From a virus, in the IMG/VR virus record IMGVR_UViG_3300033148_003903, positions 1-48,066 of that record: 48,066 bases of DNA; one strand, 5' to 3'. Positions within the stretch are counted from its first letter, which is position 1. Each line of letters starts with the position of its first letter. Of this stretch, positions 1 to 48,066 are shown piece after piece. The notes below the pieces were generated by a model. That model had not been told where the DNA came from, searched no databases, and was given only the letters and a program-made list of their open reading frames with translations. The translations under genes and the position numbers were made by a program.

Positions 1-114
1 TATCTTTAGTCCCGTCGATATGATGAACTACGCGCCCCTTGTTTGGACAAAGTTGGCATTCGCCATTGGCTTCTGCTATTACAATTAGACGTGCTTTCTT
101 CAAAATGTGATGAT
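1..114. repeat. Left copy of 114-bp direct terminal repeat
   Basis: Bases 1-114 are identical to 47953-48066. The repeat cuts through the HNH gene on the minus strand, so the gene is only complete when the ends are joined. This means either a circular assembly overlap or a real short terminal redundancy; the non-repeated unit is 47952 bases. 114 is not one of the usual assembler k-mer lengths, but that is weak evidence for a real repeat. Confidence 0.95.
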
Positions 115-130
115 TCTTATAACCTGACAT
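1..130 (-). CDS. HNH endonuclease, N-terminal part (continues at 48066)
   Basis: When the ends are joined, the HNH reading frame ending at 47696 extends through the repeat to an ATG at 130, giving the N-terminus MSGYKNHHILKKARL. A stop lies in frame at 151-149. This start adds nine residues before the TTG at 103. No good ribosome site is visible in front of it. The part encoded here holds the first CxxC zinc pair and the HHID core of the HNH fold. Confidence 0.7.
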   Translation of the reverse strand, partial: MSGYKNHHILKKARLIVIAEANGECQLCPNKGRVVHHIDGTKD

Positions 131-246
131 ACGTGGATTATACAGGAATCAAACGTAAAGTCAAACTAAAATCTAATATTGTTGAAAATATGACGATTAG
201 ATTAGCTAATGTCACTATTAAAAAATATAAGCACCGTAAACCTTGA
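106..246 (+). pseudogene. Possible truncated reading frame beside the HNH gene
   Basis: After the HNH start region, the plus strand reads about 45 residues of protein-like sequence (YVDYTGIKRKVKLKS then KKYKHRKP) before a stop at 246. There is no ATG and no ribosome site near its beginning; the only in-frame ATG upstream (43) is inside the HNH coding sequence. It could be the stump of a gene interrupted when the HNH gene arrived, or chance. I do not recognise the family. Confidence 0.2.
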
Positions 247-290
247 CGGTATCGCATCTTACAAATACTTTCACAATCTCGGCATTTTGT

Positions 291-322
291 TTTAGACAGC
301 ACCGGGGCAATGTGTTACTTTG
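291..322 (+). promoter_or_regulatory. Early plus-strand promoter P1 (phage motif)
   Basis: A TAGACA -35-like element and TACTTT -10-like element, 17 bases apart, sit in an extended -10 context (TGTTACTTTG). The 16 bases at 312-327 recur, reverse-complemented, at 47115-47130 with the same 17-base spacing to GAC, and a weaker copy lies at 8856-8883. It would start a transcript near base 330, whose leader contains the large hairpin at 364-423 before the first gene at 443. Sigma70-type recognition is inferred. Confidence 0.6.
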
Positions 323-363
323 TAATTATGTTTAAGAGCAATCGCATCACACTGATAAAAAAT

Positions 364-423
364 CCGTCGCCGGGGGTCTTCACACCTTCGCGGTTGCTCG
401 CCTGGCTGGGCCTTCGGCGGCGG
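364..423 (+). terminator. Long leader hairpin with A- and U-run flanks (attenuator)
   Basis: Bases 364-372 (ccgtcgccg) pair with 415-423, and pairing continues inward (373-379 with 408-414, including G-U pairs) for about 16 pairs. The stem is flanked by an A-run on the left and TTTTT at 424-428 on the right, so it can work as an intrinsic terminator in either direction. It lies between promoter P1 and the ribosome site of the first gene, which suggests attenuation or antitermination control. The 3' arm belongs to a 19-base repeat found again at 773-791. Confidence 0.6.
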
Positions 424-424
424 T
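406..424 (+). repeat. 19-bp leader repeat, copy 1
   Basis: The sequence ctgggccttcggcggcggt is found exactly at 406-424 and 773-791. Its last part (cggcggcggtact) recurs at 1108-1120. All three copies lie just before a U-rich stretch and the ribosome site of the next early gene. Confidence 0.85.
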
Positions 425-442
425 TTTTACTGAGGTGATATA

Positions 443-760
443 ATGAAAACAATATCAGTTGAAGATTTCACAAAACAAGCTATTGAATTGTATGGCGAGA
501 AACGGAGAAACTGGAAATTCAAATGCCCTCGATGTGGAACGGTTCAAAGTGGGCAAGATTTCCTTGATGCGGACATTAAACCTGATGTCGCGGAGGGCTT
601 TATCGGTTTTTCTTGCATCGGCCGAGTCGTGAACGGCAAAGGTTGTGACTGGACGCTGGGTGGATTGTTCCTATTACATAAACTGGAAATAGTCGATGAT
701 GCAGGAAAAAAACATCCACATTTTGAATTGGCTCAACCTGAAAGTGCTACGATAAAGTAA
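443..760 (+). CDS. VVA0879-like zinc-binding phage protein
   Basis: This 105-residue protein has CPRCG near residue 28, a second pair of cysteines around residues 58-68 and the block GCDWTLGGLF, followed by HPHFELA. This combination is what I recall for the VVA0879 family of phage and mobile-element proteins, whose function is unknown; the cysteines suggest a zinc ribbon. The start follows a perfect GAGGTGATATA ribosome-site module. It is the first gene after early promoter P1, which suits a host-takeover or early accessory role, but that is inference. Confidence 0.75.
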   Translation: MKTISVEDFTKQAIELYGEKRRNWKFKCPRCGTVQSGQDFLDADIKPDVAEGFIGFSCIGRVVNGKGCDWTLGGLFLLHKLEIVDDAGKKHPHFELAQPESATIK

Positions 761-772
761 CTCAAGGACGGC

Positions 773-791
773 CTGGGCCTTCGGCGGCGGT
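773..791 (+). repeat. 19-bp leader repeat, copy 2
   Basis: Exact copy of 406-424, here followed by acttttgaaaggag and the start of the next gene. Unlike copy 1 it lacks the long 5' pairing arm, so any structure must be smaller. Confidence 0.85.
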
Positions 792-815
792 ACTTTTGAA
801 AGGAGAATGAGTAGA

Positions 816-1103
816 ATGGCAACGCTAATAAAAGGCAAGCATTTGCAGCCGTTTTCACTGTTTCCTGCAAAGCCTGGGACTTGCCCTGAATGTGCAGTTG
901 CTCACGAACCAGAGCTACCGCACAATCAGCAATCGTTATTTTATCAATACAGTTTTTACAATGAACATGGAGTTTGGCCAACATGGGGTGACGCAATGGC
1001 GCATTGTAATGAAGAAATGAAAGAATTTTGGAAATCCGAATTGCAAGCGGTGGGTATTGAGGACAGTGCATTTGAGTTAAGCGTAACTGCTACTGGAACA
1101 TAA
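816..1103 (+). CDS. Conserved phage protein of unknown function (CPECA motif)
   Basis: The 95-residue product has FPAKPGTCPECAVAHEPE, then PHNQQSLFYQY and EHGVWPTWGDAMAHC. This is a widespread phage family I recognise by pattern but that has no known function. The conserved cysteines and histidines may bind a metal. ATG 816 is preferred over ATG 807 because the GGAG at 802-805 is ten bases from 816 but only one base from 807. It is part of the early operon and follows the second copy of the leader repeat. Confidence 0.75.
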   Translation: MATLIKGKHLQPFSLFPAKPGTCPECAVAHEPELPHNQQSLFYQYSFYNEHGVWPTWGDAMAHCNEEMKEFWKSELQAVGIEDSAFELSVTATGT

Positions 1104-1107
1104 CCCA

Positions 1108-1120
1108 CGGCGGCGGTACT
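1108..1120 (+). repeat. Partial third copy of leader repeat
   Basis: cggcggcggtact matches the 3' end of the repeat at 406-424 and 773-791 and the bases after the second copy. It is followed by tattGAGGTGATATA and the start codon at 1136. Confidence 0.7.
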
Positions 1121-1135
1121 TATTGAGGTGATATA

Positions 1136-1558
1136 ATGTGCATGGGAACACAACTAAGCAAAGCAGAGCTAAAAAAGTATATCGAGGCCCGGACAAAAGA
1201 CGGTGCAATCCTCGTGTGGAAAGTGGTTCAGGAATGCAATGGCCATTACGTAGGGCCAATAGAAAACACAGTCTATGGCGATTATGTTCGGCAACCCGGT
1301 CGTGGGGGGTCGTCATATACAGCCGTTCACGCTTTTCGTAATCGGGCATCTGCTGTAAGGTGGGTAATCGGCGACGAGATAGTAGTCCAATGCCGAATCA
1401 AGCCTGAGTGGATTAGAGCCATTGGTGGGGAGTTGTTCGGCTTTCGTAAGGGTCAGTTAGCCACAATCACGGCAAGGTTTATGGTAATGCCGGAGTATCC
1501 CAAAAAAACAGTGAGCCTGGAACGGTTCCGTAAAATCTGCAAAGAGAGTAACATATAA
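1136..1558 (+). CDS. Hypothetical early protein
   Basis: The 140-residue protein is not one I recognise. It has a central stretch HAFRNRASAVRWVIGDE and then QCRIKPEWIRAIGG, resembling small beta-rich proteins with a surface-exposed basic helix. No signal peptide or membrane segment is present. The start at 1136 is fixed by the GAGGTGATATA module; an ATG four bases later is out of frame. It sits alone between two leader elements, so it is probably a separately controlled early gene. Confidence 0.65.
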   Translation: MCMGTQLSKAELKKYIEARTKDGAILVWKVVQECNGHYVGPIENTVYGDYVRQPGRGGSSYTAVHAFRNRASAVRWVIGDEIVVQCRIKPEWIRAIGGELFGFRKGQLATITARFMVMPEYPKKTVSLERFRKICKESNI

Positions 1559-1585
1559 CAGATAAATAACTCACGGATGGCCTGT

Positions 1586-1607
1586 GCCCCAGGGACGGGG
1601 CTCTTTT
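1586..1607 (+). terminator. Intrinsic terminator or attenuator before 1619
   Basis: GCCCC (1586-1590), loop agggac, GGGGC (1597-1601), then TCTTTT. It is directly followed by GAGGTGATATAATG, so the U-run nearly touches the ribosome site of the next gene. This fits an attenuator better than an end-of-operon terminator. Confidence 0.7.
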
Positions 1608-1618
1608 GAGGTGATATA

Positions 1619-1786
1619 ATGGATTACTTTGCATTGGCAAAACGACAGATAGAGCAGCACGTCAAAGCTATGGGCTACGCCCAGCCCAAGCCGAGCAAGG
1701 GCGACGTTCTCGCCGAGGCCATTGACAACGAACCTGTGCCGCCAAAGCTATTAAAGGATACCGAAGATGAGACAGAGCCGAGGTAA
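1619..1786 (+). CDS. Small hypothetical protein, 55 residues
   Basis: Starts at an ATG behind GAGGTGATATA and reads MDYFALAKRQIEQHV, a basic helix, then a proline-rich acidic tail ending TEDETEPR. Its end overlaps the next gene, whose ATG is at 1767, which indicates translational coupling. There is no recognised domain; it resembles small early phage proteins with a single helix. Confidence 0.65.
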   Translation: MDYFALAKRQIEQHVKAMGYAQPKPSKGDVLAEAIDNEPVPPKLLKDTEDETEPR

Positions 1787-2270
1787 ACGCAAAGACGGCA
1801 AGGGATGGGTGAAGGGGTGGTATGTATTCTGTCGCTCTCATCATTACATTCTACCAAACTATAGTGAAAAAGGAGGTTTTGATGAACGATGGCCCTTTGA
1901 AAGAGCCTCTACTAAGTATGGTTGGTTTGAGGTCATCCCCGACACCGTAGGCGAAAGCACGGGCCTCAAGATACAAGGCCAAGAACTGTTTGGGGGTGAT
2001 AAAGTTGAAGGAACGCAATCTGAACAACAAGGCAACGGAAGCTCCTTCAAAATAACAGGTGTAGTTAAGTGGCGTTCAGGTGGATTTGAGTTATTCGGTA
2101 AACCCTTACAAAAATTTACATGGCTTGATGATAAGGAAATTCGAGACATTCACTGGACAGATCCGGGACATTTGAATATCCCGGATATTGGCCGCAAAAT
2201 AACCAACATGAAAATCATCGGCAACGTGCATGAGGACAAACCAGAGCTACTGGAGCAGGACAATGGCTAA
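1767..2270 (+). CDS. YopX family protein
   Basis: The 167-residue product has the YopX pattern: a glycine-rich beta region (STGLKIQGQELFGGDKVEG), a VVKWRSGGFELF strand pair and the C-terminal signature KIIGNVHEDKPELLE. YopX proteins are common in phages and have no proven function. The N-terminal 45 residues are basic and unlike typical family starts, so translation could also begin later. It overlaps the gene before it by 20 bases, and its stop overlaps the next start (ATGGCTAA). Confidence 0.85.
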   Translation: MRQSRGKRKDGKGWVKGWYVFCRSHHYILPNYSEKGGFDERWPFERASTKYGWFEVIPDTVGESTGLKIQGQELFGGDKVEGTQSEQQGNGSSFKITGVVKWRSGGFELFGKPLQKFTWLDDKEIRDIHWTDPGHLNIPDIGRKITNMKIIGNVHEDKPELLEQDNG

Positions 2271-2583
2271 AACTAAGCAAGTAAAATGCACAGCGAAAAA
2301 GGTTCTTTACGATGTAACCGTAGAAGCCGACTTATCTGCTATGTGTTGGTTTTCACGTAGTGCAAGCATGGAACAACGAGCTAAGGATTTAGAGCGTGCC
2401 GTTAAGGATTTCAAGGAGTTTCTCCGTGACCATCGTTCCCAAGATATGATTAGCTTGGACGTCCAACGACGAGTAGAATTAGTATGCTCCGCGTGCGGCA
2501 ATCTATGGGAAATCGACGAAACAGACGAATCTAACCCATATTGTATGCACTGCGGAGCAATTGTGGAGCAGAACAATGGCTAA
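2263..2583 (+). CDS. Hypothetical protein with C-terminal zinc ribbon
   Basis: The 106-residue product starts MAKTKQVKC. It has an acidic and basic helix in the middle (RAKDLERAVKDFKEFLRD) and a C-terminal zinc ribbon LVCSACGNLWEID followed by CMHCG. ATG 2263 is chosen because it overlaps the previous stop and has GGAG in front. The junction GGAGCAGGACAATGGCTAAA is repeated almost exactly at its own 3' end, where the next zinc-ribbon gene begins. A nucleic-acid-binding role is likely but not shown. Confidence 0.7.
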   Translation: MAKTKQVKCTAKKVLYDVTVEADLSAMCWFSRSASMEQRAKDLERAVKDFKEFLRDHRSQDMISLDVQRRVELVCSACGNLWEIDETDESNPYCMHCGAIVEQNNG

Positions 2584-2770
2584 AGAATACATATGCCCTG
2601 GATGCGAAACGGAATGGGATGATCCAGTAACTTGCCCTAACTGTGGATTCATTAGTTGTAAAACTTGCGGCGAAGAAGTTATGCTAACTGCCGATTATGA
2701 ACGCGACAAAGCAATTAACATGCGTGACGACGAGCTTGAAGAAAGGAGAAATAGTAATGGCCAAGGCTGA
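2576..2770 (+). CDS. Small zinc-ribbon protein
   Basis: The 64-residue product reads MAKEYICPGCETEWD, then CPNCG and CKTCG, giving six cysteines and probably one or two zinc sites. The tail is acidic and helical. The start overlaps the end of the previous gene through the duplicated ATGGCTAAA junction, and its own end overlaps the RecT start. No specific function can be assigned. Confidence 0.7.
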   Translation: MAKEYICPGCETEWDDPVTCPNCGFISCKTCGEEVMLTADYERDKAINMRDDELEERRNSNGQG

Positions 2771-3698
2771 AAAACCGGACACCCAAATCGTGAGGCGGTC
2801 AATTGAGGCAAATGGACGCGGGCTTGCGTTGCGCTCGATGGATGATATGTACCGCTTTTCGCAGTATGTTGCCGCAAGTGGGCTCGCACCGCGAAGTTTC
2901 GATACGCCTGAAAAAGTGATGATTGCCGTCCAGTCCGGAGCCGAGATGGGTATGACGCCTATGCGGTCCTTGGGCTCGATATGCGTTATCAACGGGCAGG
3001 CAAGACTTTACGGCGATGCCCCCTTAGCACTGGTGCGTCAGAGCGGGCTCATGGAATCTATTGTCGAGACGCTTGAGGGCGAAGGTGACGATCTTACTGC
3101 CGTCTGCGTTGTCAAGCGACGAGAAGATCCCGAATCCATCACAAGGCGGTTTTCGGTGAAAGATGCTATGCTTGCGAAATTATGGGCAAAGTCCGGGCCG
3201 TGGAGCATGTACCCTAAGCGTATGCTGCAAATGCGGGCTCGGTCGCTGGCCTTGCGGGATGTATTCCCCGACTGTTTTGCGGGGGCGACGATTGCCGAAG
3301 AATATGCCGGAGTGGAAGATGAAGAAACGGCGCCGAAAAGTGCCGCATTACTCACCGAGGACAAGCCTACGAAACAGGTCGATAGCACACAAGAGGATAT
3401 GGAGAATATGACGGAAGGCTGGACGCCGGAAGACTTGCCGGTCGATTTACCACCGGAGAAAACAAAGAAACAAAAGAAGGCAAAGGAAACAGTGACGGAA
3501 GCGGATGTACCCGATGCCAACGCAGGGGACGAGAGGAAACCGGATAAACCCGGCTGGCATTGCAATAGTTGCGGCAAGGATTTCTACGTACCGCTCAATG
3601 GCGAACAGTGCAGCAAGTGCCTACGCAAGGATTGTTTCGAGAAAATCGAGGAGCCTAAAGATGAAACTCACAAAGAAGAAACTGAAAACTCTGTGTGA
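2757..3698 (+). CDS. recT: RecT-like single-strand annealing protein with zinc tail
   Basis: The 313-residue product carries the RecT-type core: YVAASGLAPRSFDTPEK, GAEMGMTPMRSLGSI, INGQARLYGDAPLAL, and PKRMLQMRARSLALRD. Such proteins anneal complementary single strands in phage recombination. Residues of about 190-280 are a charged linker, and the C-terminus has an added zinc finger (WHCNSCGKDF then CSKC). ATG 2757 follows AAAGGAG. A RecE-like nuclease gene lies just downstream, which matches the usual exonuclease and annealase pair. The zinc tail could bind DNA or a partner. Confidence 0.85.
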   Translation: MAKAEKPDTQIVRRSIEANGRGLALRSMDDMYRFSQYVAASGLAPRSFDTPEKVMIAVQSGAEMGMTPMRSLGSICVINGQARLYGDAPLALVRQSGLMESIVETLEGEGDDLTAVCVVKRREDPESITRRFSVKDAMLAKLWAKSGPWSMYPKRMLQMRARSLALRDVFPDCFAGATIAEEYAGVEDEETAPKSAALLTEDKPTKQVDSTQEDMENMTEGWTPEDLPVDLPPEKTKKQKKAKETVTEADVPDANAGDERKPDKPGWHCNSCGKDFYVPLNGEQCSKCLRKDCFEKIEEPKDETHKEETENSV

Positions 3699-3780
3699 TG
3701 GCCTCCGAACCACGCATGAACGATGGCGGATAGAGGGCCTCGCATGGGCATTGAAGAAATTGAAGAAAGGGTACAAATGA
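3661..3780 (+). CDS. Small basic protein, 39 residues
   Basis: Starts MKLTKKKLKTLC behind GAGGAG, inside the 3' end of recT, and ends at 3780 in an ATGA overlap with the nuclease gene. It is lysine-rich and helical. Its main visible role may be to couple translation between recT and the nuclease gene; a DNA-binding helper is possible. Confidence 0.55.
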   Translation: MKLTKKKLKTLCDGLRTTHERWRIEGLAWALKKLKKGYK

Positions 3781-4616
3781 GACCTAAGCCGGGAATCTAT
3801 CCAGGTGTGCCGTTCCCTGAGTATCAGTCATGGGAAGCGATTAACAACAGCGTACTCCGCAAGATCAGTAAACAGAGTGCCGCACACGCTAAGGAATACA
3901 TGGACAACCCGCCGCCGCCTACAGCGGCAATGTCGTTCGGTTCGGCCTTACACGCAAGGATTTTGGAGTGCGATACATTTCCTGAGCGCTACCTCGTCGC
4001 CCCGAAATGCGATAGGCGGACGAAAGCGGGAAAAGAGACGTATGCAGCTTTCCAGGATGCCGCCGGCGACAAAACAATCCTGACGGATGCGGATTACGCG
4101 ACCATCCAGAGCATCGCAGCCGAGATCGAGAAGCACAAGGTTATAAAGTTCGTCCAAGACGGCGCTTCTGAGGTCTGTATCGTCTGGACAGACAAAAAGA
4201 CAGGTATTCTCTGTAAGGCCCGGCTTGACTACATCCACGCCGAACGGGCGATAATGGTCGATATTAAATCGACAAAAAGTGCCGAGGCCGGGGAATTCGC
4301 CCGATCAGTATGGAATTACGATTATCATCAGCAATTCGCCTTTTACGCCTCTGGATGGGAGGCGGCTGCTGGTGATTTCCCGACGTGCGTTATCGTCGCT
4401 TGCGAAAAAGAACCGCCGTTTGCCCTGGCAGTCTATGAACTCCACGAAGATATTATGAGAGCGGGCAAGAACGCTTGGGAGAACGCCCTAAAAATCTACG
4501 CCGAGTGCGTCAAAACGGGGATTTGGCCTGGATTCTATGATGGCCCACAGATATTGAACCTGCCGAAATGGGCTCTTGAAAAGGCTGGCGTCGGCCCTCA
4601 TAATTTAGATTTATAA
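3777..4616 (+). CDS. RecE-like PD-(D/E)XK exonuclease
   Basis: The 279-residue product has the N-terminal block GSALHARILECDTFPERY seen in YqaJ and RecE-type phage exonucleases and the catalytic core CKARLDYI followed by MVDIKSTKSA (D, then D-x-K), then YDYHQQFAFY. These enzymes resect double-stranded ends to make single strands for RecT. ATG 3777 is chosen because it overlaps the previous stop and gives the usual family start (GIYPGVPFPEY). The length fits the nuclease domain of exonuclease VIII rather than the full-length enzyme. Confidence 0.85.
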   Translation: MRPKPGIYPGVPFPEYQSWEAINNSVLRKISKQSAAHAKEYMDNPPPPTAAMSFGSALHARILECDTFPERYLVAPKCDRRTKAGKETYAAFQDAAGDKTILTDADYATIQSIAAEIEKHKVIKFVQDGASEVCIVWTDKKTGILCKARLDYIHAERAIMVDIKSTKSAEAGEFARSVWNYDYHQQFAFYASGWEAAAGDFPTCVIVACEKEPPFALAVYELHEDIMRAGKNAWENALKIYAECVKTGIWPGFYDGPQILNLPKWALEKAGVGPHNLDL

Positions 4617-4627
4617 CTGGAGAACTA

Positions 4628-5158
4628 ATGGCAACGATTAAGCAGACTGAATTACAGCATTCGGATATATGGACCGGTCGTTATCGCGGTATTACATTCA
4701 AAATCAAGCGATGGCGATGGAGTGCTGAGAGTAAGGATAATTGGGCCTACTACCTTTACGTGAATGAGCAACAATTCCCGAAAAGTGAGCGTGATGCGTA
4801 TATCATATCGCCCACAAAAGACACGAAAGGCCGCTTGCGATATGATTATATGAATTGCGGATGGAACAATATAGATGCACACGGTGGCTGGACATTTTAC
4901 GAGAGGTCCGGCGGCTATCTCGATACGCCGTGTGGTATAAAAATCGGCTGCGACTACGGACATTGCTTTGATGAAGGATGCCGTTATGATGAAAAGGAGA
5001 TACTTGTTGAAGTCCAGCGATCTATCGATCAACTACACAATGCAGTAACCGGCTTCATGGTATGGAGTGAAATGGACGGCAATTACCGAACGGAAGCGGA
5101 GACCGAAACCTTCAATGCGGAATATCGAAAAAAGCGAAATCGGTCAAACAATAAATAA
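4628..5158 (+). CDS. Conserved phage hypothetical protein
   Basis: The 176-residue product has GWTFYERSGGYLDTPCG and KIGCDYGHCFDEGCRYD, a pattern I have seen in short phage proteins of unknown function. The cysteine and histidine cluster could bind a metal. The C-terminal 30 residues are highly charged. The start follows CTGGAG. It ends the recombination operon and is followed by the cloverleaf-rich intergenic region. Confidence 0.65.
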   Translation: MATIKQTELQHSDIWTGRYRGITFKIKRWRWSAESKDNWAYYLYVNEQQFPKSERDAYIISPTKDTKGRLRYDYMNCGWNNIDAHGGWTFYERSGGYLDTPCGIKIGCDYGHCFDEGCRYDEKEILVEVQRSIDQLHNAVTGFMVWSEMDGNYRTEAETETFNAEYRKKRNRSNNK

Positions 5159-5161
5159 CAT

Positions 5162-5250
5162 AAGGCGGGCGGCTGGCCGAACGGATTGCGCTGCGGTAAT
5201 GCCGGACCTGTCGTATAGGCCGCGAAGGATCGCCCCGCCTTGCTCTTTTT
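5162..5250 (+). ncRNA. Structured RNA leader element A
   Basis: AAGGCGGG (5162-5169) pairs with CCCGCCTT (5234-5241), closing an 80-base fold with inner hairpins such as 5222-5224 with 5231-5233. It ends in GCTCTTTTT (5242-5250), so it can terminate, and the ribosome site of the 37-residue gene follows at once. It shares 18 bases (5231-5248) with element B. It looks like a tRNA-type fold closed by a 7-8 bp acceptor-like stem, but the arms are irregular. Confidence 0.5.
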
Positions 5251-5266
5251 AAGGAAAGGATAAGCA

Positions 5267-5380
5267 ATGGCTAAAAAAGCAGTACCGAAGCACAACGGTT
5301 CCGGCAGAGGAACAAGAGCGAATCAAGGCAGGGGAGGCTGTAAGACAACCCGCACGACGGGGCGGGGGCGGAAAAAGTAG
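5267..5380 (+). CDS. Small basic glycine-rich protein, 37 residues
   Basis: ATG 5267 follows AAGGAAAGG and reads MAKKAVPKHNGSG, then GTRANQGRGGC and a GRGRKK end. The product is strongly positive, rich in Gly, Lys and Arg, with one cysteine. Similar short phage proteins with a GRGGC block exist, but I know of no function. An RNA-binding role is plausible because it sits between two structured RNA elements. Confidence 0.6.
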   Translation: MAKKAVPKHNGSGRGTRANQGRGGCKTTRTTGRGRKK

Positions 5381-5384
5381 AGAA

Positions 5385-5452
5385 CGGGGCGGCTACGGTT
5401 AGGTGGCGTACGACACGCAGGATCGTCCCCTGCCCGCCCCGCCTTGCTCTTT
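5385..5452 (+). ncRNA. Structured RNA element B, tRNA-like without anticodon arm
   Basis: CGGGGCGG (5385-5392) pairs with CCGCCCCG (5434-5441). Directly inside the 3' strand is a 5-bp stem with a 7-base loop (5417-5421 with 5429-5433), positioned like a T-arm on an acceptor. ACG at 5395-5397 can pair with CGT at 5407-5409 around a GG-containing loop, like a D-arm. There is no anticodon arm. It ends GCTCTTT, sharing 18 bases (5435-5452) with element A. Confidence 0.45.
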
Positions 5453-5502
5453 GAAATATTCGAGCATTCGCAAAACACTACGATAAAAGCGAAATAGCCT
5501 TT

Positions 5503-5600
5503 GGCGGCTCGTTGCCGCGTGGATTGCTCGATATATTAGGCGGCGCTGGGAATGGATTTGCGTGACCAGCGGACATGGATGTCCTTAGTCGCCGTTTTTT
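5503..5600 (+). ncRNA. Four-way-junction RNA element C with terminator
   Basis: A 7-bp closing stem (5503-5509 with 5587-5593) encloses three contiguous hairpins: 5514-5518 with 5540-5544, 5545-5549 with 5566-5570, and 5571-5575 with 5580-5584. A T6 run (5595-5600) follows the closing stem, so the fold can terminate transcription. The ribosome site of the next gene follows within ten bases. It is cloverleaf-shaped but has no standard tRNA conserved bases. Confidence 0.5.
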
Positions 5601-5616
5601 GAGAATGGAGTAAAAC

Positions 5617-5820
5617 ATGGCTAAACCTGTTCGCTACAAAGAAATATATATCTCCGTAATAGGGCCTCGGAAACCACCCGGCATACCGGTAAGGCAGCCA
5701 CAAGTGCATTTTTACGGCAAGACGTACACAGGCTCAGAGTTCCTGGTTCGCGTCGCACAGAATCCATCGGTCGAAGGGGTTGCACTTATATTCTCAGCGT
5801 TAAAAGAGACTTACGTCTAA
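5617..5820 (+). CDS. Hypothetical protein, 67 residues
   Basis: Starts MAKPVRYKEIYISVIG behind AATGGAG. It has alternating hydrophobic residues suggesting a small beta fold, with a proline-rich turn (GPRKPPGIPVRQP). It lies directly downstream of the terminator-bearing RNA element C, so its expression probably depends on read-through. No recognised domain. Confidence 0.6.
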   Translation: MAKPVRYKEIYISVIGPRKPPGIPVRQPQVHFYGKTYTGSEFLVRVAQNPSVEGVALIFSALKETYV

Positions 5821-5834
5821 AAAGGAGTAAAGAA

Positions 5835-6851
5835 ATGACTAATAAAGAGAAACTTGCAGAAGCGATACAACTACTCGAAGATTTCGGTGCTTTGATTCCG
5901 GAACGCAATAAAGCCATTACGCTTCTCCGCTCGATGCAGCCAGCCGAGCCGGTGTGCGAGACGTGCAATGAACTTTGTCAAAATATAGATCAGAGTATTA
6001 GTCAGACACTTGACGGTAATCGTGCGCCTGCCGAATGGCAAGAAGGATACCGAGATGGAGCAGATACAGCTAAGGAAATTATAATAAAATCGTTTCCTGA
6101 CTGCCAGCCGCCGAAGGCCGAAATCGAGGATGTTCCTCATTTACGGCCAGAGGAGCAAACAACTATCGCCGATGCGATGTCAGCCGAGCCGGTGTGTCCA
6201 AATTGCGGAGTTACAGGCGATGCTGCAAAATTCCCGCACAGTTGCAAGCAGCCGCCGAAGGCCGATGCCGGGGAGTTTGATACCAAAGAAACGCGGCGGC
6301 TGGCAAAAACAGATTTGGGCTTGAACGCTTTTTGGGCTAGAGGTAAGTTACTATATGCTCTTCATTACATCGACCGCCTCGAAACCAACGTAGAAGATCG
6401 TCGGACTGTATGCAATACAATTCTCTTGAGTACCGATGACCGAGAAAAGGAACTAAGGTCTGAAATCGAGCGCCTCGAAGCTGAGCTTGCTACAACAAAA
6501 CTACAACTGAGTATCAAAACAGACTCATGCAAACTTTTTGAGGTTATGATTACCCACGCTGATAAACCAAAGCCGAAGGCCGAGGCTATAAACAATCTGG
6601 AAGTAATTGACGACCTAATGTCCGAATGCGATGCAACACGCGCCCGCATCGCCGCTCTTGAAGCTGAGAGAGACAGGCTTTCGACCGAAGTTGCCGAACT
6701 CCGTTGCCAGCGAGAGAACCGGAAAAATCGCCATGAAGCGGAGCGGGATAGGCTTATTGAACAGCGGGATAGGCTTATTAAGCAAGTGGCGGGGTTGCAA
6801 GGGCTGCGCCGCAAAGACGAAGCCCGCATCAAGGAGCTTGAAGATGAGTAA
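5835..6851 (+). CDS. Coiled-coil protein with cysteine motifs
   Basis: The 338-residue product has CETCNELC near residues 40-50 and CPNCG near residue 120, suggesting zinc binding, and then a long coiled coil from about residue 195 to the end. The last part carries a tandem duplication, ERDRLIEQ and RDRLIKQV. The sequence PPKAE/AEPVC recurs in its first half, so it looks assembled from duplicated segments. RBS AAAGGAG fixes the start. Its end overlaps the next gene. A scaffold or adapter role is possible; no family is recognised. Confidence 0.65.
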   Translation: MTNKEKLAEAIQLLEDFGALIPERNKAITLLRSMQPAEPVCETCNELCQNIDQSISQTLDGNRAPAEWQEGYRDGADTAKEIIIKSFPDCQPPKAEIEDVPHLRPEEQTTIADAMSAEPVCPNCGVTGDAAKFPHSCKQPPKADAGEFDTKETRRLAKTDLGLNAFWARGKLLYALHYIDRLETNVEDRRTVCNTILLSTDDREKELRSEIERLEAELATTKLQLSIKTDSCKLFEVMITHADKPKPKAEAINNLEVIDDLMSECDATRARIAALEAERDRLSTEVAELRCQRENRKNRHEAERDRLIEQRDRLIKQVAGLQGLRRKDEARIKELEDE

Positions 6852-7131
6852 CTACGAGACTTTGCCAGTATCAGAGGTTGTGAGGAGATTAAAGTTTTGG
6901 AGAGACCATCCTCATAGTGGATTGCCGAGTTATCTCGAACAAGCTATTGCGGTTCTGGAACGTCAAGAGGCCGAGATCAAAGAGCTCAAAAAGCAAAACG
7001 CCGAATTCCGCGATTCGACCAAAGCACCGTCTGGTGTGCAGGCGCTTGAGCAAGCCGCAAAGATAGCGGCAAAAACCGGCAAGCAATCGGACTTGAAAAA
7101 GTATCTCCAACTGAGACGGGAGCATTTCTGA
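6844..7131 (+). CDS. Coiled-coil hypothetical protein
   Basis: The 95-residue product starts at ATG 6844 inside the end of the previous gene. It has a short N-terminal part (YETLPVSEVVRRLKFW), a coiled coil (LERQEAEIKELKKQNAEF) and a C-terminal motif AAKTGKQSDLKKYLQLRR. That ending is a recurring helical motif in phage proteins of several kinds. It could dimerise with the longer coiled-coil protein just upstream. Confidence 0.6.
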   Translation: MSNYETLPVSEVVRRLKFWRDHPHSGLPSYLEQAIAVLERQEAEIKELKKQNAEFRDSTKAPSGVQALEQAAKIAAKTGKQSDLKKYLQLRREHF

Positions 7132-7178
7132 TAAGACAGGAACACAAAAATATTTGGACGTGGGGAAAATTCGACGGT

Positions 7179-7601
7179 GTGAAATACCACTTTAAGTCTG
7201 AAGCCGAGTACCGGTGGGCCTGCTACCTGCAATTCCTCAAAGAACACGGCGAGATTCGGGCCTGGTATTACGAGCATACGGAATTCATTTTCCAAGACGT
7301 CGAAACCGCCCCTGTCCAGTACACACCGGATTTTCAGGTAATCGACAAGGACGGAATCGAGTTCTATCAAGAATATAAAGGGGTGCTGGACGGTAAGGCT
7401 ATCAGGCGGTTTCAAAGAATGCACGAACATTTCCCGGAAGTTATCATGGAGCTTATCTTGCCCCGAATCAATAAGCGCGGCGGCCAGGTGAACCGTCGCG
7501 GCTTCGCACTGAAATATTGCCGCCGCATAATTCCAGCCAATACTATATTCAGGGAACTCGGCAAGCTATTGAGGGATATGCAGGAATTTCACAAAGGATG
7601 A
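7179..7601 (+). CDS. DUF1064-like PD-(D/E)XK nuclease
   Basis: The product has FKSEAEYRWACYLQFL, VQYTPDFQVIDKDG and FYQEYKGVLDGKAIRRF. This gives the E, D and E-x-K of a Holliday-junction-resolvase-type nuclease in the DUF1064 group. GTG 7179 is the first conventional start, but homologous-looking residues (TWGKFDG) continue in frame upstream, and a CTG at 7128 lies five bases after GGGAG. The true start may therefore be the CTG. It could act on recombination intermediates made by the RecE and RecT proteins. Confidence 0.7.
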   Translation: MKYHFKSEAEYRWACYLQFLKEHGEIRAWYYEHTEFIFQDVETAPVQYTPDFQVIDKDGIEFYQEYKGVLDGKAIRRFQRMHEHFPEVIMELILPRINKRGGQVNRRGFALKYCRRIIPANTIFRELGKLLRDMQEFHKG

Positions 7602-7607
7602 ATGATT

Positions 7608-7949
7608 ATGAAAGAAACCATTGAGTCTGAGAACGCAAAACTCAAGGAATTTGCCCGTAGCATCATCAGTATTAGCGATCCAGACGGCGGGGATGTTCAA
7701 GAGTTAGCCATAAAATCCGGCCTCATCGAGATTCATATTGCCACAGCCGAAGATGTTGATGATGAATTTGACGATTTCGAGCCCGGCGATGAGATATACA
7801 TAAACTCAGCGATCTTGAAAGAAGAACCACCTCTCGTAACCCCAAAGGCTAAAATCTCGGCGATGTGCATTGCGTGGTATGCCCTGTGCGTCGTGGTCGG
7901 ATGGGCCGCTATTTGGTTTGGAATATGGCTCGTGTCGAGGATATTCTAA
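7608..7949 (+). CDS. Membrane-anchored hypothetical protein
   Basis: The 113-residue product has an N-terminal helix and the motif DVQELAIKSGLIE, which I recall from phage proteins of unknown role. A very acidic middle is followed by one C-terminal membrane helix (about residues 87-112). ATG 7608 is preferred to 7602 because AAAGGA lies at nine bases. It ends two bases before the convergent minus-strand gene. Confidence 0.6.
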   Translation: MKETIESENAKLKEFARSIISISDPDGGDVQELAIKSGLIEIHIATAEDVDDEFDDFEPGDEIYINSAILKEEPPLVTPKAKISAMCIAWYALCVVVGWAAIWFGIWLVSRIF

Positions 7950-7951
7950 AA

Positions 7952-8281
7952 TTATTCTGTGGCCTCGGCGATAGCGGCTTTGAGCAGTTTAATTTGCAAT
8001 TCAATAGCAATAACCCACAGCTTTGCCTCGGTACTGTCGAATGTCTTGATTGATTTTAGTAGTTCCGTGAGCATTATCACTTCTTTCTTGCACGCGGCCA
8101 GCAGCTTCGGGGCTGCGGCGATGAGCTTGGCGTTGGCCTCAATAGAGTCTTTGGCTCCATCGGCATAGATGACAGCGATTAGTGTTCCATGCCCATTTTT
8201 GCCCCAGACAGCAGTTTTGCCGTTAAAAAGATTTGGGTCTGTTTGAATACCCCAAGGCCCCGGTGTGTGTTCAGTTTTCAT
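7952..8281 (-). CDS. HTPGPW-motif phage protein
   Basis: The 109-residue product starts MKTEHTPGPWGIQTD and has NAKLIAAAPKLLAACK, a signature of a very common phage family of unknown function. The start follows TTTTGAGGTGAAAAC, a variant of the ribosome-site module used by the plus-strand early genes. It is the second gene of a two-gene minus-strand unit transcribed from the promoter near 8860. Confidence 0.85.
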   Translation of the reverse strand: MKTEHTPGPWGIQTDPNLFNGKTAVWGKNGHGTLIAVIYADGAKDSIEANAKLIAAAPKLLAACKKEVIMLTELLKSIKTFDSTEAKLWVIAIELQIKLLKAAIAEATE

Positions 8282-8315
8282 GTTTTCACCTCAAAAGTTA
8301 GGCACAATTGCCAAG

Positions 8316-8351
8316 GCCCCGGGCGGAGTCGAACCGCGAGCCGGGCGGGGC
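8316..8351 (-). other. tRNA T-arm and acceptor mimic
   Basis: On the minus strand, GCCCCG (8351-8346) pairs with CGGGGC (8321-8316), and inside is GCGG-TTCGACT-CCGC (8337-8323). TTCGACT is a perfect T-loop sequence. There is no D-arm, anticodon arm or CCA, so this is not a tRNA gene. It may be a tRNA-like minihelix, a piece of a tRNA 3' end, or an old attachment site. It lies in the leader between the two minus-strand genes. Confidence 0.45.
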
Positions 8352-8358
8352 TGTAAAG

Positions 8359-8733
8359 TCACACTTTCTTATTCTTAGGTTGAGCATCGAGAATTTCTTG
8401 GGTGAGTTTGTCGAGGTTGTATTCCTGTTGTTCAGGGCCGCTGTGATGTTTGCGTCCGACGATTTCCCAATCCTTGATGATGTAAACGCCGTTGTCGCCG
8501 TTATCGCAGTCAAGGTGGTTGATGGTATCAATGCCTAGACTACCTCCACCTCCCAAATAGTTGCCGATTACTTGGCAGAGACGAGCCCAGCCGTAACAAT
8601 CAGATTCTGGTGTTCGATGTCCCAGTTTCTTACAGGCAGCAAGAAAGGCTTCGACGCTATCGCGTCCGCCGTTCCAGTGAAGGTAAACTCCGATTCTTTC
8701 TTCATTGGTTGTAATTACAGCACGATTTCCCAT
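8359..8733 (-). CDS. MGNRAV family phage protein
   Basis: The 124-residue product starts MGNRAVITTNEE and contains YLHWNGGRDSVEAFLAA, LGIDTINHLDCDNGDNG and YIIKDWEIVGR. This is a common phage and mobile-element family without known function. It starts behind TTTGAGGTGATACT, again the shared module, and is preceded by a strong hairpin leader. It is the first gene of the minus-strand unit. Confidence 0.85.
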   Translation of the reverse strand: MGNRAVITTNEERIGVYLHWNGGRDSVEAFLAACKKLGHRTPESDCYGWARLCQVIGNYLGGGGSLGIDTINHLDCDNGDNGVYIIKDWEIVGRKHHSGPEQQEYNLDKLTQEILDAQPKNKKV

Positions 8734-8750
8734 AGTATCACCTCAAATAA

Positions 8751-8799
8751 AGACCCAGCGACGGACTGAGCTTTGGCAAGAGTGCCCGCCGCCAGGTCT
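8751..8799 (-). terminator. Leader hairpin with 14-bp stem
   Basis: On the minus strand, AGACCTGGCGGCGG (8799-8786) pairs with CCGTCGCTGGGTCT (8764-8751): 14 consecutive pairs, three of them G-U. TTTATTT follows, and then GAGGTGATACTATG. The layout is the same as in the plus-strand leaders at 364-442 and 1586-1619, supporting a shared attenuation device. Confidence 0.55.
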
Positions 8800-8855
8800 A
8801 ATAAACAGTTTGGAGTTGCCAAAACTCATGATTATATTATCTGATCTTTCGCCTG

Positions 8856-8883
8856 CAAAGTAAAGAAAATAATTGCCAGAATC
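8856..8883 (-). promoter_or_regulatory. Promoter P2 for minus-strand unit
   Basis: TAGATT, 17 bases, TACTTT in a TTACTTTGCA context. It shares the TTACTTTG core and the spacing with the promoters at 291-322 and 47120-47149, but its -35 element is weaker. It lies about 57 bases before the leader hairpin of the 8733 gene. Confidence 0.45.
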
Positions 8884-9001
8884 TATGTTTCGGAAAAGAT
8901 AATTGACGGGCTCGATGTAAGCTGTGGCTATAACAGTAGTTACGCAACGGCAATGCAAGAGGAAATTCACAAATAAATTATTCGCTGAGGTGATTTTATA
9001 T

Positions 9002-9030
9002 TTGACAGCCTGAGTTTCAAGCGTTATTCT
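9002..9030 (+). promoter_or_regulatory. Strong sigma70-type promoter P3
   Basis: TTGACA (9002-9007), a 17-base spacer and TATTCT (9025-9030). This is the best consensus promoter in the window. Transcription would begin near 9037 and run through the minigene and structured RNA to the terminator at 9364-9408. Read-through would reach the terminase operon. Confidence 0.75.
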
Positions 9031-9073
9031 GGCGTACTGATAGTTAGCTGAAGCAAACTAAAGAGGTATTATA

Positions 9074-9082
9074 ATGCGTTAA
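9074..9082 (+). CDS. Two-codon minigene (Met-Arg)
   Basis: ATG CGT TAA with AAGAGG seven bases upstream. The context GAGGTATTATAATG closely copies the GAGGTGATATAATG start module of the early genes, so ribosomes should load here. It could be a bar-like minigene of the phage lambda type or a leader that affects folding of the RNA behind it. It may also be the stump of a deleted gene. Confidence 0.4.
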   Translation: MR

Positions 9083-9363
9083 ATACTATTGTCGGGCCTG
9101 CGTGGTTCGGCATCGGCGAAACACGCTTTTCGCCGAACACTACTGGGGGCCGTGTTATCGGTCCTGCGGCGAAAATACGACGTTCCAAGTGGTTTAACAG
9201 CCCAAAAGTGAACTTACAAGCTGCGGTGTCTTGGCAACAAGCCCCCCAGTGCCAAAAACAATAGGGCTAAGTTGTGTAACTTTCGACGGTAACACAACTT
9301 AACCCTTCCTTACAATTGAAGATTATGTGTAGAACACAAGAAACACCAGTTATAATCAGGCGA

Positions 9364-9408
9364 CAGCAATTCCGATTTGGACAATCAATTGCTGCCGTCT
9401 GTTTTTTT
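9364..9408 (+). terminator. Intrinsic terminator with pairing loop
   Basis: CAGCAATT (9364-9371) pairs with AATTGCTG (9387-9394), followed by seven Ts at 9402-9408. The loop sequence ATTTGGAC (9375-9382) is complementary to GTCCAAAT at 9411-9418, just after the U-run, so an alternative pairing is possible in read-through RNA. Confidence 0.75.
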
Positions 9409-9432
9409 ATGTCCAAATTGGATTCTGTAGTC

Positions 9433-9654
9433 CTATCCCTTCAAACGAGCCTGCGGGCAGGATAGGGGCAATACCGGCGGCGTAGTAGGCTGGTAGTGAA
9501 TAGCGGTTATAGATGGCGGTCTCGACTGAAACCCCGGATCGTCCCGTTCTTTGAGAATGTAAGAGAATTTGTCTGCTACTTGGGCTCCGCGATACCAAAA
9601 GCCCGCCAAAAGGCTGAAACAGGCAAAGGAAGCCGAAGCGACTTCAAGGTTCAA
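9433..9654 (-). CDS. Doubtful small protein, 73 residues
   Basis: A TTG-started frame with a hydrophobic N-terminus (SFACFSLLAGFWYRG) and a proline-rich C-terminus. The ribosome site is weak (GGGGG about 14 bases away). It could be a small secreted or membrane protein, but the stretch may equally be non-coding. It fills part of the 700-base gap between the minus-strand unit and the terminase operon; nothing else gene-like is seen there. Confidence 0.25.
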   Translation of the reverse strand: MNLEVASASFACFSLLAGFWYRGAQVADKFSYILKERDDPGFQSRPPSITAIHYQPTTPPVLPLSCPQARLKG

Positions 9655-9661
9655 TGAGGCT

Positions 9662-9688
9662 TGTTTTCCCCCTTTTTTTGGGGGAAAC
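9662..9688. other. Hairpin with T7 loop
   Basis: GTTTTCCCCC, seven Ts, then GGGGGAAAC: a near-perfect stem with a homopolymer loop just before the gene at 9716. It has no downstream U-run, so it is not a standard terminator. It may be an mRNA 5' stabiliser or a protein-binding site. Confidence 0.4.
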
Positions 9689-9715
9689 TCTCACAATTGC
9701 TTTAGGTTAATGAGA

Positions 9716-9943
9716 ATGGTTACAGTAACAGATGAGCTTATGCAGAGGGGTATGAGTAAGAATGGTGCTTGGAGCAGAAAACAGTTAGATGCTTTAGGTG
9801 TGGGTGATACAGCTTGGAATAAAGGCTGGAAGCGTAGGCTGATGGGTACTACTATAACAACTGAGCAGAAAAATGAGTTTTTGGCTTTGAAGGATGCTCA
9901 CTTGAAAAAAAAACGTCGAATTTTGGAGCCGGTGTTATTTTGA
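9716..9943 (+). CDS. Small conserved phage protein (GMSKNGAW motif)
   Basis: The 75-residue product has TDELMQRGMSKNGAWSRKQLDALG and then KGWKRRLMG, which I recall from small phage proteins with an HTH-like fold and no known function. ATG 9716 is chosen over 9710 because AGG lies nine bases before it. It is the first gene of the terminase operon and overlaps the next one. Confidence 0.6.
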   Translation: MVTVTDELMQRGMSKNGAWSRKQLDALGVGDTAWNKGWKRRLMGTTITTEQKNEFLALKDAHLKKKRRILEPVLF

Positions 9944-10074
9944 GCAAGAAATACGAATACGAATGCCGAAGATGTGGCAAGGTCCACCGAACCGATGATG
10001 AGGAAACCGGTGATCGGATTTGCGATAGGTGCGGCGAATTGACAGGCAAGCAGGTGAATCGAGGCCAAAAATGA
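9940..10074 (+). CDS. Small zinc-ribbon protein with TTG start
   Basis: TTG 9940 overlaps the previous stop and has GGAG about ten bases before it. The 44-residue product reads SKKYEYECRRCGKVHR, then ICDRCGE, a two-CxxC zinc ribbon of the FmdB or rubredoxin-like kind. No specific function. Confidence 0.6.
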   Translation: MSKKYEYECRRCGKVHRTDDEETGDRICDRCGELTGKQVNRGQK

Positions 10075-10139
10075 CGGTAACTCTTGTGAAATAGGGTAGT
10101 TAGGTAGGCCCTACTCAATATAAACAGCTTAGGATCGAA

Positions 10140-10319
10140 ATGGAAAGCGAAGAAAAGCCAAAACGATTCAAAATCAGCTATGCAATAGGTTTTGGTCTTT
10201 CAGAATCATTCGAGCAAGAAATTGAGGATCGGATGATAGAGTTGGGCTATATGCCGATCGCTCGGCGTATAGATATTATGACTGATGTGCGCGACTTATG
10301 CTTTGAACTAAAGGACTGA
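10140..10319 (+). CDS. Hypothetical protein, 59 residues
   Basis: ATG 10140 opens a frame reading MESEEKPKRFKISYAIG, then an acidic helix and RRIDIMTDVRDL. The ribosome site is weak (TTAGGAT). The 65 bases before it carry only a small TAGGG/CCCTA hairpin. The protein resembles a small ribbon-helix-helix regulator in size and layout, but this is only an impression. Confidence 0.5.
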   Translation: MESEEKPKRFKISYAIGFGLSESFEQEIEDRMIELGYMPIARRIDIMTDVRDLCFELKD

Positions 10320-10325
10320 AGGCTA

Positions 10326-10427
10326 ATGGTATCAGGGATACTGATAGGCACAGCGATTGGCGCAGTCCTGGTAATAGCCGTCTTTGCCGTAATTGGCCAG
10401 TATCTGATAGAGCACGAGGTGTTTTAG
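10326..10427 (+). CDS. Single-pass membrane peptide, 33 residues
   Basis: ATG 10326 to 10427, directly abutting the terminase small subunit start. The product is almost entirely one membrane helix (LIGTAIGAVLVIAVFAVIG) with a short charged tail. It is too short for a typical holin. Its tight position suggests real translation. Confidence 0.5.
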   Translation: MVSGILIGTAIGAVLVIAVFAVIGQYLIEHEVF

Positions 10428-10919
10428 ATGGCAGGCGGTAGGCCACCAAAATATAAAGCAGAGTATGACGAGCAGGCATACAAGCTCTGCCTATTGGGTG
10501 CAACAGACGAGGAATTGGGTAATTTCTTCGAGGTTGACGAGCGCACGATAAATAGATGGAAGAAGACACATCCAAAATTTTGTCAGTCCCTAAAAAAAGG
10601 CAAGGTGGTTGCGGACGCAGAAGTAGCCGAGAGCCTATTCAAGAGGGCCTGTGGCTACGAGCATCCCGAAGATAAGATATTTGTACGCGGTAATACGACA
10701 ACCGGCAAAGATGGGGTTCAAACAGAAAGAAGCGAGGTTGTACGGGTTGGCACGGTCAAGCATTATCCACCTGATACGGCTGCGGCGTTTATATGGTTGA
10801 AGAATCGGGCAGGGTGGAAAGATAAACAAGAGGTTGAAATTGAAGCTAGTAAGAGTGTTAATGATCTTCGGGAGTTTCTGCTTGGTAGAAACAGCGACAA
10901 TACCCCGAACCAAGGCTGA
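10428..10919 (+). CDS. terS: Terminase small subunit
   Basis: The 163-residue product starts MAGGRPPKYKAEYDEQ and has the HTH block LGATDEELGNFFEVDERT followed by INRWKKTHPKF. A middle helix region and an acidic C-terminus follow. This is the usual DNA-recognition small subunit pattern, and the large subunit follows immediately with a 38-base overlap. It would bind the packaging site and load the large subunit on phage DNA. Confidence 0.9.
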   Translation: MAGGRPPKYKAEYDEQAYKLCLLGATDEELGNFFEVDERTINRWKKTHPKFCQSLKKGKVVADAEVAESLFKRACGYEHPEDKIFVRGNTTTGKDGVQTERSEVVRVGTVKHYPPDTAAAFIWLKNRAGWKDKQEVEIEASKSVNDLREFLLGRNSDNTPNQG

Positions 10920-12483
10920 CGCCGCCATGTGTTTAGAGGATAAGCAATGGCGGAAGAACAACCTCTATACAGTTGTCAATGAGGCTGGCGAGCGGGTTCC
11001 GTACCGACAAAGGCAAGTCCAAAAGACCCTTGATGAGGCACGGCACGGCTGCGATGTCATTCTCAAATCCCGACAACATGGAATCACGACCGAGGCTTGT
11101 ATTGATATGCTGGACGACTGCATGTTCATACCTGACCTTCAGTGCGGTATCGTCGCTCACACAAAGATCGACGCCCAAGAAATATTCCAAACTAAGATCA
11201 AAACGCCTTATGAGGCAATGCCCGAGTTTTTGCGGAAATGGAATCCGGCTATCAAATGTGATGGCGGGCACTTGAGGCTTGCCAACGGCTCGTCGATACG
11301 AGTAGCGGTGTCTTTCCGATCGGCCACGACTCACAGACTCCATATCTCGGAGTTGGGCAAGATTTGTGCGAAATATCCCAAGCGGGCAATTGAGATCAAG
11401 ACTGGGACGATGCCTTCAGTACACCCGCAGTTAGGTGGGCGAATAACGGTCGAGAGTACAGCCGAGGGTGCGGCGGGATTGTTTTATGACCTATGCACAC
11501 AATCTGAGGCTGAAACGGCACAGGCGAAGGCGGCGGGGCGTAAACTCAACCCACGGCAATACAAATTCCATTTCTTCGCCTGGTGGCAAGACCCAAAGAA
11601 CAGAGTGGAGCCGTTAGGTATTACGATAAGCGATGAGACCGGGCGATACTTGGACGGTTTAGCGGTTAAGGCTATCGAGTTAGATGCCGAGCAGCGGGCT
11701 TGGTATGCGATTACGAAGGACGGATCGAACGGCCTCGGCAAGGAAATGAAGCGGGAGCACCCAAGTACGGTGCAAGAGGCATTTGAGCAGTCTGTCCACG
11801 GTGCTGTATTTGGCGATGAGTTGGAATTGATGAGGAATGAAGGTAGAATCGGCTTTTATCCTTACGACCAGCGGATCAAAGTTTACACATTCTGGGACCT
11901 GGGTTATCGGGATGCAACGGCTGTGCTGTTCGTGCAGTTTATTCAAGACGAGATCAGGATAGTCGAGTGCTATCACATGGTTGGCCGGGGCGCTCCGTAC
12001 CATGCCGCACAGATATTAGGCAAGGACTACGGTTACGACCACGATCATCTATCTCATTACGGGCCGCACGATGTAATGAACCACGAAAAGGGTACTGGGA
12101 TTGTACTGAAAGATACGTATGGCAGTTTAGGTGTGAAATTCGGGGTCGTAGACCGGCCAAGGAGGAAGGTGGACGGCATACAGGCGATCCGGGACATATT
12201 GAATAAAGTTCGGATAAACGCTAAGGCTTGCCCGGCTCTAGTTAAGGCCCTGGCATTTTATAGATACGAATGGGACGAAGATGACGTACAGTTTAGTAAG
12301 GACCCCATTGACGACTGGACGAACGATGCGATTGATGCGCTGCAGACAATGGCCTTACAGTACCGTTTTGGCACTATCGGCGGTCGAAGGCTTGGCTACC
12401 CGATAGCCTTACCGGTATCGGGCGGGGATAGGGAGGAGCGGTTTCAATTTAGCTTTGATAGGCGGAAGGGCAGGCGAGTATGA
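10882..12483 (+). CDS. terL: Terminase large subunit
   Basis: The 533-residue packaging motor has an ATPase P-loop variant (LKSRQHGITT, residues about 61-70), a Walker-B-like HISELGK (about 154-160) and a nuclease domain beginning YTFWDLGYRDATA (about 335-347) and ending near DDWTNDAIDAL. TTG 10882 is chosen: GGAG lies seven bases before it and it gives a family-like N-terminus (ATIPRTKADAAMCLEDKQW). ATG 10927 is an alternative. The gene overlaps both neighbours. Confidence 0.93.
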   Translation: MVETATIPRTKADAAMCLEDKQWRKNNLYTVVNEAGERVPYRQRQVQKTLDEARHGCDVILKSRQHGITTEACIDMLDDCMFIPDLQCGIVAHTKIDAQEIFQTKIKTPYEAMPEFLRKWNPAIKCDGGHLRLANGSSIRVAVSFRSATTHRLHISELGKICAKYPKRAIEIKTGTMPSVHPQLGGRITVESTAEGAAGLFYDLCTQSEAETAQAKAAGRKLNPRQYKFHFFAWWQDPKNRVEPLGITISDETGRYLDGLAVKAIELDAEQRAWYAITKDGSNGLGKEMKREHPSTVQEAFEQSVHGAVFGDELELMRNEGRIGFYPYDQRIKVYTFWDLGYRDATAVLFVQFIQDEIRIVECYHMVGRGAPYHAAQILGKDYGYDHDHLSHYGPHDVMNHEKGTGIVLKDTYGSLGVKFGVVDRPRRKVDGIQAIRDILNKVRINAKACPALVKALAFYRYEWDEDDVQFSKDPIDDWTNDAIDALQTMALQYRFGTIGGRRLGYPIALPVSGGDREERFQFSFDRRKGRRV

Positions 12484-12734
12484 GCGGTGTAGTTGAAGAA
12501 TCAATCAGTTTGGAAAAGAGCATATTCGGGATGAGCCCGACCGAGAGCCTAATGGGCGGGAAGCCGAAGAGTCCTGAACCATTAGCTCGTGCCGACCCAG
12601 CCCCATCCAAAGGCGAGAGCGAGGCGAGTGCCCAGGCCAGGTTCGCTACTGAGGAGCGTCGGAAGCGTCGGCTGCGCCTTAGTGCCAGCCGGTTAGGGAA
12701 GCCGCAATTAGGCATTATGAAGTTGGGGACGTAA
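12480..12734 (+). CDS. Small post-terminase protein
   Basis: The 84-residue product is low in hydrophobic residues and ends with a basic RRKRRLRLSASRLG stretch. Short basic proteins in this position, between terminase and portal, are usual in podovirus-like genomes. ATGA overlap with the terminase gene. Confidence 0.6.
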   Translation: MSGVVEESISLEKSIFGMSPTESLMGGKPKSPEPLARADPAPSKGESEASAQARFATEERRKRRLRLSASRLGKPQLGIMKLGT

Positions 12735-12735
12735 G

Positions 12736-12810
12736 ATGAAGAAAAGAAACGTTCTGATAGCCATTCTTGGGGTGTTGTTGGCCTTGGTGTGGCTATGGAC
12801 TGGACTATAA
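12736..12810 (+). CDS. Tiny membrane peptide, 24 residues
   Basis: ATG 12736, after GGGGACGTAAG, reads MKKRNVLIAILGVLL and continues to WLWTGL: one membrane helix with a basic N-terminus. The next gene starts ten bases later behind AAGGAG. Confidence 0.5.
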   Translation: MKKRNVLIAILGVLLALVWLWTGL

Positions 12811-12819
12811 GGAGCGAAC

Positions 12820-13002
12820 ATGGGCCAACTACGAATATATCCTCATAAAGCAAACGCGAGGGGTGATTGCGTGAAATGTGGCGATACTGTACGGTTCAAC
12901 CATTTTGGGCCATCAACTTGCCCGATTCCTGATGATGAAGACGAATTGAGATGTGCTGATGTGGCAGAAGAATTAAAAGACATTAGGATGGCAATCGAAT
13001 GA
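12820..13002 (+). CDS. Small zinc-ribbon-like protein
   Basis: The 60-residue product has GDCVKCGDTVRFNHFG and then CP, followed by an acidic helix. Clear AAGGAG ribosome site. Its stop overlaps the next gene. Function unknown. Confidence 0.55.
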   Translation: MGQLRIYPHKANARGDCVKCGDTVRFNHFGPSTCPIPDDEDELRCADVAEELKDIRMAIE

Positions 13003-13274
13003 AGGCTAACACCAAGTCCATTTTGATATTACTGATAGTGCCGGTGCTGTTCGTGCTGGTGATTGTCGGGTACGAGTTGAACGCCAGGGCCGCTGAGGCC
13101 CGGTACACAGACGCATACCACCAAGGCTACACCGCCGGCGAGTTGTTTGCGGTTCAGAAGATATTCGATTGCAATGATGCTGATATTATTTACTATAACG
13201 ACATTGATATTAGCTATTCCGACCCTAACGTGGACGTGATACGCTACAGTTTTGAAAAGGAGCCAACAGAATGA
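12999..13274 (+). CDS. Membrane-anchored small protein
   Basis: The 91-residue product has an N-terminal membrane helix or uncleaved signal (SILILLIVPVLFVLVIVG) and a periplasmic-facing acidic domain rich in Asp and Tyr. ATGA overlaps on both sides place it in the coupled run of tiny genes. Confidence 0.6.
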   Translation: MKANTKSILILLIVPVLFVLVIVGYELNARAAEARYTDAYHQGYTAGELFAVQKIFDCNDADIIYYNDIDISYSDPNVDVIRYSFEKEPTE

Positions 13275-13597
13275 AAACAAGTAAAGCGGTAGTATTATTG
13301 TTTGTATGTTTGGCGATATGCTTGATTGTGGGCTCGATGAGCAGCATGAGCGATGCTGGCTCGGCCCCGCGCGACATTGAGGCTGAAGTAGTGGCCCGGA
13401 CGATAGCCATGCTCCATGATCGCACAAGTGTCCTGGAGGACAACGCCAAGGTTCACGCTCAAGCCCTATTGGTTCAGCAACAGAAGATAGTTGCAATCGA
13501 GTCGGCAGTGGTTACACTATGGAAGTTGCACAACGATCCGAACCTGGGCCATTACGACCCGAATGAGGTGAAGGACGCTAATGAGGTGAAGAAATGA
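13271..13597 (+). CDS. Secreted or membrane coiled-coil protein with EVK tail
   Basis: The 108-residue product has a signal or membrane helix (VVLLFVCLAICLIVG), then a helical region with QALLVQQQKIVAIESAV. The size and layout recall inner-membrane spanins, but no partner is evident. The last residues are DPNEVKDANEVKK, two copies of the 18-base repeat that also supplies the next gene's ribosome site. Confidence 0.6.
   Translation: MKTSKAVVLLFVCLAICLIVGSMSSMSDAGSAPRDIEAEVVARTIAMLHDRTSVLEDNAKVHAQALLVQQQKIVAIESAVVTLWKLHNDPNLGHYDPNEVKDANEVKK
13556..13591 (+). repeat. EVK cassette: two 18-bp units
   Basis: GACCCGAATGAGGTGAAG (13556-13573) and GACGCTAATGAGGTGAAG (13574-13591) differ at three bases. 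They encode DPNEVK and DANEVK, and GAGGTGAAG followed by AAATGA gives the SD and start of the next gene. Confidence 0.85.
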
Positions 13598-13755
13598 CGC
13601 CTTGGTATGGCAAAGACGATGGTAAAGAGTTCGCACATTGCCCAGGTTGCGAAATCTGCGAGGAGCGGGAGCGGCGTGAACGGCGTGAACGCGAGCGAAT
13701 AAGTGCCGAGGTAAAGGACGCCAATGAGGTAAAGGATGCTAATAGCACAAGCTGA
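13594..13755 (+). CDS. Small Cys and Arg/Glu-rich protein with EVK tail
   Basis: The 53-residue product reads MTPWYGKDDGKEFAHC, has CPGCEIC and an RERRERRERER stretch, then AEVKDANEVKDANSTS. The start overlaps the preceding stop (ATGA). The EVK repeat occurs near its end but is followed by an extra STS, because the next gene begins inside the repeat in another frame. Confidence 0.55.
   Translation: MTPWYGKDDGKEFAHCPGCEICEERERRERRERERISAEVKDANEVKDANSTS
13705..13743 (+). repeat. EVK cassette: second cluster
   Basis: Encodes A-EVK-DAN-EVK-DAN in the frame of the 13594 gene. GAGGTAAAGG at 13726-13735 is the ribosome site for ATG 13736, which opens in a different frame. Confidence 0.8.
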
Positions 13756-13963
13756 ATATGCAGAGGTGCGAATAGAAGAATATGACGATGCTTTCCGTGA
13801 TACGCCAGGCATTTGCTGGCGCATGTTGGAATATCAGGCCCTTGAGGTTATTCATGTGATTACGAAAATAGTGATAACATTCAAGGTAGACTCGAACGGT
13901 CGTCAAATACGAGTATTTACATTTAAGGGTATTGCAAAGGATGCCAACGAGGCGAAGGAATGA
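13736..13963 (+). CDS. Hypothetical protein with EAK tail
   Basis: The 75-residue product starts MLIAQAEYAEVRIEEY, has a beta-like core (VITFKVDSNGRQIRVFTF) and ends AKDANEAKE. It starts within the EVK repeat of the previous gene, six bases after GAGG, and its own tail is a diverged copy (GATGCCAACGAGGCGAAGGA). Confidence 0.55.
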   Translation: MLIAQAEYAEVRIEEYDDAFRDTPGICWRMLEYQALEVIHVITKIVITFKVDSNGRQIRVFTFKGIAKDANEAKE

Positions 13964-14115
13964 CCGACGAGGATTGGGATATATACATCGCATCTCTTAA
14001 TGCACCGGAAGCGTGTGGTGCTTGTTCGTGCTGGTTTGATAATAAGTGCCGTTGCCTGGGACGTTGTGACAAAAAGCCCAACGAGGTAAAGGACGCCAAT
14101 GAGGTGAAGGAATGA
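13960..14115 (+). CDS. Small cysteine-rich protein with EVK tail
   Basis: The 51-residue product reads MTDEDWDIYIASLNAPE, then CGACSCWF, CRCLGRC and finally PNEVKDANEVKE. Seven cysteines suggest a small metal-binding protein. ATGA overlaps at both ends. Confidence 0.55.
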   Translation: MTDEDWDIYIASLNAPEACGACSCWFDNKCRCLGRCDKKPNEVKDANEVKE

Positions 14116-14255
14116 CTTGCGGCAATTGTCAAGAGGAGTTAGATACAACTGGCGTCGAATTCGGCGGTGAGTTAAAATGCTCAGCGTGTGGTAAAATAAA
14201 TGATTTGGCGTATGATACGGTTGTTGGATTGTATGTTGATGAGGTGAAGAAATGA
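14112..14255 (+). CDS. Small zinc-ribbon protein with EVK tail
   Basis: The 47-residue product reads MTCGNCQEEL, then KCSACGKIND and ends DEVKK. Two CxxC pairs make a classic zinc ribbon. The tail is a shortened EVK unit that forms the next ribosome site. Confidence 0.6.
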   Translation: MTCGNCQEELDTTGVEFGGELKCSACGKINDLAYDTVVGLYVDEVKK

Positions 14256-14404
14256 CGACATGGGGATTTGGTGTATTTATATTATCAGTTCTTGTATTTA
14301 TAGTGGCGGTTATTTCTACATGGATGAGCGGCTATTACTGGGGCAGACGAATTGAAAGGAATATTGCGATAGAGATAGATGAGGCCGATGAGGTGAAGGA
14401 ATGA
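14252..14404 (+). CDS. Small membrane protein with EVK tail
   Basis: The 50-residue product has one membrane helix (FGVFILSVLVFIVAVIS), then YYWGRRIERN and ends EADEVKE. ATGA overlaps on both sides. Confidence 0.6.
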   Translation: MTTWGFGVFILSVLVFIVAVISTWMSGYYWGRRIERNIAIEIDEADEVKE

Positions 14405-14652
14405 ATCGACGGACACTACTCAAGAGTTTAGCTACTCTGCCTTTCGTAGGCGGGTTATTTGGTGGTAAGGAGAAGGAAACTGAGAAGAATCTATTCTCGA
14501 TTGAGGAAGGGGAAACATTGGACGTCTGGTTGGAAGTCTCTGATGCAGATGAGTTTGTAGGCCCATTAGCGGCTATGAGACGTGCAGAAGGTTTTGATAA
14601 GTGGTTTGGTCGTGAGGTGTTTAGAATATTAAACAAAGTGAGTAATTTATGA
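14401..14652 (+). CDS. Hypothetical protein with Tat-like signal
   Basis: The 83-residue product starts MNRRTLLKSLATLPFVGG: a twin-arginine pair with LLK, a moderately hydrophobic stretch and glycine, as in a Tat signal peptide. The mature part is acidic (IEEGETLDVWLEVSDADEF). It is the last gene in the EVK-coupled run and itself lacks the tail. Tat signals in phage proteins are rare; it could be a chance N-terminus. Confidence 0.55.
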   Translation: MNRRTLLKSLATLPFVGGLFGGKEKETEKNLFSIEEGETLDVWLEVSDADEFVGPLAAMRRAEGFDKWFGREVFRILNKVSNL

Positions 14653-14655
14653 CAT

Positions 14656-14762
14656 AACCCCAAAAGACGGGCACGGCCGGGTAGCTCCCGGTTAGATGCC
14701 GGAAACCATCGAGCCTGACCGGGGGCCGCAGGGTAACACCTGCGGTCTTTTTCTTTTGGGTT
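14656..14762 (+). promoter_or_regulatory. Switch-like attenuator before the portal operon
   Basis: AACCCCAAAAGA (14656-14667) pairs with TCTTTTGGGTT (14752-14762) with one bulge. Inside, CCGGG (14677-14681) can pair with CCCGG (14687-14691), but CCCGGT (14687-14692) can instead pair with ACCGGG (14718-14723). A terminator hairpin CCGCAGG/CCTGCGG (14726-14745) with TCTTTTTC follows. The exclusive pairings plus terminator suggest conformational control. Confidence 0.5.
14726..14752 (+). terminator. Intrinsic terminator
   Basis: CCGCAGG, loop gtaaca, CCTGCGG, then TCTTTTT. Part of the larger fold at 14656-14762. Confidence 0.75.
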
Positions 14763-14772
14763 GGAGAATAGA

Positions 14773-14952
14773 ATGTTACTAAATGACCGTAAAATGTGGC
14801 CTGGCGGCTTAGGGCAGTTGAAGGCGAATACTTACCGCAACTACCCGCACCAGTTCGAGAGCTGGCGAGCTGCAAAAGAAGAATATCCGCAATGCCGGAA
14901 GTGTGGCCGGTCGCTATTGAGTGTTTCAAGGACAGGAATAGGATGCAAATAG
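14773..14952 (+). CDS. Small protein with C-terminal zinc knuckle
   Basis: The 59-residue product starts at ATG 14773, eight bases after GGAG, and has QCRKCGRSLLS with another cysteine at the end (GIGCK). Unknown function; first gene behind the attenuator and ahead of the portal. Confidence 0.55.
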   Translation: MLLNDRKMWPGGLGQLKANTYRNYPHQFESWRAAKEEYPQCRKCGRSLLSVSRTGIGCK

Positions 14953-14953
14953 C

Positions 14954-15181
14954 ATGATAAAGCGTTTTACTCAGACATCAGTAAACGATGAAGGTTGGCC
15001 CAGCTTAGGCCGCGAAGAATCCTCATTGCGTAATATCAATTGTGCTATGAAAGTGCAGGGGTTTAGTCCCTCACGGCCTCCGCGTATTATCCGAAGCAAG
15101 GAATTCCGTACAGATCGCAATGGTACGCGATATCCCGTTGAAATAGTTGAAGTGAGTATGGTTGGGAGAAGCATAGCATGA
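14954..15181 (+). CDS. Hypothetical protein, 75 residues
   Basis: Starts MIKRFTQTSVNDEGW one base after the previous stop and overlaps the next start by ATGA. Basic, with a probable beta hairpin (RNGTRYPVEIVEVSM). Not recognised. Confidence 0.5.
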   Translation: MIKRFTQTSVNDEGWPSLGREESSLRNINCAMKVQGFSPSRPPRIIRSKEFRTDRNGTRYPVEIVEVSMVGRSIA

Positions 15182-15447
15182 AGCTAAAAGGCAGACATCG
15201 CCCAGTACAGACGCAGCACAAGGGCAATACGGTCGATATTGTTCCGACCGGCCTGAAGTTTCGGGGCTGTATGATTGCTGTATTGGTTCCACAGTCTTCG
15301 CTTCACAACCCATTAGAGATAGCTCAGGCATACGTCAAGGGGACGAATGAGTGCGTTAAGAAGGCCAAAGAGGTGAGCGTGCGGGATATGGTCCTGGTAC
15401 AGGTTGAGGCGGCCAAAAAACTACAGGAGCAAATGGATGGGAACTAG
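15178..15447 (+). CDS. Hypothetical protein, 89 residues
   Basis: Starts MKLKGRHRPVQTQHKG, has a hydrophobic strand (GCMIAVLVPQSS) and a C-terminal helix with AAKKLQEQM. It overlaps the portal start by 11 bases and supplies its ribosome site. Unknown role. Confidence 0.55.
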   Translation: MKLKGRHRPVQTQHKGNTVDIVPTGLKFRGCMIAVLVPQSSLHNPLEIAQAYVKGTNECVKKAKEVSVRDMVLVQVEAAKKLQEQMDGN

Positions 15448-17155
15448 ATTTGAGGATATGACATTATACGACCGTGCCTGGGATCGTCAGGGCCGATTGG
15501 AGAGCATACGGACGCGCTGGGACGACGAGAGGGACGATGTAGTTGAATTGACCCGGCCCGACCTTTATCGCAAAGAGGACGAGCGTGGCCAATTCTTAGG
15601 GTCGTCTATAATGGAGGGCACGGCCCCCTGGGCGTTGCGGATAATGGCCTTGGGCTTTCAGGGTAGTCTCGTCAATCAGAACATGCAGTGGCGCGAATCT
15701 CAAATGGAGGACAAGCGATTCAAGGGCGTCGATGAAGTCAATAAATGGTTACAGGACGTGGACGAGGAGATGGGTTCCGACTACGCTCGGAGCAATTACT
15801 ACGACATTCTACCGAAATACACACTGGACGGACTCAGTATAGGCTCTCCGGTCATGTTAAGCGAGCGCGACGACGATGAGATTATGGTTTACATCGTTCC
15901 CCATTACACCGAGAATTACCTGTGGCGCGATCAGTTCGGGAACGATTTGGGCTATCATCGCAAATATAAGATGACGGCTCTGCAGGCGATGCAGAAGTTC
16001 GGCAAAGATAACCTTAGTCAAGTTACGAGAACGGCCCTTGAGAACGGCAATCATTGGGACGAATTCACGTTTTTGCAGGTGATATATTCGAGTCGAGACC
16101 CGATTCTCCAGGGCATTAAGGACGAGCGGATTCCTAATAGCCCCTGGGTGCAGTTCTATTTTCAGGAGAATACGCAGGGCGACGAGGACAAGAAGGCCCT
16201 CAAGGCCGATAGATGGCGGACGAAGCCGTTTGCCGCCTGGCATTACTGGCGTGAAGGGTTTGAGACCTACTCCCGAACGCCTGCGACTTTCGCTATTCAC
16301 GATATTAAGGGCGGCCAGCAGCAGTGGGAGTCGATGCACATAGCATCTGAAAAGACGGTACGGCCCGCCTGGTGGCTGGATGAAGCAATGCGAGGGATAT
16401 TGAGTTTCCTACCGGATGCGAAAAACTACGCTGATGCCCAGACTTACATGCGGCCGCCGATACCCATGCACCAAGGCATTAAATTAGCGGAGGGCTTACA
16501 GTTTGCCGAGCGGACGAATAAGGCCATTGAGCGATGGTTCATGGTCCCGATGTTCCAGGCTATCAATAGATTTGCCGCCGAGCATAAGCAGCCGCCGACA
16601 GCCTTTCAGGTCCAGCAGATGATCGGTGAGAACGCTCTACTGTTAGGCCCGGGCGTCGGTTCTTACGTGAACGGCCTATTGAAGCCTCAAGACGACAGGT
16701 TATTCGAGTTGAAGGCTGAACGTGATTTCGACGATTTCGGCAATTACCGGGAGTTCGGCTCAATTCCGCAGCCGCCTGATATTATCTTAAATGAGAGCGA
16801 CGGCAAGTTACAGACCGAGTTCATTGGCCCCTTGACTATCGCCCAGAAGCAGTTCCTTGTGAGCCGTAACGTTCAGGACAACCTTGCCCAGGTAGCGCCG
16901 CTAATCGAAATGAATCCCGACTGGATCGATAAGATCAAGGGTCCGGAGATTATAGAATACATTCTCGAACAGGGCAATATGCCCCAGCAGTTGATTACAC
17001 CCCAAGACGAATATGAATTGATGCAGGAGAACAAGGCGCGAAAGCGGGCCATTCAGGAGCTCTTAGCGTCTGGGGCGGACCTATCAAAGATCGTCAGTGA
17101 GTTGGGCGACGAAATCGATAAGAACAGTCCATTGGCGGCGTTAGTAGCAGCATGA
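15437..17155 (+). CDS. Portal (head-to-tail connector) protein
   Basis: The 572-residue product is the expected length and position for a podovirus portal, the 12-mer ring at the packaging vertex. It has the T7 gp8-type features GFQGSLVNQNMQW, a middle YLWRDQFGNDLGYHRKYKM, a long central helix region, and a Gln-rich C-terminus (EQGNMPQQLITPQDE). ATG 15437 is chosen, seven bases after GGAG. Neighbouring terminase and scaffold genes support the call. Confidence 0.85.
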   Translation: MGTRFEDMTLYDRAWDRQGRLESIRTRWDDERDDVVELTRPDLYRKEDERGQFLGSSIMEGTAPWALRIMALGFQGSLVNQNMQWRESQMEDKRFKGVDEVNKWLQDVDEEMGSDYARSNYYDILPKYTLDGLSIGSPVMLSERDDDEIMVYIVPHYTENYLWRDQFGNDLGYHRKYKMTALQAMQKFGKDNLSQVTRTALENGNHWDEFTFLQVIYSSRDPILQGIKDERIPNSPWVQFYFQENTQGDEDKKALKADRWRTKPFAAWHYWREGFETYSRTPATFAIHDIKGGQQQWESMHIASEKTVRPAWWLDEAMRGILSFLPDAKNYADAQTYMRPPIPMHQGIKLAEGLQFAERTNKAIERWFMVPMFQAINRFAAEHKQPPTAFQVQQMIGENALLLGPGVGSYVNGLLKPQDDRLFELKAERDFDDFGNYREFGSIPQPPDIILNESDGKLQTEFIGPLTIAQKQFLVSRNVQDNLAQVAPLIEMNPDWIDKIKGPEIIEYILEQGNMPQQLITPQDEYELMQENKARKRAIQELLASGADLSKIVSELGDEIDKNSPLAALVAA

Positions 17156-17436
17156 CCGAAAAAGAACATAAACTTGATACGGTGGATAATTTACGACGGA
17201 TATTAGTCTCTAATTATGCCAGATCGCCGGATCTCTTGCACCTGAGATTGGCGTATATGTTCAAGCCGATCGAAGGGGCGGCTCTACATAATAACACATT
17301 GACTGAGATTGAGACGATGATAGGTATTGACAATGTACCCCTTTTGTTAGAAGGGCTTGCCCGACACATAAACACTCTTTCAGGAGCAGCAGACCATGAC
17401 CGAAAAAGAACTGAACAAGATCAGAAAGAAGGATGA
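17152..17436 (+). CDS. Small hypothetical head-region protein
   Basis: The 94-residue helical product starts MTEKEHKLDTVDNLRRI. Its first 16 bases, with the base before, are repeated exactly at the next gene's start (17396). It overlaps the portal stop and the next gene. Possibly a small assembly factor; unknown. Confidence 0.55.
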   Translation: MTEKEHKLDTVDNLRRILVSNYARSPDLLHLRLAYMFKPIEGAALHNNTLTEIETMIGIDNVPLLLEGLARHINTLSGAADHDRKRTEQDQKEG

Positions 17437-17704
17437 CCTCGTCGCTATCGCTGAAGATATGGGTATCGAATTACCTGAACCCATGCCGACGATGCCGGTT
17501 ATCCGCAAGCTGATTGCAACTAAGAGCCCGGCGACAGACGAGGAGCAGACCCTCGGCGACGCCCTGGTGAGTCATCCTCGCAAGAAGGAGTTGAGGTTCT
17601 ACTTCTCGATGCGAAACGCCAGGTTCCGCACCGGCTTGACGAAGGACGAAATTGCAGACGGTACTGAGTTGGCCAAATCTCTCGGCCTGCCCGTACCCAA
17701 ATAA
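17396..17704 (+). CDS. Small hypothetical head-region protein
   Basis: The 102-residue product starts MTEKELNKIRKKDDLV and ends TKDEIADGTELAKSLG. Its 40-base overlap with the previous gene and the shared ATGACCGAAAAAGAAC start point to duplication of a start cassette. RBS CAGGAG. Unknown. Confidence 0.55.
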   Translation: MTEKELNKIRKKDDLVAIAEDMGIELPEPMPTMPVIRKLIATKSPATDEEQTLGDALVSHPRKKELRFYFSMRNARFRTGLTKDEIADGTELAKSLGLPVPK

Positions 17705-17713
17705 GGAGACACG

Positions 17714-18001
17714 ATGCCTGATACTGAAATGGCAGAGCATACGCGAATATTTGCTGAGCAGCAATGCGAAAGGAATCGAATAAGGCTGACAGCGGAGCGG
17801 GCCGAAGAATGGCTATTCGAGCAACCGGACTTGAAGGATAAGGTCGTGCATTTTCGAGGCGCCGACATAACGTGTTTCAGTAAGCACGCTTTAATGAGGT
17901 TGGTTGTTATGCTGAAGGCAATGTATGACAGAGAGACTTCGCGGCGGCAAAACGACAGGGAAATAATGAAACTATTCCACAGGAGCAATGAAGATGGCTG
18001 A
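17714..18001 (+). CDS. Small helical protein
   Basis: The 95-residue product is helical, with RIRLTAERAEEWLFEQP and a basic C-terminal half. RBS AAGGAG. It overlaps the scaffold start. Not recognised; likely an assembly-region protein by position. Confidence 0.5.
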   Translation: MPDTEMAEHTRIFAEQQCERNRIRLTAERAEEWLFEQPDLKDKVVHFRGADITCFSKHALMRLVVMLKAMYDRETSRRQNDREIMKLFHRSNEDG

Positions 18002-18707
18002 AGGCGACGGACAATTCCTTAACGAAGGCGAGTATGCCGATCTACCGGCAGAATCAAGACAGGCCCTAAGTAAGTATGCGACACCACGGGCAATTGCCGA
18101 TGGTTGCGTGGCCCACATGAAGGTATTGGGTCGGCCCTTCAAACTGCCTGAATCTATGGACGCTTTAGACGACGGCCAACGCGCCGAGTTCAAGGCGAAG
18201 ATGAACGCATTGAACGGCGTTCCGGCCACTATGGAGGGCTACGAATTCACGCACGGCGACGGCGTAGAGGTCCACGCTGAGACTGAGGCGGCTTTCAAGC
18301 AGTTCGCGTTCGAGAACGACGTATCTCCGGCTACGGCCCAAAAGCTCGTCGATTTCTGGAACGGGACGCAGACCCGCGCGAAAGCGGGCCAGGCCGAGAA
18401 GATAGCCGAGCGAAACAAAACCGGCTTAAAGACAATGAAAGACAGAGGCTGGACGGACGGCGATATGAAGAACGTCCAACTCTTATTGACTACCTATTCC
18501 ACGCACGATCCTGACAGTGCAGAGGGCAAGGCCGAACTCCAGGCCCTTGCCGACGATATGGACGCGACGGGAAATGGTAGCAATCCCCACCTGCTACTGG
18601 CTCTGAAGCAGATGTACGCAGACCTGAAAGCAGAGGGCAAGACATTTGAGAGCGCCGAAGCGAAAGGCGCGCCGAAAGGCGGTAGCGCATATTCGAGTAT
18701 GAAGTAA
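17994..18707 (+). CDS. Scaffolding protein
   Basis: The 237-residue product is acidic and helical. It has the scaffold-type opening YADLPAESRQALSKYA, a middle VPATMEGYEFTHGDG followed by AEAAFKQFAFENDVSP-like helices, and a low-complexity tail. Position directly before the major capsid gene supports the call. ATG 17994 is used because GGAG is eight bases away, against two for ATG 17988. It would direct capsid assembly and then leave. Confidence 0.75.
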   Translation: MAEGDGQFLNEGEYADLPAESRQALSKYATPRAIADGCVAHMKVLGRPFKLPESMDALDDGQRAEFKAKMNALNGVPATMEGYEFTHGDGVEVHAETEAAFKQFAFENDVSPATAQKLVDFWNGTQTRAKAGQAEKIAERNKTGLKTMKDRGWTDGDMKNVQLLLTTYSTHDPDSAEGKAELQALADDMDATGNGSNPHLLLALKQMYADLKAEGKTFESAEAKGAPKGGSAYSSMK

Positions 18708-18751
18708 GCTCTCGGAAAATAACTCAGATTCCCCGTAAAGGGCCTGATGCT

Positions 18752-18770
18752 GGCCGCAATAAGAGCGGCC
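18752..18770 (+). other. Hairpin in capsid leader
   Basis: GGCCGC, loop aataaga, GCGGCC in the 154-base gap before the capsid gene. There is no U-run, so it may protect or process the capsid mRNA rather than terminate it. Nothing else is seen in the gap. Confidence 0.4.
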
Positions 18771-18861
18771 GCCGAATACAGGCGTAAAGCGTTAGGTGAG
18801 CCCGCCATTGTTGGTGGATTCCTCTCCGAACAATCTAAAAATTTGTTATGGAGAAACCACA

Positions 18862-19872
18862 ATGGCTACTAAAGTAGTAGGGACTCAACTCAGCTTTGTT
18901 GAGTTGTGTAAGCGGCTCCATCCTGGCAATAAGGAATTGCTCGAAATATTCGAGGCAGTTGCAGAGAGCAATCCCATGCTCCTGCACATTCCTTTTGTCC
19001 AGTGTAATATGATATTCTCCCACAAGATCAACAGGAGAACATCATTGCCGCAGGGCACGTGGCGCAAGGCTTATCAAGGTGTTGCCAGTAGCGCCTCGCA
19101 GACCCAAGTTGTTGACGTTGGCACGGCCCTTCTCGAAGCGAGGAGCGAAATTGACGAGGTTCTCGTTGACGGCGCCCCGGGCGGACTCGAAGGACGGAAA
19201 GGCGTCCGCCGACAGGAAGACATGGCATTTATGGAAGGGCTGTCTCAGCAGATGGCCGATGCCCTAATCACGGAAACGGAAGCGGGACACCCCGAAAGGT
19301 TCAACGGCCTTCAGAACTATTTGAACGATCTCGATCAGACCACTGTTTTCGACGGTGGTAATGCGGGCGGAACGTCCATCTATGCCGTTAACTGGTCGCC
19401 CGCAACGGTATTCGGTATTTATCCGGCCGCCGCAGCGAACAGGGGTACGTTAGGCCTTGGCATTGACACGAACCCATCCGGCTCAAGCAATGAGAAGGAA
19501 AAGTTATCCGACGGCACTAATCCGTATTACGGCTATGTGACCAAGTTCACCTGGTGGACCGGCCTGGTAGTGCGGGACGAGTTAGCGGTCGGCAGATATG
19601 CCAATATCAACGCTACGGTCGGCGGCAGTGATTCCTTTGACGAGGACTTACTGATCCAACTGCTCGAATACGGGCACTTCCGGCCGAGACAGACTGCGCT
19701 TTACGTCTGCAAAGAGGTCAAGGCGCAGATGAGAATCCGACTCAAGAACAAAGGGAACGTCATGTTCGGTTTATCGACAGGTCTTTCGGGCGAGGAAATC
19801 CTAACGTTCGGCGAGACTCCCGTTTACCGCCACGACGCAATCAAGACCAACGAGTCCACTGTGACTTCGTAG
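18862..19872 (+). CDS. Major capsid protein
   Basis: The 336-residue product is the expected major head protein by order (scaffold, capsid, cement). It reads MATKVVGTQLSFVEL, has the conserved-looking LPQGTWRKAYQGVASS and a C-terminal TALYVCKEVKAQMRIR followed by ILTFGETPVYRHDAI, as in HK97-fold podovirus capsid proteins. ATG 18862 follows ATGGAGAAACCACA; a leader peptide start at 18796 lacks a ribosome site. Confidence 0.85.
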   Translation: MATKVVGTQLSFVELCKRLHPGNKELLEIFEAVAESNPMLLHIPFVQCNMIFSHKINRRTSLPQGTWRKAYQGVASSASQTQVVDVGTALLEARSEIDEVLVDGAPGGLEGRKGVRRQEDMAFMEGLSQQMADALITETEAGHPERFNGLQNYLNDLDQTTVFDGGNAGGTSIYAVNWSPATVFGIYPAAAANRGTLGLGIDTNPSGSSNEKEKLSDGTNPYYGYVTKFTWWTGLVVRDELAVGRYANINATVGGSDSFDEDLLIQLLEYGHFRPRQTALYVCKEVKAQMRIRLKNKGNVMFGLSTGLSGEEILTFGETPVYRHDAIKTNESTVTS

Positions 19873-19887
19873 AAAGGAGGTTTTACC

Positions 19888-20352
19888 ATGTTTTTGACAC
19901 TAATCGAAGAAATTTGGGACGCTCAGGTACTTACTACTGCCGAGTATTCCGATGATAACGGTAACGTCCTCGACCTGGAGCCTCAGAACAACATTCCGCT
20001 ACCGTCTGGCAATGTCCAGTTGGGGCCGGTGTACTTCAATCTATTGGTAGGAGTCGCGGCAGCCGGCATGGCAAGTGGCGCACATTTCGACATTCTCACG
20101 TCGGATAGTTCAGAGTTCAATTCGAGCGATAGGGTTATCGCGTCTATCGGTACGGATGATGTTCCTTTACTGACTACCGACCTTATCAAAGGCGCTGCCT
20201 TTAGCGTTCAGGTTCCGACCCGGATGCTGTTGAGATACGTTGGCGTTGGCTGGAATGTTGTAAGCGAAGCGGCGAGCGGCGATTTTGCAGTTGACGCCTG
20301 GTTCGGCACACATCCAATCGGCCCGATCAAAACTCAGATCGAGCCCAGTTAA
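19888..20352 (+). CDS. Bbp16-like capsid cement protein
   Basis: The 154-residue product has a beta-sandwich pattern: PLPSGNVQLGPVYFNLLVG, FDILTSDSSEF, IPLL-like strands and TRMLLRYVGVGWNVV. This matches capsid-decorating proteins of the Bbp16 type, which lie directly after the capsid gene. A very strong AAAGGAGG ribosome site suits a highly expressed virion protein. Confidence 0.75.
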   Translation: MFLTLIEEIWDAQVLTTAEYSDDNGNVLDLEPQNNIPLPSGNVQLGPVYFNLLVGVAAAGMASGAHFDILTSDSSEFNSSDRVIASIGTDDVPLLTTDLIKGAAFSVQVPTRMLLRYVGVGWNVVSEAASGDFAVDAWFGTHPIGPIKTQIEPS

Positions 20353-20370
20353 GGAAAGGAGCTTATTATT

Positions 20371-22680
20371 ATGAGACGTTTATTTCTATTACTGTTTCTT
20401 CTACTGCTGCTTTCCGCGGCCCCCGCCTATGGGGCAATAACGAACACTGTGGTTGGCGTCAAGCCTACGGCGTATTGGCTGGAAGGCGATCCTATCAAGG
20501 ACACTGCCTTGCTGTGGATGCGTGAAACCGAAACGCTGATCGAGGCAATGACTCTCGAAGACGGCGACACTATCACCTTTGCCACGAACGCCGGTACTTT
20601 CGGCCAGTCGGCGAACAACGTCTTTACGTGGACGGAAACTCCGTCTGCTTTGGAAGATCTATCGCTGACCTTTGCGGCAAACGCCGTTGCGTGGTCGAGT
20701 AGTTCCGGTGTTGTCAATATGGACTTCGGGACTATTATAGTCGGCCTCGATAAGATTAGCGTTAACGGGGTTGAGTACACCTGGCCGACTGCCGATAGTT
20801 CCGCCGGTTATCAGCTTACCACTAACGGTAGCGGCGTTCTAAGTTGGGCCGTTGCCGGGGCAGGCACATTCACCGGCGGCGCTATTACCGGCGACATTAC
20901 AATAGCCGATACGAAGCGTATTTTGTCTCACGGCACGGCCACCGATTACGCGGCGATTGAGGCTTACGATACCGGAGTTGGCTACATTAACGTCCTGAAA
21001 TGGACAGACGCGGCCACGCCAGAAGTGTTGTTAGGCCACGCAGACGCGAGTTTTCAGCTTGCCAGTACAGGCGTTGACATTTCGACTGCCGGGGCGATTT
21101 CGAGTGTAACAGACTTGACTGCCTCCGGGACCGTCGATGCCGGAACGGTAACAACGGGAATTCTTACCACGACCGGAGTTATCACACTCGGCAATAACAC
21201 GGCGGCCCTGTCAATTGCCTCTACGGGGCTTGACTTGTCCAGTGCCGGGGCTTTGTCAAATGTTACCGACATTACCATGACAGGCGATGTCGTAATGGCA
21301 AACGGAAAAGGTATCAAGGCCAGTACCACGACCGCGCAGACGGTCGGCGTATATGGGTATGATGTTGGAACTGGCTATGTCGGGGCGCTCGTCGTTACGA
21401 ATAGCGCAACCCCAGCTACCGTCCTTGGCAGTACGTCCGGGACAACGGAAATCTCATCGTCTGACTGGACGATTTCCACTGCTGGTAATGCGGCAAACCT
21501 CGGAACCATCGGCTCTGACGGTCTGTTTACCTGTACCGGAGGTCAAACGTTGTCCGGCACGGTCAGTATCAATGACACGGCCACTACCTCGACCACCAGC
21601 ATTGGCGGTGGAACCACAACCGGAACCATCACAATCGGCGGTACTGGAACACAGGCCCTTAATATTGGCAACGGTGCAGGTATTAAGACGGTGGCACTTG
21701 GATCCCACACTACAAGCTCTACCACTACGATACTCGGCGGTTCCAACGGCGTTAATATCAATGTCGGAACCTATGACGATCCAACCAACATCAACACCGG
21801 CCTGAACACCGGCACGGTAACGATTGGCGGGACCGGGGCAATGACAATTGCTATTGGCGATGGTGGAACCGGAGCTAAGATTGTATCCCTCGGCGATAGT
21901 GTTGGGGCCAGTTCTTTGACGCTTAACGCCGGAACTGGCGATATTGACATCGACTCCGCAGATGCCCTGACCGTGGATACTGTCGGGATTATGGGAGTTA
22001 CCGTTGGCGGCACGTACACACTAACGGCCACCGGCGAGTACCTTCTCGATACTACAGTCGGTATGACTATCGATAGTGCTCAAGAGGCTGCCGATGCTAT
22101 TTCGATTACAGCGTCAGGCACGGCGGGCGGTATTACCCTCAATGCCGGTTCTGCCGGAATCACCTGTTCCGATGACTCTATCGCCAATATAGGCGACATC
22201 TCTTGTGATGACATTGTCGATGACACGGACGATGATATTATGTACATGCTGAAGACCATCGTTCAAACTATTGATTTAGACGATGATGCCTCAACCGATG
22301 ATTTCACATTCGATGATGATGCTGCCGATTCTACCGCCCAAAATGTTGACTTGGGCGAGTTGATTCCGGCATTTGCCGAAGTAGTGTCGGTTCATCTTCG
22401 TTGCTTTGAGTCAGTTGGTGCGGGTACTTTCCAAGTAACCCTTGGAATTACTTCCGCCGCAAACGACCTCTTGGCGCAGACTACCATAGACGGTGCCGGC
22501 GAAGCTGATGGTACAGCGACGGGTGCTGGTCCGAAACTGGAAACGAGCGCCTCTGCTCGTCATATTTGGGTTCAGGGTGACCCCAGTGGTAACTGGAGTG
22601 ACGCTGGCGATGCCGGTCGTTGGACAGTTATGGTGTCCTACATTGACTATGGGGCTGCCCATACGCAGAACAATCCGTAA
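20371..22680 (+). CDS. Signal-peptide-bearing fibre-like structural protein
   Basis: The 769-residue product begins MRRLFLLLFLLLLLSAAPAYG, an unmistakable Sec signal with a cut likely after AYG or AYGA. The rest is low-complexity beta repeats rich in Thr, Gly and Ser (TIGGTGTQALNIGNG and similar) ending in a globular domain with WVQGDPSGNWSDAGD. The repeats resemble trimeric phage fibre shafts. Position between cement protein and tail genes suggests a head or tail appendage. A signal peptide on such a protein is unusual. Confidence 0.7.
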   Translation: MRRLFLLLFLLLLLSAAPAYGAITNTVVGVKPTAYWLEGDPIKDTALLWMRETETLIEAMTLEDGDTITFATNAGTFGQSANNVFTWTETPSALEDLSLTFAANAVAWSSSSGVVNMDFGTIIVGLDKISVNGVEYTWPTADSSAGYQLTTNGSGVLSWAVAGAGTFTGGAITGDITIADTKRILSHGTATDYAAIEAYDTGVGYINVLKWTDAATPEVLLGHADASFQLASTGVDISTAGAISSVTDLTASGTVDAGTVTTGILTTTGVITLGNNTAALSIASTGLDLSSAGALSNVTDITMTGDVVMANGKGIKASTTTAQTVGVYGYDVGTGYVGALVVTNSATPATVLGSTSGTTEISSSDWTISTAGNAANLGTIGSDGLFTCTGGQTLSGTVSINDTATTSTTSIGGGTTTGTITIGGTGTQALNIGNGAGIKTVALGSHTTSSTTTILGGSNGVNINVGTYDDPTNINTGLNTGTVTIGGTGAMTIAIGDGGTGAKIVSLGDSVGASSLTLNAGTGDIDIDSADALTVDTVGIMGVTVGGTYTLTATGEYLLDTTVGMTIDSAQEAADAISITASGTAGGITLNAGSAGITCSDDSIANIGDISCDDIVDDTDDDIMYMLKTIVQTIDLDDDASTDDFTFDDDAADSTAQNVDLGELIPAFAEVVSVHLRCFESVGAGTFQVTLGITSAANDLLAQTTIDGAGEADGTATGAGPKLETSASARHIWVQGDPSGNWSDAGDAGRWTVMVSYIDYGAAHTQNNP

Positions 22681-22689
22681 GGTTAAGTC

Positions 22690-22725
22690 TAATACTGGGG
22701 TCGGGTAATTCGGCTCGGCCCCAGC
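22690..22725 (+). other. Intergenic hairpin
   Basis: CTGGGG and CCCCAG bracket tcgggtaattcggctcgg just before CTTTGAAAGGAC and the GTG at 22741. It has the same hairpin, short T stretch and SD layout as the early leaders, but a weaker U-run. Confidence 0.4.
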
Positions 22726-22740
22726 TTTGAAAGGACAATT

Positions 22741-22926
22741 GTGAACAGCGAACTATTCAAGAGTAAGAAAGCGAAGGTAGTCATAAGCATTGCCGGTGCG
22801 ATTATTGCCGCCGCAGCTTCCGGCAGATTGTCGCCTGAAATTGCCGCATACTGTGTAACGGTTTTAGGTTGCGTGTATGTCATCTGTCAATCGGCGGTTG
22901 ACTTCAAATGGGAAAAGAAAGGATAG
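22741..22926 (+). CDS. Small membrane protein, holin-like in layout
   Basis: A GTG-started 61-residue product with two hydrophobic segments (VVISIAGAIIAAAASG and IAAYCVTVLGCVYVI) and charged ends, preceded by AAAGGACA. The layout fits a class II holin, but its position among structural genes is atypical. It might instead be a membrane anchor. Confidence 0.5.
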   Translation: MNSELFKSKKAKVVISIAGAIIAAAASGRLSPEIAAYCVTVLGCVYVICQSAVDFKWEKKG

Positions 22927-22929
22927 ATC

Positions 22930-23328
22930 ATGGCAGACCACAGAAGCGATAAGAAACCTGTAGCCAGCGTCTCGTTTGCACAATTAAAGGTACTCGACGG
23001 AGCGTCTGGTGGAGGACTGATTAAGACCGGATCGACAGGCAATGTCAACGGGATAATCGAGGCAATTGAAATCGTGCTCGGAACTGCGACTGTCGGCAGT
23101 GTGACGGCGACGGTGAAGATTGAAACGGCAGCGGAAGGCGAGATTTACGAAGAGGCGTCCTTAGATGACGCACTGACTCACCGCAAAACCGCATTGAGCA
23201 ATAAGGCTACGCAGGACGCTGATTTCAACCCTGCTCCCGTAAACGACGATTTAGTATTGACATTTACAGCGGATAAAGACCCCGGCACATCGGGTCTTAC
23301 ATGCGACGTGACTATTTTCTATAGGTGA
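22930..23328 (+). CDS. Predicted virion beta protein
   Basis: The 132-residue product is rich in beta-prone Thr and Val (TVGSVTATVKIETAAEG) and ends TSGLTCDVTIFYR, typical for small phage structural or decoration domains. No signal peptide. It lies between two fibre-like genes. Confidence 0.5.
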   Translation: MADHRSDKKPVASVSFAQLKVLDGASGGGLIKTGSTGNVNGIIEAIEIVLGTATVGSVTATVKIETAAEGEIYEEASLDDALTHRKTALSNKATQDADFNPAPVNDDLVLTFTADKDPGTSGLTCDVTIFYR

Positions 23329-23332
23329 CGCG

Positions 23333-26300
23333 ATGAAAAAGCTGATACTGGCAATAATATTGGCGGTTACAGTCCCGGTGTACGCAGGTCCGGCCCGGAC
23401 TCTCCGTGATTCACGGGCTCTGCACTTCACGAATACCGTTACTACGCTCACGGCAGGTGACGCGACGCCCTCGGTGCTGAATCGCTTTATCGTAAAGACG
23501 GCGAATACGAGTTCGACGACTATTACCGACTTCGACGACGGCAGTACCGGCCAGCCGCTCTGGCTGATTATCGGCGACGGCGATACGACTATCGATTTCA
23601 GTAGTACGAACCTCAAGGGCAACGGCGGGGCCGACTATTCGGCGACGGAGAACGATTTATGGCTGTTCGTTTACGACGGCACATACTGGTACGGCTCGTA
23701 TCTCGGCGCTATAATCACGCACGAACAAGGGGGCCTGGAGGCGGACGTGAGCGGCTATTCGGGGCTGCTGGCTATTTCGGGCGGGTCAACGTCGGAGGTG
23801 GACGCCCTAAGCGAACTGAACGCCCAGATAGCCGATGTGACGACGTTTGTGGTCGAGAGTACGGCATGTTCCAATATCGAGGGTACTGGCCTGGCGATTA
23901 CGGCCGGCACGCTCAACTGGACAGCCGCCTCGACGGATCTGTCCGATACAGCGGCCCTGCTCTACGAAACCGAGCTTGACGACTTCTCCGAACTCCAGAC
24001 GCAGATCGGTAATAAGACATTAGTGAATGAGGAGGACGCAGTAGGATGGGACGCTCTGAACACGTTTAATCTTGGCGTTACTATTACGACCGGCGACCCG
24101 TTCACGTTGGGCACAACGCGCTGGGACGACGGCTCCGATAAGATGAACGGCGAGTACATTGCCGACAATACGATAGACAATGACAGTATCGACTGGGCCG
24201 ATATGACGGATTTAACGACGGACGGTGCGGTATCGTGGGGCAATTTAGGCTCAGGCGAGCTTGCGAACGGCATGGTAGTCTTGGCCGACATTGCTTCGGC
24301 GGCCTACGCCAAAGACTTAGTAACTACCTCGCCGGTTACGGGCGGAACGAATAATATCTTAGTTGGGGCCGAAGGCGATGTAACCGTAGCCCTTGATTTT
24401 ACAACGGCCTGGACGTGGACGGGCAACTGCATTGCCAACGGCAACCTGTCGGTCGGCAATGGCACGACGACGGCGGGGGTGTTGACGCTGCTCGAAGATG
24501 ACAACGACGGCTCTAATTTTGCATCGTTCATGGTCCCCGCTCTTGGGGCCAATACGGTCTATACCTTACCGCCCGATGATGGCGATAACGGCGAGCAGTT
24601 GCAGACCAACGGCTCCGGCACTTTAACGTGGGAGGCGGCGGCAAGTTCGAGCGGTGGCGACAGCTTCACATTCACAGACGAAGATGCTGCGCCTGATGCT
24701 GCCGGAATGTTGAAATATGATAACACCGTTGCTAATTGGGACGATGGCGCTTTGTGCTGGTACGACGACGACGAAGTAAAGTATCTTGTAGATTTAGCGA
24801 CTCTACCGACGGATGACGACTATGTAGTCGCCTACGACGCCGACATCGACAAATTCTACATGAAGGTCGATGATGATACGGGCGGAAATACCGCATACGA
24901 CGATATAGGCGATCCCGACGCCGCAGGCTCTATCAGTTTCGACGACAATGAAACGGCCACTTACGCTTTCGCTCAGGACTCGGCGGGAACCTGTTTTCTT
25001 ATCGAAAATACGGATGCAACGGTGAGCAATATCGTCTATCTTCTGGAGCTTCAACATTCCGACGACGGTGAGACCAAAGCCGATTTCTTCAAGTGTACCG
25101 ATAATAACGGCGATGTAAAGTTCAATATCCAAGAGGAGGGTAATACGAGTATCGACGGATTCCTGAGCGTTGGCGTGGACTCTCATCATACAATCAACGT
25201 CAACGCAGTGACTAAAGAGATTCAGTTCGGGATTCACGGCGACGATGTAGCGAACGAATACGTGAGCTATTTCGACAGGGCCTCGGACACGCACTCGCCG
25301 ACGATGATTATTGCCAGGGCGCACGGCACGCACGCTGTGCCAACGGTAGTGGCCGACGATAGCATGTTGGGCCAGATAGGTATGATGGGTTGGGACGGTG
25401 TTGATATGGCGTTTGGGGCAAGGTTCTTCGCCCGCGTACACGGCACGCCCGGCCCGAACGATATGCCGACCGAGCTTGTTATGGCGGTAGCCGCCGACGG
25501 GGCTTCTACGGCAACGGAGCAGGTAACGCTTTACGACGGTGTTTTCGGCCCGATTACTACTAACGATATTGATTTAGGGACGTCCAGCCTTCAGTTCAAG
25601 GACGGCTATTTCGACGGCACGGTCTATACCGATGACCTGACTGTAGGGGCCTCAGCGGCAATGTCAGAAGTTGATATGGAGAAGCTGGACGGCATTACCA
25701 ACGGCACGGCTGCGGCGAGCAAGGCCGTTATTCTCGACGCCAGTAAGAACATTGCCACTATCGGTACGATAGGCTGTAGCACAATAACAACGTCCGGCAA
25801 CCCGCACATTGACGGTTCTGACCCGTCCATAGAGTTCGACGAGACAGACGGGACAGACTGGGAGCTTCGCGTTGACGATACCGGCAACAGTTTTGAGATA
25901 GCGTCGTCGATAGCCGCTGTAGGCGATAACGTCGAATTGGAGATAGACGAGGACGGCGATATTCACGTAACCGGCGACGTTTACGTAACCGGCGACGACT
26001 TGTTTATGAATACGAATACCGACAAATTCATACTGGTTGCCGACGGTACAAACTTCAATCCGGTCGAGAGCACTGGGGACGTCATTATAGACAATACCGG
26101 GGCGGCGACTATTCAGCCAGGCTCGATAGACCAGGCCCACTTTGCAGTTGATGTTATCGGCGTTGACGAGATGGAGGACGTTGACCACGGAGCGGTCGTA
26201 TGGAGCGGTGGGGTAGCAAAAGTACAGACTATCCTGATTACTGACAATGAGAGCACCGACGAGAACAATGTTATCCTCTTTGCAGCCAATGCGGACGAGG

Positions 26301-27529
26301 ACGGTAATGATGTAGGCGAAATCGAATCAGACGGCACTCTTTACTACAATCCGAACTCAGGGACGGTATTTACTACGGAGTTCTCCGGGGGCGGTGCGGG
26401 TCTAACGGCGATAGACGGTGGGAATATCACCAATGATACGATAGACAATAATAGTATCGACTGGGCCGATATGACGGATTTAACGACGGACGGCGCGGTA
26501 TCGTGGGGCAATATAGCCGAAGGCGAATTAGCTGACGCTATTATCGTCGATGCCGATATTAAGGACAATGTGATTCAGGAACCGGCCTTGAATACGACAA
26601 ACGCTGCCGGTGCGGGCGAGGATAATTACGTTCTCAGCTACAATCACGCCGGTACGAACTTCACTTGGATAGCTGCCGGGGCTGGTGATATGCTCAAGGC
26701 TACCTACGATTCAGGTGTCTCAGGCGGCGTCGATATGCTTACGACGGTCGATAGCACCTACGCCAGCGACTACGTTCTCCTGACGGGAACGGCGGTGGGA
26801 ACGGCGGCCCCCAAGACAGACGGGGCCCTGACATACGACGCTACGAGCGGCACGCTGGCCGCTACGGAGTTCTCAGGCGGCGGCTCCGGCCTGACCCTTG
26901 CCTCTACCGATTTGAGCGATACAGCGGCCCTGCTCTACGAAACCGAACTTGACGACCTCTCGGAGTTGACTACTCAGATAGCTGACGTTTCGACGTTCAT
27001 AACCGACGATATTATGCCGGACGCCGGGACTGACCCTACTGTTAACGCTGCCGGTGAGTTGTCCGTGGATACGGATGGGGCAAATGAAGCGAATGATGTA
27101 ACTTTACGCACATTTGAAGGCAATAGAGAAATGGCTTTAGCTCAGGCCCTAAAAACAATCACTATGTCTATTGTCAGTCCCGATGAGATAAATGTATGGA
27201 CTGGACGAGTCAACCCCAGTCAGCCCGTATGGTTTAATACGAGCGGTATGGCATTTACGATTACGGAAGTCTATGCGATTTCAGACACGGACAATTATGA
27301 CTTTACATTGTTTGAGTCGTCATCGGCGACTGATATGTCCGATGACAACGATACTTCAATTATAGCCATCCAGTGTGACGCCGACGGCACGGAATGTTTC
27401 ACCGATTCAGAGACGGGTATCAACCATATAATTGAACATGACCACGCAATAATCTTTGAGGATACACTCGGTTCAGCCGAAGGTATTCTCATAACAATAT
27501 CAGGTTGGTTTAACGCAGACGTAAATTAA
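23333..27529 (+). CDS. Giant signal-peptide-bearing fibre-like protein
   Basis: The 1398-residue product begins MKKLILAIILAVTVPVYAG, a clear Sec signal. The body is an Asp, Thr and Gly-rich fibre with internal duplications. SIDWADMTDLTTDGAVSWGN occurs twice (DNA 24168-24244 and 26436-26512, almost identical), as does DTAALLYETELDD (about 23946 and 26920). A C-terminal domain (about residues 1255-1398) is different and probably globular. It is likely the major virion appendage; receptor binding is possible but not shown. Confidence 0.7.
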   Translation: MKKLILAIILAVTVPVYAGPARTLRDSRALHFTNTVTTLTAGDATPSVLNRFIVKTANTSSTTITDFDDGSTGQPLWLIIGDGDTTIDFSSTNLKGNGGADYSATENDLWLFVYDGTYWYGSYLGAIITHEQGGLEADVSGYSGLLAISGGSTSEVDALSELNAQIADVTTFVVESTACSNIEGTGLAITAGTLNWTAASTDLSDTAALLYETELDDFSELQTQIGNKTLVNEEDAVGWDALNTFNLGVTITTGDPFTLGTTRWDDGSDKMNGEYIADNTIDNDSIDWADMTDLTTDGAVSWGNLGSGELANGMVVLADIASAAYAKDLVTTSPVTGGTNNILVGAEGDVTVALDFTTAWTWTGNCIANGNLSVGNGTTTAGVLTLLEDDNDGSNFASFMVPALGANTVYTLPPDDGDNGEQLQTNGSGTLTWEAAASSSGGDSFTFTDEDAAPDAAGMLKYDNTVANWDDGALCWYDDDEVKYLVDLATLPTDDDYVVAYDADIDKFYMKVDDDTGGNTAYDDIGDPDAAGSISFDDNETATYAFAQDSAGTCFLIENTDATVSNIVYLLELQHSDDGETKADFFKCTDNNGDVKFNIQEEGNTSIDGFLSVGVDSHHTINVNAVTKEIQFGIHGDDVANEYVSYFDRASDTHSPTMIIARAHGTHAVPTVVADDSMLGQIGMMGWDGVDMAFGARFFARVHGTPGPNDMPTELVMAVAADGASTATEQVTLYDGVFGPITTNDIDLGTSSLQFKDGYFDGTVYTDDLTVGASAAMSEVDMEKLDGITNGTAAASKAVILDASKNIATIGTIGCSTITTSGNPHIDGSDPSIEFDETDGTDWELRVDDTGNSFEIASSIAAVGDNVELEIDEDGDIHVTGDVYVTGDDLFMNTNTDKFILVADGTNFNPVESTGDVIIDNTGAATIQPGSIDQAHFAVDVIGVDEMEDVDHGAVVWSGGVAKVQTILITDNESTDENNVILFAANADEDGNDVGEIESDGTLYYNPNSGTVFTTEFSGGGAGLTAIDGGNITNDTIDNNSIDWADMTDLTTDGAVSWGNIAEGELADAIIVDADIKDNVIQEPALNTTNAAGAGEDNYVLSYNHAGTNFTWIAAGAGDMLKATYDSGVSGGVDMLTTVDSTYASDYVLLTGTAVGTAAPKTDGALTYDATSGTLAATEFSGGGSGLTLASTDLSDTAALLYETELDDLSELTTQIADVSTFITDDIMPDAGTDPTVNAAGELSVDTDGANEANDVTLRTFEGNREMALAQALKTITMSIVSPDEINVWTGRVNPSQPVWFNTSGMAFTITEVYAISDTDNYDFTLFESSSATDMSDDNDTSIIAIQCDADGTECFTDSETGINHIIEHDHAIIFEDTLGSAEGILITISGWFNADVN
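24168..24244 (+). repeat. 77-bp internal duplication, copy 1
   Basis: Nearly identical to 26436-26512, with only a few mismatches, within the same large fibre gene. It suggests recent domain duplication or gene conversion. Confidence 0.8.
26436..26512 (+). repeat. 77-bp internal duplication, copy 2
   Basis: Pairs with 24168-24244. Both encode the stretch around SIDWADMTDLTTDGAVSWGN. Confidence 0.8.
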
Positions 27530-27541
27530 GGAAAACTGATT

Positions 27542-27829
27542 ATGGCTTTGACGAAAGAAATAACGAAACTCTGGCCGAGACGCGGCAACCGCAATATCTT
27601 CACAGTCGGTATAAATTTTGTTCTAAAGGACAATGGCGATGAAGTTGTCAATCGACCCGTGACTTCAACATACGCCGAAGGGCAAGACCCGTCTGCTATC
27701 GAGGCGACGATAATAGCCGAGGCACAGGCGCTTATCGACAAATATATCGCAGAGAAGAACCTTAACAGCAAACCAGCATATACGGCTTCCGTCACGAACA
27801 TCGGCAACGGCCTCAGCTTAGGAGAATGA
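27542..27829 (+). CDS. Small predicted structural protein
   Basis: The 95-residue product starts MALTKEITKLWPRRGN and has a beta pair (FTVGINFVLKDNGDEVV), then a helix. RBS AAGGAAAA. It could be a small neck or tail component. Not recognised. Confidence 0.5.
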   Translation: MALTKEITKLWPRRGNRNIFTVGINFVLKDNGDEVVNRPVTSTYAEGQDPSAIEATIIAEAQALIDKYIAEKNLNSKPAYTASVTNIGNGLSLGE

Positions 27830-27831
27830 GT

Positions 27832-28536
27832 ATGAAAATCAAAATGATTGCTCTATGGTGTTTGGCGGTTCTCGCCGGGTGTCTCGTTATCGTCACCCCG
27901 GTAATAGCGGCGGACTATACGAAATCACAAGGCGAGTTGATGGATTGGACGTTAATTCCGCTCAAAACCACTGCTGGCACATTGTCCAGCATTGAAACGG
28001 GAGTTTTAGATTCAGGAGAGGGCTTGGATGCGTCGGTAACGGCGACATTGCATGTTACAATCGCGCACACAGACGCGAACGCTCTTACGGCAAACTCTGC
28101 GGGCTTCGTCGTATTGATACGGGTAGGTGCAACAGACGAATTTTGGCGGCATTACATAACGCTGTACGCCACTGGTGGCACAGCTAACGTAGGTGACTGC
28201 GATGCAGAAAGCGCTGGAGCCCAAGTAAATGTGTATGTCACGGCAACTACGAACTTTGAAGTAGCCGGGGATGTATATTTTCTTCACGATGCGGACAGTA
28301 TGGTTGCTTCCTGCCTGATAGTCAATGGTGGGTATAAAGACGACGACTATATTATGCACGTTGATAATCTCGTAAACACCTATGATGCCGCTGACAATGT
28401 TTACGACATAGTTGACCAATGGCCAATTACTCTGCCATCCTCGGTACAGGCGGCGAAGATTATCTTTTTCAATAATGATGCCGATTGTGATTTGGCGGGG
28501 AGAGTCGATTACACCTTGAATACGGACATAGAATGA
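27832..28536 (+). CDS. Secreted-type virion-region protein
   Basis: The 234-residue product begins MKIKMIALWCLAVLAGCLVI and continues to PVIAADY, a long signal peptide cut after VIAA; LAGC resembles a lipobox, so a lipoprotein is possible. The mature part is a beta-rich domain. ATG 27832 is preferred to 27826 because GGAG lies seven bases away. It overlaps the next signal-bearing gene. Confidence 0.6.
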   Translation: MKIKMIALWCLAVLAGCLVIVTPVIAADYTKSQGELMDWTLIPLKTTAGTLSSIETGVLDSGEGLDASVTATLHVTIAHTDANALTANSAGFVVLIRVGATDEFWRHYITLYATGGTANVGDCDAESAGAQVNVYVTATTNFEVAGDVYFLHDADSMVASCLIVNGGYKDDDYIMHVDNLVNTYDAADNVYDIVDQWPITLPSSVQAAKIIFFNNDADCDLAGRVDYTLNTDIE

Positions 28537-29357
28537 AACGCCTACTGCTAATATTCTGTTTATGCGCCGTGGCTTTTGCCGGTAACTTTCACCAGAAGCC
28601 CATGCTCGGCGTACCTCTTGCGTATGAGCAGTCGTCGTCTAAAGGTCTCGTCGCTTGCTGGCTGATGAACGAAAACGCTGGGGAGATTGTCCGGGATGTG
28701 AGTCTTAATAATTATGTTGGTACAATGCAAATCGCTGGTTGGCGAGCAAGTCAAGCTGGGATGGGCGTACAGTTGGTCGCGAGCAATGATGATTTCATAC
28801 AGCATGTGTCCTCTGGCAGTATTCTACCGGGTGGGTGGGGGCCATATACTTTAGTTTGGCGAGGTGTTCTTCCGGTACGTCAGTCAACCACACTTATATT
28901 ATTTGGTATCGGAGATACAGGATTATCAACAAGGGCTAACACAGTTTATCAATCCAGCACTGCTGATTACCGCTTTGGTTTTAGCTGTTTTGGCAACGGC
29001 AGTAGCACCGTTACAACTGGTTTTGGTGGAGGTGTTATCTCACTGGTTCTCGTTTGGGAATCAGCTACCAGTCGTAAACTGTATCTGAATGGCGAGTTGC
29101 TAATTACAGACACAGATAGCGTTACTCCATCGGGTACGCCAAATGTAATAACATGTGGCTGTGTACCGCGTAATAACACTACAACTAATAACTCTGACCA
29201 GGATGTAAGTTCTTATTATGTTTACAATCGTGCCCTCTCCGCCTCGGAAGTTGCACAGCTATATCGAGAGCCGTTCCGGTCGTTCCGCAGGGAGATGATT
29301 TTATCGGTCGAGGAAGCGGCGGTAACGGCCGCCCAAGTAATAATAATCAATATGTGA
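28533..29357 (+). CDS. LamG / ConA-like lectin domain protein with signal peptide
   Basis: The 274-residue product begins MKRLLLIFCLCAVAFAGN, a Sec signal, followed by a concanavalin-A-like lectin domain: LVACWLMNENAG, VRDVSLNNYVG, SRKLYLNGELL and the hallmark YVYNRALSASEVAQLY. LamG domains bind glycans. In a phage this could mark host-surface recognition or a virion decoration. The ATGA overlap with the previous gene indicates coupled translation. Confidence 0.75.
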   Translation: MKRLLLIFCLCAVAFAGNFHQKPMLGVPLAYEQSSSKGLVACWLMNENAGEIVRDVSLNNYVGTMQIAGWRASQAGMGVQLVASNDDFIQHVSSGSILPGGWGPYTLVWRGVLPVRQSTTLILFGIGDTGLSTRANTVYQSSTADYRFGFSCFGNGSSTVTTGFGGGVISLVLVWESATSRKLYLNGELLITDTDSVTPSGTPNVITCGCVPRNNTTTNNSDQDVSSYYVYNRALSASEVAQLYREPFRSFRREMILSVEEAAVTAAQVIIINM

Positions 29358-29364
29358 GGCGAAA

Positions 29365-30324
29365 ATGAGTGACGAAATACAATTAGTCGGCTACCCTTCG
29401 GGTGCTACCTTATATGCGATTGTTCGCAATCCGGCCGGGCAGGTGTGGTATCCGTTCGGCGAAGCATTTGAGGACTGGGGCGGCGGAGTGTCGAGGACTG
29501 CCAACGACTATTCGATCCCTATGACGGACAAAAAAGGGTCGTTTTACGTAGCTGATTTCCCATCCGATATTGACGCTGCCGATGAGCCCTATCCGATCCA
29601 GATTCACTTGCAAGGCAGCAGTGCTCCGGTTGATAACGAGCCTGTCGTCGGTGAGCAGGGCATTATATGGACGGGAACCAGTGTCGCCGTTGCCGCCGTT
29701 GCAGAATTGGGAGCGACGGAAATTTGTAATATGGCACTTGCGAGAATAGGCGGGGGCGATGAAGAGGAGAGCATTGTTTCGATTGGCCAGGTATCGAAGA
29801 CAGCGGCCTGGTGTCGGCGGTTTTATTCCCATTGCCGGGACTATGTTCTCAAGAGAGCGAATTTCCATGAGGCATCTTCCTATGGCGACTTGGGTGCGGC
29901 CCTGACTGGTAGCAGTATTCCGGAGGCGGCGGAGTGGGAATACGTATTCAACCTGCCGAGCGATTACGTGGCAATGATGAAGCAGACGAGTGAAGATGAC
30001 CATGAGCAGGCTTACAACTATCGGATTTCACAGGGCAAACTCTTTACGAACGACCTGACGAATTCTGACGAGGACTCGGCCTACATCGAGTACATTGCCA
30101 GGAACGTCGATGCCAGCACGTACGGACCTACTCTGGTCGAGGCGATAGTTGTTTTCTTAGCATCTAAGCTGGCCGGTCCTATCGCCAAGAACGATCAATG
30201 GGGCCAATCGCTACTACAGGAATTCGAGACTGTCGCTCTACCGAACGCCAAGGCCCGGAACCAGGCCGATGTCGCCGATCCGGGCGAAAAAGGAGAAACT
30301 TCGTGGCTAAACGCGCGTGGCTAA
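29365..30324 (+). CDS. Tail tubular protein A-like (gp11-like), with extra N-terminal domain
   Basis: The 319-residue product has a C-terminal tail-tube domain: ATEICNMALARIGGG, then TAAWCRRFYSHCRDYVLKRA, ending in helices with FLASKLAGPIAKND. This is the T7 gp11 (adaptor) family. About 115 N-terminal residues (NPAGQVWYPFGEAFEDW, GSFYVADFPSDI) form a separate beta domain known from other phage structural proteins. It overlaps the gp12-like start by 22 bases. Confidence 0.8.
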   Translation: MSDEIQLVGYPSGATLYAIVRNPAGQVWYPFGEAFEDWGGGVSRTANDYSIPMTDKKGSFYVADFPSDIDAADEPYPIQIHLQGSSAPVDNEPVVGEQGIIWTGTSVAVAAVAELGATEICNMALARIGGGDEEESIVSIGQVSKTAAWCRRFYSHCRDYVLKRANFHEASSYGDLGAALTGSSIPEAAEWEYVFNLPSDYVAMMKQTSEDDHEQAYNYRISQGKLFTNDLTNSDEDSAYIEYIARNVDASTYGPTLVEAIVVFLASKLAGPIAKNDQWGQSLLQEFETVALPNAKARNQADVADPGEKGETSWLNARG

Positions 30325-32846
30325 TATTATTCTTATGCTCTGCCGTCTGGGGCCAGGGAGTCAGGCAGCACATACCGGCCTTTAACGCCGGTGAAGTGAG
30401 TCCGTTAATGGAGGCCCGGATAGACTTCGGGAAGTATGACAATTCCTGCCGAACGCTCCAGAATATGCTGGTCTTAACTCAGGGCCCGGTTACGAGACGG
30501 CCGGGAACGAAGTACATTGCAGAGGTCAAAACCAGTTCTCTGGCTACGCGGATCATCAGCTTTGAATACTCAAAGGACGATACGTACATTTTAGAACTCG
30601 GCAACCTGTATATGAGGGTCTATCGGAACGGCGCGGTTGTTTTGGATGGGGCGAGTGCTTTTGAGTTGGTAACGGAGTTTTTAACGGCGGATCTATTCGA
30701 TATTCAGTTTGCTCAATCTGAAAATGTAATGTATCTGGTGCATGGGGACCATACTCCTCAGAGATTAACGCGAGCCGACCACAACGACTGGACGATTGCC
30801 GACGCCAATTTCATTACAGGCCCGTTCCTCGATGAGAACGTCGAGGATACTACTATCTTCGCAGACGACACGACAGGGACGGTTACTCTGATAGCCGATG
30901 CGAATATCTGGACGGAGGACCACGAAGGGGCCTTATGGCGAATCACACACAGAACGGAAGAGAGTTCTTTGAGCGGCGTTCTCGACGCCAATGAATCATC
31001 TTCTGAAATCTCGGTATCCGGTGGTTACGATTTTACAACGCATGGAGCGTGGAAGGGCACTATCAGACTCGAACGTAGTTTTGACGCAAATTCTACCTGG
31101 GAGGCCGTTACTACCCGCCACAGCGAAGAGGACACGAACATTGATTTTTCCGATACAGAGGAGGACTCCGGGGTTATCTATAGAGTGACTATGGAGAGTT
31201 TTGAGAGCGGTGCGGCTACGTACAATCTATCGGTTTTCGATAGCTCTCAAGACGGTATTGTAAGGATTGTCGATTTCGTCGATGCGAACGAAGTGACGGC
31301 TTTGGTTCACAGCGAATTGGCCTCGACTGACGCAACTACTCGATGGGCCGAAGGATACTGGTCGGACGAGCGGGGCTGGCCGCAAACAGTCGTATTCCAT
31401 GAAGAACGCATAATTTACGGCGGAAGTGAGAGTTATCCCCAGACGGTATGGGCGTCGGAATCGGGCGGTGACTATGAGAATATGACGGAGGGTATCGACG
31501 ACGACGATGCGTTTGTCTTCGTTCTTTCGGGCCAGAATCCTATCCAGTGGATGCTATCTCAAAGCTATATCCTGATGGGCACTACAGGTGGGGCGGCGCG
31601 ATTGGGGAATTCTGATGAGCCTCTAACCCCGACTACTCCGGATTTCAGGATGCAAGCGCCGCACGGCAGCGCCTACATTCAAGCAGTAATGGCCGGGGAC
31701 GCGGTGCTATACGTCGAACGCGGCGGTACGAAGGTTAGGGAGTTCGTATTCAATTTAGAGCGAGACCGATTCGTCGCTCCCGACTTGACTGTTCTGTCCG
31801 AACACATAACCGATAGCGGTATAATCGAAATAGCATATCAGACTCGCCCGGAGTCGATTCTGTGGTGCGTGCGAGACGACGGTGTTCTCTTATCTCTAAC
31901 TTACGAGCAGCGAGATCAGAACGTCGTAGGATGGGGTCGGCACGTTACGAATGGTGACTTTGAATCGGTCGCCGTTATACCCGGCGACGACGAAGATGAA
32001 GTCTGGGTAGTTGTGAAAAGGACGATAGATGGCAGCACGGTCAGGTACGTCGAGCAGTTCCAACCGAGAAACTGGGACGATCAGGAAGATGCATGGTATT
32101 GTGATAGCGGATTATCCTTTGATGGGGGGGACAGTGAGATTATTACAGGAATCACCCTCGCCGATCCGGCTGTGGTCACAGTCGCGTCGTGGCCCGCTGA
32201 CGGCGACGGTACTGACCTTGCAGACGGCGATCAGGTTCTAATAACCGGCGTGAACGGCACAACAGAACTGAACGGTAATATCTATACCGTTGACGACGCT
32301 AATTCGACGGATAAGACCTTCAGCTTGGACGACAGTGCGAGCGTCGGCGATATAAACTCAGTAGGTTTCACAACCTACATATCAAGCGGAGCCGTCCAGC
32401 GATATGAAAAGAACTTTAGTAACCTCGATCACTTAGAAGGCGAGGAGGTCGTAGTCTATTCCGACGGCGATGCCCAGCCAAGCGCTACGGTTGTCGATGG
32501 CGCAGTTACGCTGTCTGAATGGGCGAATACAGTGCGGATAGGACTGTCATATACCTCTGTACTCGAGACAATGCCGATATTCTTTAGAACGCAATCGGGG
32601 ACGTTCCTGTCTGATAAGAAGATTATAATGACGGTTTTTATTGATTTCTTCGAGACTTTAGGGGCCGAATACGGGGTCGAGGGCGATGTAAACCCGATAG
32701 ATTTCAGTGATAGCAGTGAGGTCTTTTCAGGGTTCAAGAGCCTGTCCTTCCCGCACGGGATATGGGAAAAGGCGACGATTTACATACAGGAATCGCTACC
32801 TGTACCCCAAACGATACGGGGCATAGACGTAGAATTTAGGTGGTAA
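30303..32846 (+). CDS. Tail tubular protein B-like (gp12-like) with signal peptide
   Basis: The 847-residue product has the gp12-type opening FNAGEVSPLMEARIDFGKYD and LQNMLVLTQGPVTRRPGT. It is preceded by RAWLILFLCSAVWGQG, which looks like a Sec signal. GTG 30303 is required: it has GGAG eight bases upstream, and no later start codon lies before the conserved core. In T7 this protein forms the tail nozzle. A cleavable signal on it would be remarkable. Confidence 0.8.
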   Translation: MAKRAWLILFLCSAVWGQGVRQHIPAFNAGEVSPLMEARIDFGKYDNSCRTLQNMLVLTQGPVTRRPGTKYIAEVKTSSLATRIISFEYSKDDTYILELGNLYMRVYRNGAVVLDGASAFELVTEFLTADLFDIQFAQSENVMYLVHGDHTPQRLTRADHNDWTIADANFITGPFLDENVEDTTIFADDTTGTVTLIADANIWTEDHEGALWRITHRTEESSLSGVLDANESSSEISVSGGYDFTTHGAWKGTIRLERSFDANSTWEAVTTRHSEEDTNIDFSDTEEDSGVIYRVTMESFESGAATYNLSVFDSSQDGIVRIVDFVDANEVTALVHSELASTDATTRWAEGYWSDERGWPQTVVFHEERIIYGGSESYPQTVWASESGGDYENMTEGIDDDDAFVFVLSGQNPIQWMLSQSYILMGTTGGAARLGNSDEPLTPTTPDFRMQAPHGSAYIQAVMAGDAVLYVERGGTKVREFVFNLERDRFVAPDLTVLSEHITDSGIIEIAYQTRPESILWCVRDDGVLLSLTYEQRDQNVVGWGRHVTNGDFESVAVIPGDDEDEVWVVVKRTIDGSTVRYVEQFQPRNWDDQEDAWYCDSGLSFDGGDSEIITGITLADPAVVTVASWPADGDGTDLADGDQVLITGVNGTTELNGNIYTVDDANSTDKTFSLDDSASVGDINSVGFTTYISSGAVQRYEKNFSNLDHLEGEEVVVYSDGDAQPSATVVDGAVTLSEWANTVRIGLSYTSVLETMPIFFRTQSGTFLSDKKIIMTVFIDFFETLGAEYGVEGDVNPIDFSDSSEVFSGFKSLSFPHGIWEKATIYIQESLPVPQTIRGIDVEFRW

Positions 32847-32848
32847 AG

Positions 32849-33208
32849 TTGATAATTCAACCGCAACAGTTTCATCCGCAAGATGCGATCCAGTTGACCG
32901 GCTGCACGCCCGAACAGGCGGCGTTCAATCAGGCGACCGGCCCGGCGTATAGTTTCTTCGACGGCGACGAACTTCTGGCCTGCGGCGGGGCTCGGACATA
33001 CGGGGTTGGAGAGGCATGGCTGATGGTATCGGAGAAGGTTAGGGGCGAGATGAAAAAGACCCTGATAGAGACTACCGCTCATGTTATCGATAAGATCGTG
33101 CGGGAACAGAGTTTATGGCGATTATGGGCGAATACGGACAGGAGTGAGAATTTCCTGCGTCATATAGGATTCAAGAAGGTCGATGCCTTCAAATGGGAGG
33201 CTAAATAA
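32849..33208 (+). CDS. GNAT-like internal virion protein A-like
   Basis: The 119-residue product resembles an acetyltransferase-fold (GNAT) protein (LLACGGARTYGVGEAWLMVSE, then SENFLRHIGFKKV). Proteins of this size and position are the gp13-like ejection accessory of T7-type phages. TTG 32849 is preferred, five bases after AGGTGG, though GTG 32840 is possible. It would be involved in virion assembly rather than in acetylation. Confidence 0.65.
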   Translation: MIIQPQQFHPQDAIQLTGCTPEQAAFNQATGPAYSFFDGDELLACGGARTYGVGEAWLMVSEKVRGEMKKTLIETTAHVIDKIVREQSLWRLWANTDRSENFLRHIGFKKVDAFKWEAK

Positions 33209-33723
33209 TGGAAGTAGTGGCAAGTAGCGTGGTAGCGGCGGCTAAGGGCGCGGCCGCTGCACCAATATCAACGGGAATGACTGTAGCGGGTTTGGGCATG
33301 ACGGCCATGGGCCAAATGAGGGCCGGACGTGACGAGGAGGCGGCTTTCAAGCAGAGGGCCGCTATGCTCGAGGCACAGTCGGCAGAGGAGTTGAGGGCAG
33401 GCAGGGAGCGTGGCAGGCTCACCAGGAGCGAAGGCCGCCGCCTAACGGCCCGACAGAAGGTCTTGGCGGCCAAAGGCGGCGTTAAGAGCTTTACGGGCGC
33501 GCCCTTATTGGTTCAGGTAGAGACTCTTGCCGAAATCGAGCATGAGGCCGCTATTCTTCAAGCAGAGGGCGGTATCAGTAGTCAGCAGCTACTCTCTCAG
33601 GCCGAGTACGAGAAGCGGACAGGCCGCCGTCGCCGAAAGGCGGGGGTATTCGCGGCCGGAACGTCGTTATTGACCGGCGGAGGTCTATTGTACGGCTCGT
33701 TAAGAAAGCGGGGCATGGCATAA
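33208..33723 (+). CDS. Internal virion protein B-like (gp14-like)
   Basis: The 171-residue product has an N-terminal Ala and Gly-rich membrane-active segment, a charged helix (REERGRLTRSEGRR-type) and TARQKVLAAKGGVKSFTGAP followed by LLVQVETLAEIEHEA, as in gp14-like ejection proteins. The C-terminus has a second hydrophobic stretch (GVFAAGTSLLTGGG). It would form the outer-membrane part of the ejection channel. Confidence 0.7.
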   Translation: MEVVASSVVAAAKGAAAAPISTGMTVAGLGMTAMGQMRAGRDEEAAFKQRAAMLEAQSAEELRAGRERGRLTRSEGRRLTARQKVLAAKGGVKSFTGAPLLVQVETLAEIEHEAAILQAEGGISSQQLLSQAEYEKRTGRRRRKAGVFAAGTSLLTGGGLLYGSLRKRGMA

Positions 33724-33724
33724 T

Positions 33725-35527
33725 ATGGCAAGATTACCAGGATTCGTAAGCAGGAGAGTAAGATCGGCCCGCGTAGGCGACTTGCCGGACCCCCGCCCGA
33801 TCGAGGCTGGCCAGACGGGTAGAGGCATAGCCGGGGCCGGGGCTGGGATTGCCGGGATAGGATTGCAGGGTATCGCGGACGCCACGGAAATCCAGGAAAA
33901 GATCAATATTACCGATACTAACCGTGAGATTGCCAACGTCAGCGGGTTTATCAACGCCCAAGTGAACGGGATGCAGGAATTCGTCGCACAGAACGACGAT
34001 TACACTTTGTACCCGAAGGAATGGGAAGGTCGCTTGAAAGCCATCCAGGAGGCGATAGCAAATGTCAGTAGCTCAGATGCAAGAGAGTCTTTACAGAACG
34101 CCTTTGCCAAGAACAAGGCGGGCTATCAATCCTATGTAACGAGGTCGATTAACCTGGGCAAGGTGGAGCGGGCGGACGCCGACGGTCGAGCCAATATGGC
34201 TAATATCATCGGCGCTGATTATTCCGTCGAGACTGAGGCGATAAATGCACGGAGGGCAGTTGAAGCCGGGAAAGCGGGCGTCGAACCTCTTACTCAAGCC
34301 GAAGTTAAGATGCAGCGGATCGACGACATCATAGCGGCCAACGTATCGACGAACGTTTGGGATAGAGTAACTGCCGGTAAGTTTAGGGCTGCGGCGATTG
34401 AAGGTATTACGGCTGTTGACGATAAACACGTAGCGAATGTTCTTTTGGGTATTGGAGCATCCGCAAAACATCAAGAGGGTCCAAATGCAGGTCTTATTGA
34501 TTTAGATGAAGGTATCGACAACATTAACGCAACCGATGCAACGCCCCTACAGAAACAGGATGCAATTAAGAACCTTGAATTGCAATGGGCCGACGAGCGG
34601 CGAGGCCGGGCGGTTCAAATTGAAAAGGATGAGAATGCGACCAGAGACGCTATCAATAAGGCCCAATTCGCAGGCGATCTTACAGTAATGCAGAATCTTA
34701 TCGAGAACGGTATCGAAGGTGTCGGAATCCTTCCTGAAACAGAGCAGGGCGTATTACTCCGAGCTATCAGAGCCGACTTGGACGCAATAGAAAAGGGCGT
34801 TGCCATAGAGACGGATTGGCGAAGTTATGAGAAGGTTCGGCGATTAGTCGATCCGTTGGCCAACGGCGATAAGACATACGACGAAGTAATGGCCGTCTAT
34901 TACGAGGAATCGAAGAATTTAGGGCGGCAGGAACGCAAAGAGCTTATGGAGAAACTGATTACCGCCGCAGAGACTAAAGCTAAGGCCGAGCCGACTAACC
35001 CCGAAGACCAGCGGATACGCAAGGCGATAAGCGAATTCGAGACAAATAACCTGTTCGTAATGTCAGACGACGAAGTACGCGAAATGTTGGATGAGGAGCA
35101 GTATAGAACCTACGAGAATTGGGACGATGAACAGCAGGCTAATTTCCTCGAAAATGAGTCGGTCAAGAAGGAAGTCGAAATGCTAAACGATTACGACCAA
35201 TGGCTCGCCGAACAGAAGACTCCGCCGACTATCGAGCAGAAAGAGGCGTGGCTTGATGATATTACAAAAGTGCCGAAAACTAAACAGGCTAAGAGTTTTT
35301 TCCGGAAGGTCGCTACTTCTGGTTTTAATTTATTATTTGGGCAATCTCAGTTTGAGCAAGGGGAATTTACGGGTTTTGGCGTCGAGATACCACGGGGCGA
35401 CGAACCGCAACTTGGCCCTATTGATACCGGGCGAGTGACTGTAGTTGATAAGGACGGAAACAAATTCACACTGCCGAAGAATCAATTGGAAGAAGCTGAA
35501 GCTCAGGGATTCACACTTATAAAATGA
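33725..35527 (+). CDS. Internal virion protein C-like (gp15-like)
   Basis: The 600-residue product is helical throughout and has an N-terminal Gly and Ala-rich stretch (GRGIAGAGAGIAGIG). No enzyme motif is seen. It lies between the gp14-like and gp16-like genes, as gp15 does. It overlaps the next gene by ATGA. It would form the ejection tube crossing the periplasm. Confidence 0.7.
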   Translation: MARLPGFVSRRVRSARVGDLPDPRPIEAGQTGRGIAGAGAGIAGIGLQGIADATEIQEKINITDTNREIANVSGFINAQVNGMQEFVAQNDDYTLYPKEWEGRLKAIQEAIANVSSSDARESLQNAFAKNKAGYQSYVTRSINLGKVERADADGRANMANIIGADYSVETEAINARRAVEAGKAGVEPLTQAEVKMQRIDDIIAANVSTNVWDRVTAGKFRAAAIEGITAVDDKHVANVLLGIGASAKHQEGPNAGLIDLDEGIDNINATDATPLQKQDAIKNLELQWADERRGRAVQIEKDENATRDAINKAQFAGDLTVMQNLIENGIEGVGILPETEQGVLLRAIRADLDAIEKGVAIETDWRSYEKVRRLVDPLANGDKTYDEVMAVYYEESKNLGRQERKELMEKLITAAETKAKAEPTNPEDQRIRKAISEFETNNLFVMSDDEVREMLDEEQYRTYENWDDEQQANFLENESVKKEVEMLNDYDQWLAEQKTPPTIEQKEAWLDDITKVPKTKQAKSFFRKVATSGFNLLFGQSQFEQGEFTGFGVEIPRGDEPQLGPIDTGRVTVVDKDGNKFTLPKNQLEEAEAQGFTLIK

Positions 35528-38500
35528 CACTTGACCTGATACCAGTAAAAGAACCCCGGAAACGAGAACTGGATTTAGTTCCCGTAATAGAGCCTATCAC
35601 GGAACAAGAGGACGCTCTATTTTCCGGTGATATTGAGATTGGCGAATTCCCCGGCTGGCCCTTGACTGGCATTGTAGGGAACGAAGAAATCGCTGCCAAC
35701 TCATCCGCCGCTCTGTACTACAATAGGAATTACGGCGTCCCTCATCCGCAGGCGTTTGACTTGGTGCGTGAATTTGAAATGCTGCATTTCGGGCAGGAAA
35801 TACCCGCCGCTACGGCGTGGGAACGAATCAAGCAAAGCTACCGAAACGGCAAGGCTAATACGCAGGCTAATGATTTAGGTTATCAGATAGCAGTCGATTC
35901 ATTTACCGACCCGGAAGCCTACGAGAAGAACCTCGACCAACTTACTAAACTATGGTCTGGGATTACGCCGGACTATTGGGAACAGAATCGTAGTTTACTC
36001 GAAAGGTTCGCTGCCGGAGGAGGCGAACAGATTCCACATCAGCTACAAGCGGCTAAAAATGCCGGTAAATATGGCATGGTAGGTGCTATTATAGGTGGCT
36101 TGGCGGGTTTTTCTGTTGGCGGGCCTGCTGGCGGTGCTGCCGGTTTCAAACTCGCAGGCGGGGCAGGTGCGGCTTTTGGTGCTTTCGATAGGATGCGTAA
36201 ACTCGAAACGGGCGGCATAATGCTTTCCATGATGGATGTCGAGGACGAGTTCGGTAATAAAATGGACCCGAAATTGGCCGCCGCCGCCTCCCATATTGCC
36301 GGTACATTCAATGGTGCTGTCGAGATAGCTGAGTTCGCTACTCTATTATCGGCCTTTGGTATCGGCACGAAAGTCTTTGAGAACGCAGCAGCGAAGGTAA
36401 CGTCTTCCTTATTGGCTAAGGGCACATTCGCTGAAATAGCCGCCAAGCACGTCTTGAAGTTCGGTGCGATTATGGCTACCGAGCAGGCCCAGGAATTCGT
36501 ACAGGAAACGTCGGGTGTATTTGCAGAGGAGCTTGCCAAGCAAATCAATAATGACAGGGCGGGAACGGAATTCAAGCCGATTACTGGGGCCGAACTGCTC
36601 GCTCAATATAAGGAAATAGCCGAAAAGACATTTTTCGCCGTAGGCGGTTTGGCGGGCGTCGGCACATCCTTTACGTTCATGCAACAAGTTTTGGCCCCAC
36701 AGACTATCGTAGAGCCTGAAGTTGCACCGGAAAAGGCCGTAGAAAAACCCGCCGAGGCCCCCGTCGTTGAAAAGCCTGCCGAAGCCGCAGTATCGCCTGA
36801 ATTTGAGGCCGAGGAGGCTGAACTGGACGAAATACGCGCCAGGGCGACTAAGAGGCGTGCCGAGAGGGCCGCTAAGCCCCCTGCCGTTGCCAAGCCGACC
36901 GTAACACCCCCCGCCGTCAAAGCCGCCCCAGCAGCCGCACAGAAACCTACAGTGCCACCGCAGCCCACAAGACAGGAATTAACGGCCCGCAAAGCAGAAC
37001 TAAGGCAAAAAATCCTCGATGCTGAGACTGAAGGACGCTCATTTGACTTGATTCTAAAGCGCCCACTCAAGGCCCAACGCTTTGCAATCGGTGAGTTGGG
37101 GGCCATTGAACGGCAATTAGGCAAAAAGAAGCCTCCAGCAGCCGCACAGGAGGCCGTAGAGGGGAAGGTAGACACACGCACTTACGAAGACAAGATACGC
37201 GATTTGCCAGAGGGCGACACAGATGCGGCAATGGATATATACACTAAGCATGTTGACGAGGCGGCTGGTGCTCTCATAAGCAAAATAAAAGACCAACCTT
37301 GGGTAGAAGATGTGTACTCAGTTTGGGGGTCAACTACCTCTCATTACTTGACGGTCGAAGATACAGACGGCGATCAATTCGTTTTAAGAATTAGCGACCA
37401 CGATACCGTCTATAGTGCAGATGGTGTTGTAAATGCAGAGAACTCTATTGCAGATATTGTTGATGTTGGTTTGTACCTAATTAGTAAGTATTACGATAAG
37501 GCTCTCAGCCAGCTCCCCGCCCCCAAGGCAGAGGGGAAGAAAGCGTTTGAAATGACGTTGCTGGAATTTGGGAAAAGCAAGTTATCACCAGAACAGGCTG
37601 CTCACATTACTAAAACCCAGCAAGTTAAGAGTTTCTATCCACAACACCGAAAAGAAATTACGGCAGCGATAGAACGCGGCGATACCGTGCCTTTGCGAGT
37701 CCTCAAGGAGTTCAAGGGTGAAAAGTTCGCTGATGAGATTCTTGATAAGGGCAAGTTGCCTGGCGGCAGGCAGGCGGGCGGCACAATCTTATTCGACCCG
37801 GACGAATGGGCTGATATGATAAGAGCGGCGGATATTTACTTCAAGCGTGGGGCGCAGACGTTGGCCGAACTCGCCGATAAATTAGTAGCTGATTTCGGAG
37901 AGGAAATAAGGCAGGCTATACCGGAGTTACTGGAGCAGGTTAAAGGCAAGAAAAAAACACCCAACAAGAAGAAACCAAAAAAAACTCCGAAGTCACCTAT
38001 CCCTAAAATCAGCAAAGAACAATTAACACCACCTGAAGTAAGAAAAGAAATTGCAACTAAAATCAAAAGTGAAATTCCGGAATCCGACATTGCAACACAA
38101 GATGCAGTGAACGTAATGGAGGCATATTGGAAGGAGTTTGATGAACGTGAATTGGAAATAAATGTGGCAACGATAAAGAATCAGGAAGCTATTGCAAACG
38201 CTCTTGGTAAAACACAATACTTACCTGAGAGTAATCCTGAAGTTGCTAATACCTCTCGTGCGATGATGTTGTACATTGACCTAAAAGAACATCCGGCTGG
38301 TCATAATTTTGTAGATAAGTTATCAGAGCAGCAGACGCAGTTGTACAATTTGTCACAAGATTTACCTGCCAACATACGCAAAATAGCAGATGGAATAATA
38401 CGGCAAAATAAGAAGTTTGGTGAGATGGCAGTCAATGAGGAAGTTATTGCAAACGCCAGAGAGAATTACATAGCGCACTTATGGCAGAAACCTGTTAAGC

Positions 38501-40173
38501 AAGAAGCGTTACGTGCTCGTTTCCGGCAAACAACCGCCAGGGCAAAGCAAAGAACTATTGAAGGCGGTATAGTAGAGGGGCTTTCGCGCGGTAAAAAACT
38601 CAGAGTTGACGATGTTACGTTAGCTACCCAAATAGCTCAGTCGCAAATCAATCAAGCATTGGTTGGAAAGCGACTGTTGACTTTAGGCAAGGATTGGGGC
38701 TTATTGTCTCATAAACAGCTTGAAGATTGGGTACAGGTTGAACACCCAGGATTTACTACTTGGAAATGGGCAGGAAAGGCGGATCAAGCAAAAACGTATG
38801 GCAGGAACTTCTTCGTAACAGAGGAAGGCAATCTAATGGAGCGAATACCTGTTTATGCCGAACCCAAATTAGGGAAAGTGCTTAATAACGTATTTACACC
38901 TTCTGCTTTATACAAAATTCCAGGTGTCAAGACCGTGTCGAGGTATAACGCTCAAATAAAATCCACCATTTTGTTTACAAGCCTTTATCATCATCAAGCG
39001 TACATGAGAAGCTATGCTTTCGGCAGTAGAGGACTGAACCCCAAAAAGGCTTATGATTTAGGCAGGCAAGCTATAATGAATATGACGCCGGAAGTGCGTC
39101 TATTGGTGCGAAACGGCTTAACGATTGGACGCATACAGGACTATGATCCGCGCATGATAGAAGGTGAACAAACTATTTGGGGGAGAGCATTATCATCTAC
39201 AAAGCCAACGGAGGCTATAAGGAAGAAACTTGTTGCATTGAGAAAGAGGCAGGAACGGTTTTTGTTCAATAAAATGGGACCGGCTCTGAAAATGCAGGCT
39301 GGGCTTTTGGAATTAAGGGCTGAATTAAAGAGAAATCAGGCCGAATTAGAGGCGGGCAATATAACTGCGGATGAGATTGCTGTTGCAGTAGCCAATTTGA
39401 TAAACAATGATTTTGGTGGTTTGCATTTGGGGCGTATGGGTAGAAGTCAAACAGCACAGCATTTATTTAGGCTTCTTGCACTTGCCCCTGACTGGACGGA
39501 ATCAAATATTCGTTCGGCAGTTGACGCATTTAGGGGAGGCGAAACAGGGTACTTGCATAGAATGTTCTGGGGTAGAATAGCAGCAAAGGGTTTGGGGGCG
39601 ACTATCCTTTTTAATTTATTGCTGGCCTCATTTGACGACGAGGATTTCGTAGAGAGATATAAAAAGGCATGGAAAACCGGTCGATTGCGATGGTTGGATG
39701 TTGATATAACCCCCATCTACAAGGCATTAGGTGGTGATACGGATGCACGAAAATACTTTTCTTTAATTGGTCATTTTCGAGATCCAGTTAAATTTATTGC
39801 TCATCCATTTATTTCAGCAAAGCATAAAGGAAGTGTATTGTCCAGAATTATGTTGGATATGATGATAGGGCAAGATTGGGCAGGCCGGGAATTTACTACG
39901 ATTGGAGAATTAGCGGGAATAACAGAAGATGGTAAGCGTTCTGGCCGCCTTGTAAAATATGAAAGAGGCGGCGCACGGCCAATAGATCCATCGCAAATTC
40001 CATCTTATGCTTTATATCAGGTTAGGTCGGCAATGCCTATACCAATGCAAAATCTGATAGCCTTTATGGGTGGCGAAATGGATGCTTTCGATGCTATTAC
40101 CAAAAGTGCAGGGTTAATGACAGCTACAACATATCCTAAAGAAACGACAAAACTAAAAGGACTGAGTAGATAG
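35524..40173 (+). CDS. Giant internal virion protein D-like (gp16-like)
   Basis: The 1549-residue product has helices and hydrophobic Gly-rich segments (residues about 175-225), an Ala, Pro and Lys linker (about 398-480), and a region with GDQFVLRISDHDTVYS like polyvalent-protein domains. A lysine and proline linker follows (about 808-825), then a C-terminal region with ALAPDWTESNIRSAV. The DNA from about 38000 on is clearly AT-richer than the rest. No lytic transglycosylase motif is evident at the N-terminus. It would be ejected with the DNA. Confidence 0.7.
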   Translation: MTLDLIPVKEPRKRELDLVPVIEPITEQEDALFSGDIEIGEFPGWPLTGIVGNEEIAANSSAALYYNRNYGVPHPQAFDLVREFEMLHFGQEIPAATAWERIKQSYRNGKANTQANDLGYQIAVDSFTDPEAYEKNLDQLTKLWSGITPDYWEQNRSLLERFAAGGGEQIPHQLQAAKNAGKYGMVGAIIGGLAGFSVGGPAGGAAGFKLAGGAGAAFGAFDRMRKLETGGIMLSMMDVEDEFGNKMDPKLAAAASHIAGTFNGAVEIAEFATLLSAFGIGTKVFENAAAKVTSSLLAKGTFAEIAAKHVLKFGAIMATEQAQEFVQETSGVFAEELAKQINNDRAGTEFKPITGAELLAQYKEIAEKTFFAVGGLAGVGTSFTFMQQVLAPQTIVEPEVAPEKAVEKPAEAPVVEKPAEAAVSPEFEAEEAELDEIRARATKRRAERAAKPPAVAKPTVTPPAVKAAPAAAQKPTVPPQPTRQELTARKAELRQKILDAETEGRSFDLILKRPLKAQRFAIGELGAIERQLGKKKPPAAAQEAVEGKVDTRTYEDKIRDLPEGDTDAAMDIYTKHVDEAAGALISKIKDQPWVEDVYSVWGSTTSHYLTVEDTDGDQFVLRISDHDTVYSADGVVNAENSIADIVDVGLYLISKYYDKALSQLPAPKAEGKKAFEMTLLEFGKSKLSPEQAAHITKTQQVKSFYPQHRKEITAAIERGDTVPLRVLKEFKGEKFADEILDKGKLPGGRQAGGTILFDPDEWADMIRAADIYFKRGAQTLAELADKLVADFGEEIRQAIPELLEQVKGKKKTPNKKKPKKTPKSPIPKISKEQLTPPEVRKEIATKIKSEIPESDIATQDAVNVMEAYWKEFDERELEINVATIKNQEAIANALGKTQYLPESNPEVANTSRAMMLYIDLKEHPAGHNFVDKLSEQQTQLYNLSQDLPANIRKIADGIIRQNKKFGEMAVNEEVIANARENYIAHLWQKPVKQEALRARFRQTTARAKQRTIEGGIVEGLSRGKKLRVDDVTLATQIAQSQINQALVGKRLLTLGKDWGLLSHKQLEDWVQVEHPGFTTWKWAGKADQAKTYGRNFFVTEEGNLMERIPVYAEPKLGKVLNNVFTPSALYKIPGVKTVSRYNAQIKSTILFTSLYHHQAYMRSYAFGSRGLNPKKAYDLGRQAIMNMTPEVRLLVRNGLTIGRIQDYDPRMIEGEQTIWGRALSSTKPTEAIRKKLVALRKRQERFLFNKMGPALKMQAGLLELRAELKRNQAELEAGNITADEIAVAVANLINNDFGGLHLGRMGRSQTAQHLFRLLALAPDWTESNIRSAVDAFRGGETGYLHRMFWGRIAAKGLGATILFNLLLASFDDEDFVERYKKAWKTGRLRWLDVDITPIYKALGGDTDARKYFSLIGHFRDPVKFIAHPFISAKHKGSVLSRIMLDMMIGQDWAGREFTTIGELAGITEDGKRSGRLVKYERGGARPIDPSQIPSYALYQVRSAMPIPMQNLIAFMGGEMDAFDAITKSAGLMTATTYPKETTKLKGLSR

Positions 40174-40182
40174 GAGCCTCAA

Positions 40183-42495
40183 ATGAAACGGGCACTGATA
40201 GTATTACTGTTAATCGCAGGTTACGTAGGGGCGGCGACGTTCTGGCATATCACAACTTTATCGACTGGCGTTGTATCGAGTCAATATGAACCGGAGCGGT
40301 TCGCGGCCAACGGCAGCACAACGACATTCGCGTTCTCTTTCCCATTGGGAGCGACTACGGATTTAGAGGTCTATCTGGTTGTGGATGCTACGGGCGTCGG
40401 TACTGAACTGACTTTGACTACGGACTATTCCCTGTCGTTCACGAATAATAACCTGTCGAAGGGCGGTACGATAACTACTGTCGATACATACGATTCCGGT
40501 TATACGATAGTGGCTATAAGGAATACGGCCAAGACCCAGACTGCGAACTTTATAAGGGGCCAGGACATACCGGAGGAAACTCTTGAAGGCATTTTGGACC
40601 GACAGACAATGTCCATTCAAGACCTCTGGGTTGCCCAAGATAGATCGCCTCACGCCCCAGCAACAGACGACGATCCTGATATGGAGCTTCCAAACGCTAT
40701 TGATCGGGCGAGTAAGTATCTCGCATTCGATGCCGCTGGCGATGCAATAGCGTCGTCCGGGCCGACCGGCGACAGCTCCATACCAGTAAGCTCTTTTATG
40801 GAGACCGTTCTGGACGATACCGATGGCGAATCGGTTATGACTACATTGGGCGGCGTTTACGTTTACAACGTCCAGACGTTCGGTGCTACGGGCGACGGCA
40901 GTACCGACGATACGGTTGCGATGAACTTGGCGACGACTACCGCGAATAGCGACGGCGGCGGGACCGTGTACGTGCCCAAAGGCACTTACAAATTGACAAG
41001 CTCCCTAATCCTCCACAGTAACACAACTCTATGGATGGACCCGAACGCAGTCCTATTGAGAAACTTCGCGGGCGCCGCCGCCGTTGCCGGATATTCGGCG
41101 AAGAATGGAACGATTCGGAACGCTACTCTCGACGTGAGCGATCCCGATACGAACATTACCATTATCGGCGGCCAGATAGTCTCGGACAACGTTTCCTACG
41201 TCGGCAACCATTTAATGATGTGGGGCGTCGATAACTTTCGCATGGAAGGGACGCGGGTGCGTCAGGCATACGGGAACGACCAGGGCCTCATCTATCGAGG
41301 CAATAACGCCGTATTCTCAAACTTGAATATAGACGTTATCAGCGTCACTGATACCGAAGCGACTCCAAACGACGGGCTGCATATAGCGTCCGGGTCGAAT
41401 ATACGAGTCACCAACTGTTATATTAAAGCCGAAGATGATTCAATCGCCCTGGCCAATTACAACGACGACGGCAACTCGGCAATTACCGATGTGGTGATTT
41501 CCAACTGCATCTTCGTTTCCAATCGCAATAATATCAAAATCTCACACGCCTGGAACGTAACCAATATTCATCAGCGAATTGCTATAACCAACTGCATCGG
41601 CTACCAGTTAGGCGGCGGCGGAGAACACCTCTGCCAGAACCTTACAATCCTGCCCGAAGAAAGCAGCGACGACAGTAAGATTAAGCACGTAGTGGTAAGT
41701 AACTGCATCTTTCACCAGGCGGCCTTCGACGAATGGGCCTCGTACAATGCCCACGGAGTATTCGTAAAGGGCAGCGATAACGTACTGCTCGATAATGTGT
41801 GGGTAATAGCACCTAACCGGACGGGATTCTGGATTCAGGATTGCGATAACGTCCAGATTCGAGGCGGGGGGGTGGATACTCCACGCAATAGTGGCTATCC
41901 GTGCGTTCAACTCTATACGGTCGATGACATTCTTATCGACGGTGCGTACCTGTCCACACCGACCGGGGCCCAGAACATTTTGATAAACGATGAGTGCGAT
42001 AATATAAGGATTATCAACTGCGATATTAGGGGTATAGTAAACGCCGGGTCGGGCATTGCCACTAACGCCGGCAGCACCGTCGTCGGGCTGAACATAAGAG
42101 GCAATATGTTCTCTAAAGGCTCCACTACCGCATACGGCTACCAGGCGGCGGGCACTGAATCGTATATCCTGTTCGCTGATAACGACTGCCGAGGCGTCAC
42201 GTCGGGCGTTAAGACTATCGGTGACGTGAACAGTAACCTGATGATGCGCAATAACATCGGCTATGTAACGGAAAACTCAGGCACAGACACGCTCGAAAAC
42301 AGTAAAACATCAGTGGCGGTTACGCATGGTATGAGCGAGACGCCGACTACCGTGAGTATTACGTGGGCGGAGGACCCGGCAAACGCTATTGCAGACTGGT
42401 GGGTCAGTGCAGTCGGGGCAACTACCTTTACGTTGAACGGTGCGAACCCCGGTGCAACTAATCTCGATTTCTATTGGGAAGCAAAAGTACGATAA
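40183..42495 (+). CDS. Tailspike: T7-type N-terminus with GH28-like depolymerase, signal peptide
   Basis: The 770-residue product opens with RALIVLLLIAGYVGAATF, a signal-like segment, then the T7 fibre N-terminal domain (YEPERFAANGSTTTFAFSFP, residues about 34-53). From about residue 230 a right-handed beta-helix begins (VQTFGATGDGSTDDTVAMNL, GGTVYVPKGTYKL). It holds the GH28 polygalacturonase-like motif NDGLHIASGSNIRVTNC followed by AEDDSIAL, which carries the NxD and DD catalytic acids. It probably cleaves a host surface polysaccharide. The RBS AGGAG fixes the start. Confidence 0.85.
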   Translation: MKRALIVLLLIAGYVGAATFWHITTLSTGVVSSQYEPERFAANGSTTTFAFSFPLGATTDLEVYLVVDATGVGTELTLTTDYSLSFTNNNLSKGGTITTVDTYDSGYTIVAIRNTAKTQTANFIRGQDIPEETLEGILDRQTMSIQDLWVAQDRSPHAPATDDDPDMELPNAIDRASKYLAFDAAGDAIASSGPTGDSSIPVSSFMETVLDDTDGESVMTTLGGVYVYNVQTFGATGDGSTDDTVAMNLATTTANSDGGGTVYVPKGTYKLTSSLILHSNTTLWMDPNAVLLRNFAGAAAVAGYSAKNGTIRNATLDVSDPDTNITIIGGQIVSDNVSYVGNHLMMWGVDNFRMEGTRVRQAYGNDQGLIYRGNNAVFSNLNIDVISVTDTEATPNDGLHIASGSNIRVTNCYIKAEDDSIALANYNDDGNSAITDVVISNCIFVSNRNNIKISHAWNVTNIHQRIAITNCIGYQLGGGGEHLCQNLTILPEESSDDSKIKHVVVSNCIFHQAAFDEWASYNAHGVFVKGSDNVLLDNVWVIAPNRTGFWIQDCDNVQIRGGGVDTPRNSGYPCVQLYTVDDILIDGAYLSTPTGAQNILINDECDNIRIINCDIRGIVNAGSGIATNAGSTVVGLNIRGNMFSKGSTTAYGYQAAGTESYILFADNDCRGVTSGVKTIGDVNSNLMMRNNIGYVTENSGTDTLENSKTSVAVTHGMSETPTTVSITWAEDPANAIADWWVSAVGATTFTLNGANPGATNLDFYWEAKVR

Positions 42496-42506
42496 CGGAG
42501 ATAACA

Positions 42507-42758
42507 ATGGCAAAGAGAAACGGCAATAATGTATGGGCGATCAGGATACTCGTAATACTGGCGCTGGCTGCTGTAGGCGCTGCCGTCGCTTTCGGCGACT
42601 GGCGCGGCGGGACAAAGAAAGAAGTAACGATATTGCGCGAGGATCAGAAGGAAGATCAGGCCATGCTGCTATTGCACGACCGCAAGATTACCGTTTTAGA
42701 GACCCGGCAAGAGGCCATATATGAAGGCGTTAAGCGCATCGAGGAGAAGCTAAAATGA
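42507..42758 (+). CDS. Small membrane coiled-coil protein
   Basis: The 83-residue product has one N-terminal membrane helix (IRILVILALAAVGAAVAFG) and a coiled coil with LETRQEAIYEGVKRI. The layout fits a phage lysis accessory such as an inner-membrane spanin or a hemolysin XhlA-like protein, but it matches neither securely. RBS GGAG. Its end overlaps the next gene. Confidence 0.6.
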   Translation: MAKRNGNNVWAIRILVILALAAVGAAVAFGDWRGGTKKEVTILREDQKEDQAMLLLHDRKITVLETRQEAIYEGVKRIEEKLK

Positions 42759-42982
42759 GCGAGCCCACCCATCAGATAGCGGAAATCCTAAGCCACGTTC
42801 ATAAAATCAATAAAATAGTAGCCGAGTTGCGGAAGCCGGAGCATAAGCCGCCCGATAGATGGCTGTCGCTTGACAATGCAGAGAAGCTGCTGAACGGCTT
42901 TGAAACTGCCATGCACGAAGTTCTGAAAACCTACGAGCAGGCCATTGAAAATAATAGTGAAAAAACCCTTGACAACGGTTAA
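42755..42982 (+). CDS. Small helical protein
   Basis: The 75-residue product is helical and charged (QIAEILSHVHKINKIVAEL, KPPDRWLSLDNAEKLL). No membrane segment. The promoter at 42969 begins inside its 3' end. Unknown function; position suggests tail or lysis assistance. Confidence 0.5.
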   Translation: MSEPTHQIAEILSHVHKINKIVAELRKPEHKPPDRWLSLDNAEKLLNGFETAMHEVLKTYEQAIENNSEKTLDNG

Positions 42983-42996
42983 GATACTGTTATGAT
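42969..42996 (+). promoter_or_regulatory. Sigma70-type promoter P4 (lysis region)
   Basis: TTGACA (42969-42974), a 16-base spacer and TATGAT (42991-42996). A transcript would start near 43003, so it serves the genes at 43032 and 43253 independently of the long structural transcript. Confidence 0.65.
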
Positions 42997-43031
42997 TACA
43001 GAAACACTATTTTTGTGAAAGGAGCCTCACA

Positions 43032-43253
43032 ATGAACATAATGGGTTGGATAGCAATGATTGACCTCTTTTTCAGACTGTGGCCTGCCATTAAGGAAATC
43101 CTCGGAGCGATTACCGACGTCAGCGAAAAAGTAGCGATGGAAGCGAAGATTTGGGAAATATTCAATACAGCCCCCAATCCCGTCGTTCTTATGACTACGC
43201 TGAGCGAAGAAATTGACAGTTGGGACGAGGCTTACCAGAAGACAGTCGCCTAA
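43032..43253 (+). CDS. Small protein with amphipathic N-terminus
   Basis: The 73-residue product starts MNIMGWIAMIDLFFRLW, followed by a hydrophilic helical body. It may insert in the membrane as a holin or pinholin, or act with the downstream phospholipase-like protein. AAAGGAG precedes the start; the stop overlaps the next ATG. Confidence 0.5.
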   Translation: MNIMGWIAMIDLFFRLWPAIKEILGAITDVSEKVAMEAKIWEIFNTAPNPVVLMTTLSEEIDSWDEAYQKTVA

Positions 43254-43972
43254 TGGCACAAGTCGATGTCCATTTTTCGATGACTTTCGCCGTCGCTCAA
43301 CGGGCGGGCCGCAAAGATGCCAAGATCATCGCGTTCAGTAACTACCAGACGGATAAGCACAAGCCGACTTTTGGCTCTCATACCCAAGTTAATGGACTAT
43401 CGTGGATGTGGTCATGGGCCGGGGTGTATTTCCATTTTACGCCAGGTGATATTATCAGGACGCCGCTGGTAACGACGGCCAATAACAGGTGCGTCCAGGC
43501 CCTCGTCGAAAAGGCCACGAATCCATTTGAGTTAGGACTTGCCCTGCACACCCTTCAAGACTCATTCAACCACCAGAATTTCTCAGGCCGGACTAATAAA
43601 ATCAATTCCTGTTTCACTGAGAAGGCATGGTATCGCCGCCTAATCCCGGACTACGGCCACTCTGATATGATGACAATGCCCGATATTACCACGGCCCAGT
43701 GGTTCGACCCTCGAATCGAGCAGAATATCAGCAATATCCATCGCACCCAGCTTTCAATTATAGCGACGGGAAAGGCCCTGGGGCTTGATTTGAGCGTGCC
43801 CGATGATTTGTTCCACCCGGTAACGGTAGATCAGCGAGAGCGGCGTATGAGGCTGTGGTCGGGGTCGCTGCGGTTCGAGGACATCGCGGAGCCGTTCTGG
43901 AGGAAATATCGCAAGGAATGGCTGGCCGCCGCCCGGCGTCAGGTCGAGATTGTCAAGACTTTCCTTTCGTGA
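43253..43972 (+). CDS. Zinc phospholipase C-like (DUF6765-like) protein
   Basis: The 239-residue product has VDVHFSMTFAVAQRAG, a D and H pair near residue 34-36 (YQTDKHK) and the signature LALHTLQDSFNHQNFSG (H99, D103, H107). This is the H-x3-D-x3-H pattern of zinc phospholipase C and S1/P1-nuclease folds and recalls DUF6765. No signal peptide is present. Its position after the tailspike with its own promoter suggests a role in lysis by attacking membrane lipids; a nuclease role is possible. It overlaps the convergent minus-strand gene by 20 bases. Confidence 0.6.
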   Translation: MAQVDVHFSMTFAVAQRAGRKDAKIIAFSNYQTDKHKPTFGSHTQVNGLSWMWSWAGVYFHFTPGDIIRTPLVTTANNRCVQALVEKATNPFELGLALHTLQDSFNHQNFSGRTNKINSCFTEKAWYRRLIPDYGHSDMMTMPDITTAQWFDPRIEQNISNIHRTQLSIIATGKALGLDLSVPDDLFHPVTVDQRERRMRLWSGSLRFEDIAEPFWRKYRKEWLAAARRQVEIVKTFLS

Positions 43973-44141
43973 CTTTCGCTAACCAATGAGGCGCAAACGC
44001 CATGGTTCTCTTTCGTCCCTTATTGCGCCGCACAATAATCATACATTCCATGTTAAGGTTTGATTCACCTATAACTTCAACAACTTCGCCTTTCATGCGG
44101 CCCTTTATAACTGTTGCTTTATCTCCAATCTCAAGGCTCAT
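43953..44141 (-). CDS. KOW-like small protein
   Basis: The 62-residue product starts MSLEIGDKATVIKGRMKG, resembling the KOW fold of NusG and ribosomal proteins (GDKATVIKGRMKGEVVEV). Such small proteins can bind RNA or RNA polymerase. It is the last gene of the minus-strand early operon. Confidence 0.6.
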   Translation of the reverse strand: MSLEIGDKATVIKGRMKGEVVEVIGESNLNMECMIIVRRNKGRKRTMAFAPHWLAKVTKGKS

Positions 44142-44397
44142 AATTACCTATCTCCTTTCGGGTATTCCCTCTGTACGCATCACAATCCTTACAACATTTT
44201 GCAGTTCCGGGGGATTCGTGGATTAACGCTCCTTTAGCGAATCGCCCACACGCCCAACATTCCGCCACGGGTCTATCTTTGTCTTTCAATGTTCCGCGTC
44301 TTACTTGAGCTATATCGCCCAGAGTCGGAACATCGCCCAAATAATCCTCAACCTCACTCATAACCCGCTTAGCGGCTTCTTTGTTATTGTCTGCCAT
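44131..44397 (-). CDS. Zinc-finger protein
   Basis: The 88-residue product has CWACG, then CCKDC in the C-terminal half, making a probable zinc ribbon, and a helical N-terminus. RBS TAAGGAG. It overlaps the next gene by 11 bases. Confidence 0.55.
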   Translation of the reverse strand: MADNNKEAAKRVMSEVEDYLGDVPTLGDIAQVRRGTLKDKDRPVAECWACGRFAKGALIHESPGTAKCCKDCDAYRGNTRKEIGNYEP

Positions 44398-44445
44398 CCT
44401 ACTTACTCCTTAACTGTGTAAGGCCCAATTGTCCTTGTGAGTTTG

Positions 44446-44631
44446 TCATGGGCTTTTTGGCTCCAGGCCGCGACCAACTAATTCGTCGCAAAGAATATTG
44501 CTGCCACGGATTTCGTGCGGAGCCCGGGCTGGTGGGGCATATCGCCAGAGTTTTTTCAGGGCTGAATTACTGAATTCGCAGATTGCTTCTGGGTCGTCTG
44601 GCCAATTCCATTTTCTACGCGGTTTTCTCAT
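44446..44631 (-). CDS. Small basic hypothetical protein
   Basis: The 61-residue product starts MRKPRRKWNWPDDPE and has an ALKKLWRYAPPARAP motif. It begins four bases after the previous gene's stop, with no strong ribosome site, so it may depend on coupled translation. Unknown. Confidence 0.5.
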   Translation of the reverse strand: MRKPRRKWNWPDDPEAICEFSNSALKKLWRYAPPARAPHEIRGSNILCDELVGRGLEPKSP

Positions 44632-44635
44632 CGGT

Positions 44636-44887
44636 TTATACGTCTGGGTACTTCATACGGTCTGGATGCTTCCGCTCGAAATCTTGAAAATCCTTAATTA
44701 CTTTAAGAACGGCTTCTTTGTGAGGTAAACTTTGTGTCAAGGCGTAATACGCGCCTAAAACAACCAGGGCATATTTGTCTTGCGCTCGGAGAACGAACAG
44801 TGGCTCATCTTCTGGCAGTGGAATTTTGCCGTCTCTTTTGACTAATCTGTTATTTTCGATGTCGTATTTTCGCTCACGTAAGGCCAT
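44636..44887 (-). CDS. Conserved small phage protein
   Basis: The 83-residue product has EDEPLFVLRAQDKYALVVLG, a block I recall from small phage and bacterial proteins of unknown role. It overlaps the previous gene by 46 bases in another frame. Confidence 0.6.
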   Translation of the reverse strand: MALRERKYDIENNRLVKRDGKIPLPEDEPLFVLRAQDKYALVVLGAYYALTQSLPHKEAVLKVIKDFQDFERKHPDRMKYPDV

Positions 44888-44994
44888 TTGAGTTTCCCTT
44901 CATTTGATTTCTGATAACATTCCTTGCACAGGTATTTGCCGTTGACTTCTACGAAGCCGGGCTTGCCGCAACTGCATAGGTACTTATTGCTCAT
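44842..44994 (-). CDS. Small zinc-ribbon protein
   Basis: The 50-residue product starts MSNKYLCSCGKPGFVEV and has CKECY, a two-CxxC ribbon. RBS AAGGG; the start overlaps the previous stop (ATGA). Confidence 0.55.
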   Translation of the reverse strand: MSNKYLCSCGKPGFVEVNGKYLCKECYQKSNEGKLKWPYVSENTTSKITD

Positions 44995-45155
44995 GTTCCC
45001 TTGAACGCCTTTGACCGGCGACAACTTTTGCAGGTTACATATTGCCGACCAAATACCGTAGTACAATTCCGATTACGAGCATATATACCACATGAGGTAT
45101 ACATGAAGATTTGTCCGTTTCTTATTTCGCGCCAATGTACTTTCTTCTTACTCAT
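44991..45155 (-). CDS. Small phage protein with HW and CxxC motifs
   Basis: The 54-residue product starts MSKKKVHWREIRNG and has SCG, then VTCKSCRRSK. The pattern of HW, CG, VTCxxC is typical of a small, common phage zinc-binding protein. It ends in an ATGA overlap with the next gene. Confidence 0.6.
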   Translation of the reverse strand: MSKKKVHWREIRNGQIFMYTSCGIYARNRNCTTVFGRQYVTCKSCRRSKAFKGT

Positions 45156-45168
45156 GTTCTGTTCCTAT

Positions 45169-45615
45169 TCAAATCGTTCCTTCAGTGATACACTTACGGC
45201 AAAGCCACACGCCGGAATACTTGGTTACTCCGGAGTTGTGTCCGCACTTTGAGCATTTGACAGCCTCTAATTGTGGGCCTTGTTTGGCAACGAAGATATT
45301 CGGCAATACATCCGTCCAATGCTCTTTTCGTAGCCAGTGTGATGCGTGTGGGATATATTTCTGCTGTGTCTTTTCTCGTCGCCAATATGCCGCGTGGCAA
45401 GGAATAGCATCTAACGCCCATTGTACGCAGTTGGCCGGTATTTGAGCCCATGCTTTCGCCGCTTCCGCCTTGCCGACCTTGCGAGGATATATCTGCCAGA
45501 ACGCCTCGAATTCGGCGGTATAAACAACGTCTTTAGCCTTCGTTTTCCGGGGCTTCTTCACCACAGCATCGCGTATCTCTGTGAGTAGCTGCAAGATTTC
45601 TTTTTCGTAAGCCAT
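45169..45615 (-). CDS. Phage replication initiator-like protein with zinc tail
   Basis: The 148-residue product has TAEFEAFWQIYPRKVGKAEA and KYIPHASHWLRKEHWTD, the conserved C-terminal region of lambda O-like and DnaT-type phage replication proteins, which recruit host helicase to the origin. It lacks a long N-terminal DNA-binding domain but has a C-terminal zinc ribbon (CSKCG then CRKC). This is the only replication-initiation gene I see in the window. Confidence 0.7.
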   Translation of the reverse strand: MAYEKEILQLLTEIRDAVVKKPRKTKAKDVVYTAEFEAFWQIYPRKVGKAEAAKAWAQIPANCVQWALDAIPCHAAYWRREKTQQKYIPHASHWLRKEHWTDVLPNIFVAKQGPQLEAVKCSKCGHNSGVTKYSGVWLCRKCITEGTI

Positions 45616-45633
45616 GTATTACCTTTGTTCTTA

Positions 45634-45653
45634 CTCCTTTGGTGGGGTTAGGG
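45634..45653 (-). repeat. 20-bp junction repeat, copy 1
   Basis: ctcctttggtggggttaggg, identical to 46289-46308. On the minus strand it supplies CCACCAAAGGAG, a strong SD for the next gene. Confidence 0.85.
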
Positions 45654-45668
45654 CTTGCTCAAGCCATA

Positions 45669-46280
45669 TTAGTCAAAATCTCTACACTTGATTTTTGTGA
45701 TAATACGCTCACCTGCACGACTTTTGAGTTCTACGGCTGGGCGCAAAACAATTCCTTCGGCACGAAATTTTCCCCAGTGAGAGTCAAAACCATCTTGAAC
45801 CATATCGACAGCAGTTTTTAGTGTTCCGTGTCCTATCGTTGGCACAATGTCTATGCCAAGAACCAGTGCTACATCCCTAACGGTATCACGCTTTAGCCAC
45901 CACTCGCCAACGAGAACATCAAATAGGACGAAATCCACGCCGCCCTTTTGGATTTTCGCACTGTAACCTTCGCCGTAAAGCGTTAGTGAATCCGTTTCCG
46001 GATGAATTGCAGCATCCATTTTATCTAAAGGAAACAGTTGTTCGAGCCGTTCAATCAATCGTGCGGGTATGTTTGCATTGTCCGTGCGCCCACCAAATTT
46101 GCGATATTCACCACGTTGCCATTCGACTCGAATATTCGTGCCGTCCACTTTTTCCGTGAATTCCCATTCGTTCCCGGCAAGATAGCCTATTTCGGGGGTA
46201 GCGAATACCAGAGGCATAATCTTGCCCTTATTCGTCATGTCTCGCTTGAATATCGTTTGGATTTTCGGGTATTTTCTCAT
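45669..46280 (-). CDS. RNA ligase (Rnl2-like nucleotidyltransferase)
   Basis: The 203-residue product has the ligase motif I FTEKVDGTNIRVEW (catalytic Lys44), then LYGEGYSAKIQKGG, EGIVLRP and ITKIKCRDFD, as in T4 Rnl2-type RNA ligases. The enzyme seals 3'-OH and 5'-phosphate RNA ends. ATG 46280 is preferred to 46286 because AAAGGAG is nine bases away. No polynucleotide kinase gene is visible, so repair of nuclease-cut tRNA would need the host or another enzyme. Confidence 0.8.
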   Translation of the reverse strand: MRKYPKIQTIFKRDMTNKGKIMPLVFATPEIGYLAGNEWEFTEKVDGTNIRVEWQRGEYRKFGGRTDNANIPARLIERLEQLFPLDKMDAAIHPETDSLTLYGEGYSAKIQKGGVDFVLFDVLVGEWWLKRDTVRDVALVLGIDIVPTIGHGTLKTAVDMVQDGFDSHWGKFRAEGIVLRPAVELKSRAGERIITKIKCRDFD

Positions 46281-46288
46281 TGTCATTG

Positions 46289-46308
46289 CTCCTTTGGTGG
46301 GGTTAGGG
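46289..46308 (-). repeat. 20-bp junction repeat, copy 2
   Basis: Exact copy of 45634-45653, here carrying the stop of the 46303-46512 gene and the ribosome site for the RNA ligase. Confidence 0.85.
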
Positions 46309-46512
46309 TATATCTATATAACCATCAGCGATTTCGTCGTGTATCTGGTCGCCCACAGCTTTCGCCTCTTTGCAAAGGGCGGCAGTTTTGCCGTAAGTGA
46401 TAGTCTCGAACATATCGTCGGCCCGGATACCAACTACGATTGCCCGAAGAAAACCGTGCTTATCGGCGTACTCGCCTAAATCTCGCACTTTCGGGTCATT
46501 GTTCCATGCCAT
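46303..46512 (-). CDS. Small conserved phage protein
   Basis: The 69-residue product has DPKVRDLGEYADKHGF and TYGKTAALCKEAKAVGDQI, a pattern I recall from phage proteins of unknown function. RBS AAGGAG. Its stop lies inside the junction repeat. Confidence 0.55.
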   Translation of the reverse strand: MAWNNDPKVRDLGEYADKHGFLRAIVVGIRADDMFETITYGKTAALCKEAKAVGDQIHDEIADGYIDIP

Positions 46513-46526
46513 TACTCAATCTCCTT

Positions 46527-47003
46527 TCAGGGCTTGTCTCTCGTTTTGTGTGCTATCGGGATTCTGGCACAAATATCTCTCGCTGTTTGTTCTTGTTGCC
46601 CCCTGGCTCTTAGAATTACCTCATCATTGGCTTCGTCTGCCTTATCAGCAGGGATATAATCTTCGCATACCGATTTAAGGGCCTCAATGTGTTTCGCCTT
46701 TTCCTCCAACGTCTCTTTCAGCCGGGCGTTCTCGGCCTCAAGCTCAATGTAAGGCTCACAGTCTGGGCATTGCCCTGCTATGCCTGCGGCAAACGCTTCC
46801 CCGTGTTTACGATCAGAATCAGTCATGCCCGGATTGAATATCTTGACATTCTGAGCCTTTTCGAGGGCTTCATTACACAGTCCGCAAAGCGTATAGAATT
46901 TGTCGTGTGCGTACTCTTGTTTTTGCCTGTTTTCAGTTATGAACCCCGTGAGCTTATCGTAACCTATTTCTATGTCTCGTAATCGTTCTTCAACGGATCG
47001 CAT
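46527..47003 (-). CDS. Coiled-coil protein with cysteine pairs
   Basis: The 158-residue product starts MRSVEERLRDIEIG, has CGLC and CPDC, and then a coiled coil (ELEAENARLKETLEEKAKH). ATG 47003 is chosen with AAGGA about nine bases away; a TTG at 47009 is possible. It is the first gene of the minus-strand operon, downstream of promoter P5. Similar in layout to the 5835-6851 protein on the other strand. Confidence 0.6.
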   Translation of the reverse strand: MRSVEERLRDIEIGYDKLTGFITENRQKQEYAHDKFYTLCGLCNEALEKAQNVKIFNPGMTDSDRKHGEAFAAGIAGQCPDCEPYIELEAENARLKETLEEKAKHIEALKSVCEDYIPADKADEANDEVILRARGQQEQTARDICARIPIAHKTRDKP

Positions 47004-47119
47004 AATCAATCATCCTTAAAAGAGACCTTGCGGGTATGAGTGCAGCATCGAAAGGAATGATGTGCCCCGCAAGGCTCTTGAAAACAAATCGAGATCATCA
47101 ATACTACACTCATAAATTA

Positions 47120-47149
47120 CAAAGTAACACCCCGCCCTGCACCCGTCAA
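47120..47149 (-). promoter_or_regulatory. Minus-strand early promoter P5
   Basis: TTGACG, 17 bases, TACTTT in GTGTTACTTTGTAATT context, reading leftward. Its 16-base core is identical to the plus-strand promoter P1. It would drive the 47003-43953 operon. Confidence 0.65.
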
Positions 47150-47205
47150 CAAAAATCTTTTATTTTTTTTTCACGCCGCGTTTGGATTGTGCCGATAAAG
47201 CACTT

Positions 47206-47340
47206 ATGAAATCGAAACTTGTCAAATCCAAGGAACGGATGGTAGAATTGAGGGGTGCGATAGAGCAGTTCAGGAAGGCTCTGAAAGTCGCCGCCCGGAT
47301 CTGTGAACAAGAGGAGCGAAAGATATGCAAGCGATGTTAG
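47206..47340 (+). CDS. Small basic protein, 44 residues
   Basis: ATG 47206 reads MKSKLVKSKERMVEL and has a helix, then a cysteine-rich end KICKRC. No clear ribosome site. It overlaps the next gene, whose start uses GAGGAG inside it. Its role may be to couple translation or to assist the endolysin. Confidence 0.45.
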   Translation: MKSKLVKSKERMVELRGAIEQFRKALKVAARICEQEERKICKRC

Positions 47341-47702
47341 TTCTTATCGTCCTGTACGCCAACCCGGAATATTTGACTATCCGGGCCGCCGCCGAGCGGA
47401 ACAACTGCGATGACCTGGTGATCCTACTGGCGATCCGCAAGGCCGAGAACGGCGCTACCGGCAAGGAGTTCGGAATTAAGGGCAAGGCATGGGGTACGGA
47501 CTTATCGACACAAGCTGGCTGGGCCGCTTGCACGGTACGGAACCATAGAATTCGTCACCGCGAACACGACTGCGGACTCGACTTTATTGCGTGCCTCTCG
47601 CGGCGATATTGCCCTGTCGGTGCGGCGAATGACCCGGATAATCTCAATAAAAACTGGGCGAGGAATGTGCGATTCTGGGTCAAAAAGCTCGGTGGTCAAT
47701 AA
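47325..47702 (+). CDS. Endolysin-like glycosidase
   Basis: The 125-residue product has LLAIRKAENGATGKEFGIKG, with the glutamate expected at a lysozyme or transglycosylase active site, and DFIACLSRRYCPVGAANDP. This matches a group of short phage peptidoglycan hydrolases. No signal peptide is seen, though the N-terminus (MLVLIVLYA) is hydrophobic. It converges with the HNH gene and overlaps it by seven bases. Confidence 0.7.
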   Translation: MQAMLVLIVLYANPEYLTIRAAAERNNCDDLVILLAIRKAENGATGKEFGIKGKAWGTDLSTQAGWAACTVRNHRIRHREHDCGLDFIACLSRRYCPVGAANDPDNLNKNWARNVRFWVKKLGGQ

Positions 47703-48066
47703 TCTGGGACAAGCCGACACCGCAATTGGCCTTTTTTGTGTAGAAGTAAAACACGGCAATGAGTGAGTTTGGTAATATTGAGAATCTCAACCAAAGGAAA
47801 ACCGTAAATATTACGCCACTGAGGTTTAGGCCAACGGAGAATGCTCTTGTGAACTTGGCTACGGGTACTTTTATGAACTTGGCTGCGGTTACTTTTATGG
47901 ATATGGCTATGACAAGACTGGCACAACAATTGAAGGTTGTCAATATTATGGTTATCTTTAGTCCCGTCGATATGATGAACTACGCGCCCCTTGTTTGGAC
48001 AAAGTTGGCATTCGCCATTGGCTTCTGCTATTACAATTAGACGTGCTTTCTTCAAAATGTGATGAT
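47696..48066 (-). CDS. HNH endonuclease, main part (continues from base 130)
   Basis: An HNH homing-type nuclease with CQLC, KGRVVHHIDGTKD, NIDNLQLLCQSCHSH (treble-clef zinc and HNH active site). After the core comes HKSNRSQV, HKSTRSQV, HKS: an 8-residue tandem repeat. Through the terminal repeat it joins the part at 1-130, so the full protein is about 128 residues. It is a probable mobile intruder. Confidence 0.85.
   Translation of the reverse strand, partial: HHILKKARLIVIAEANGECQLCPNKGRVVHHIDGTKDNHNIDNLQLLCQSCHSHIHKSNRSQVHKSTRSQVHKSILRWPKPQWRNIYGFPLVEILNITKLTHCRVLLLHKKGQLRCRLVPDY
47851..47898 (+). repeat. 24-bp tandem repeat in the HNH gene
   Basis: Two near-identical 24-base units (47851-47874, 47875-47898), with the beginning of a third. 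On the minus strand they encode the repeated HKSxRSQV. Confidence 0.8.
47953..48066. repeat. Right copy of 114-bp direct terminal repeat
   Basis: Identical to 1-114. See the left copy. Confidence 0.95.

Follow-up and report, generated by a model that had tools for sequence, protein, structure and literature searches.

GC-rich spacers with U-tracts in the early operon of an uncharacterised phage as probable terminator/attenuator-type leaders of ribosome-binding sites

Our analysis points toward a role of three GC-rich spacers, A, B and C, in the early operon of an uncharacterised phage as terminator/attenuator-type leader or boundary elements that feed ribosome-binding sites, an account that we hold with moderate confidence. 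In each spacer, a GC-rich stem is followed by a U-rich tract, which leads directly into the Shine-Dalgarno (SD) region of the next gene or, in the case of B, into C. Most likely, transcription would be partly terminated or attenuated at these points between genes, and the U-tract and SD would then serve the translation start of the following gene. Furthermore, A and B would frame a 37-codon gene as terminator-type cassette boundaries, and the 18 bases that they share may be the scar or the site of a cassette gain, presumably by recombination. A previous, sequence-only reading of this DNA had described the three spacers as tandem cloverleaves ending in U-runs and had proposed a tRNA-like family of regulatory terminators or decoys for tRNA enzymes; its observation is partly confirmed and its interpretation partly supported by the data below. 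If our model is right, it describes an early-operon layout in which spacers join cassette boundary, possible attenuation and ribosome entry, and the phage would provide a counterpart to the mycobacteriophages with their unexplained SAS/ESAS modules. The idea of tRNA-like RNAs would have carried more weight had it held, but it is largely removed.

Setting and folds of the three spacers

The window, i.e., the whole stretch of DNA analysed, is a 48-kb phage record (48,066 nt; virus record IMGVR_UViG_3300033148_003903). Its ends carry direct repeats (1-114 and 47953-48066) that are identical over 114 bases, and therefore, the record is probably a complete or near-complete phage genome. The three spacers lie on the plus strand in an early operon, behind the genes for RecT and exonuclease VIII. 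A is located in a true intergenic gap (5159-5266), which is followed by the gene for a 37-aa basic protein (MAKKAVPKHNGSGRGTRANQGRGGCKTTRTTGRGRKK; 5267-5380, plus strand) with an SD; B and C share the next gap (5381-5616), and a 67-aa gene with an SD (5617-5820, plus strand) lies downstream of C. Relatives of the 67-aa gene were looked for and none was found, the proteins of the neighbouring genes have no close relatives in IMG/VR or among phages, and the phage and plasmid collections contained no nucleotide relatives of the A-C region.

The stems of A, B and C can all be drawn, and U-runs end all three elements, as first described. Element A (5159-5254, plus strand) is a GC-rich spacer with an 8-bp closing stem (5162-5169/5234-5241) and a U5 tract, and it directly precedes the SD of the 37-codon gene. 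Its closing stem has a p of 0.94 when folded alone and of 0.26 in a 250-nt context, and its stability is at shuffle level (z 0.06, -0.0 and 0.19 in three shuffle tests). Element B (5385-5444, plus strand) consists of an acceptor-like stem (5385-5392/5434-5441) and an adjoining T-arm-like hairpin with a 5-bp stem and a 7-base loop (GCAGG-ATCGTCC-CCTGC, 5417-5433); this part of its original description stands, but the D-arm-like hairpin that had also been assigned to it does not (p ~0.01). B is only slightly more stable than shuffles (z -1.25 and -0.68), its cloverleaf accounts for ~0.28 of the ensemble (closing stem plus T arm, p ~0.28), and a long hairpin of nearly equal stability competes with it. 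A and B have loops of 40-65 nt, a size unusual for an intrinsic terminator in being long. A coding role for B was rejected after inspection of its reading frames, none of which fits and has a start codon.

The exact 18-base direct repeat (CGCCCCGCCTTGCTCTTT) that had been noticed in A and B is present at the 3′ end of A (5231-5248, plus strand) and at the 3′ end of B (5435-5452, plus strand), and its chance occurrence within 450 bases is very unlikely. However, the 18-mer sits in different pairing registers in the two elements and therefore does not represent one common structure. Outside of it, the similarity of A and B is at shuffle level (p 0.2); B and C are not more alike (p 0.26), and the likeness of A and C is weak (p 0.01). 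A, B and C therefore do not have the common fold and sequence of one structured RNA family. A tRNA-like family finds no support either, with low tRNA-model scores for A and C (1.5 and 2.7 bits). A match of the 18-mer in contig L002 was dismissed as chance, being inside a coding frame and on the other strand.

The 37-aa protein has a homologue in L385 (5126-5230; 69% identity over 35 aa), a related phage whose terminase is 54% identical, and this conservation indicates that the gene is real. In L385, the gene lies upstream of the portal gene with tightly packed neighbours, and no A- or B-like elements were detected around it; hence, the presence of A and B is not bound to that of the gene. Judged from these two genomes, A and B with their 18-base repeat appear to mark the borders of a mobile cassette that was gained here.

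Of the three elements, only C is clearly structured by its predicted fold. The closing stem originally assigned to it (5503-5509/5587-5593) can be drawn, and the element has a z of -1.8 to -1.9 within the limits first chosen, but the p of this stem drops from 0.63 to 0.01 once 35 more upstream bases are included. Refolded over 5456-5603, with ~40 upstream bases added, C reached a z of -3.49, and none of 400 shuffles matched its stability; a z of -3.5 was reached by only 0.3% of the background windows. The better fold has two consecutive domains instead of one cloverleaf. The 5′ domain (5460-5530, plus strand; z -1.98 for 5456-5530) is a long stem closed by CGAGCA/TGCTCG with an inner GCGGC-tcgtt-GCCGC hairpin. 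The 3′ domain (5539-5600, plus strand; z -3.41 for 5536-5603) is a terminator-like three-way junction (GGCGGC/GTCGCC) with the arms GCTGG/CCAGC and GGACA/TGTCC (p 0.94-1.0), followed by U6, and in our model this junction with its U6 would act in the manner of a terminator. The segments GGCGGC, GCCGC, GGCGGC and GTCGCC of C can pair as 1-2/3-4 or as 1-4/2-3. Such alternative pairings are what an attenuator would need, and switching with the originally drawn pairing would be possible in principle. Three cloverleaf folds are thus not borne out, with A at z ~0, the B cloverleaf at p ~0.28 and C in two domains. The terminator function proposed earlier is better supported than the tRNA likeness, since it agrees with the junction of C with its U6 and with a layout that is found again before other genes; the shuffle-level stability of A and B speaks against it.

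Recurrence of the leader layout in the genome

A layout of GC-rich stem, U-tract, SD and start recurs in further spacers of the genome. At the beginning of the plus-strand operon, behind a promoter-like repeat (287-327), module M1 (359-445, plus strand; z -2.73) is a leader with a long stem, U5 and then SD and start (TGAGGTGATATAATG). M2 (761-806, plus strand) shares a stretch of 19 bases (CTGGGCCTTCGGCGGCGGT) with M1 and has a U-tract and an SD; M3 (1104-1138, plus strand) reads CGGCGGCGGTACTTATTGAGGTGATATAATG, and M4 (1559-1621, plus strand) has a GCCCC-AGGGAC-GGGGC hairpin followed by TCTTTT and TTGAGGTGATATAATG. On the minus strand, E (8316-8351), upstream of a gene starting at 8281, has a stem of 6 bp that encloses a canonical T-arm sequence (GCGG-TTCGACT-CCGC, 8323-8337), with 8.3 bits and an E-value of 2.6 in a tRNA model. 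F (8751-8799, minus strand; z -2.79) is a 16-bp hairpin, which is followed, ahead of a gene starting at 8733, by a U-rich tract together with TTGAGGTGATACTATG (8731-8746), and G (47020-47079, minus strand; z -3.63; CTCTTTTAAGGATG) is the leader hairpin of the minus-strand operon, behind the second promoter-like copy. D (14659-14761, plus strand; z -3.51) is a structured spacer, and its sequence includes a terminator of textbook type (CCGCAGG-GTAACA-CCTGCGG-TCTTTTT, 14726-14752). Classical terminator hairpins are found in D and M4 and another one in H (22695-22724, plus strand), a 12-bp terminator-type hairpin in the late region followed by CTTTGAAAGGA. An assignment of D to BjrC68 was rejected, since the full model length was matched but with 22.8 bits against an Rfam threshold of 39. 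Spacer D (14659-14758) also holds a tRNA D-arm-like string, TAGCTCCCGGTTAGATGCCGG.

Just before the SD, at least four T in six bases are present in all ten leaders examined (M1-M4, A and C-G) versus 21% of 33 tightly packed starts, which argues for the leader function; the corresponding p of 1e-5 is optimistic because the leader set was partly assembled by hand and part of it was found by looking for U-runs. The starts at 10140 and 45615 have an upstream gap but no U-tract. The start sequence TTGAGGTGATATAATG occurs in 5 copies (≤3 mismatches; three on the plus and two on the minus strand) versus 0.25 expected, and it is absent at A, B and C. This recurrence is consistent with leader modules, as are the terminator hairpins of D and M4 and the stabilities relative to shuffles of M1 (-2.7), F (-2.8), G (-3.6), D (-3.5) and C (-3.5). 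Furthermore, the same layout of hairpin, U-tract and TTGAGGTGATATTATG, with a different stem sequence, was found in phage contig L284 (terminase related, 34% identity). This was the one module match in related phages; the closest relatives, L384 and L385, had no matching module within the stretches compared, and searching with the pattern of the start sequence yielded mostly isolated matches at chance level. Against the leader function, the stability of A and B does not exceed that of shuffles. A consensus terminator scan found none on the plus strand at A-C. Homologues of the A-C spacers were absent from the collections searched, where searches guided by terminase and exonuclease gave relatives but none that has such spacers, and therefore, there is no sign of selection on the folds.

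A second start-associated repeat (CCCTAACCCCACCAAAGGAG) is located before two minus-strand genes (45625-45653 and 46280-46308, minus strand). Between 13564 and 14412, five consecutive small overlapping genes end in tails that resemble each other (...KDANEVKE/K) and come from GAGGTGAAGGAATGA-like sequence; within each tail lie the SD and start of the following gene (ATGA overlap). Here, a start module that has the GAGGTGA core of the intergenic starts is duplicated within coding sequence.

tRNA likeness and other explanations

The possibility that B, and perhaps E (8316-8351, minus strand), is a tRNA remnant or mimic with acceptor stem and T-arm but no anticodon arm, which would have decayed or would serve RNase P, RNase Z or the CCA-adding enzyme as a processing site or decoy, appears improbable to us. 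It was judged with a tRNA covariance model built from 11 tRNAs that ARAGORN had found in phage and prophage loci; a held-out tRNA-Leu, unused in training, scored 48.5 bits. B is the best match of the whole genome to this model (13.6 bits, with an E of 0.053 over the genome and of 5.7e-4 over the region) and has the common T-stem GCAGG/CCTGC, and E bears the canonical GCGGTTCGACTCCGC T-arm. However, the match of B covers the acceptor and T-arm only, its T-loop, ATCGTCC, lacks the T54/A58 pair that true T-loops have, and its cloverleaf and D-arm are poorly populated, as given above. The low scores of A and C place them apart from tRNAs. ARAGORN found no tRNA gene, the Rfam tRNA model had no match anywhere in the 48-kb window, and the Rfam comparison that the previous reading had suggested gave no match over 5100-5650 up to an E of 10. 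GC-rich DNA alone also scores close to B: 185 kb of it contained four matches above B (33.7, 27.8, 20.8 and 15.1 bits) and several at 12 bits. The highest of these are probably true tRNAs; 90 kb of GC-matched DNA contained no match above the 13.6 bits of B. With tRNAs and tRNA-like structures, B shares an acceptor-like stem (7-8 bp) stacked on an arm of 5 bp whose loop has seven bases, but it has no anticodon arm, supported D-arm, canonical T-loop or encoded CCA; A and C have no resemblance. As far as the model goes, the resemblance would be faint, limited to B and that of half a tRNA. It is very improbable that, as functional tRNA minihelix mimics, B and E punctuate the polycistronic early mRNAs and are cut by host RNase P/RNase Z, which would free each gene with its own U-rich leader.

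The main rival is a translational or mRNA-protective role, which we regard as possible but clearly less likely than the terminator/attenuator-type leader. Here, the functional part would be the start-associated U-tract with the SD, recruiting ribosomal protein S1 and the 30S subunit, and the stems would insulate the start or protect the 5′ side of the mRNA after cleavage, as do the RNase III sites in the early mRNA of T7, with no termination involved. Indeed, the conserved portion among the modules is the U-tract, SD and start, the stems vary in sequence and strength, and A has no extra stability. The U-tracts may act just as enhancers of translation of the S1 type. However, the hairpins of D and H are textbook terminators, and the strong 3′ domain of C stops exactly at U6. 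That GC-rich spacers merely allow cloverleaf drawings, with an RNA without function, would agree with A (z ~0), B (z ~-1) and the 31 multibranched stems before T-runs that can be drawn on the plus strand alone; we nevertheless think it unlikely, given the z of -3.5 for C, the exactness of the 18-base repeat and the recurrence of the leader layout at other genes.

Described systems with similar features

Intrinsic terminators are found between early phage genes, as in the lambdoid tL/tR type and the moron terminators. The terminator/attenuator-type leaders proposed here have in common with them a GC-rich stem and then a U-tract at gene or cassette boundaries, which is clear in D, M4 and H. In contrast, the loops of A, B and C are long and multibranched, and the U-tract merges into the next SD.

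The closest described system, by analogy, is the set of start-associated sequences (SAS) and extended SAS (ESAS) of the cluster K mycobacteriophages. There, a short sequence is repeated at the translation starts of some non-structural genes, and in about half of the cases it is preceded by an inverted repeat (PMC3203893). The phage analysed here likewise has one sequence, or a close variant of it, at five of its translation starts. However, this sequence is TTGAGGTGATATAATG here and GGGATAGGAGCCC in cluster K, the stems vary between modules, and A, B and C are without the repeated start sequence.

For M1 and G, but not for A-C, the put RNAs of HK022 offer a lead by analogy. These are structured RNAs of ~70 nt with two stem-loops downstream of early promoters (PMC9378689), and M1 and G may be comparable to them in structure and position; A, B and C are kilobases away from the promoter-like repeats. 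The two promoter-like copies (287-327, plus strand, and 47115-47155, minus strand) are divergent, share GTGTTACTTTGTAATT and head both early operons, each with a strong leader hairpin (M1 or G) behind it, a position that recalls put or nut sites. Between the minus- and plus-strand transcription units, ~500 bases (8860-9400) are without an obvious gene and contain GC-rich hairpins on the minus strand.

Follow-up and report, generated by a model that had tools for sequence, protein, structure and literature searches.

The window, the whole stretch of 48,066 bp that was analysed, is the entire record of an uncultured bacterial virus. It carries exact direct repeats of 114 bp at its ends (1–114 and 47953–48066), and it is therefore probably a complete genome. 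A terminase large subunit (TerL), a podophage-type head-tail connector (phrog_332) and a podophage-related major head protein place it among the podophages. No close counterpart was found among phage records, where identity reaches at most 38% for TerL and about 33% for the head protein. L179, the best viral contig found, has a TerL that is 62% identical, and a search of viral contigs with the portal protein as query gave no match. The genome encodes a RecT-like protein (22.7 bits, slightly under the Pfam cut-off of 24) and a RecE-like nuclease. A long tail-fibre-like ORF at 23333–27529 contains internal repeats of 151 nt (79%) and 80 nt (81%), and the right arm encodes a DUF6765 protein (43220–43972) and a protein with a Pfam RNA_ligase domain (45669–46286, minus strand).

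TerL ends at 12483 and the portal gene starts at about 15437, leaving a gap of 2.95 kb that holds a run of small genes. Six consecutive tiny genes occupy 13271–14404 (Table 1). When coding was scored over six frames, frame 0 was best in five of the six and a close second for the gene starting at 13594; these ORFs look coding, not all of them strongly scored. Nothing firm was found for the small proteins in Pfam, PHROGs, PADLOC, phage records or viral contigs, and in the compared loci the array and its flanking genes have no relatives except one borderline zinc-ribbon match. A DNA search of 13000–15400 against phage records also gave no match. Just past the gene run, 14659–14760 is predicted to form a strong multi-branched fold with a terminator-like hairpin at its end (-53.3 kcal/mol, z -3.2); the same stretch matches Rfam BjrC68 weakly (22.8 bits, below the cut-off of 39).

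Table 1. Genes of the coupled run, copies of the repeat unit and recombination genes; tails are the residues before the stop codon
Feature	Position	Strand	Description
Small gene 1	13271..13597	+	108 aa, N-terminal hydrophobic segment; tail DPNEVKDANEVKK
Small gene 2	13594..13755	+	53 aa, CxxC, Arg/Glu-rich; tail SAEVKDANEVKDANSTS, no EVK end
Small gene 3	13736..13963	+	75 aa; tail KDANEAKE
Small gene 4	13960..14115	+	51 aa, Cys-rich; tail KPNEVKDANEVKE
Small gene 5	14112..14255	+	47 aa, zinc-ribbon-like (under cut-off); tail YVDEVKK
Small gene 6	14252..14404	+	50 aa, one hydrophobic segment; tail EADEVKE
Last gene of coupled run	14401..14652	+	83 aa; starts on a unit, own end without unit
Two tandem 18-nt units	13556..13591	+	Second unit gives putative SD GAGGTGA for start 13594
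Unit and degenerate next unit	13717..13743	+	Putative SD GAGGTA, then ATG (13736) arising inside GGATGCTAAT
Unit GATGCCAACGAGGCGAAG	13940..13957	+	Weaker putative SD GAGG for start 13960
Two tandem units	14074..14109	+	Dimer homologous to 13556–13591; putative SD for 14112
Degenerate unit TATGTTGATGAGGTGAAG	14232..14249	+	Putative SD for 14252
Unit GAGGCCGATGAGGTGAAG	14381..14398	+	Putative SD for 14401
RecT-like and RecE-like DUF3799 nuclease genes	2754..4613	+	Possible recombination machinery

The gene tails and their probable ribosome-site part

The tails of these genes contain copies of an 18-nt unit, GAYGCYAATGAGGTRAAG, which is read in frame as DANEVK, lies on one strand only and is absent from the rest of the genome. 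A search with GACGCCAATGAGGTGAAG allowing up to three mismatches finds six occurrences, all within 13556–14398 on the plus strand, against 0.02 expected. Repeat finding in the window groups a 40-nt block into a family of six copies. The 24-mer GACGCCAATGAGGTGAAGGAATGA has a single exact occurrence, at 14092–14115, and no two copies share an exact stretch of more than 19 bp (13581–13599 versus 14239–14257).

The preliminary description counted five genes ending in (DAN)EVK(E/K) and a sixth ending in DANEAKE. The repeat is real, but the count needs amending: four of the six array genes end in EVK(E/K), one in DANEAKE and one in neither. The last is small gene 2, in which EVKDANEVK precedes a DANSTS tail. 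A full DAN stands immediately ahead of the final EVK in two genes only; the tails of genes 1 and 4 each hold two tandem units, while genes 5 and 6 end in eroded copies.

At five junctions the stop and start codons overlap as ATGA, with a Shine–Dalgarno (SD) match inside the upstream gene. At the sixth, start 13736, the overlap is 20 nt, and the ATG lies within a third, degenerate unit (GAGGTAAAGG-ATG-CTAAT). The sequence GAGGTGA, 7 nt complementary to the 16S tail, stands 4 nt before the ATG at four starts, and weaker matches precede starts 13960 (GAGGCG) and 13736 (GAGGTA). The five ATGA junctions and the SD match support what had been proposed, with each tail also being the likely ribosome site for the coupled gene that follows.

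Much of the resemblance between the tails follows from this arrangement. Because the ATGA overlap fixes the reading frame and the spacing of GAGGTGA is itself fixed, translation of the SD necessarily gives E-V-K-(E/K)-stop. When IMG/VR was scanned for pairs of EVKE-type ATGA junctions spaced 140–170 bp, it yielded three unrelated contigs (L094, L095 and L096) in which consecutive coupled small genes end in EVKE and share no further sequence. The EVK(E/K) core by itself is thus ordinary and convergent, and it is no proof of copying; ordinary ATGA coupling with an SD in the upstream gene explains it fully, GAGGTGAARRAATGA included. Such coupling brings neither tandem units nor any resemblance outside the SD, unlike the window. 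In annotation, short EVKE tails of coupled genes can accordingly be a by-product of the SD and not a sign of protein homology.

Similarity beyond the ribosome site

The DAN part had been said to extend beyond what an SD needs, and this stands in part. Nine of ten bases in AATGAGGTGA agree with the anti-SD partner AAGGAGGTGA, and AAT may thus belong to an extended SD; neither GAYGCY nor the upstream tandem units can. The excess was evaluated against a codon-sampling null in which the SD was held fixed and codons for the 9 nt before GAG were taken from each gene's own body. Three pairs of junctions agree within two mismatches (P ~2.5e-5), and 58 matches were counted against a mean of 24.

The tandem units point the same way. 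The blocks at 13559–13600 and 14077–14118 are identical at 35 of 42 bases, where the best match outside the family reaches 24, and both encode (D/K)PNEVK-DANEVK; a 36-base two-unit block is thus common to two junctions. The proline of the first unit is present in both, and the dimer was therefore probably copied whole. Across 171 loci, identity of at least 17/24 upstream of ATGA was found in pairs from the window only: seven such pairs reach 17–21/24, whereas convergent EVKE pairs reach at most 16/24. A wider survey compared 29 bases at 4383 overlapping junctions from 274 loci (25,852 same-locus pairs). The top pairs again lie in the window (26 and 22/29), followed by one in L180 (21), with the pairs of all other loci at 19 or below. 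These comparisons support the earlier proposal that the tail was copied as a block, as opposed to having evolved separately at each junction. That SD constraint at ATGA junctions made the tails alike with no copying at all is very unlikely; it accounts for the core seen in the three unrelated contigs, but leaves DAN and the tandem units unexplained.

It is also highly improbable that the six genes descend from one ancestor by tandem duplication, their bodies having diverged while the SD preserved the tail. Several of them are alike in size and spacing, but 36 protein comparisons of the bodies showed no similarity (the lowest shuffle P being 0.09), and their strongest DNA match rests on a 13-nt stretch.

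The encoded peptide may have a role of its own. Differences between units fall at third codon positions in 13 of 21 cases (P ~0.007), and in 11 of 18 for the DAN part alone (P ~0.014), in a small sample of copies that are not independent. This excess hints that the amino acids may also matter. In the strongest form of such a model, DANEVKE would be a functional C-terminal tag, serving solubility, stability or a shared partner, with the SD overlap secondary. The tail is acidic, hydrophilic and C-terminal every time, and the third-position excess holds for DAN by itself. Apart from the size and non-independence of the sample, however, the tail is eroded in genes 2, 5 and 6, and it ends where ATGA-coupled starts end, as the SD predicts; the tag is quite improbable.

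We consider the unit likely to be a translated start-associated sequence, one which supplies the SD for coupled starts and was copied as a block. The GAGGTRAAG part would serve as the SD for the next gene of the run: a ribosome would terminate each tiny protein on the TGA within ATGA, then restart at the overlapping ATG. A block of ~18–40 bp, comprising tail, SD and overlapping stop and start, would have been copied to several junctions and then diverged. Such copying while small genes accumulated between terL and portal would have left the DAN codons and the tandem units. The tandem units may have arisen by slippage, and dispersal may have occurred by recombination or template switching, with the RecT/RecE-like pair a plausible candidate route. 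SD use and coupling, together with the order and route of copying, are what we infer from the sequence. Some features count against this translated start-associated sequence: the SDs of starts 13960 and 13736 are weaker, GAYGCY has no role under a pure ribosome-site model, and the third-position excess hints at a part for the amino acids. The way in which phages assemble their runs of tiny genes is largely unexplained, and a repeat combining tail and ribosome site would show how an added small gene is expressed at once.

Two further properties of the repeat were noted. The sequence AATGAGGTGA or AATGAGGTAA occurs at 13562, 13580, 13723 and 14098, and units with AAT GAG GTG/GTA hold an out-of-frame minigene, ATG-AGG-TGA/TAA, which tandem units place behind an upstream SD; the minigene is probably a by-product. 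A hairpin role was rejected, the predicted folds of the junctions being weak and unlike one another.

Relatives and the proposed exchange of small genes

The preliminary description went further and proposed a mobile linker cassette, in which the units would be recombination sites for gaining, losing or swapping small genes with coupling intact. Several features are consistent with this: all junctions of the run have a unit, in a single register, precisely three genes (~518 bp) lie between the two-unit blocks, the genome has RecT-like and RecE-like genes, and the TerL–portal gap is 0.3–1.4 kb in the closest relatives against 2.95 kb here. Rad52-like phage recombinases, moreover, tolerate divergence (PMC3945230).

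The comparative search that had been called for gave no support to the cassette. Scanning IMG/VR and 84,980 prokaryote genomes for exact or degenerate forms of the unit returned nothing relevant, and a unit combined with a different gene set was found in no relative. Matches to the 24-mer in L177 and L178 have no coupled genes around them and were dismissed as chance. Five relatives (L014, L015, L017, L179 and L180, with TerL 49–62% identical) lack the array genes, units and tails. The array is therefore lineage-specific among the genomes seen, and these relatives are uninformative on cassette exchange. The length of identity between copies also falls short. The minimal pairing segment for Red-beta is quoted as 23–27 bp (PMC3945230), and the 19 bp shared here is below the identity needed for efficient annealing. 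Present-day exchange would consequently be inefficient, and any exchange would belong mostly to the past, when the copies were younger. Exchange through a mobile cassette is unlikely.

Start-associated repeats in other phages and in this group

The nearest described counterparts of the unit are the Start-Associated Sequences (SAS/ESAS) of Cluster K mycobacteriophages (PMC3203893) and Cluster EF Microbacterium phages (PMC7302621). As presented in the portions of these reports used here, an SAS is a short asymmetric repeat that lies at the ribosome-binding sites of a number of unrelated genes within one phage genome, is conserved past the need for SD pairing and is missing from most other phages. 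The unit likewise lies at the ribosome sites of several different genes and is conserved beyond SD pairing. The same portions describe SAS as sitting just upstream of starts in 10–19 copies per genome, with the extended parts in EF phages in non-coding gaps (PMC3203893, PMC7302621). The unit, in contrast, is translated as part of the end of the gene before it and is limited to one gene run. Tandem units are present here, and none is reported for SAS in those portions; the published consensus, GGGATAGGAGCCC or GGGAAAGGACCCC, is not matched by the unit (PMC3203893, PMC7302621). SAS are conserved across a cluster of related phages; the nearest relatives found for the window share only 49–62% TerL identity, and the unit is absent from them.

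Cluster EC Microbacterium phages such as Quhwah, which have an 18-bp start-proximal motif, offer a second parallel. According to the relevant part of the report, Quhwah has this motif, 17 small genes between terminase and portal, and a RecET-like system (PMC7302621). Placement of the repeats among small genes between terminase and portal, and the RecET-like genes, are common to Quhwah and the window. The Quhwah motif differs from the unit in sequence, and in that part of the report it is intergenic and untranslated, situated 21–30 bp before the start codons and ahead of the ribosome site (PMC7302621). A literature search on translated start-associated repeats found no papers. The ribosome-site part of the unit is ordinary; its copying as a block is unusual.

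A comparable case occurs in L180, whose TerL is 54% identical. Two consecutive coupled genes (79–378 and 375–554) end in EQALNPKESK and EQALNPGEPK, and the tail repeat, 33 nt at 82% identity, spans SD and ATGA but shares no sequence with the DANEVK unit. A tandem FREIAE repeat adjoins the EQALNP tails within L180:79–554. In L014 (TerL 53%), at 711–1423 on the minus strand, a four-copy repeat, TTATTGAAGGGAATTGAAAATG at best, precedes small minus-strand ORFs.

The window itself contains a non-coding leader, CGGCGGCGGT..TTGAGGTGATATAATG, ahead of three left-arm genes (415–445, 1108–1138 and 1591–1621). The second and third copies are 90% and 68% identical to the first, and the leader has the same SD, TTGAGGTGATATAATG, as the translated unit. 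It is a second, untranslated start-associated repeat of the same genome. The L180 tails, the L014 repeat and this leader together indicate that repeated start regions recur in the group with differing sequences, and the repeats in gene tails would be their translated form. An extension of this idea, which we regard as doubtful, is that a self-contained translated junction element acts as a reusable linker for adding or swapping tiny genes, with both peptide and ribosome site under selection and with relatives using sequences of their own, such as EQALNP in L180. A 29-nt repeat, CCCTAACCCCACCAAAGGAG, 90% identical between its two copies at 45625–45653 and 46280–46308 on the minus strand, lies near two minus-strand gene starts and is a possible third start-associated repeat.

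Follow-up and report, generated by a model that had tools for sequence, protein, structure and literature searches.

The outer parts of the virion encoded by an epsilon15-like podovirus, namely the tail nozzle, the tailspike and the likely appendages, are encoded with cleavable-type Sec leaders, whereas the head, portal and adaptor proteins are not. The DNA analysed, referred to here as the window, comprises 48,066 bases and is the record of an uncultivated virus. The whole pattern is best explained if the outer appendages are exported, trimmed, and then joined to tailless, DNA-filled heads when the inner membrane opens, a reading to which we assign a probability of roughly 0.58. To our knowledge, tailed phages are taken to finish their virions in the cytoplasm ahead of lysis, and a keyword search of the open-access literature found no description of leaders on the tail parts of tailed phages, only genome papers in which SignalP had been run.

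Profile matches define an epsilon15-type module in the window, with a PF20911 capsid protein, a phrog_394 adaptor, a phrog_376 nozzle and a phrog_2234/1640 spike, and the genes for the GP7-type capsid protein, adaptor and nozzle are syntenic as expected of an epsilon15-like podovirus. Relatives of this type (Uetakevirus, Cobetia phage Carin1 and Pelagibacter phage HTVC010P) have a phrog_376-type nozzle and gp14-16-like genes in the order of the window, and the GP7-type capsid protein is common to the window, epsilon15 and Carin1. The window differs in its leaders: no signal peptide occurs among the annotated virion-region genes tested in epsilon15, Carin1 and HTVC010P, and their nozzles start right before the conserved core. 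Known members of the epsilon15-like module make their tail proteins without a signal peptide, and the window departs from them.

Leaders were scored with a home-made scorer that combines a cut-site weight matrix with charge and hydrophobicity and was trained on a hand-compiled list of 47 E. coli signal peptides; in leave-one-out trials these gave a median of 19.9, a 5th percentile of 9.5 and the exact cut in 45 of 47. The part of the virion module that lacks leaders is as follows.

15440..17155, plus strand: portal, no leader; homologous to L002, L003 and e15-type portals; score -36.6.
17988..18707, plus strand: scaffold-like protein, no leader; placed between the portal and capsid genes; score -23.5.
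18862..19872, plus strand: major capsid protein (GP7/epsilon15 type), no leader; PF20911 E 3.3e-59; score -5.1.
19888..20352, plus strand: cement-like capsid protein, no leader; aligns with the cement genes of relatives; score -17.1.
29365..30324, plus strand: adaptor (phrog_394, gp11-like), no leader; phrog_394 E 9.4e-33; score -11.3.
33208..40173, plus strand: internal/ejection proteins, no Sec leader; gp14-, gp15- and gp16-like at 33208, 33725 and 35524, assigned by position and homology.

The gp15- and gp16-like proteins score below 0, as do the capsid protein, cement, scaffold, portal and adaptor. The gp14-like protein (33208) reaches 6.9 owing to a start that is hydrophobic and uncharged, as in epsilon15 gp14. 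A GNAT acetyltransferase-like gene (32840-33208) lies between the nozzle and gp14 genes, the same place that it occupies in many relatives including epsilon15.

The leader-bearing genes and the ribosome site of the nozzle gene are listed below, with a slash marking the predicted cut.

20371..22680, plus strand: probable virion surface appendage, first gene after cement; signal peptide 20371-20433, MRRLFLLLFLLLLLSAAPAYG/AITN, score 24.7.
23333..27529, plus strand: long repetitive fibre-like protein, 1398 aa; signal peptide 23333-23386, MKKLILAIILAVTVPVYA/GPAR, score 17.3.
27832..28536, plus strand: appendage candidate, alternative start 27826; signal peptide 27832-27909, MKIKMIALWCLAVLAGCLVIVTPVIA/ADYT, score 18.8.
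28533..29357, plus strand: laminin-G/concanavalin-like appendage candidate, with a Laminin_G_3 match below its cut-off; signal peptide 28533-28580, MKRLLLIFCLCAVAFA/GNFH, score 16.2.
30291-30295, plus strand: ribosome site AGGAG of the nozzle gene.
30303..32846, plus strand: tail nozzle (phrog_376), GTG start; signal peptide 30303-30353, MAKRAWLILFLCSAVWG/QGVR, score 9.7.
40183..42495, plus strand: tailspike, pectate-lyase-like, with a phrog_2234 / phrog_1640 N-terminal domain; signal peptide 40183-40233, MKRALIVLLLIAGYVGA/ATFW, score 17.8.

The original prediction, that six genes start with Sec-type leaders, is borne out at all six N-termini, whose scores (9.7-24.7) exceed the reference maximum of 6.7 among 81 virion-region genes of epsilon15, Carin1, HTVC010P and MW202898. 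Each of the six has the positive n-region, hydrophobic h-region and small -3/-1 residues that mark Sec/signal peptidase I substrates. The same prediction had named the 30303 product a tail nozzle and the 40183 product a tailspike, and both identities stand, the former with a phrog_376 E of 2.5e-195, a core that begins at residue 25 and solved relatives 8ck1 and 9efk. The products of 20371-29357 are probably virion parts, judging from position and domain type, and for the 23333 product no PHROG or Pfam family was matched.

Ribosome sites are clear at 20371, 27832, 30303 and 40183 and weak at 23333 and 28533. That the ribosome site fixes the start at 30303 was likewise confirmed, with the GTG lying behind AGGAG and no in-frame ATG, GTG or TTG between it and the conserved core FNAGEVSP. 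Miscalled starts were ruled out, there being no usable later start codons, and a trait of one contig was ruled out by leader-bearing relatives from the collection scans. An artefact of wrong starts or chance hydrophobic N-termini would draw on a background pass rate of about 2%, as 5 of 266 shadow ORFs reach 9.7, but the probability that some 20 module genes would yield six leaders by chance is around 1e-6, and an artefact is contradicted by the ribosome sites, by the reappearance of leaders on the same proteins across many contigs and by the register match described below; we regard it as extremely improbable.

In the collection scans, at least 15 contigs have leader-bearing nozzles, against about 250 leaderless nozzle homologues. 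Besides the window these are L002, L003, L217, L291, L138, L139 (with the near-identical L140), L279, L278, L154, L195, L048, L136 and L180, together with L175, which falls just below the score line because of its long n-region and is counted as the fifteenth. The L301 nozzle is likely a sixteenth, its TTG start being uncertain, and the L113 nozzle was dropped since it scored only from a start far upstream. The first relatives recognized, L002 and L003, have nozzles 58% and 52% identical to that of the window, and both carry leaders on the nozzle and on appendages. Leaders vary more than the mature parts (25-38% versus 53-60%) but retain the charge and the hydrophobic segment, as is usual for signal peptides, and the residue at -1 is mostly small, L195 being the one of the 15 that departs from this. 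Cysteine content shows no clear difference between exported nozzles and others, and an AlphaFold model of the nozzle built from eight sequences (mean pLDDT 53) is too poor for use. L154 (6867-11095) has additional copies of the nozzle N-terminal domain, each with a separate leader, in a frame of 479 aa followed by one of 122 aa, the latter immediately ahead of the main frame of 785 aa; this is a duplication, perhaps with a frameshift.

It had been stated in advance that the leaders would be refuted if every homologue started downstream of the signal from a ribosome site of its own. Most of the distant homologues do start there; however, a ribosome-site start at the mature N-terminus occurs in 0 of the 15 leader-bearing nozzles, and the leader is therefore taken as a real, derived and recurrent addition. 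A single internal TTG, with a three-base ribosome-site match and inside the hydrophobic stretch, is present in the L278 nozzle and is the only such case among the 15. A tree of the post-leader sequence of 84 nozzles places the leader-bearing ones in three clades that lie apart from one another; its supported branches require four changes or more, in which gains are not distinguishable from losses. Leaderless nozzles occur within or beside the main leader clade, as in L218 (48% identity) and L008, both of which keep appendage leaders.

Relatives also bear on the other proteins. Where genes could be assigned to a class in leader-nozzle contigs, leaders are present on 3 of 3 spikes and 4 of 4 relatives of the 20371 product, and on 0 of 56 non-appendage proteins: portal 0/8, scaffold 0/4, capsid 0/12, cement 0/10, adaptor 0/13, terminase 0/2, GNAT 0/3, gp15 0/1 and gp16 0/3, with gp14-like proteins excluded from the count because of their hydrophobic starts. 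Leaders on other genes number 35 of 183 in leader-nozzle contigs versus 42 of 1872 elsewhere, and having at least one other leader is commoner in the former (Fisher p 9e-9, for contigs that are clustered on the tree); over phylogenetically independent pairs, which are too few, the association is not significant. In several contigs the family of the 20371 product conserves a mature N-terminal motif, PxAxWxSG...KDxAWxWM, after the leader, and 9 of 10 members of a family linked to it have leaders, as do relatives of the 23333 product in L139 and L301 and a LamG-like gene of L003 (5755). Leader-bearing spikes are present in L003, L140, L154, L278 and L340. The L340 spike (14784-17261) has a leader and the nozzle of the same contig has none, which suggests that leaders can be gained or kept gene by gene. 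Signal-like N-termini are also seen on gp14-like internal proteins of L139 (11538-12125; score 14.0, with a charged n-region) and L291 (13224-13721), and internal proteins may sometimes be part of the exported set.

Late appendage genes also begin leader-like in vir555 (BK063671) and MW202898, which differ from the window in that the nozzle and first spike are leaderless. In vir555 (L229) three or four late genes in 38140-43157 start in this way; its recorded host is Methanomicrobiales, although a bacterial host is plausible in view of an endolysin annotation. Export of the nozzle is dispensable, since the nozzles of L218, L008 and vir555 have no leader despite the leaders on their appendages.

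The register of the predicted mature ends is the strongest sequence evidence, and in our view the decisive evidence, that cleavage would restore the usual N-terminus. For spikes the register was measured from the alignment. Most leaderless spikes that have the N-terminal domain of the leader-bearing ones open with MT[IV]S..., and the stretch that leads from the post-Met position to a conserved Phe is 19 residues long in 48 of 52. When leader-bearing spikes are cut as predicted, the distance to the same Phe is 19 in L003, L140 and L340 and 20 in L154 and L278, the latter at the scorer's third-ranked site, with the first-ranked lying six residues further in. The mature L340 spike begins TISTT, which is the MTISTT start of leaderless relatives minus Met. 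The spike of the window, with 31 residues from cut to Phe, is 12 above the common register. In the nozzles, the distance from the predicted mature end to the core is 6-10 residues in 11 of 14 cases and mostly 7-10, against a mode of 9 in leaderless nozzles; random cutting would place 2.5 of 14 in this register, and 11 were reached in 0 of 20,000 trials. The L003 nozzle is in register at the scorer's second-ranked cut site. As cutting restores the leaderless register, the leaders were probably fused close to, or exactly at, the position of the initiator Met.

The register also bears on whether the hydrophobic segments stay in place. One view is that they are uncleaved membrane anchors that tether the appendages to the inner membrane, where heads would dock, or that give the virion hydrophobic tips that aid ejection. 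The stretches are long and strong, and T4 proheads assemble at membranes. Anchors had been offered as an alternative in the original prediction, but we consider them unlikely: they are not expected to keep the register found in both spikes and nozzles, in which the predicted cuts restore the N-termini of leaderless homologues, and the -1 residues are mostly small. In addition, the N-terminal strands of the T7 nozzle belong to the adaptor-facing platform (PMC6702177). Cleavage by the lipoprotein (type II) peptidase, which would leave some tail parts lipid-anchored, is suggested by a lipobox-like LAGC in the 27832 leader and an LLGC in the L003 spike, and 27832 may accordingly belong to either peptidase class. 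No lipobox with Cys at +1 is found in the other five leaders of the window, and in orthologous nozzles the -1 residue of the type I site stays small; lipid anchoring has very little probability. Export followed by signal peptidase I trimming is thus well supported as the predicted fate of the leader-bearing proteins, with leaders recurring on the same proteins in diverged phages.

Split-compartment assembly would be the most likely mechanism. Leader-bearing proteins would cross the inner membrane by Sec and be trimmed by signal peptidase I, which would leave them with the N-terminus of leaderless relatives whose initiator Met has been removed. The trimmed nozzle, spikes and fibres would then fold and remain in the periplasm during the time in which DNA is packaged into heads in the cytoplasm. 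Once the inner membrane has been opened by the holin, filled heads still lacking a tail would acquire these parts in the periplasm or immediately beyond it, and appendages that are sticky or enzymatic would thereby have been kept away from the cytoplasm. If heads and appendages join only at membrane opening, final assembly is tied to lysis. For the full form of this route, with packed heads in the cytoplasm, trimmed parts in the periplasm, joining at lysis, and more than one origin by exact leader-for-Met fusion, we would give about even odds. The earlier suggestion of assembly outside the inner membrane could hold for the last steps at most, as capsid, portal, adaptor and scaffold have no leader.

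All assembly steps of T7 are regarded as cytoplasmic, whereas the nozzle and spikes of the window would sit across the inner membrane until it opened. The tail itself can be likened to that of T7 (gp8-gp11-gp12-gp17), in which portal, adaptor, nozzle and fibres follow in sequence and the portal is in a closed state prior to tail addition (PMC6702177). The first 45 residues of the T7 nozzle contribute three strands of its platform domain, which interacts with the adaptor; the closed portal is proposed to retain DNA until the tail is added, and adaptor binding reopens it (PMC6702177). A removable leader fits this nozzle and portal anatomy. The weak point is that the adaptor of the window is leaderless, and adaptor-bound heads without a nozzle should leak, given that adaptor binding reopens the T7 portal; either the adaptor would join late too, or another stopper would be in use. 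In phage PhiM1, full capsids are reported to be dimerised via the adaptor/tail end, with nozzle and fibres not visible in the reconstruction (PMC11440229).

Two further readings concern the purpose of export and the cell in which it occurs. The exported pool might act on the host surface, in receptor masking, capsule digestion or superinfection exclusion, while virions are assembled from copies that avoid Sec and stay in the cytoplasm. The polysaccharide-cleaving fold of the window spike implies that export before lysis could clear receptors, and some relatives lack the nozzle leader; but no internal ribosome-site start at the mature end would yield a leaderless form, and no surface role is known for a nozzle. 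Such dual use, with the surface roles named, is the least improbable of the alternatives, and still unlikely. Alternatively, a host with internal membranes or an atypical envelope might use Sec to deliver proteins to the compartment in which virions are built. Leaders on the nozzle are concentrated in a few environmental clades, and among the nozzle relatives found in Thermodesulfobacteriota (two MAG contigs, and genomes of the phylum and of two classes) none has a leader. The leaderless capsid, portal and packaging proteins indicate that the head at least is made in the cytoplasm, and several changes on the nozzle tree speak against one odd host, making this quite unlikely. Weak holin-like and spanin-like matches are the sole hint in the window of a diderm host.

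Outside tailed phages, virion proteins with signal peptides are familiar from filamentous phages, whose coat proteins pIII and pVIII are inserted via Sec and lose the signal peptide before they enter the particle, and in this respect they resemble the proteins of the window. Filamentous virions, however, have no preformed head and leave by extrusion through the membrane, whereas the window encodes a leaderless icosahedral head and has leaders on outer parts only. The hallmarks of an inovirus (ssDNA genome, extrusion ATPase, helical coat and no head) do not describe the window, which has a terminase, a portal and an icosahedral capsid protein.

If split-compartment assembly is true, the last steps of virion assembly can await lysis, and exported nozzles and spikes offer a test of when and where tails meet heads. 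A signal peptide on a phage protein would also be compatible with virion membership, and annotation pipelines may therefore discard real tail parts as secreted or host-like.

Several other genes in the window deserve mention. A small holin-like membrane protein (22741-22926; phrog_9987, weak) lies among the appendage genes, apart from the other putative lysis genes at 42510-43972. A DUF6765 protein (PF20551; 43253-43972) adjoins the putative lysis genes and carries the motif HTLQDSFNHQ, which suggests a metal-dependent hydrolase and possibly a lysis enzyme. A small protein (14401-14652) has a start, MNRRTLLKSLATLPFVGG, that is similar to a twin-arginine leader.
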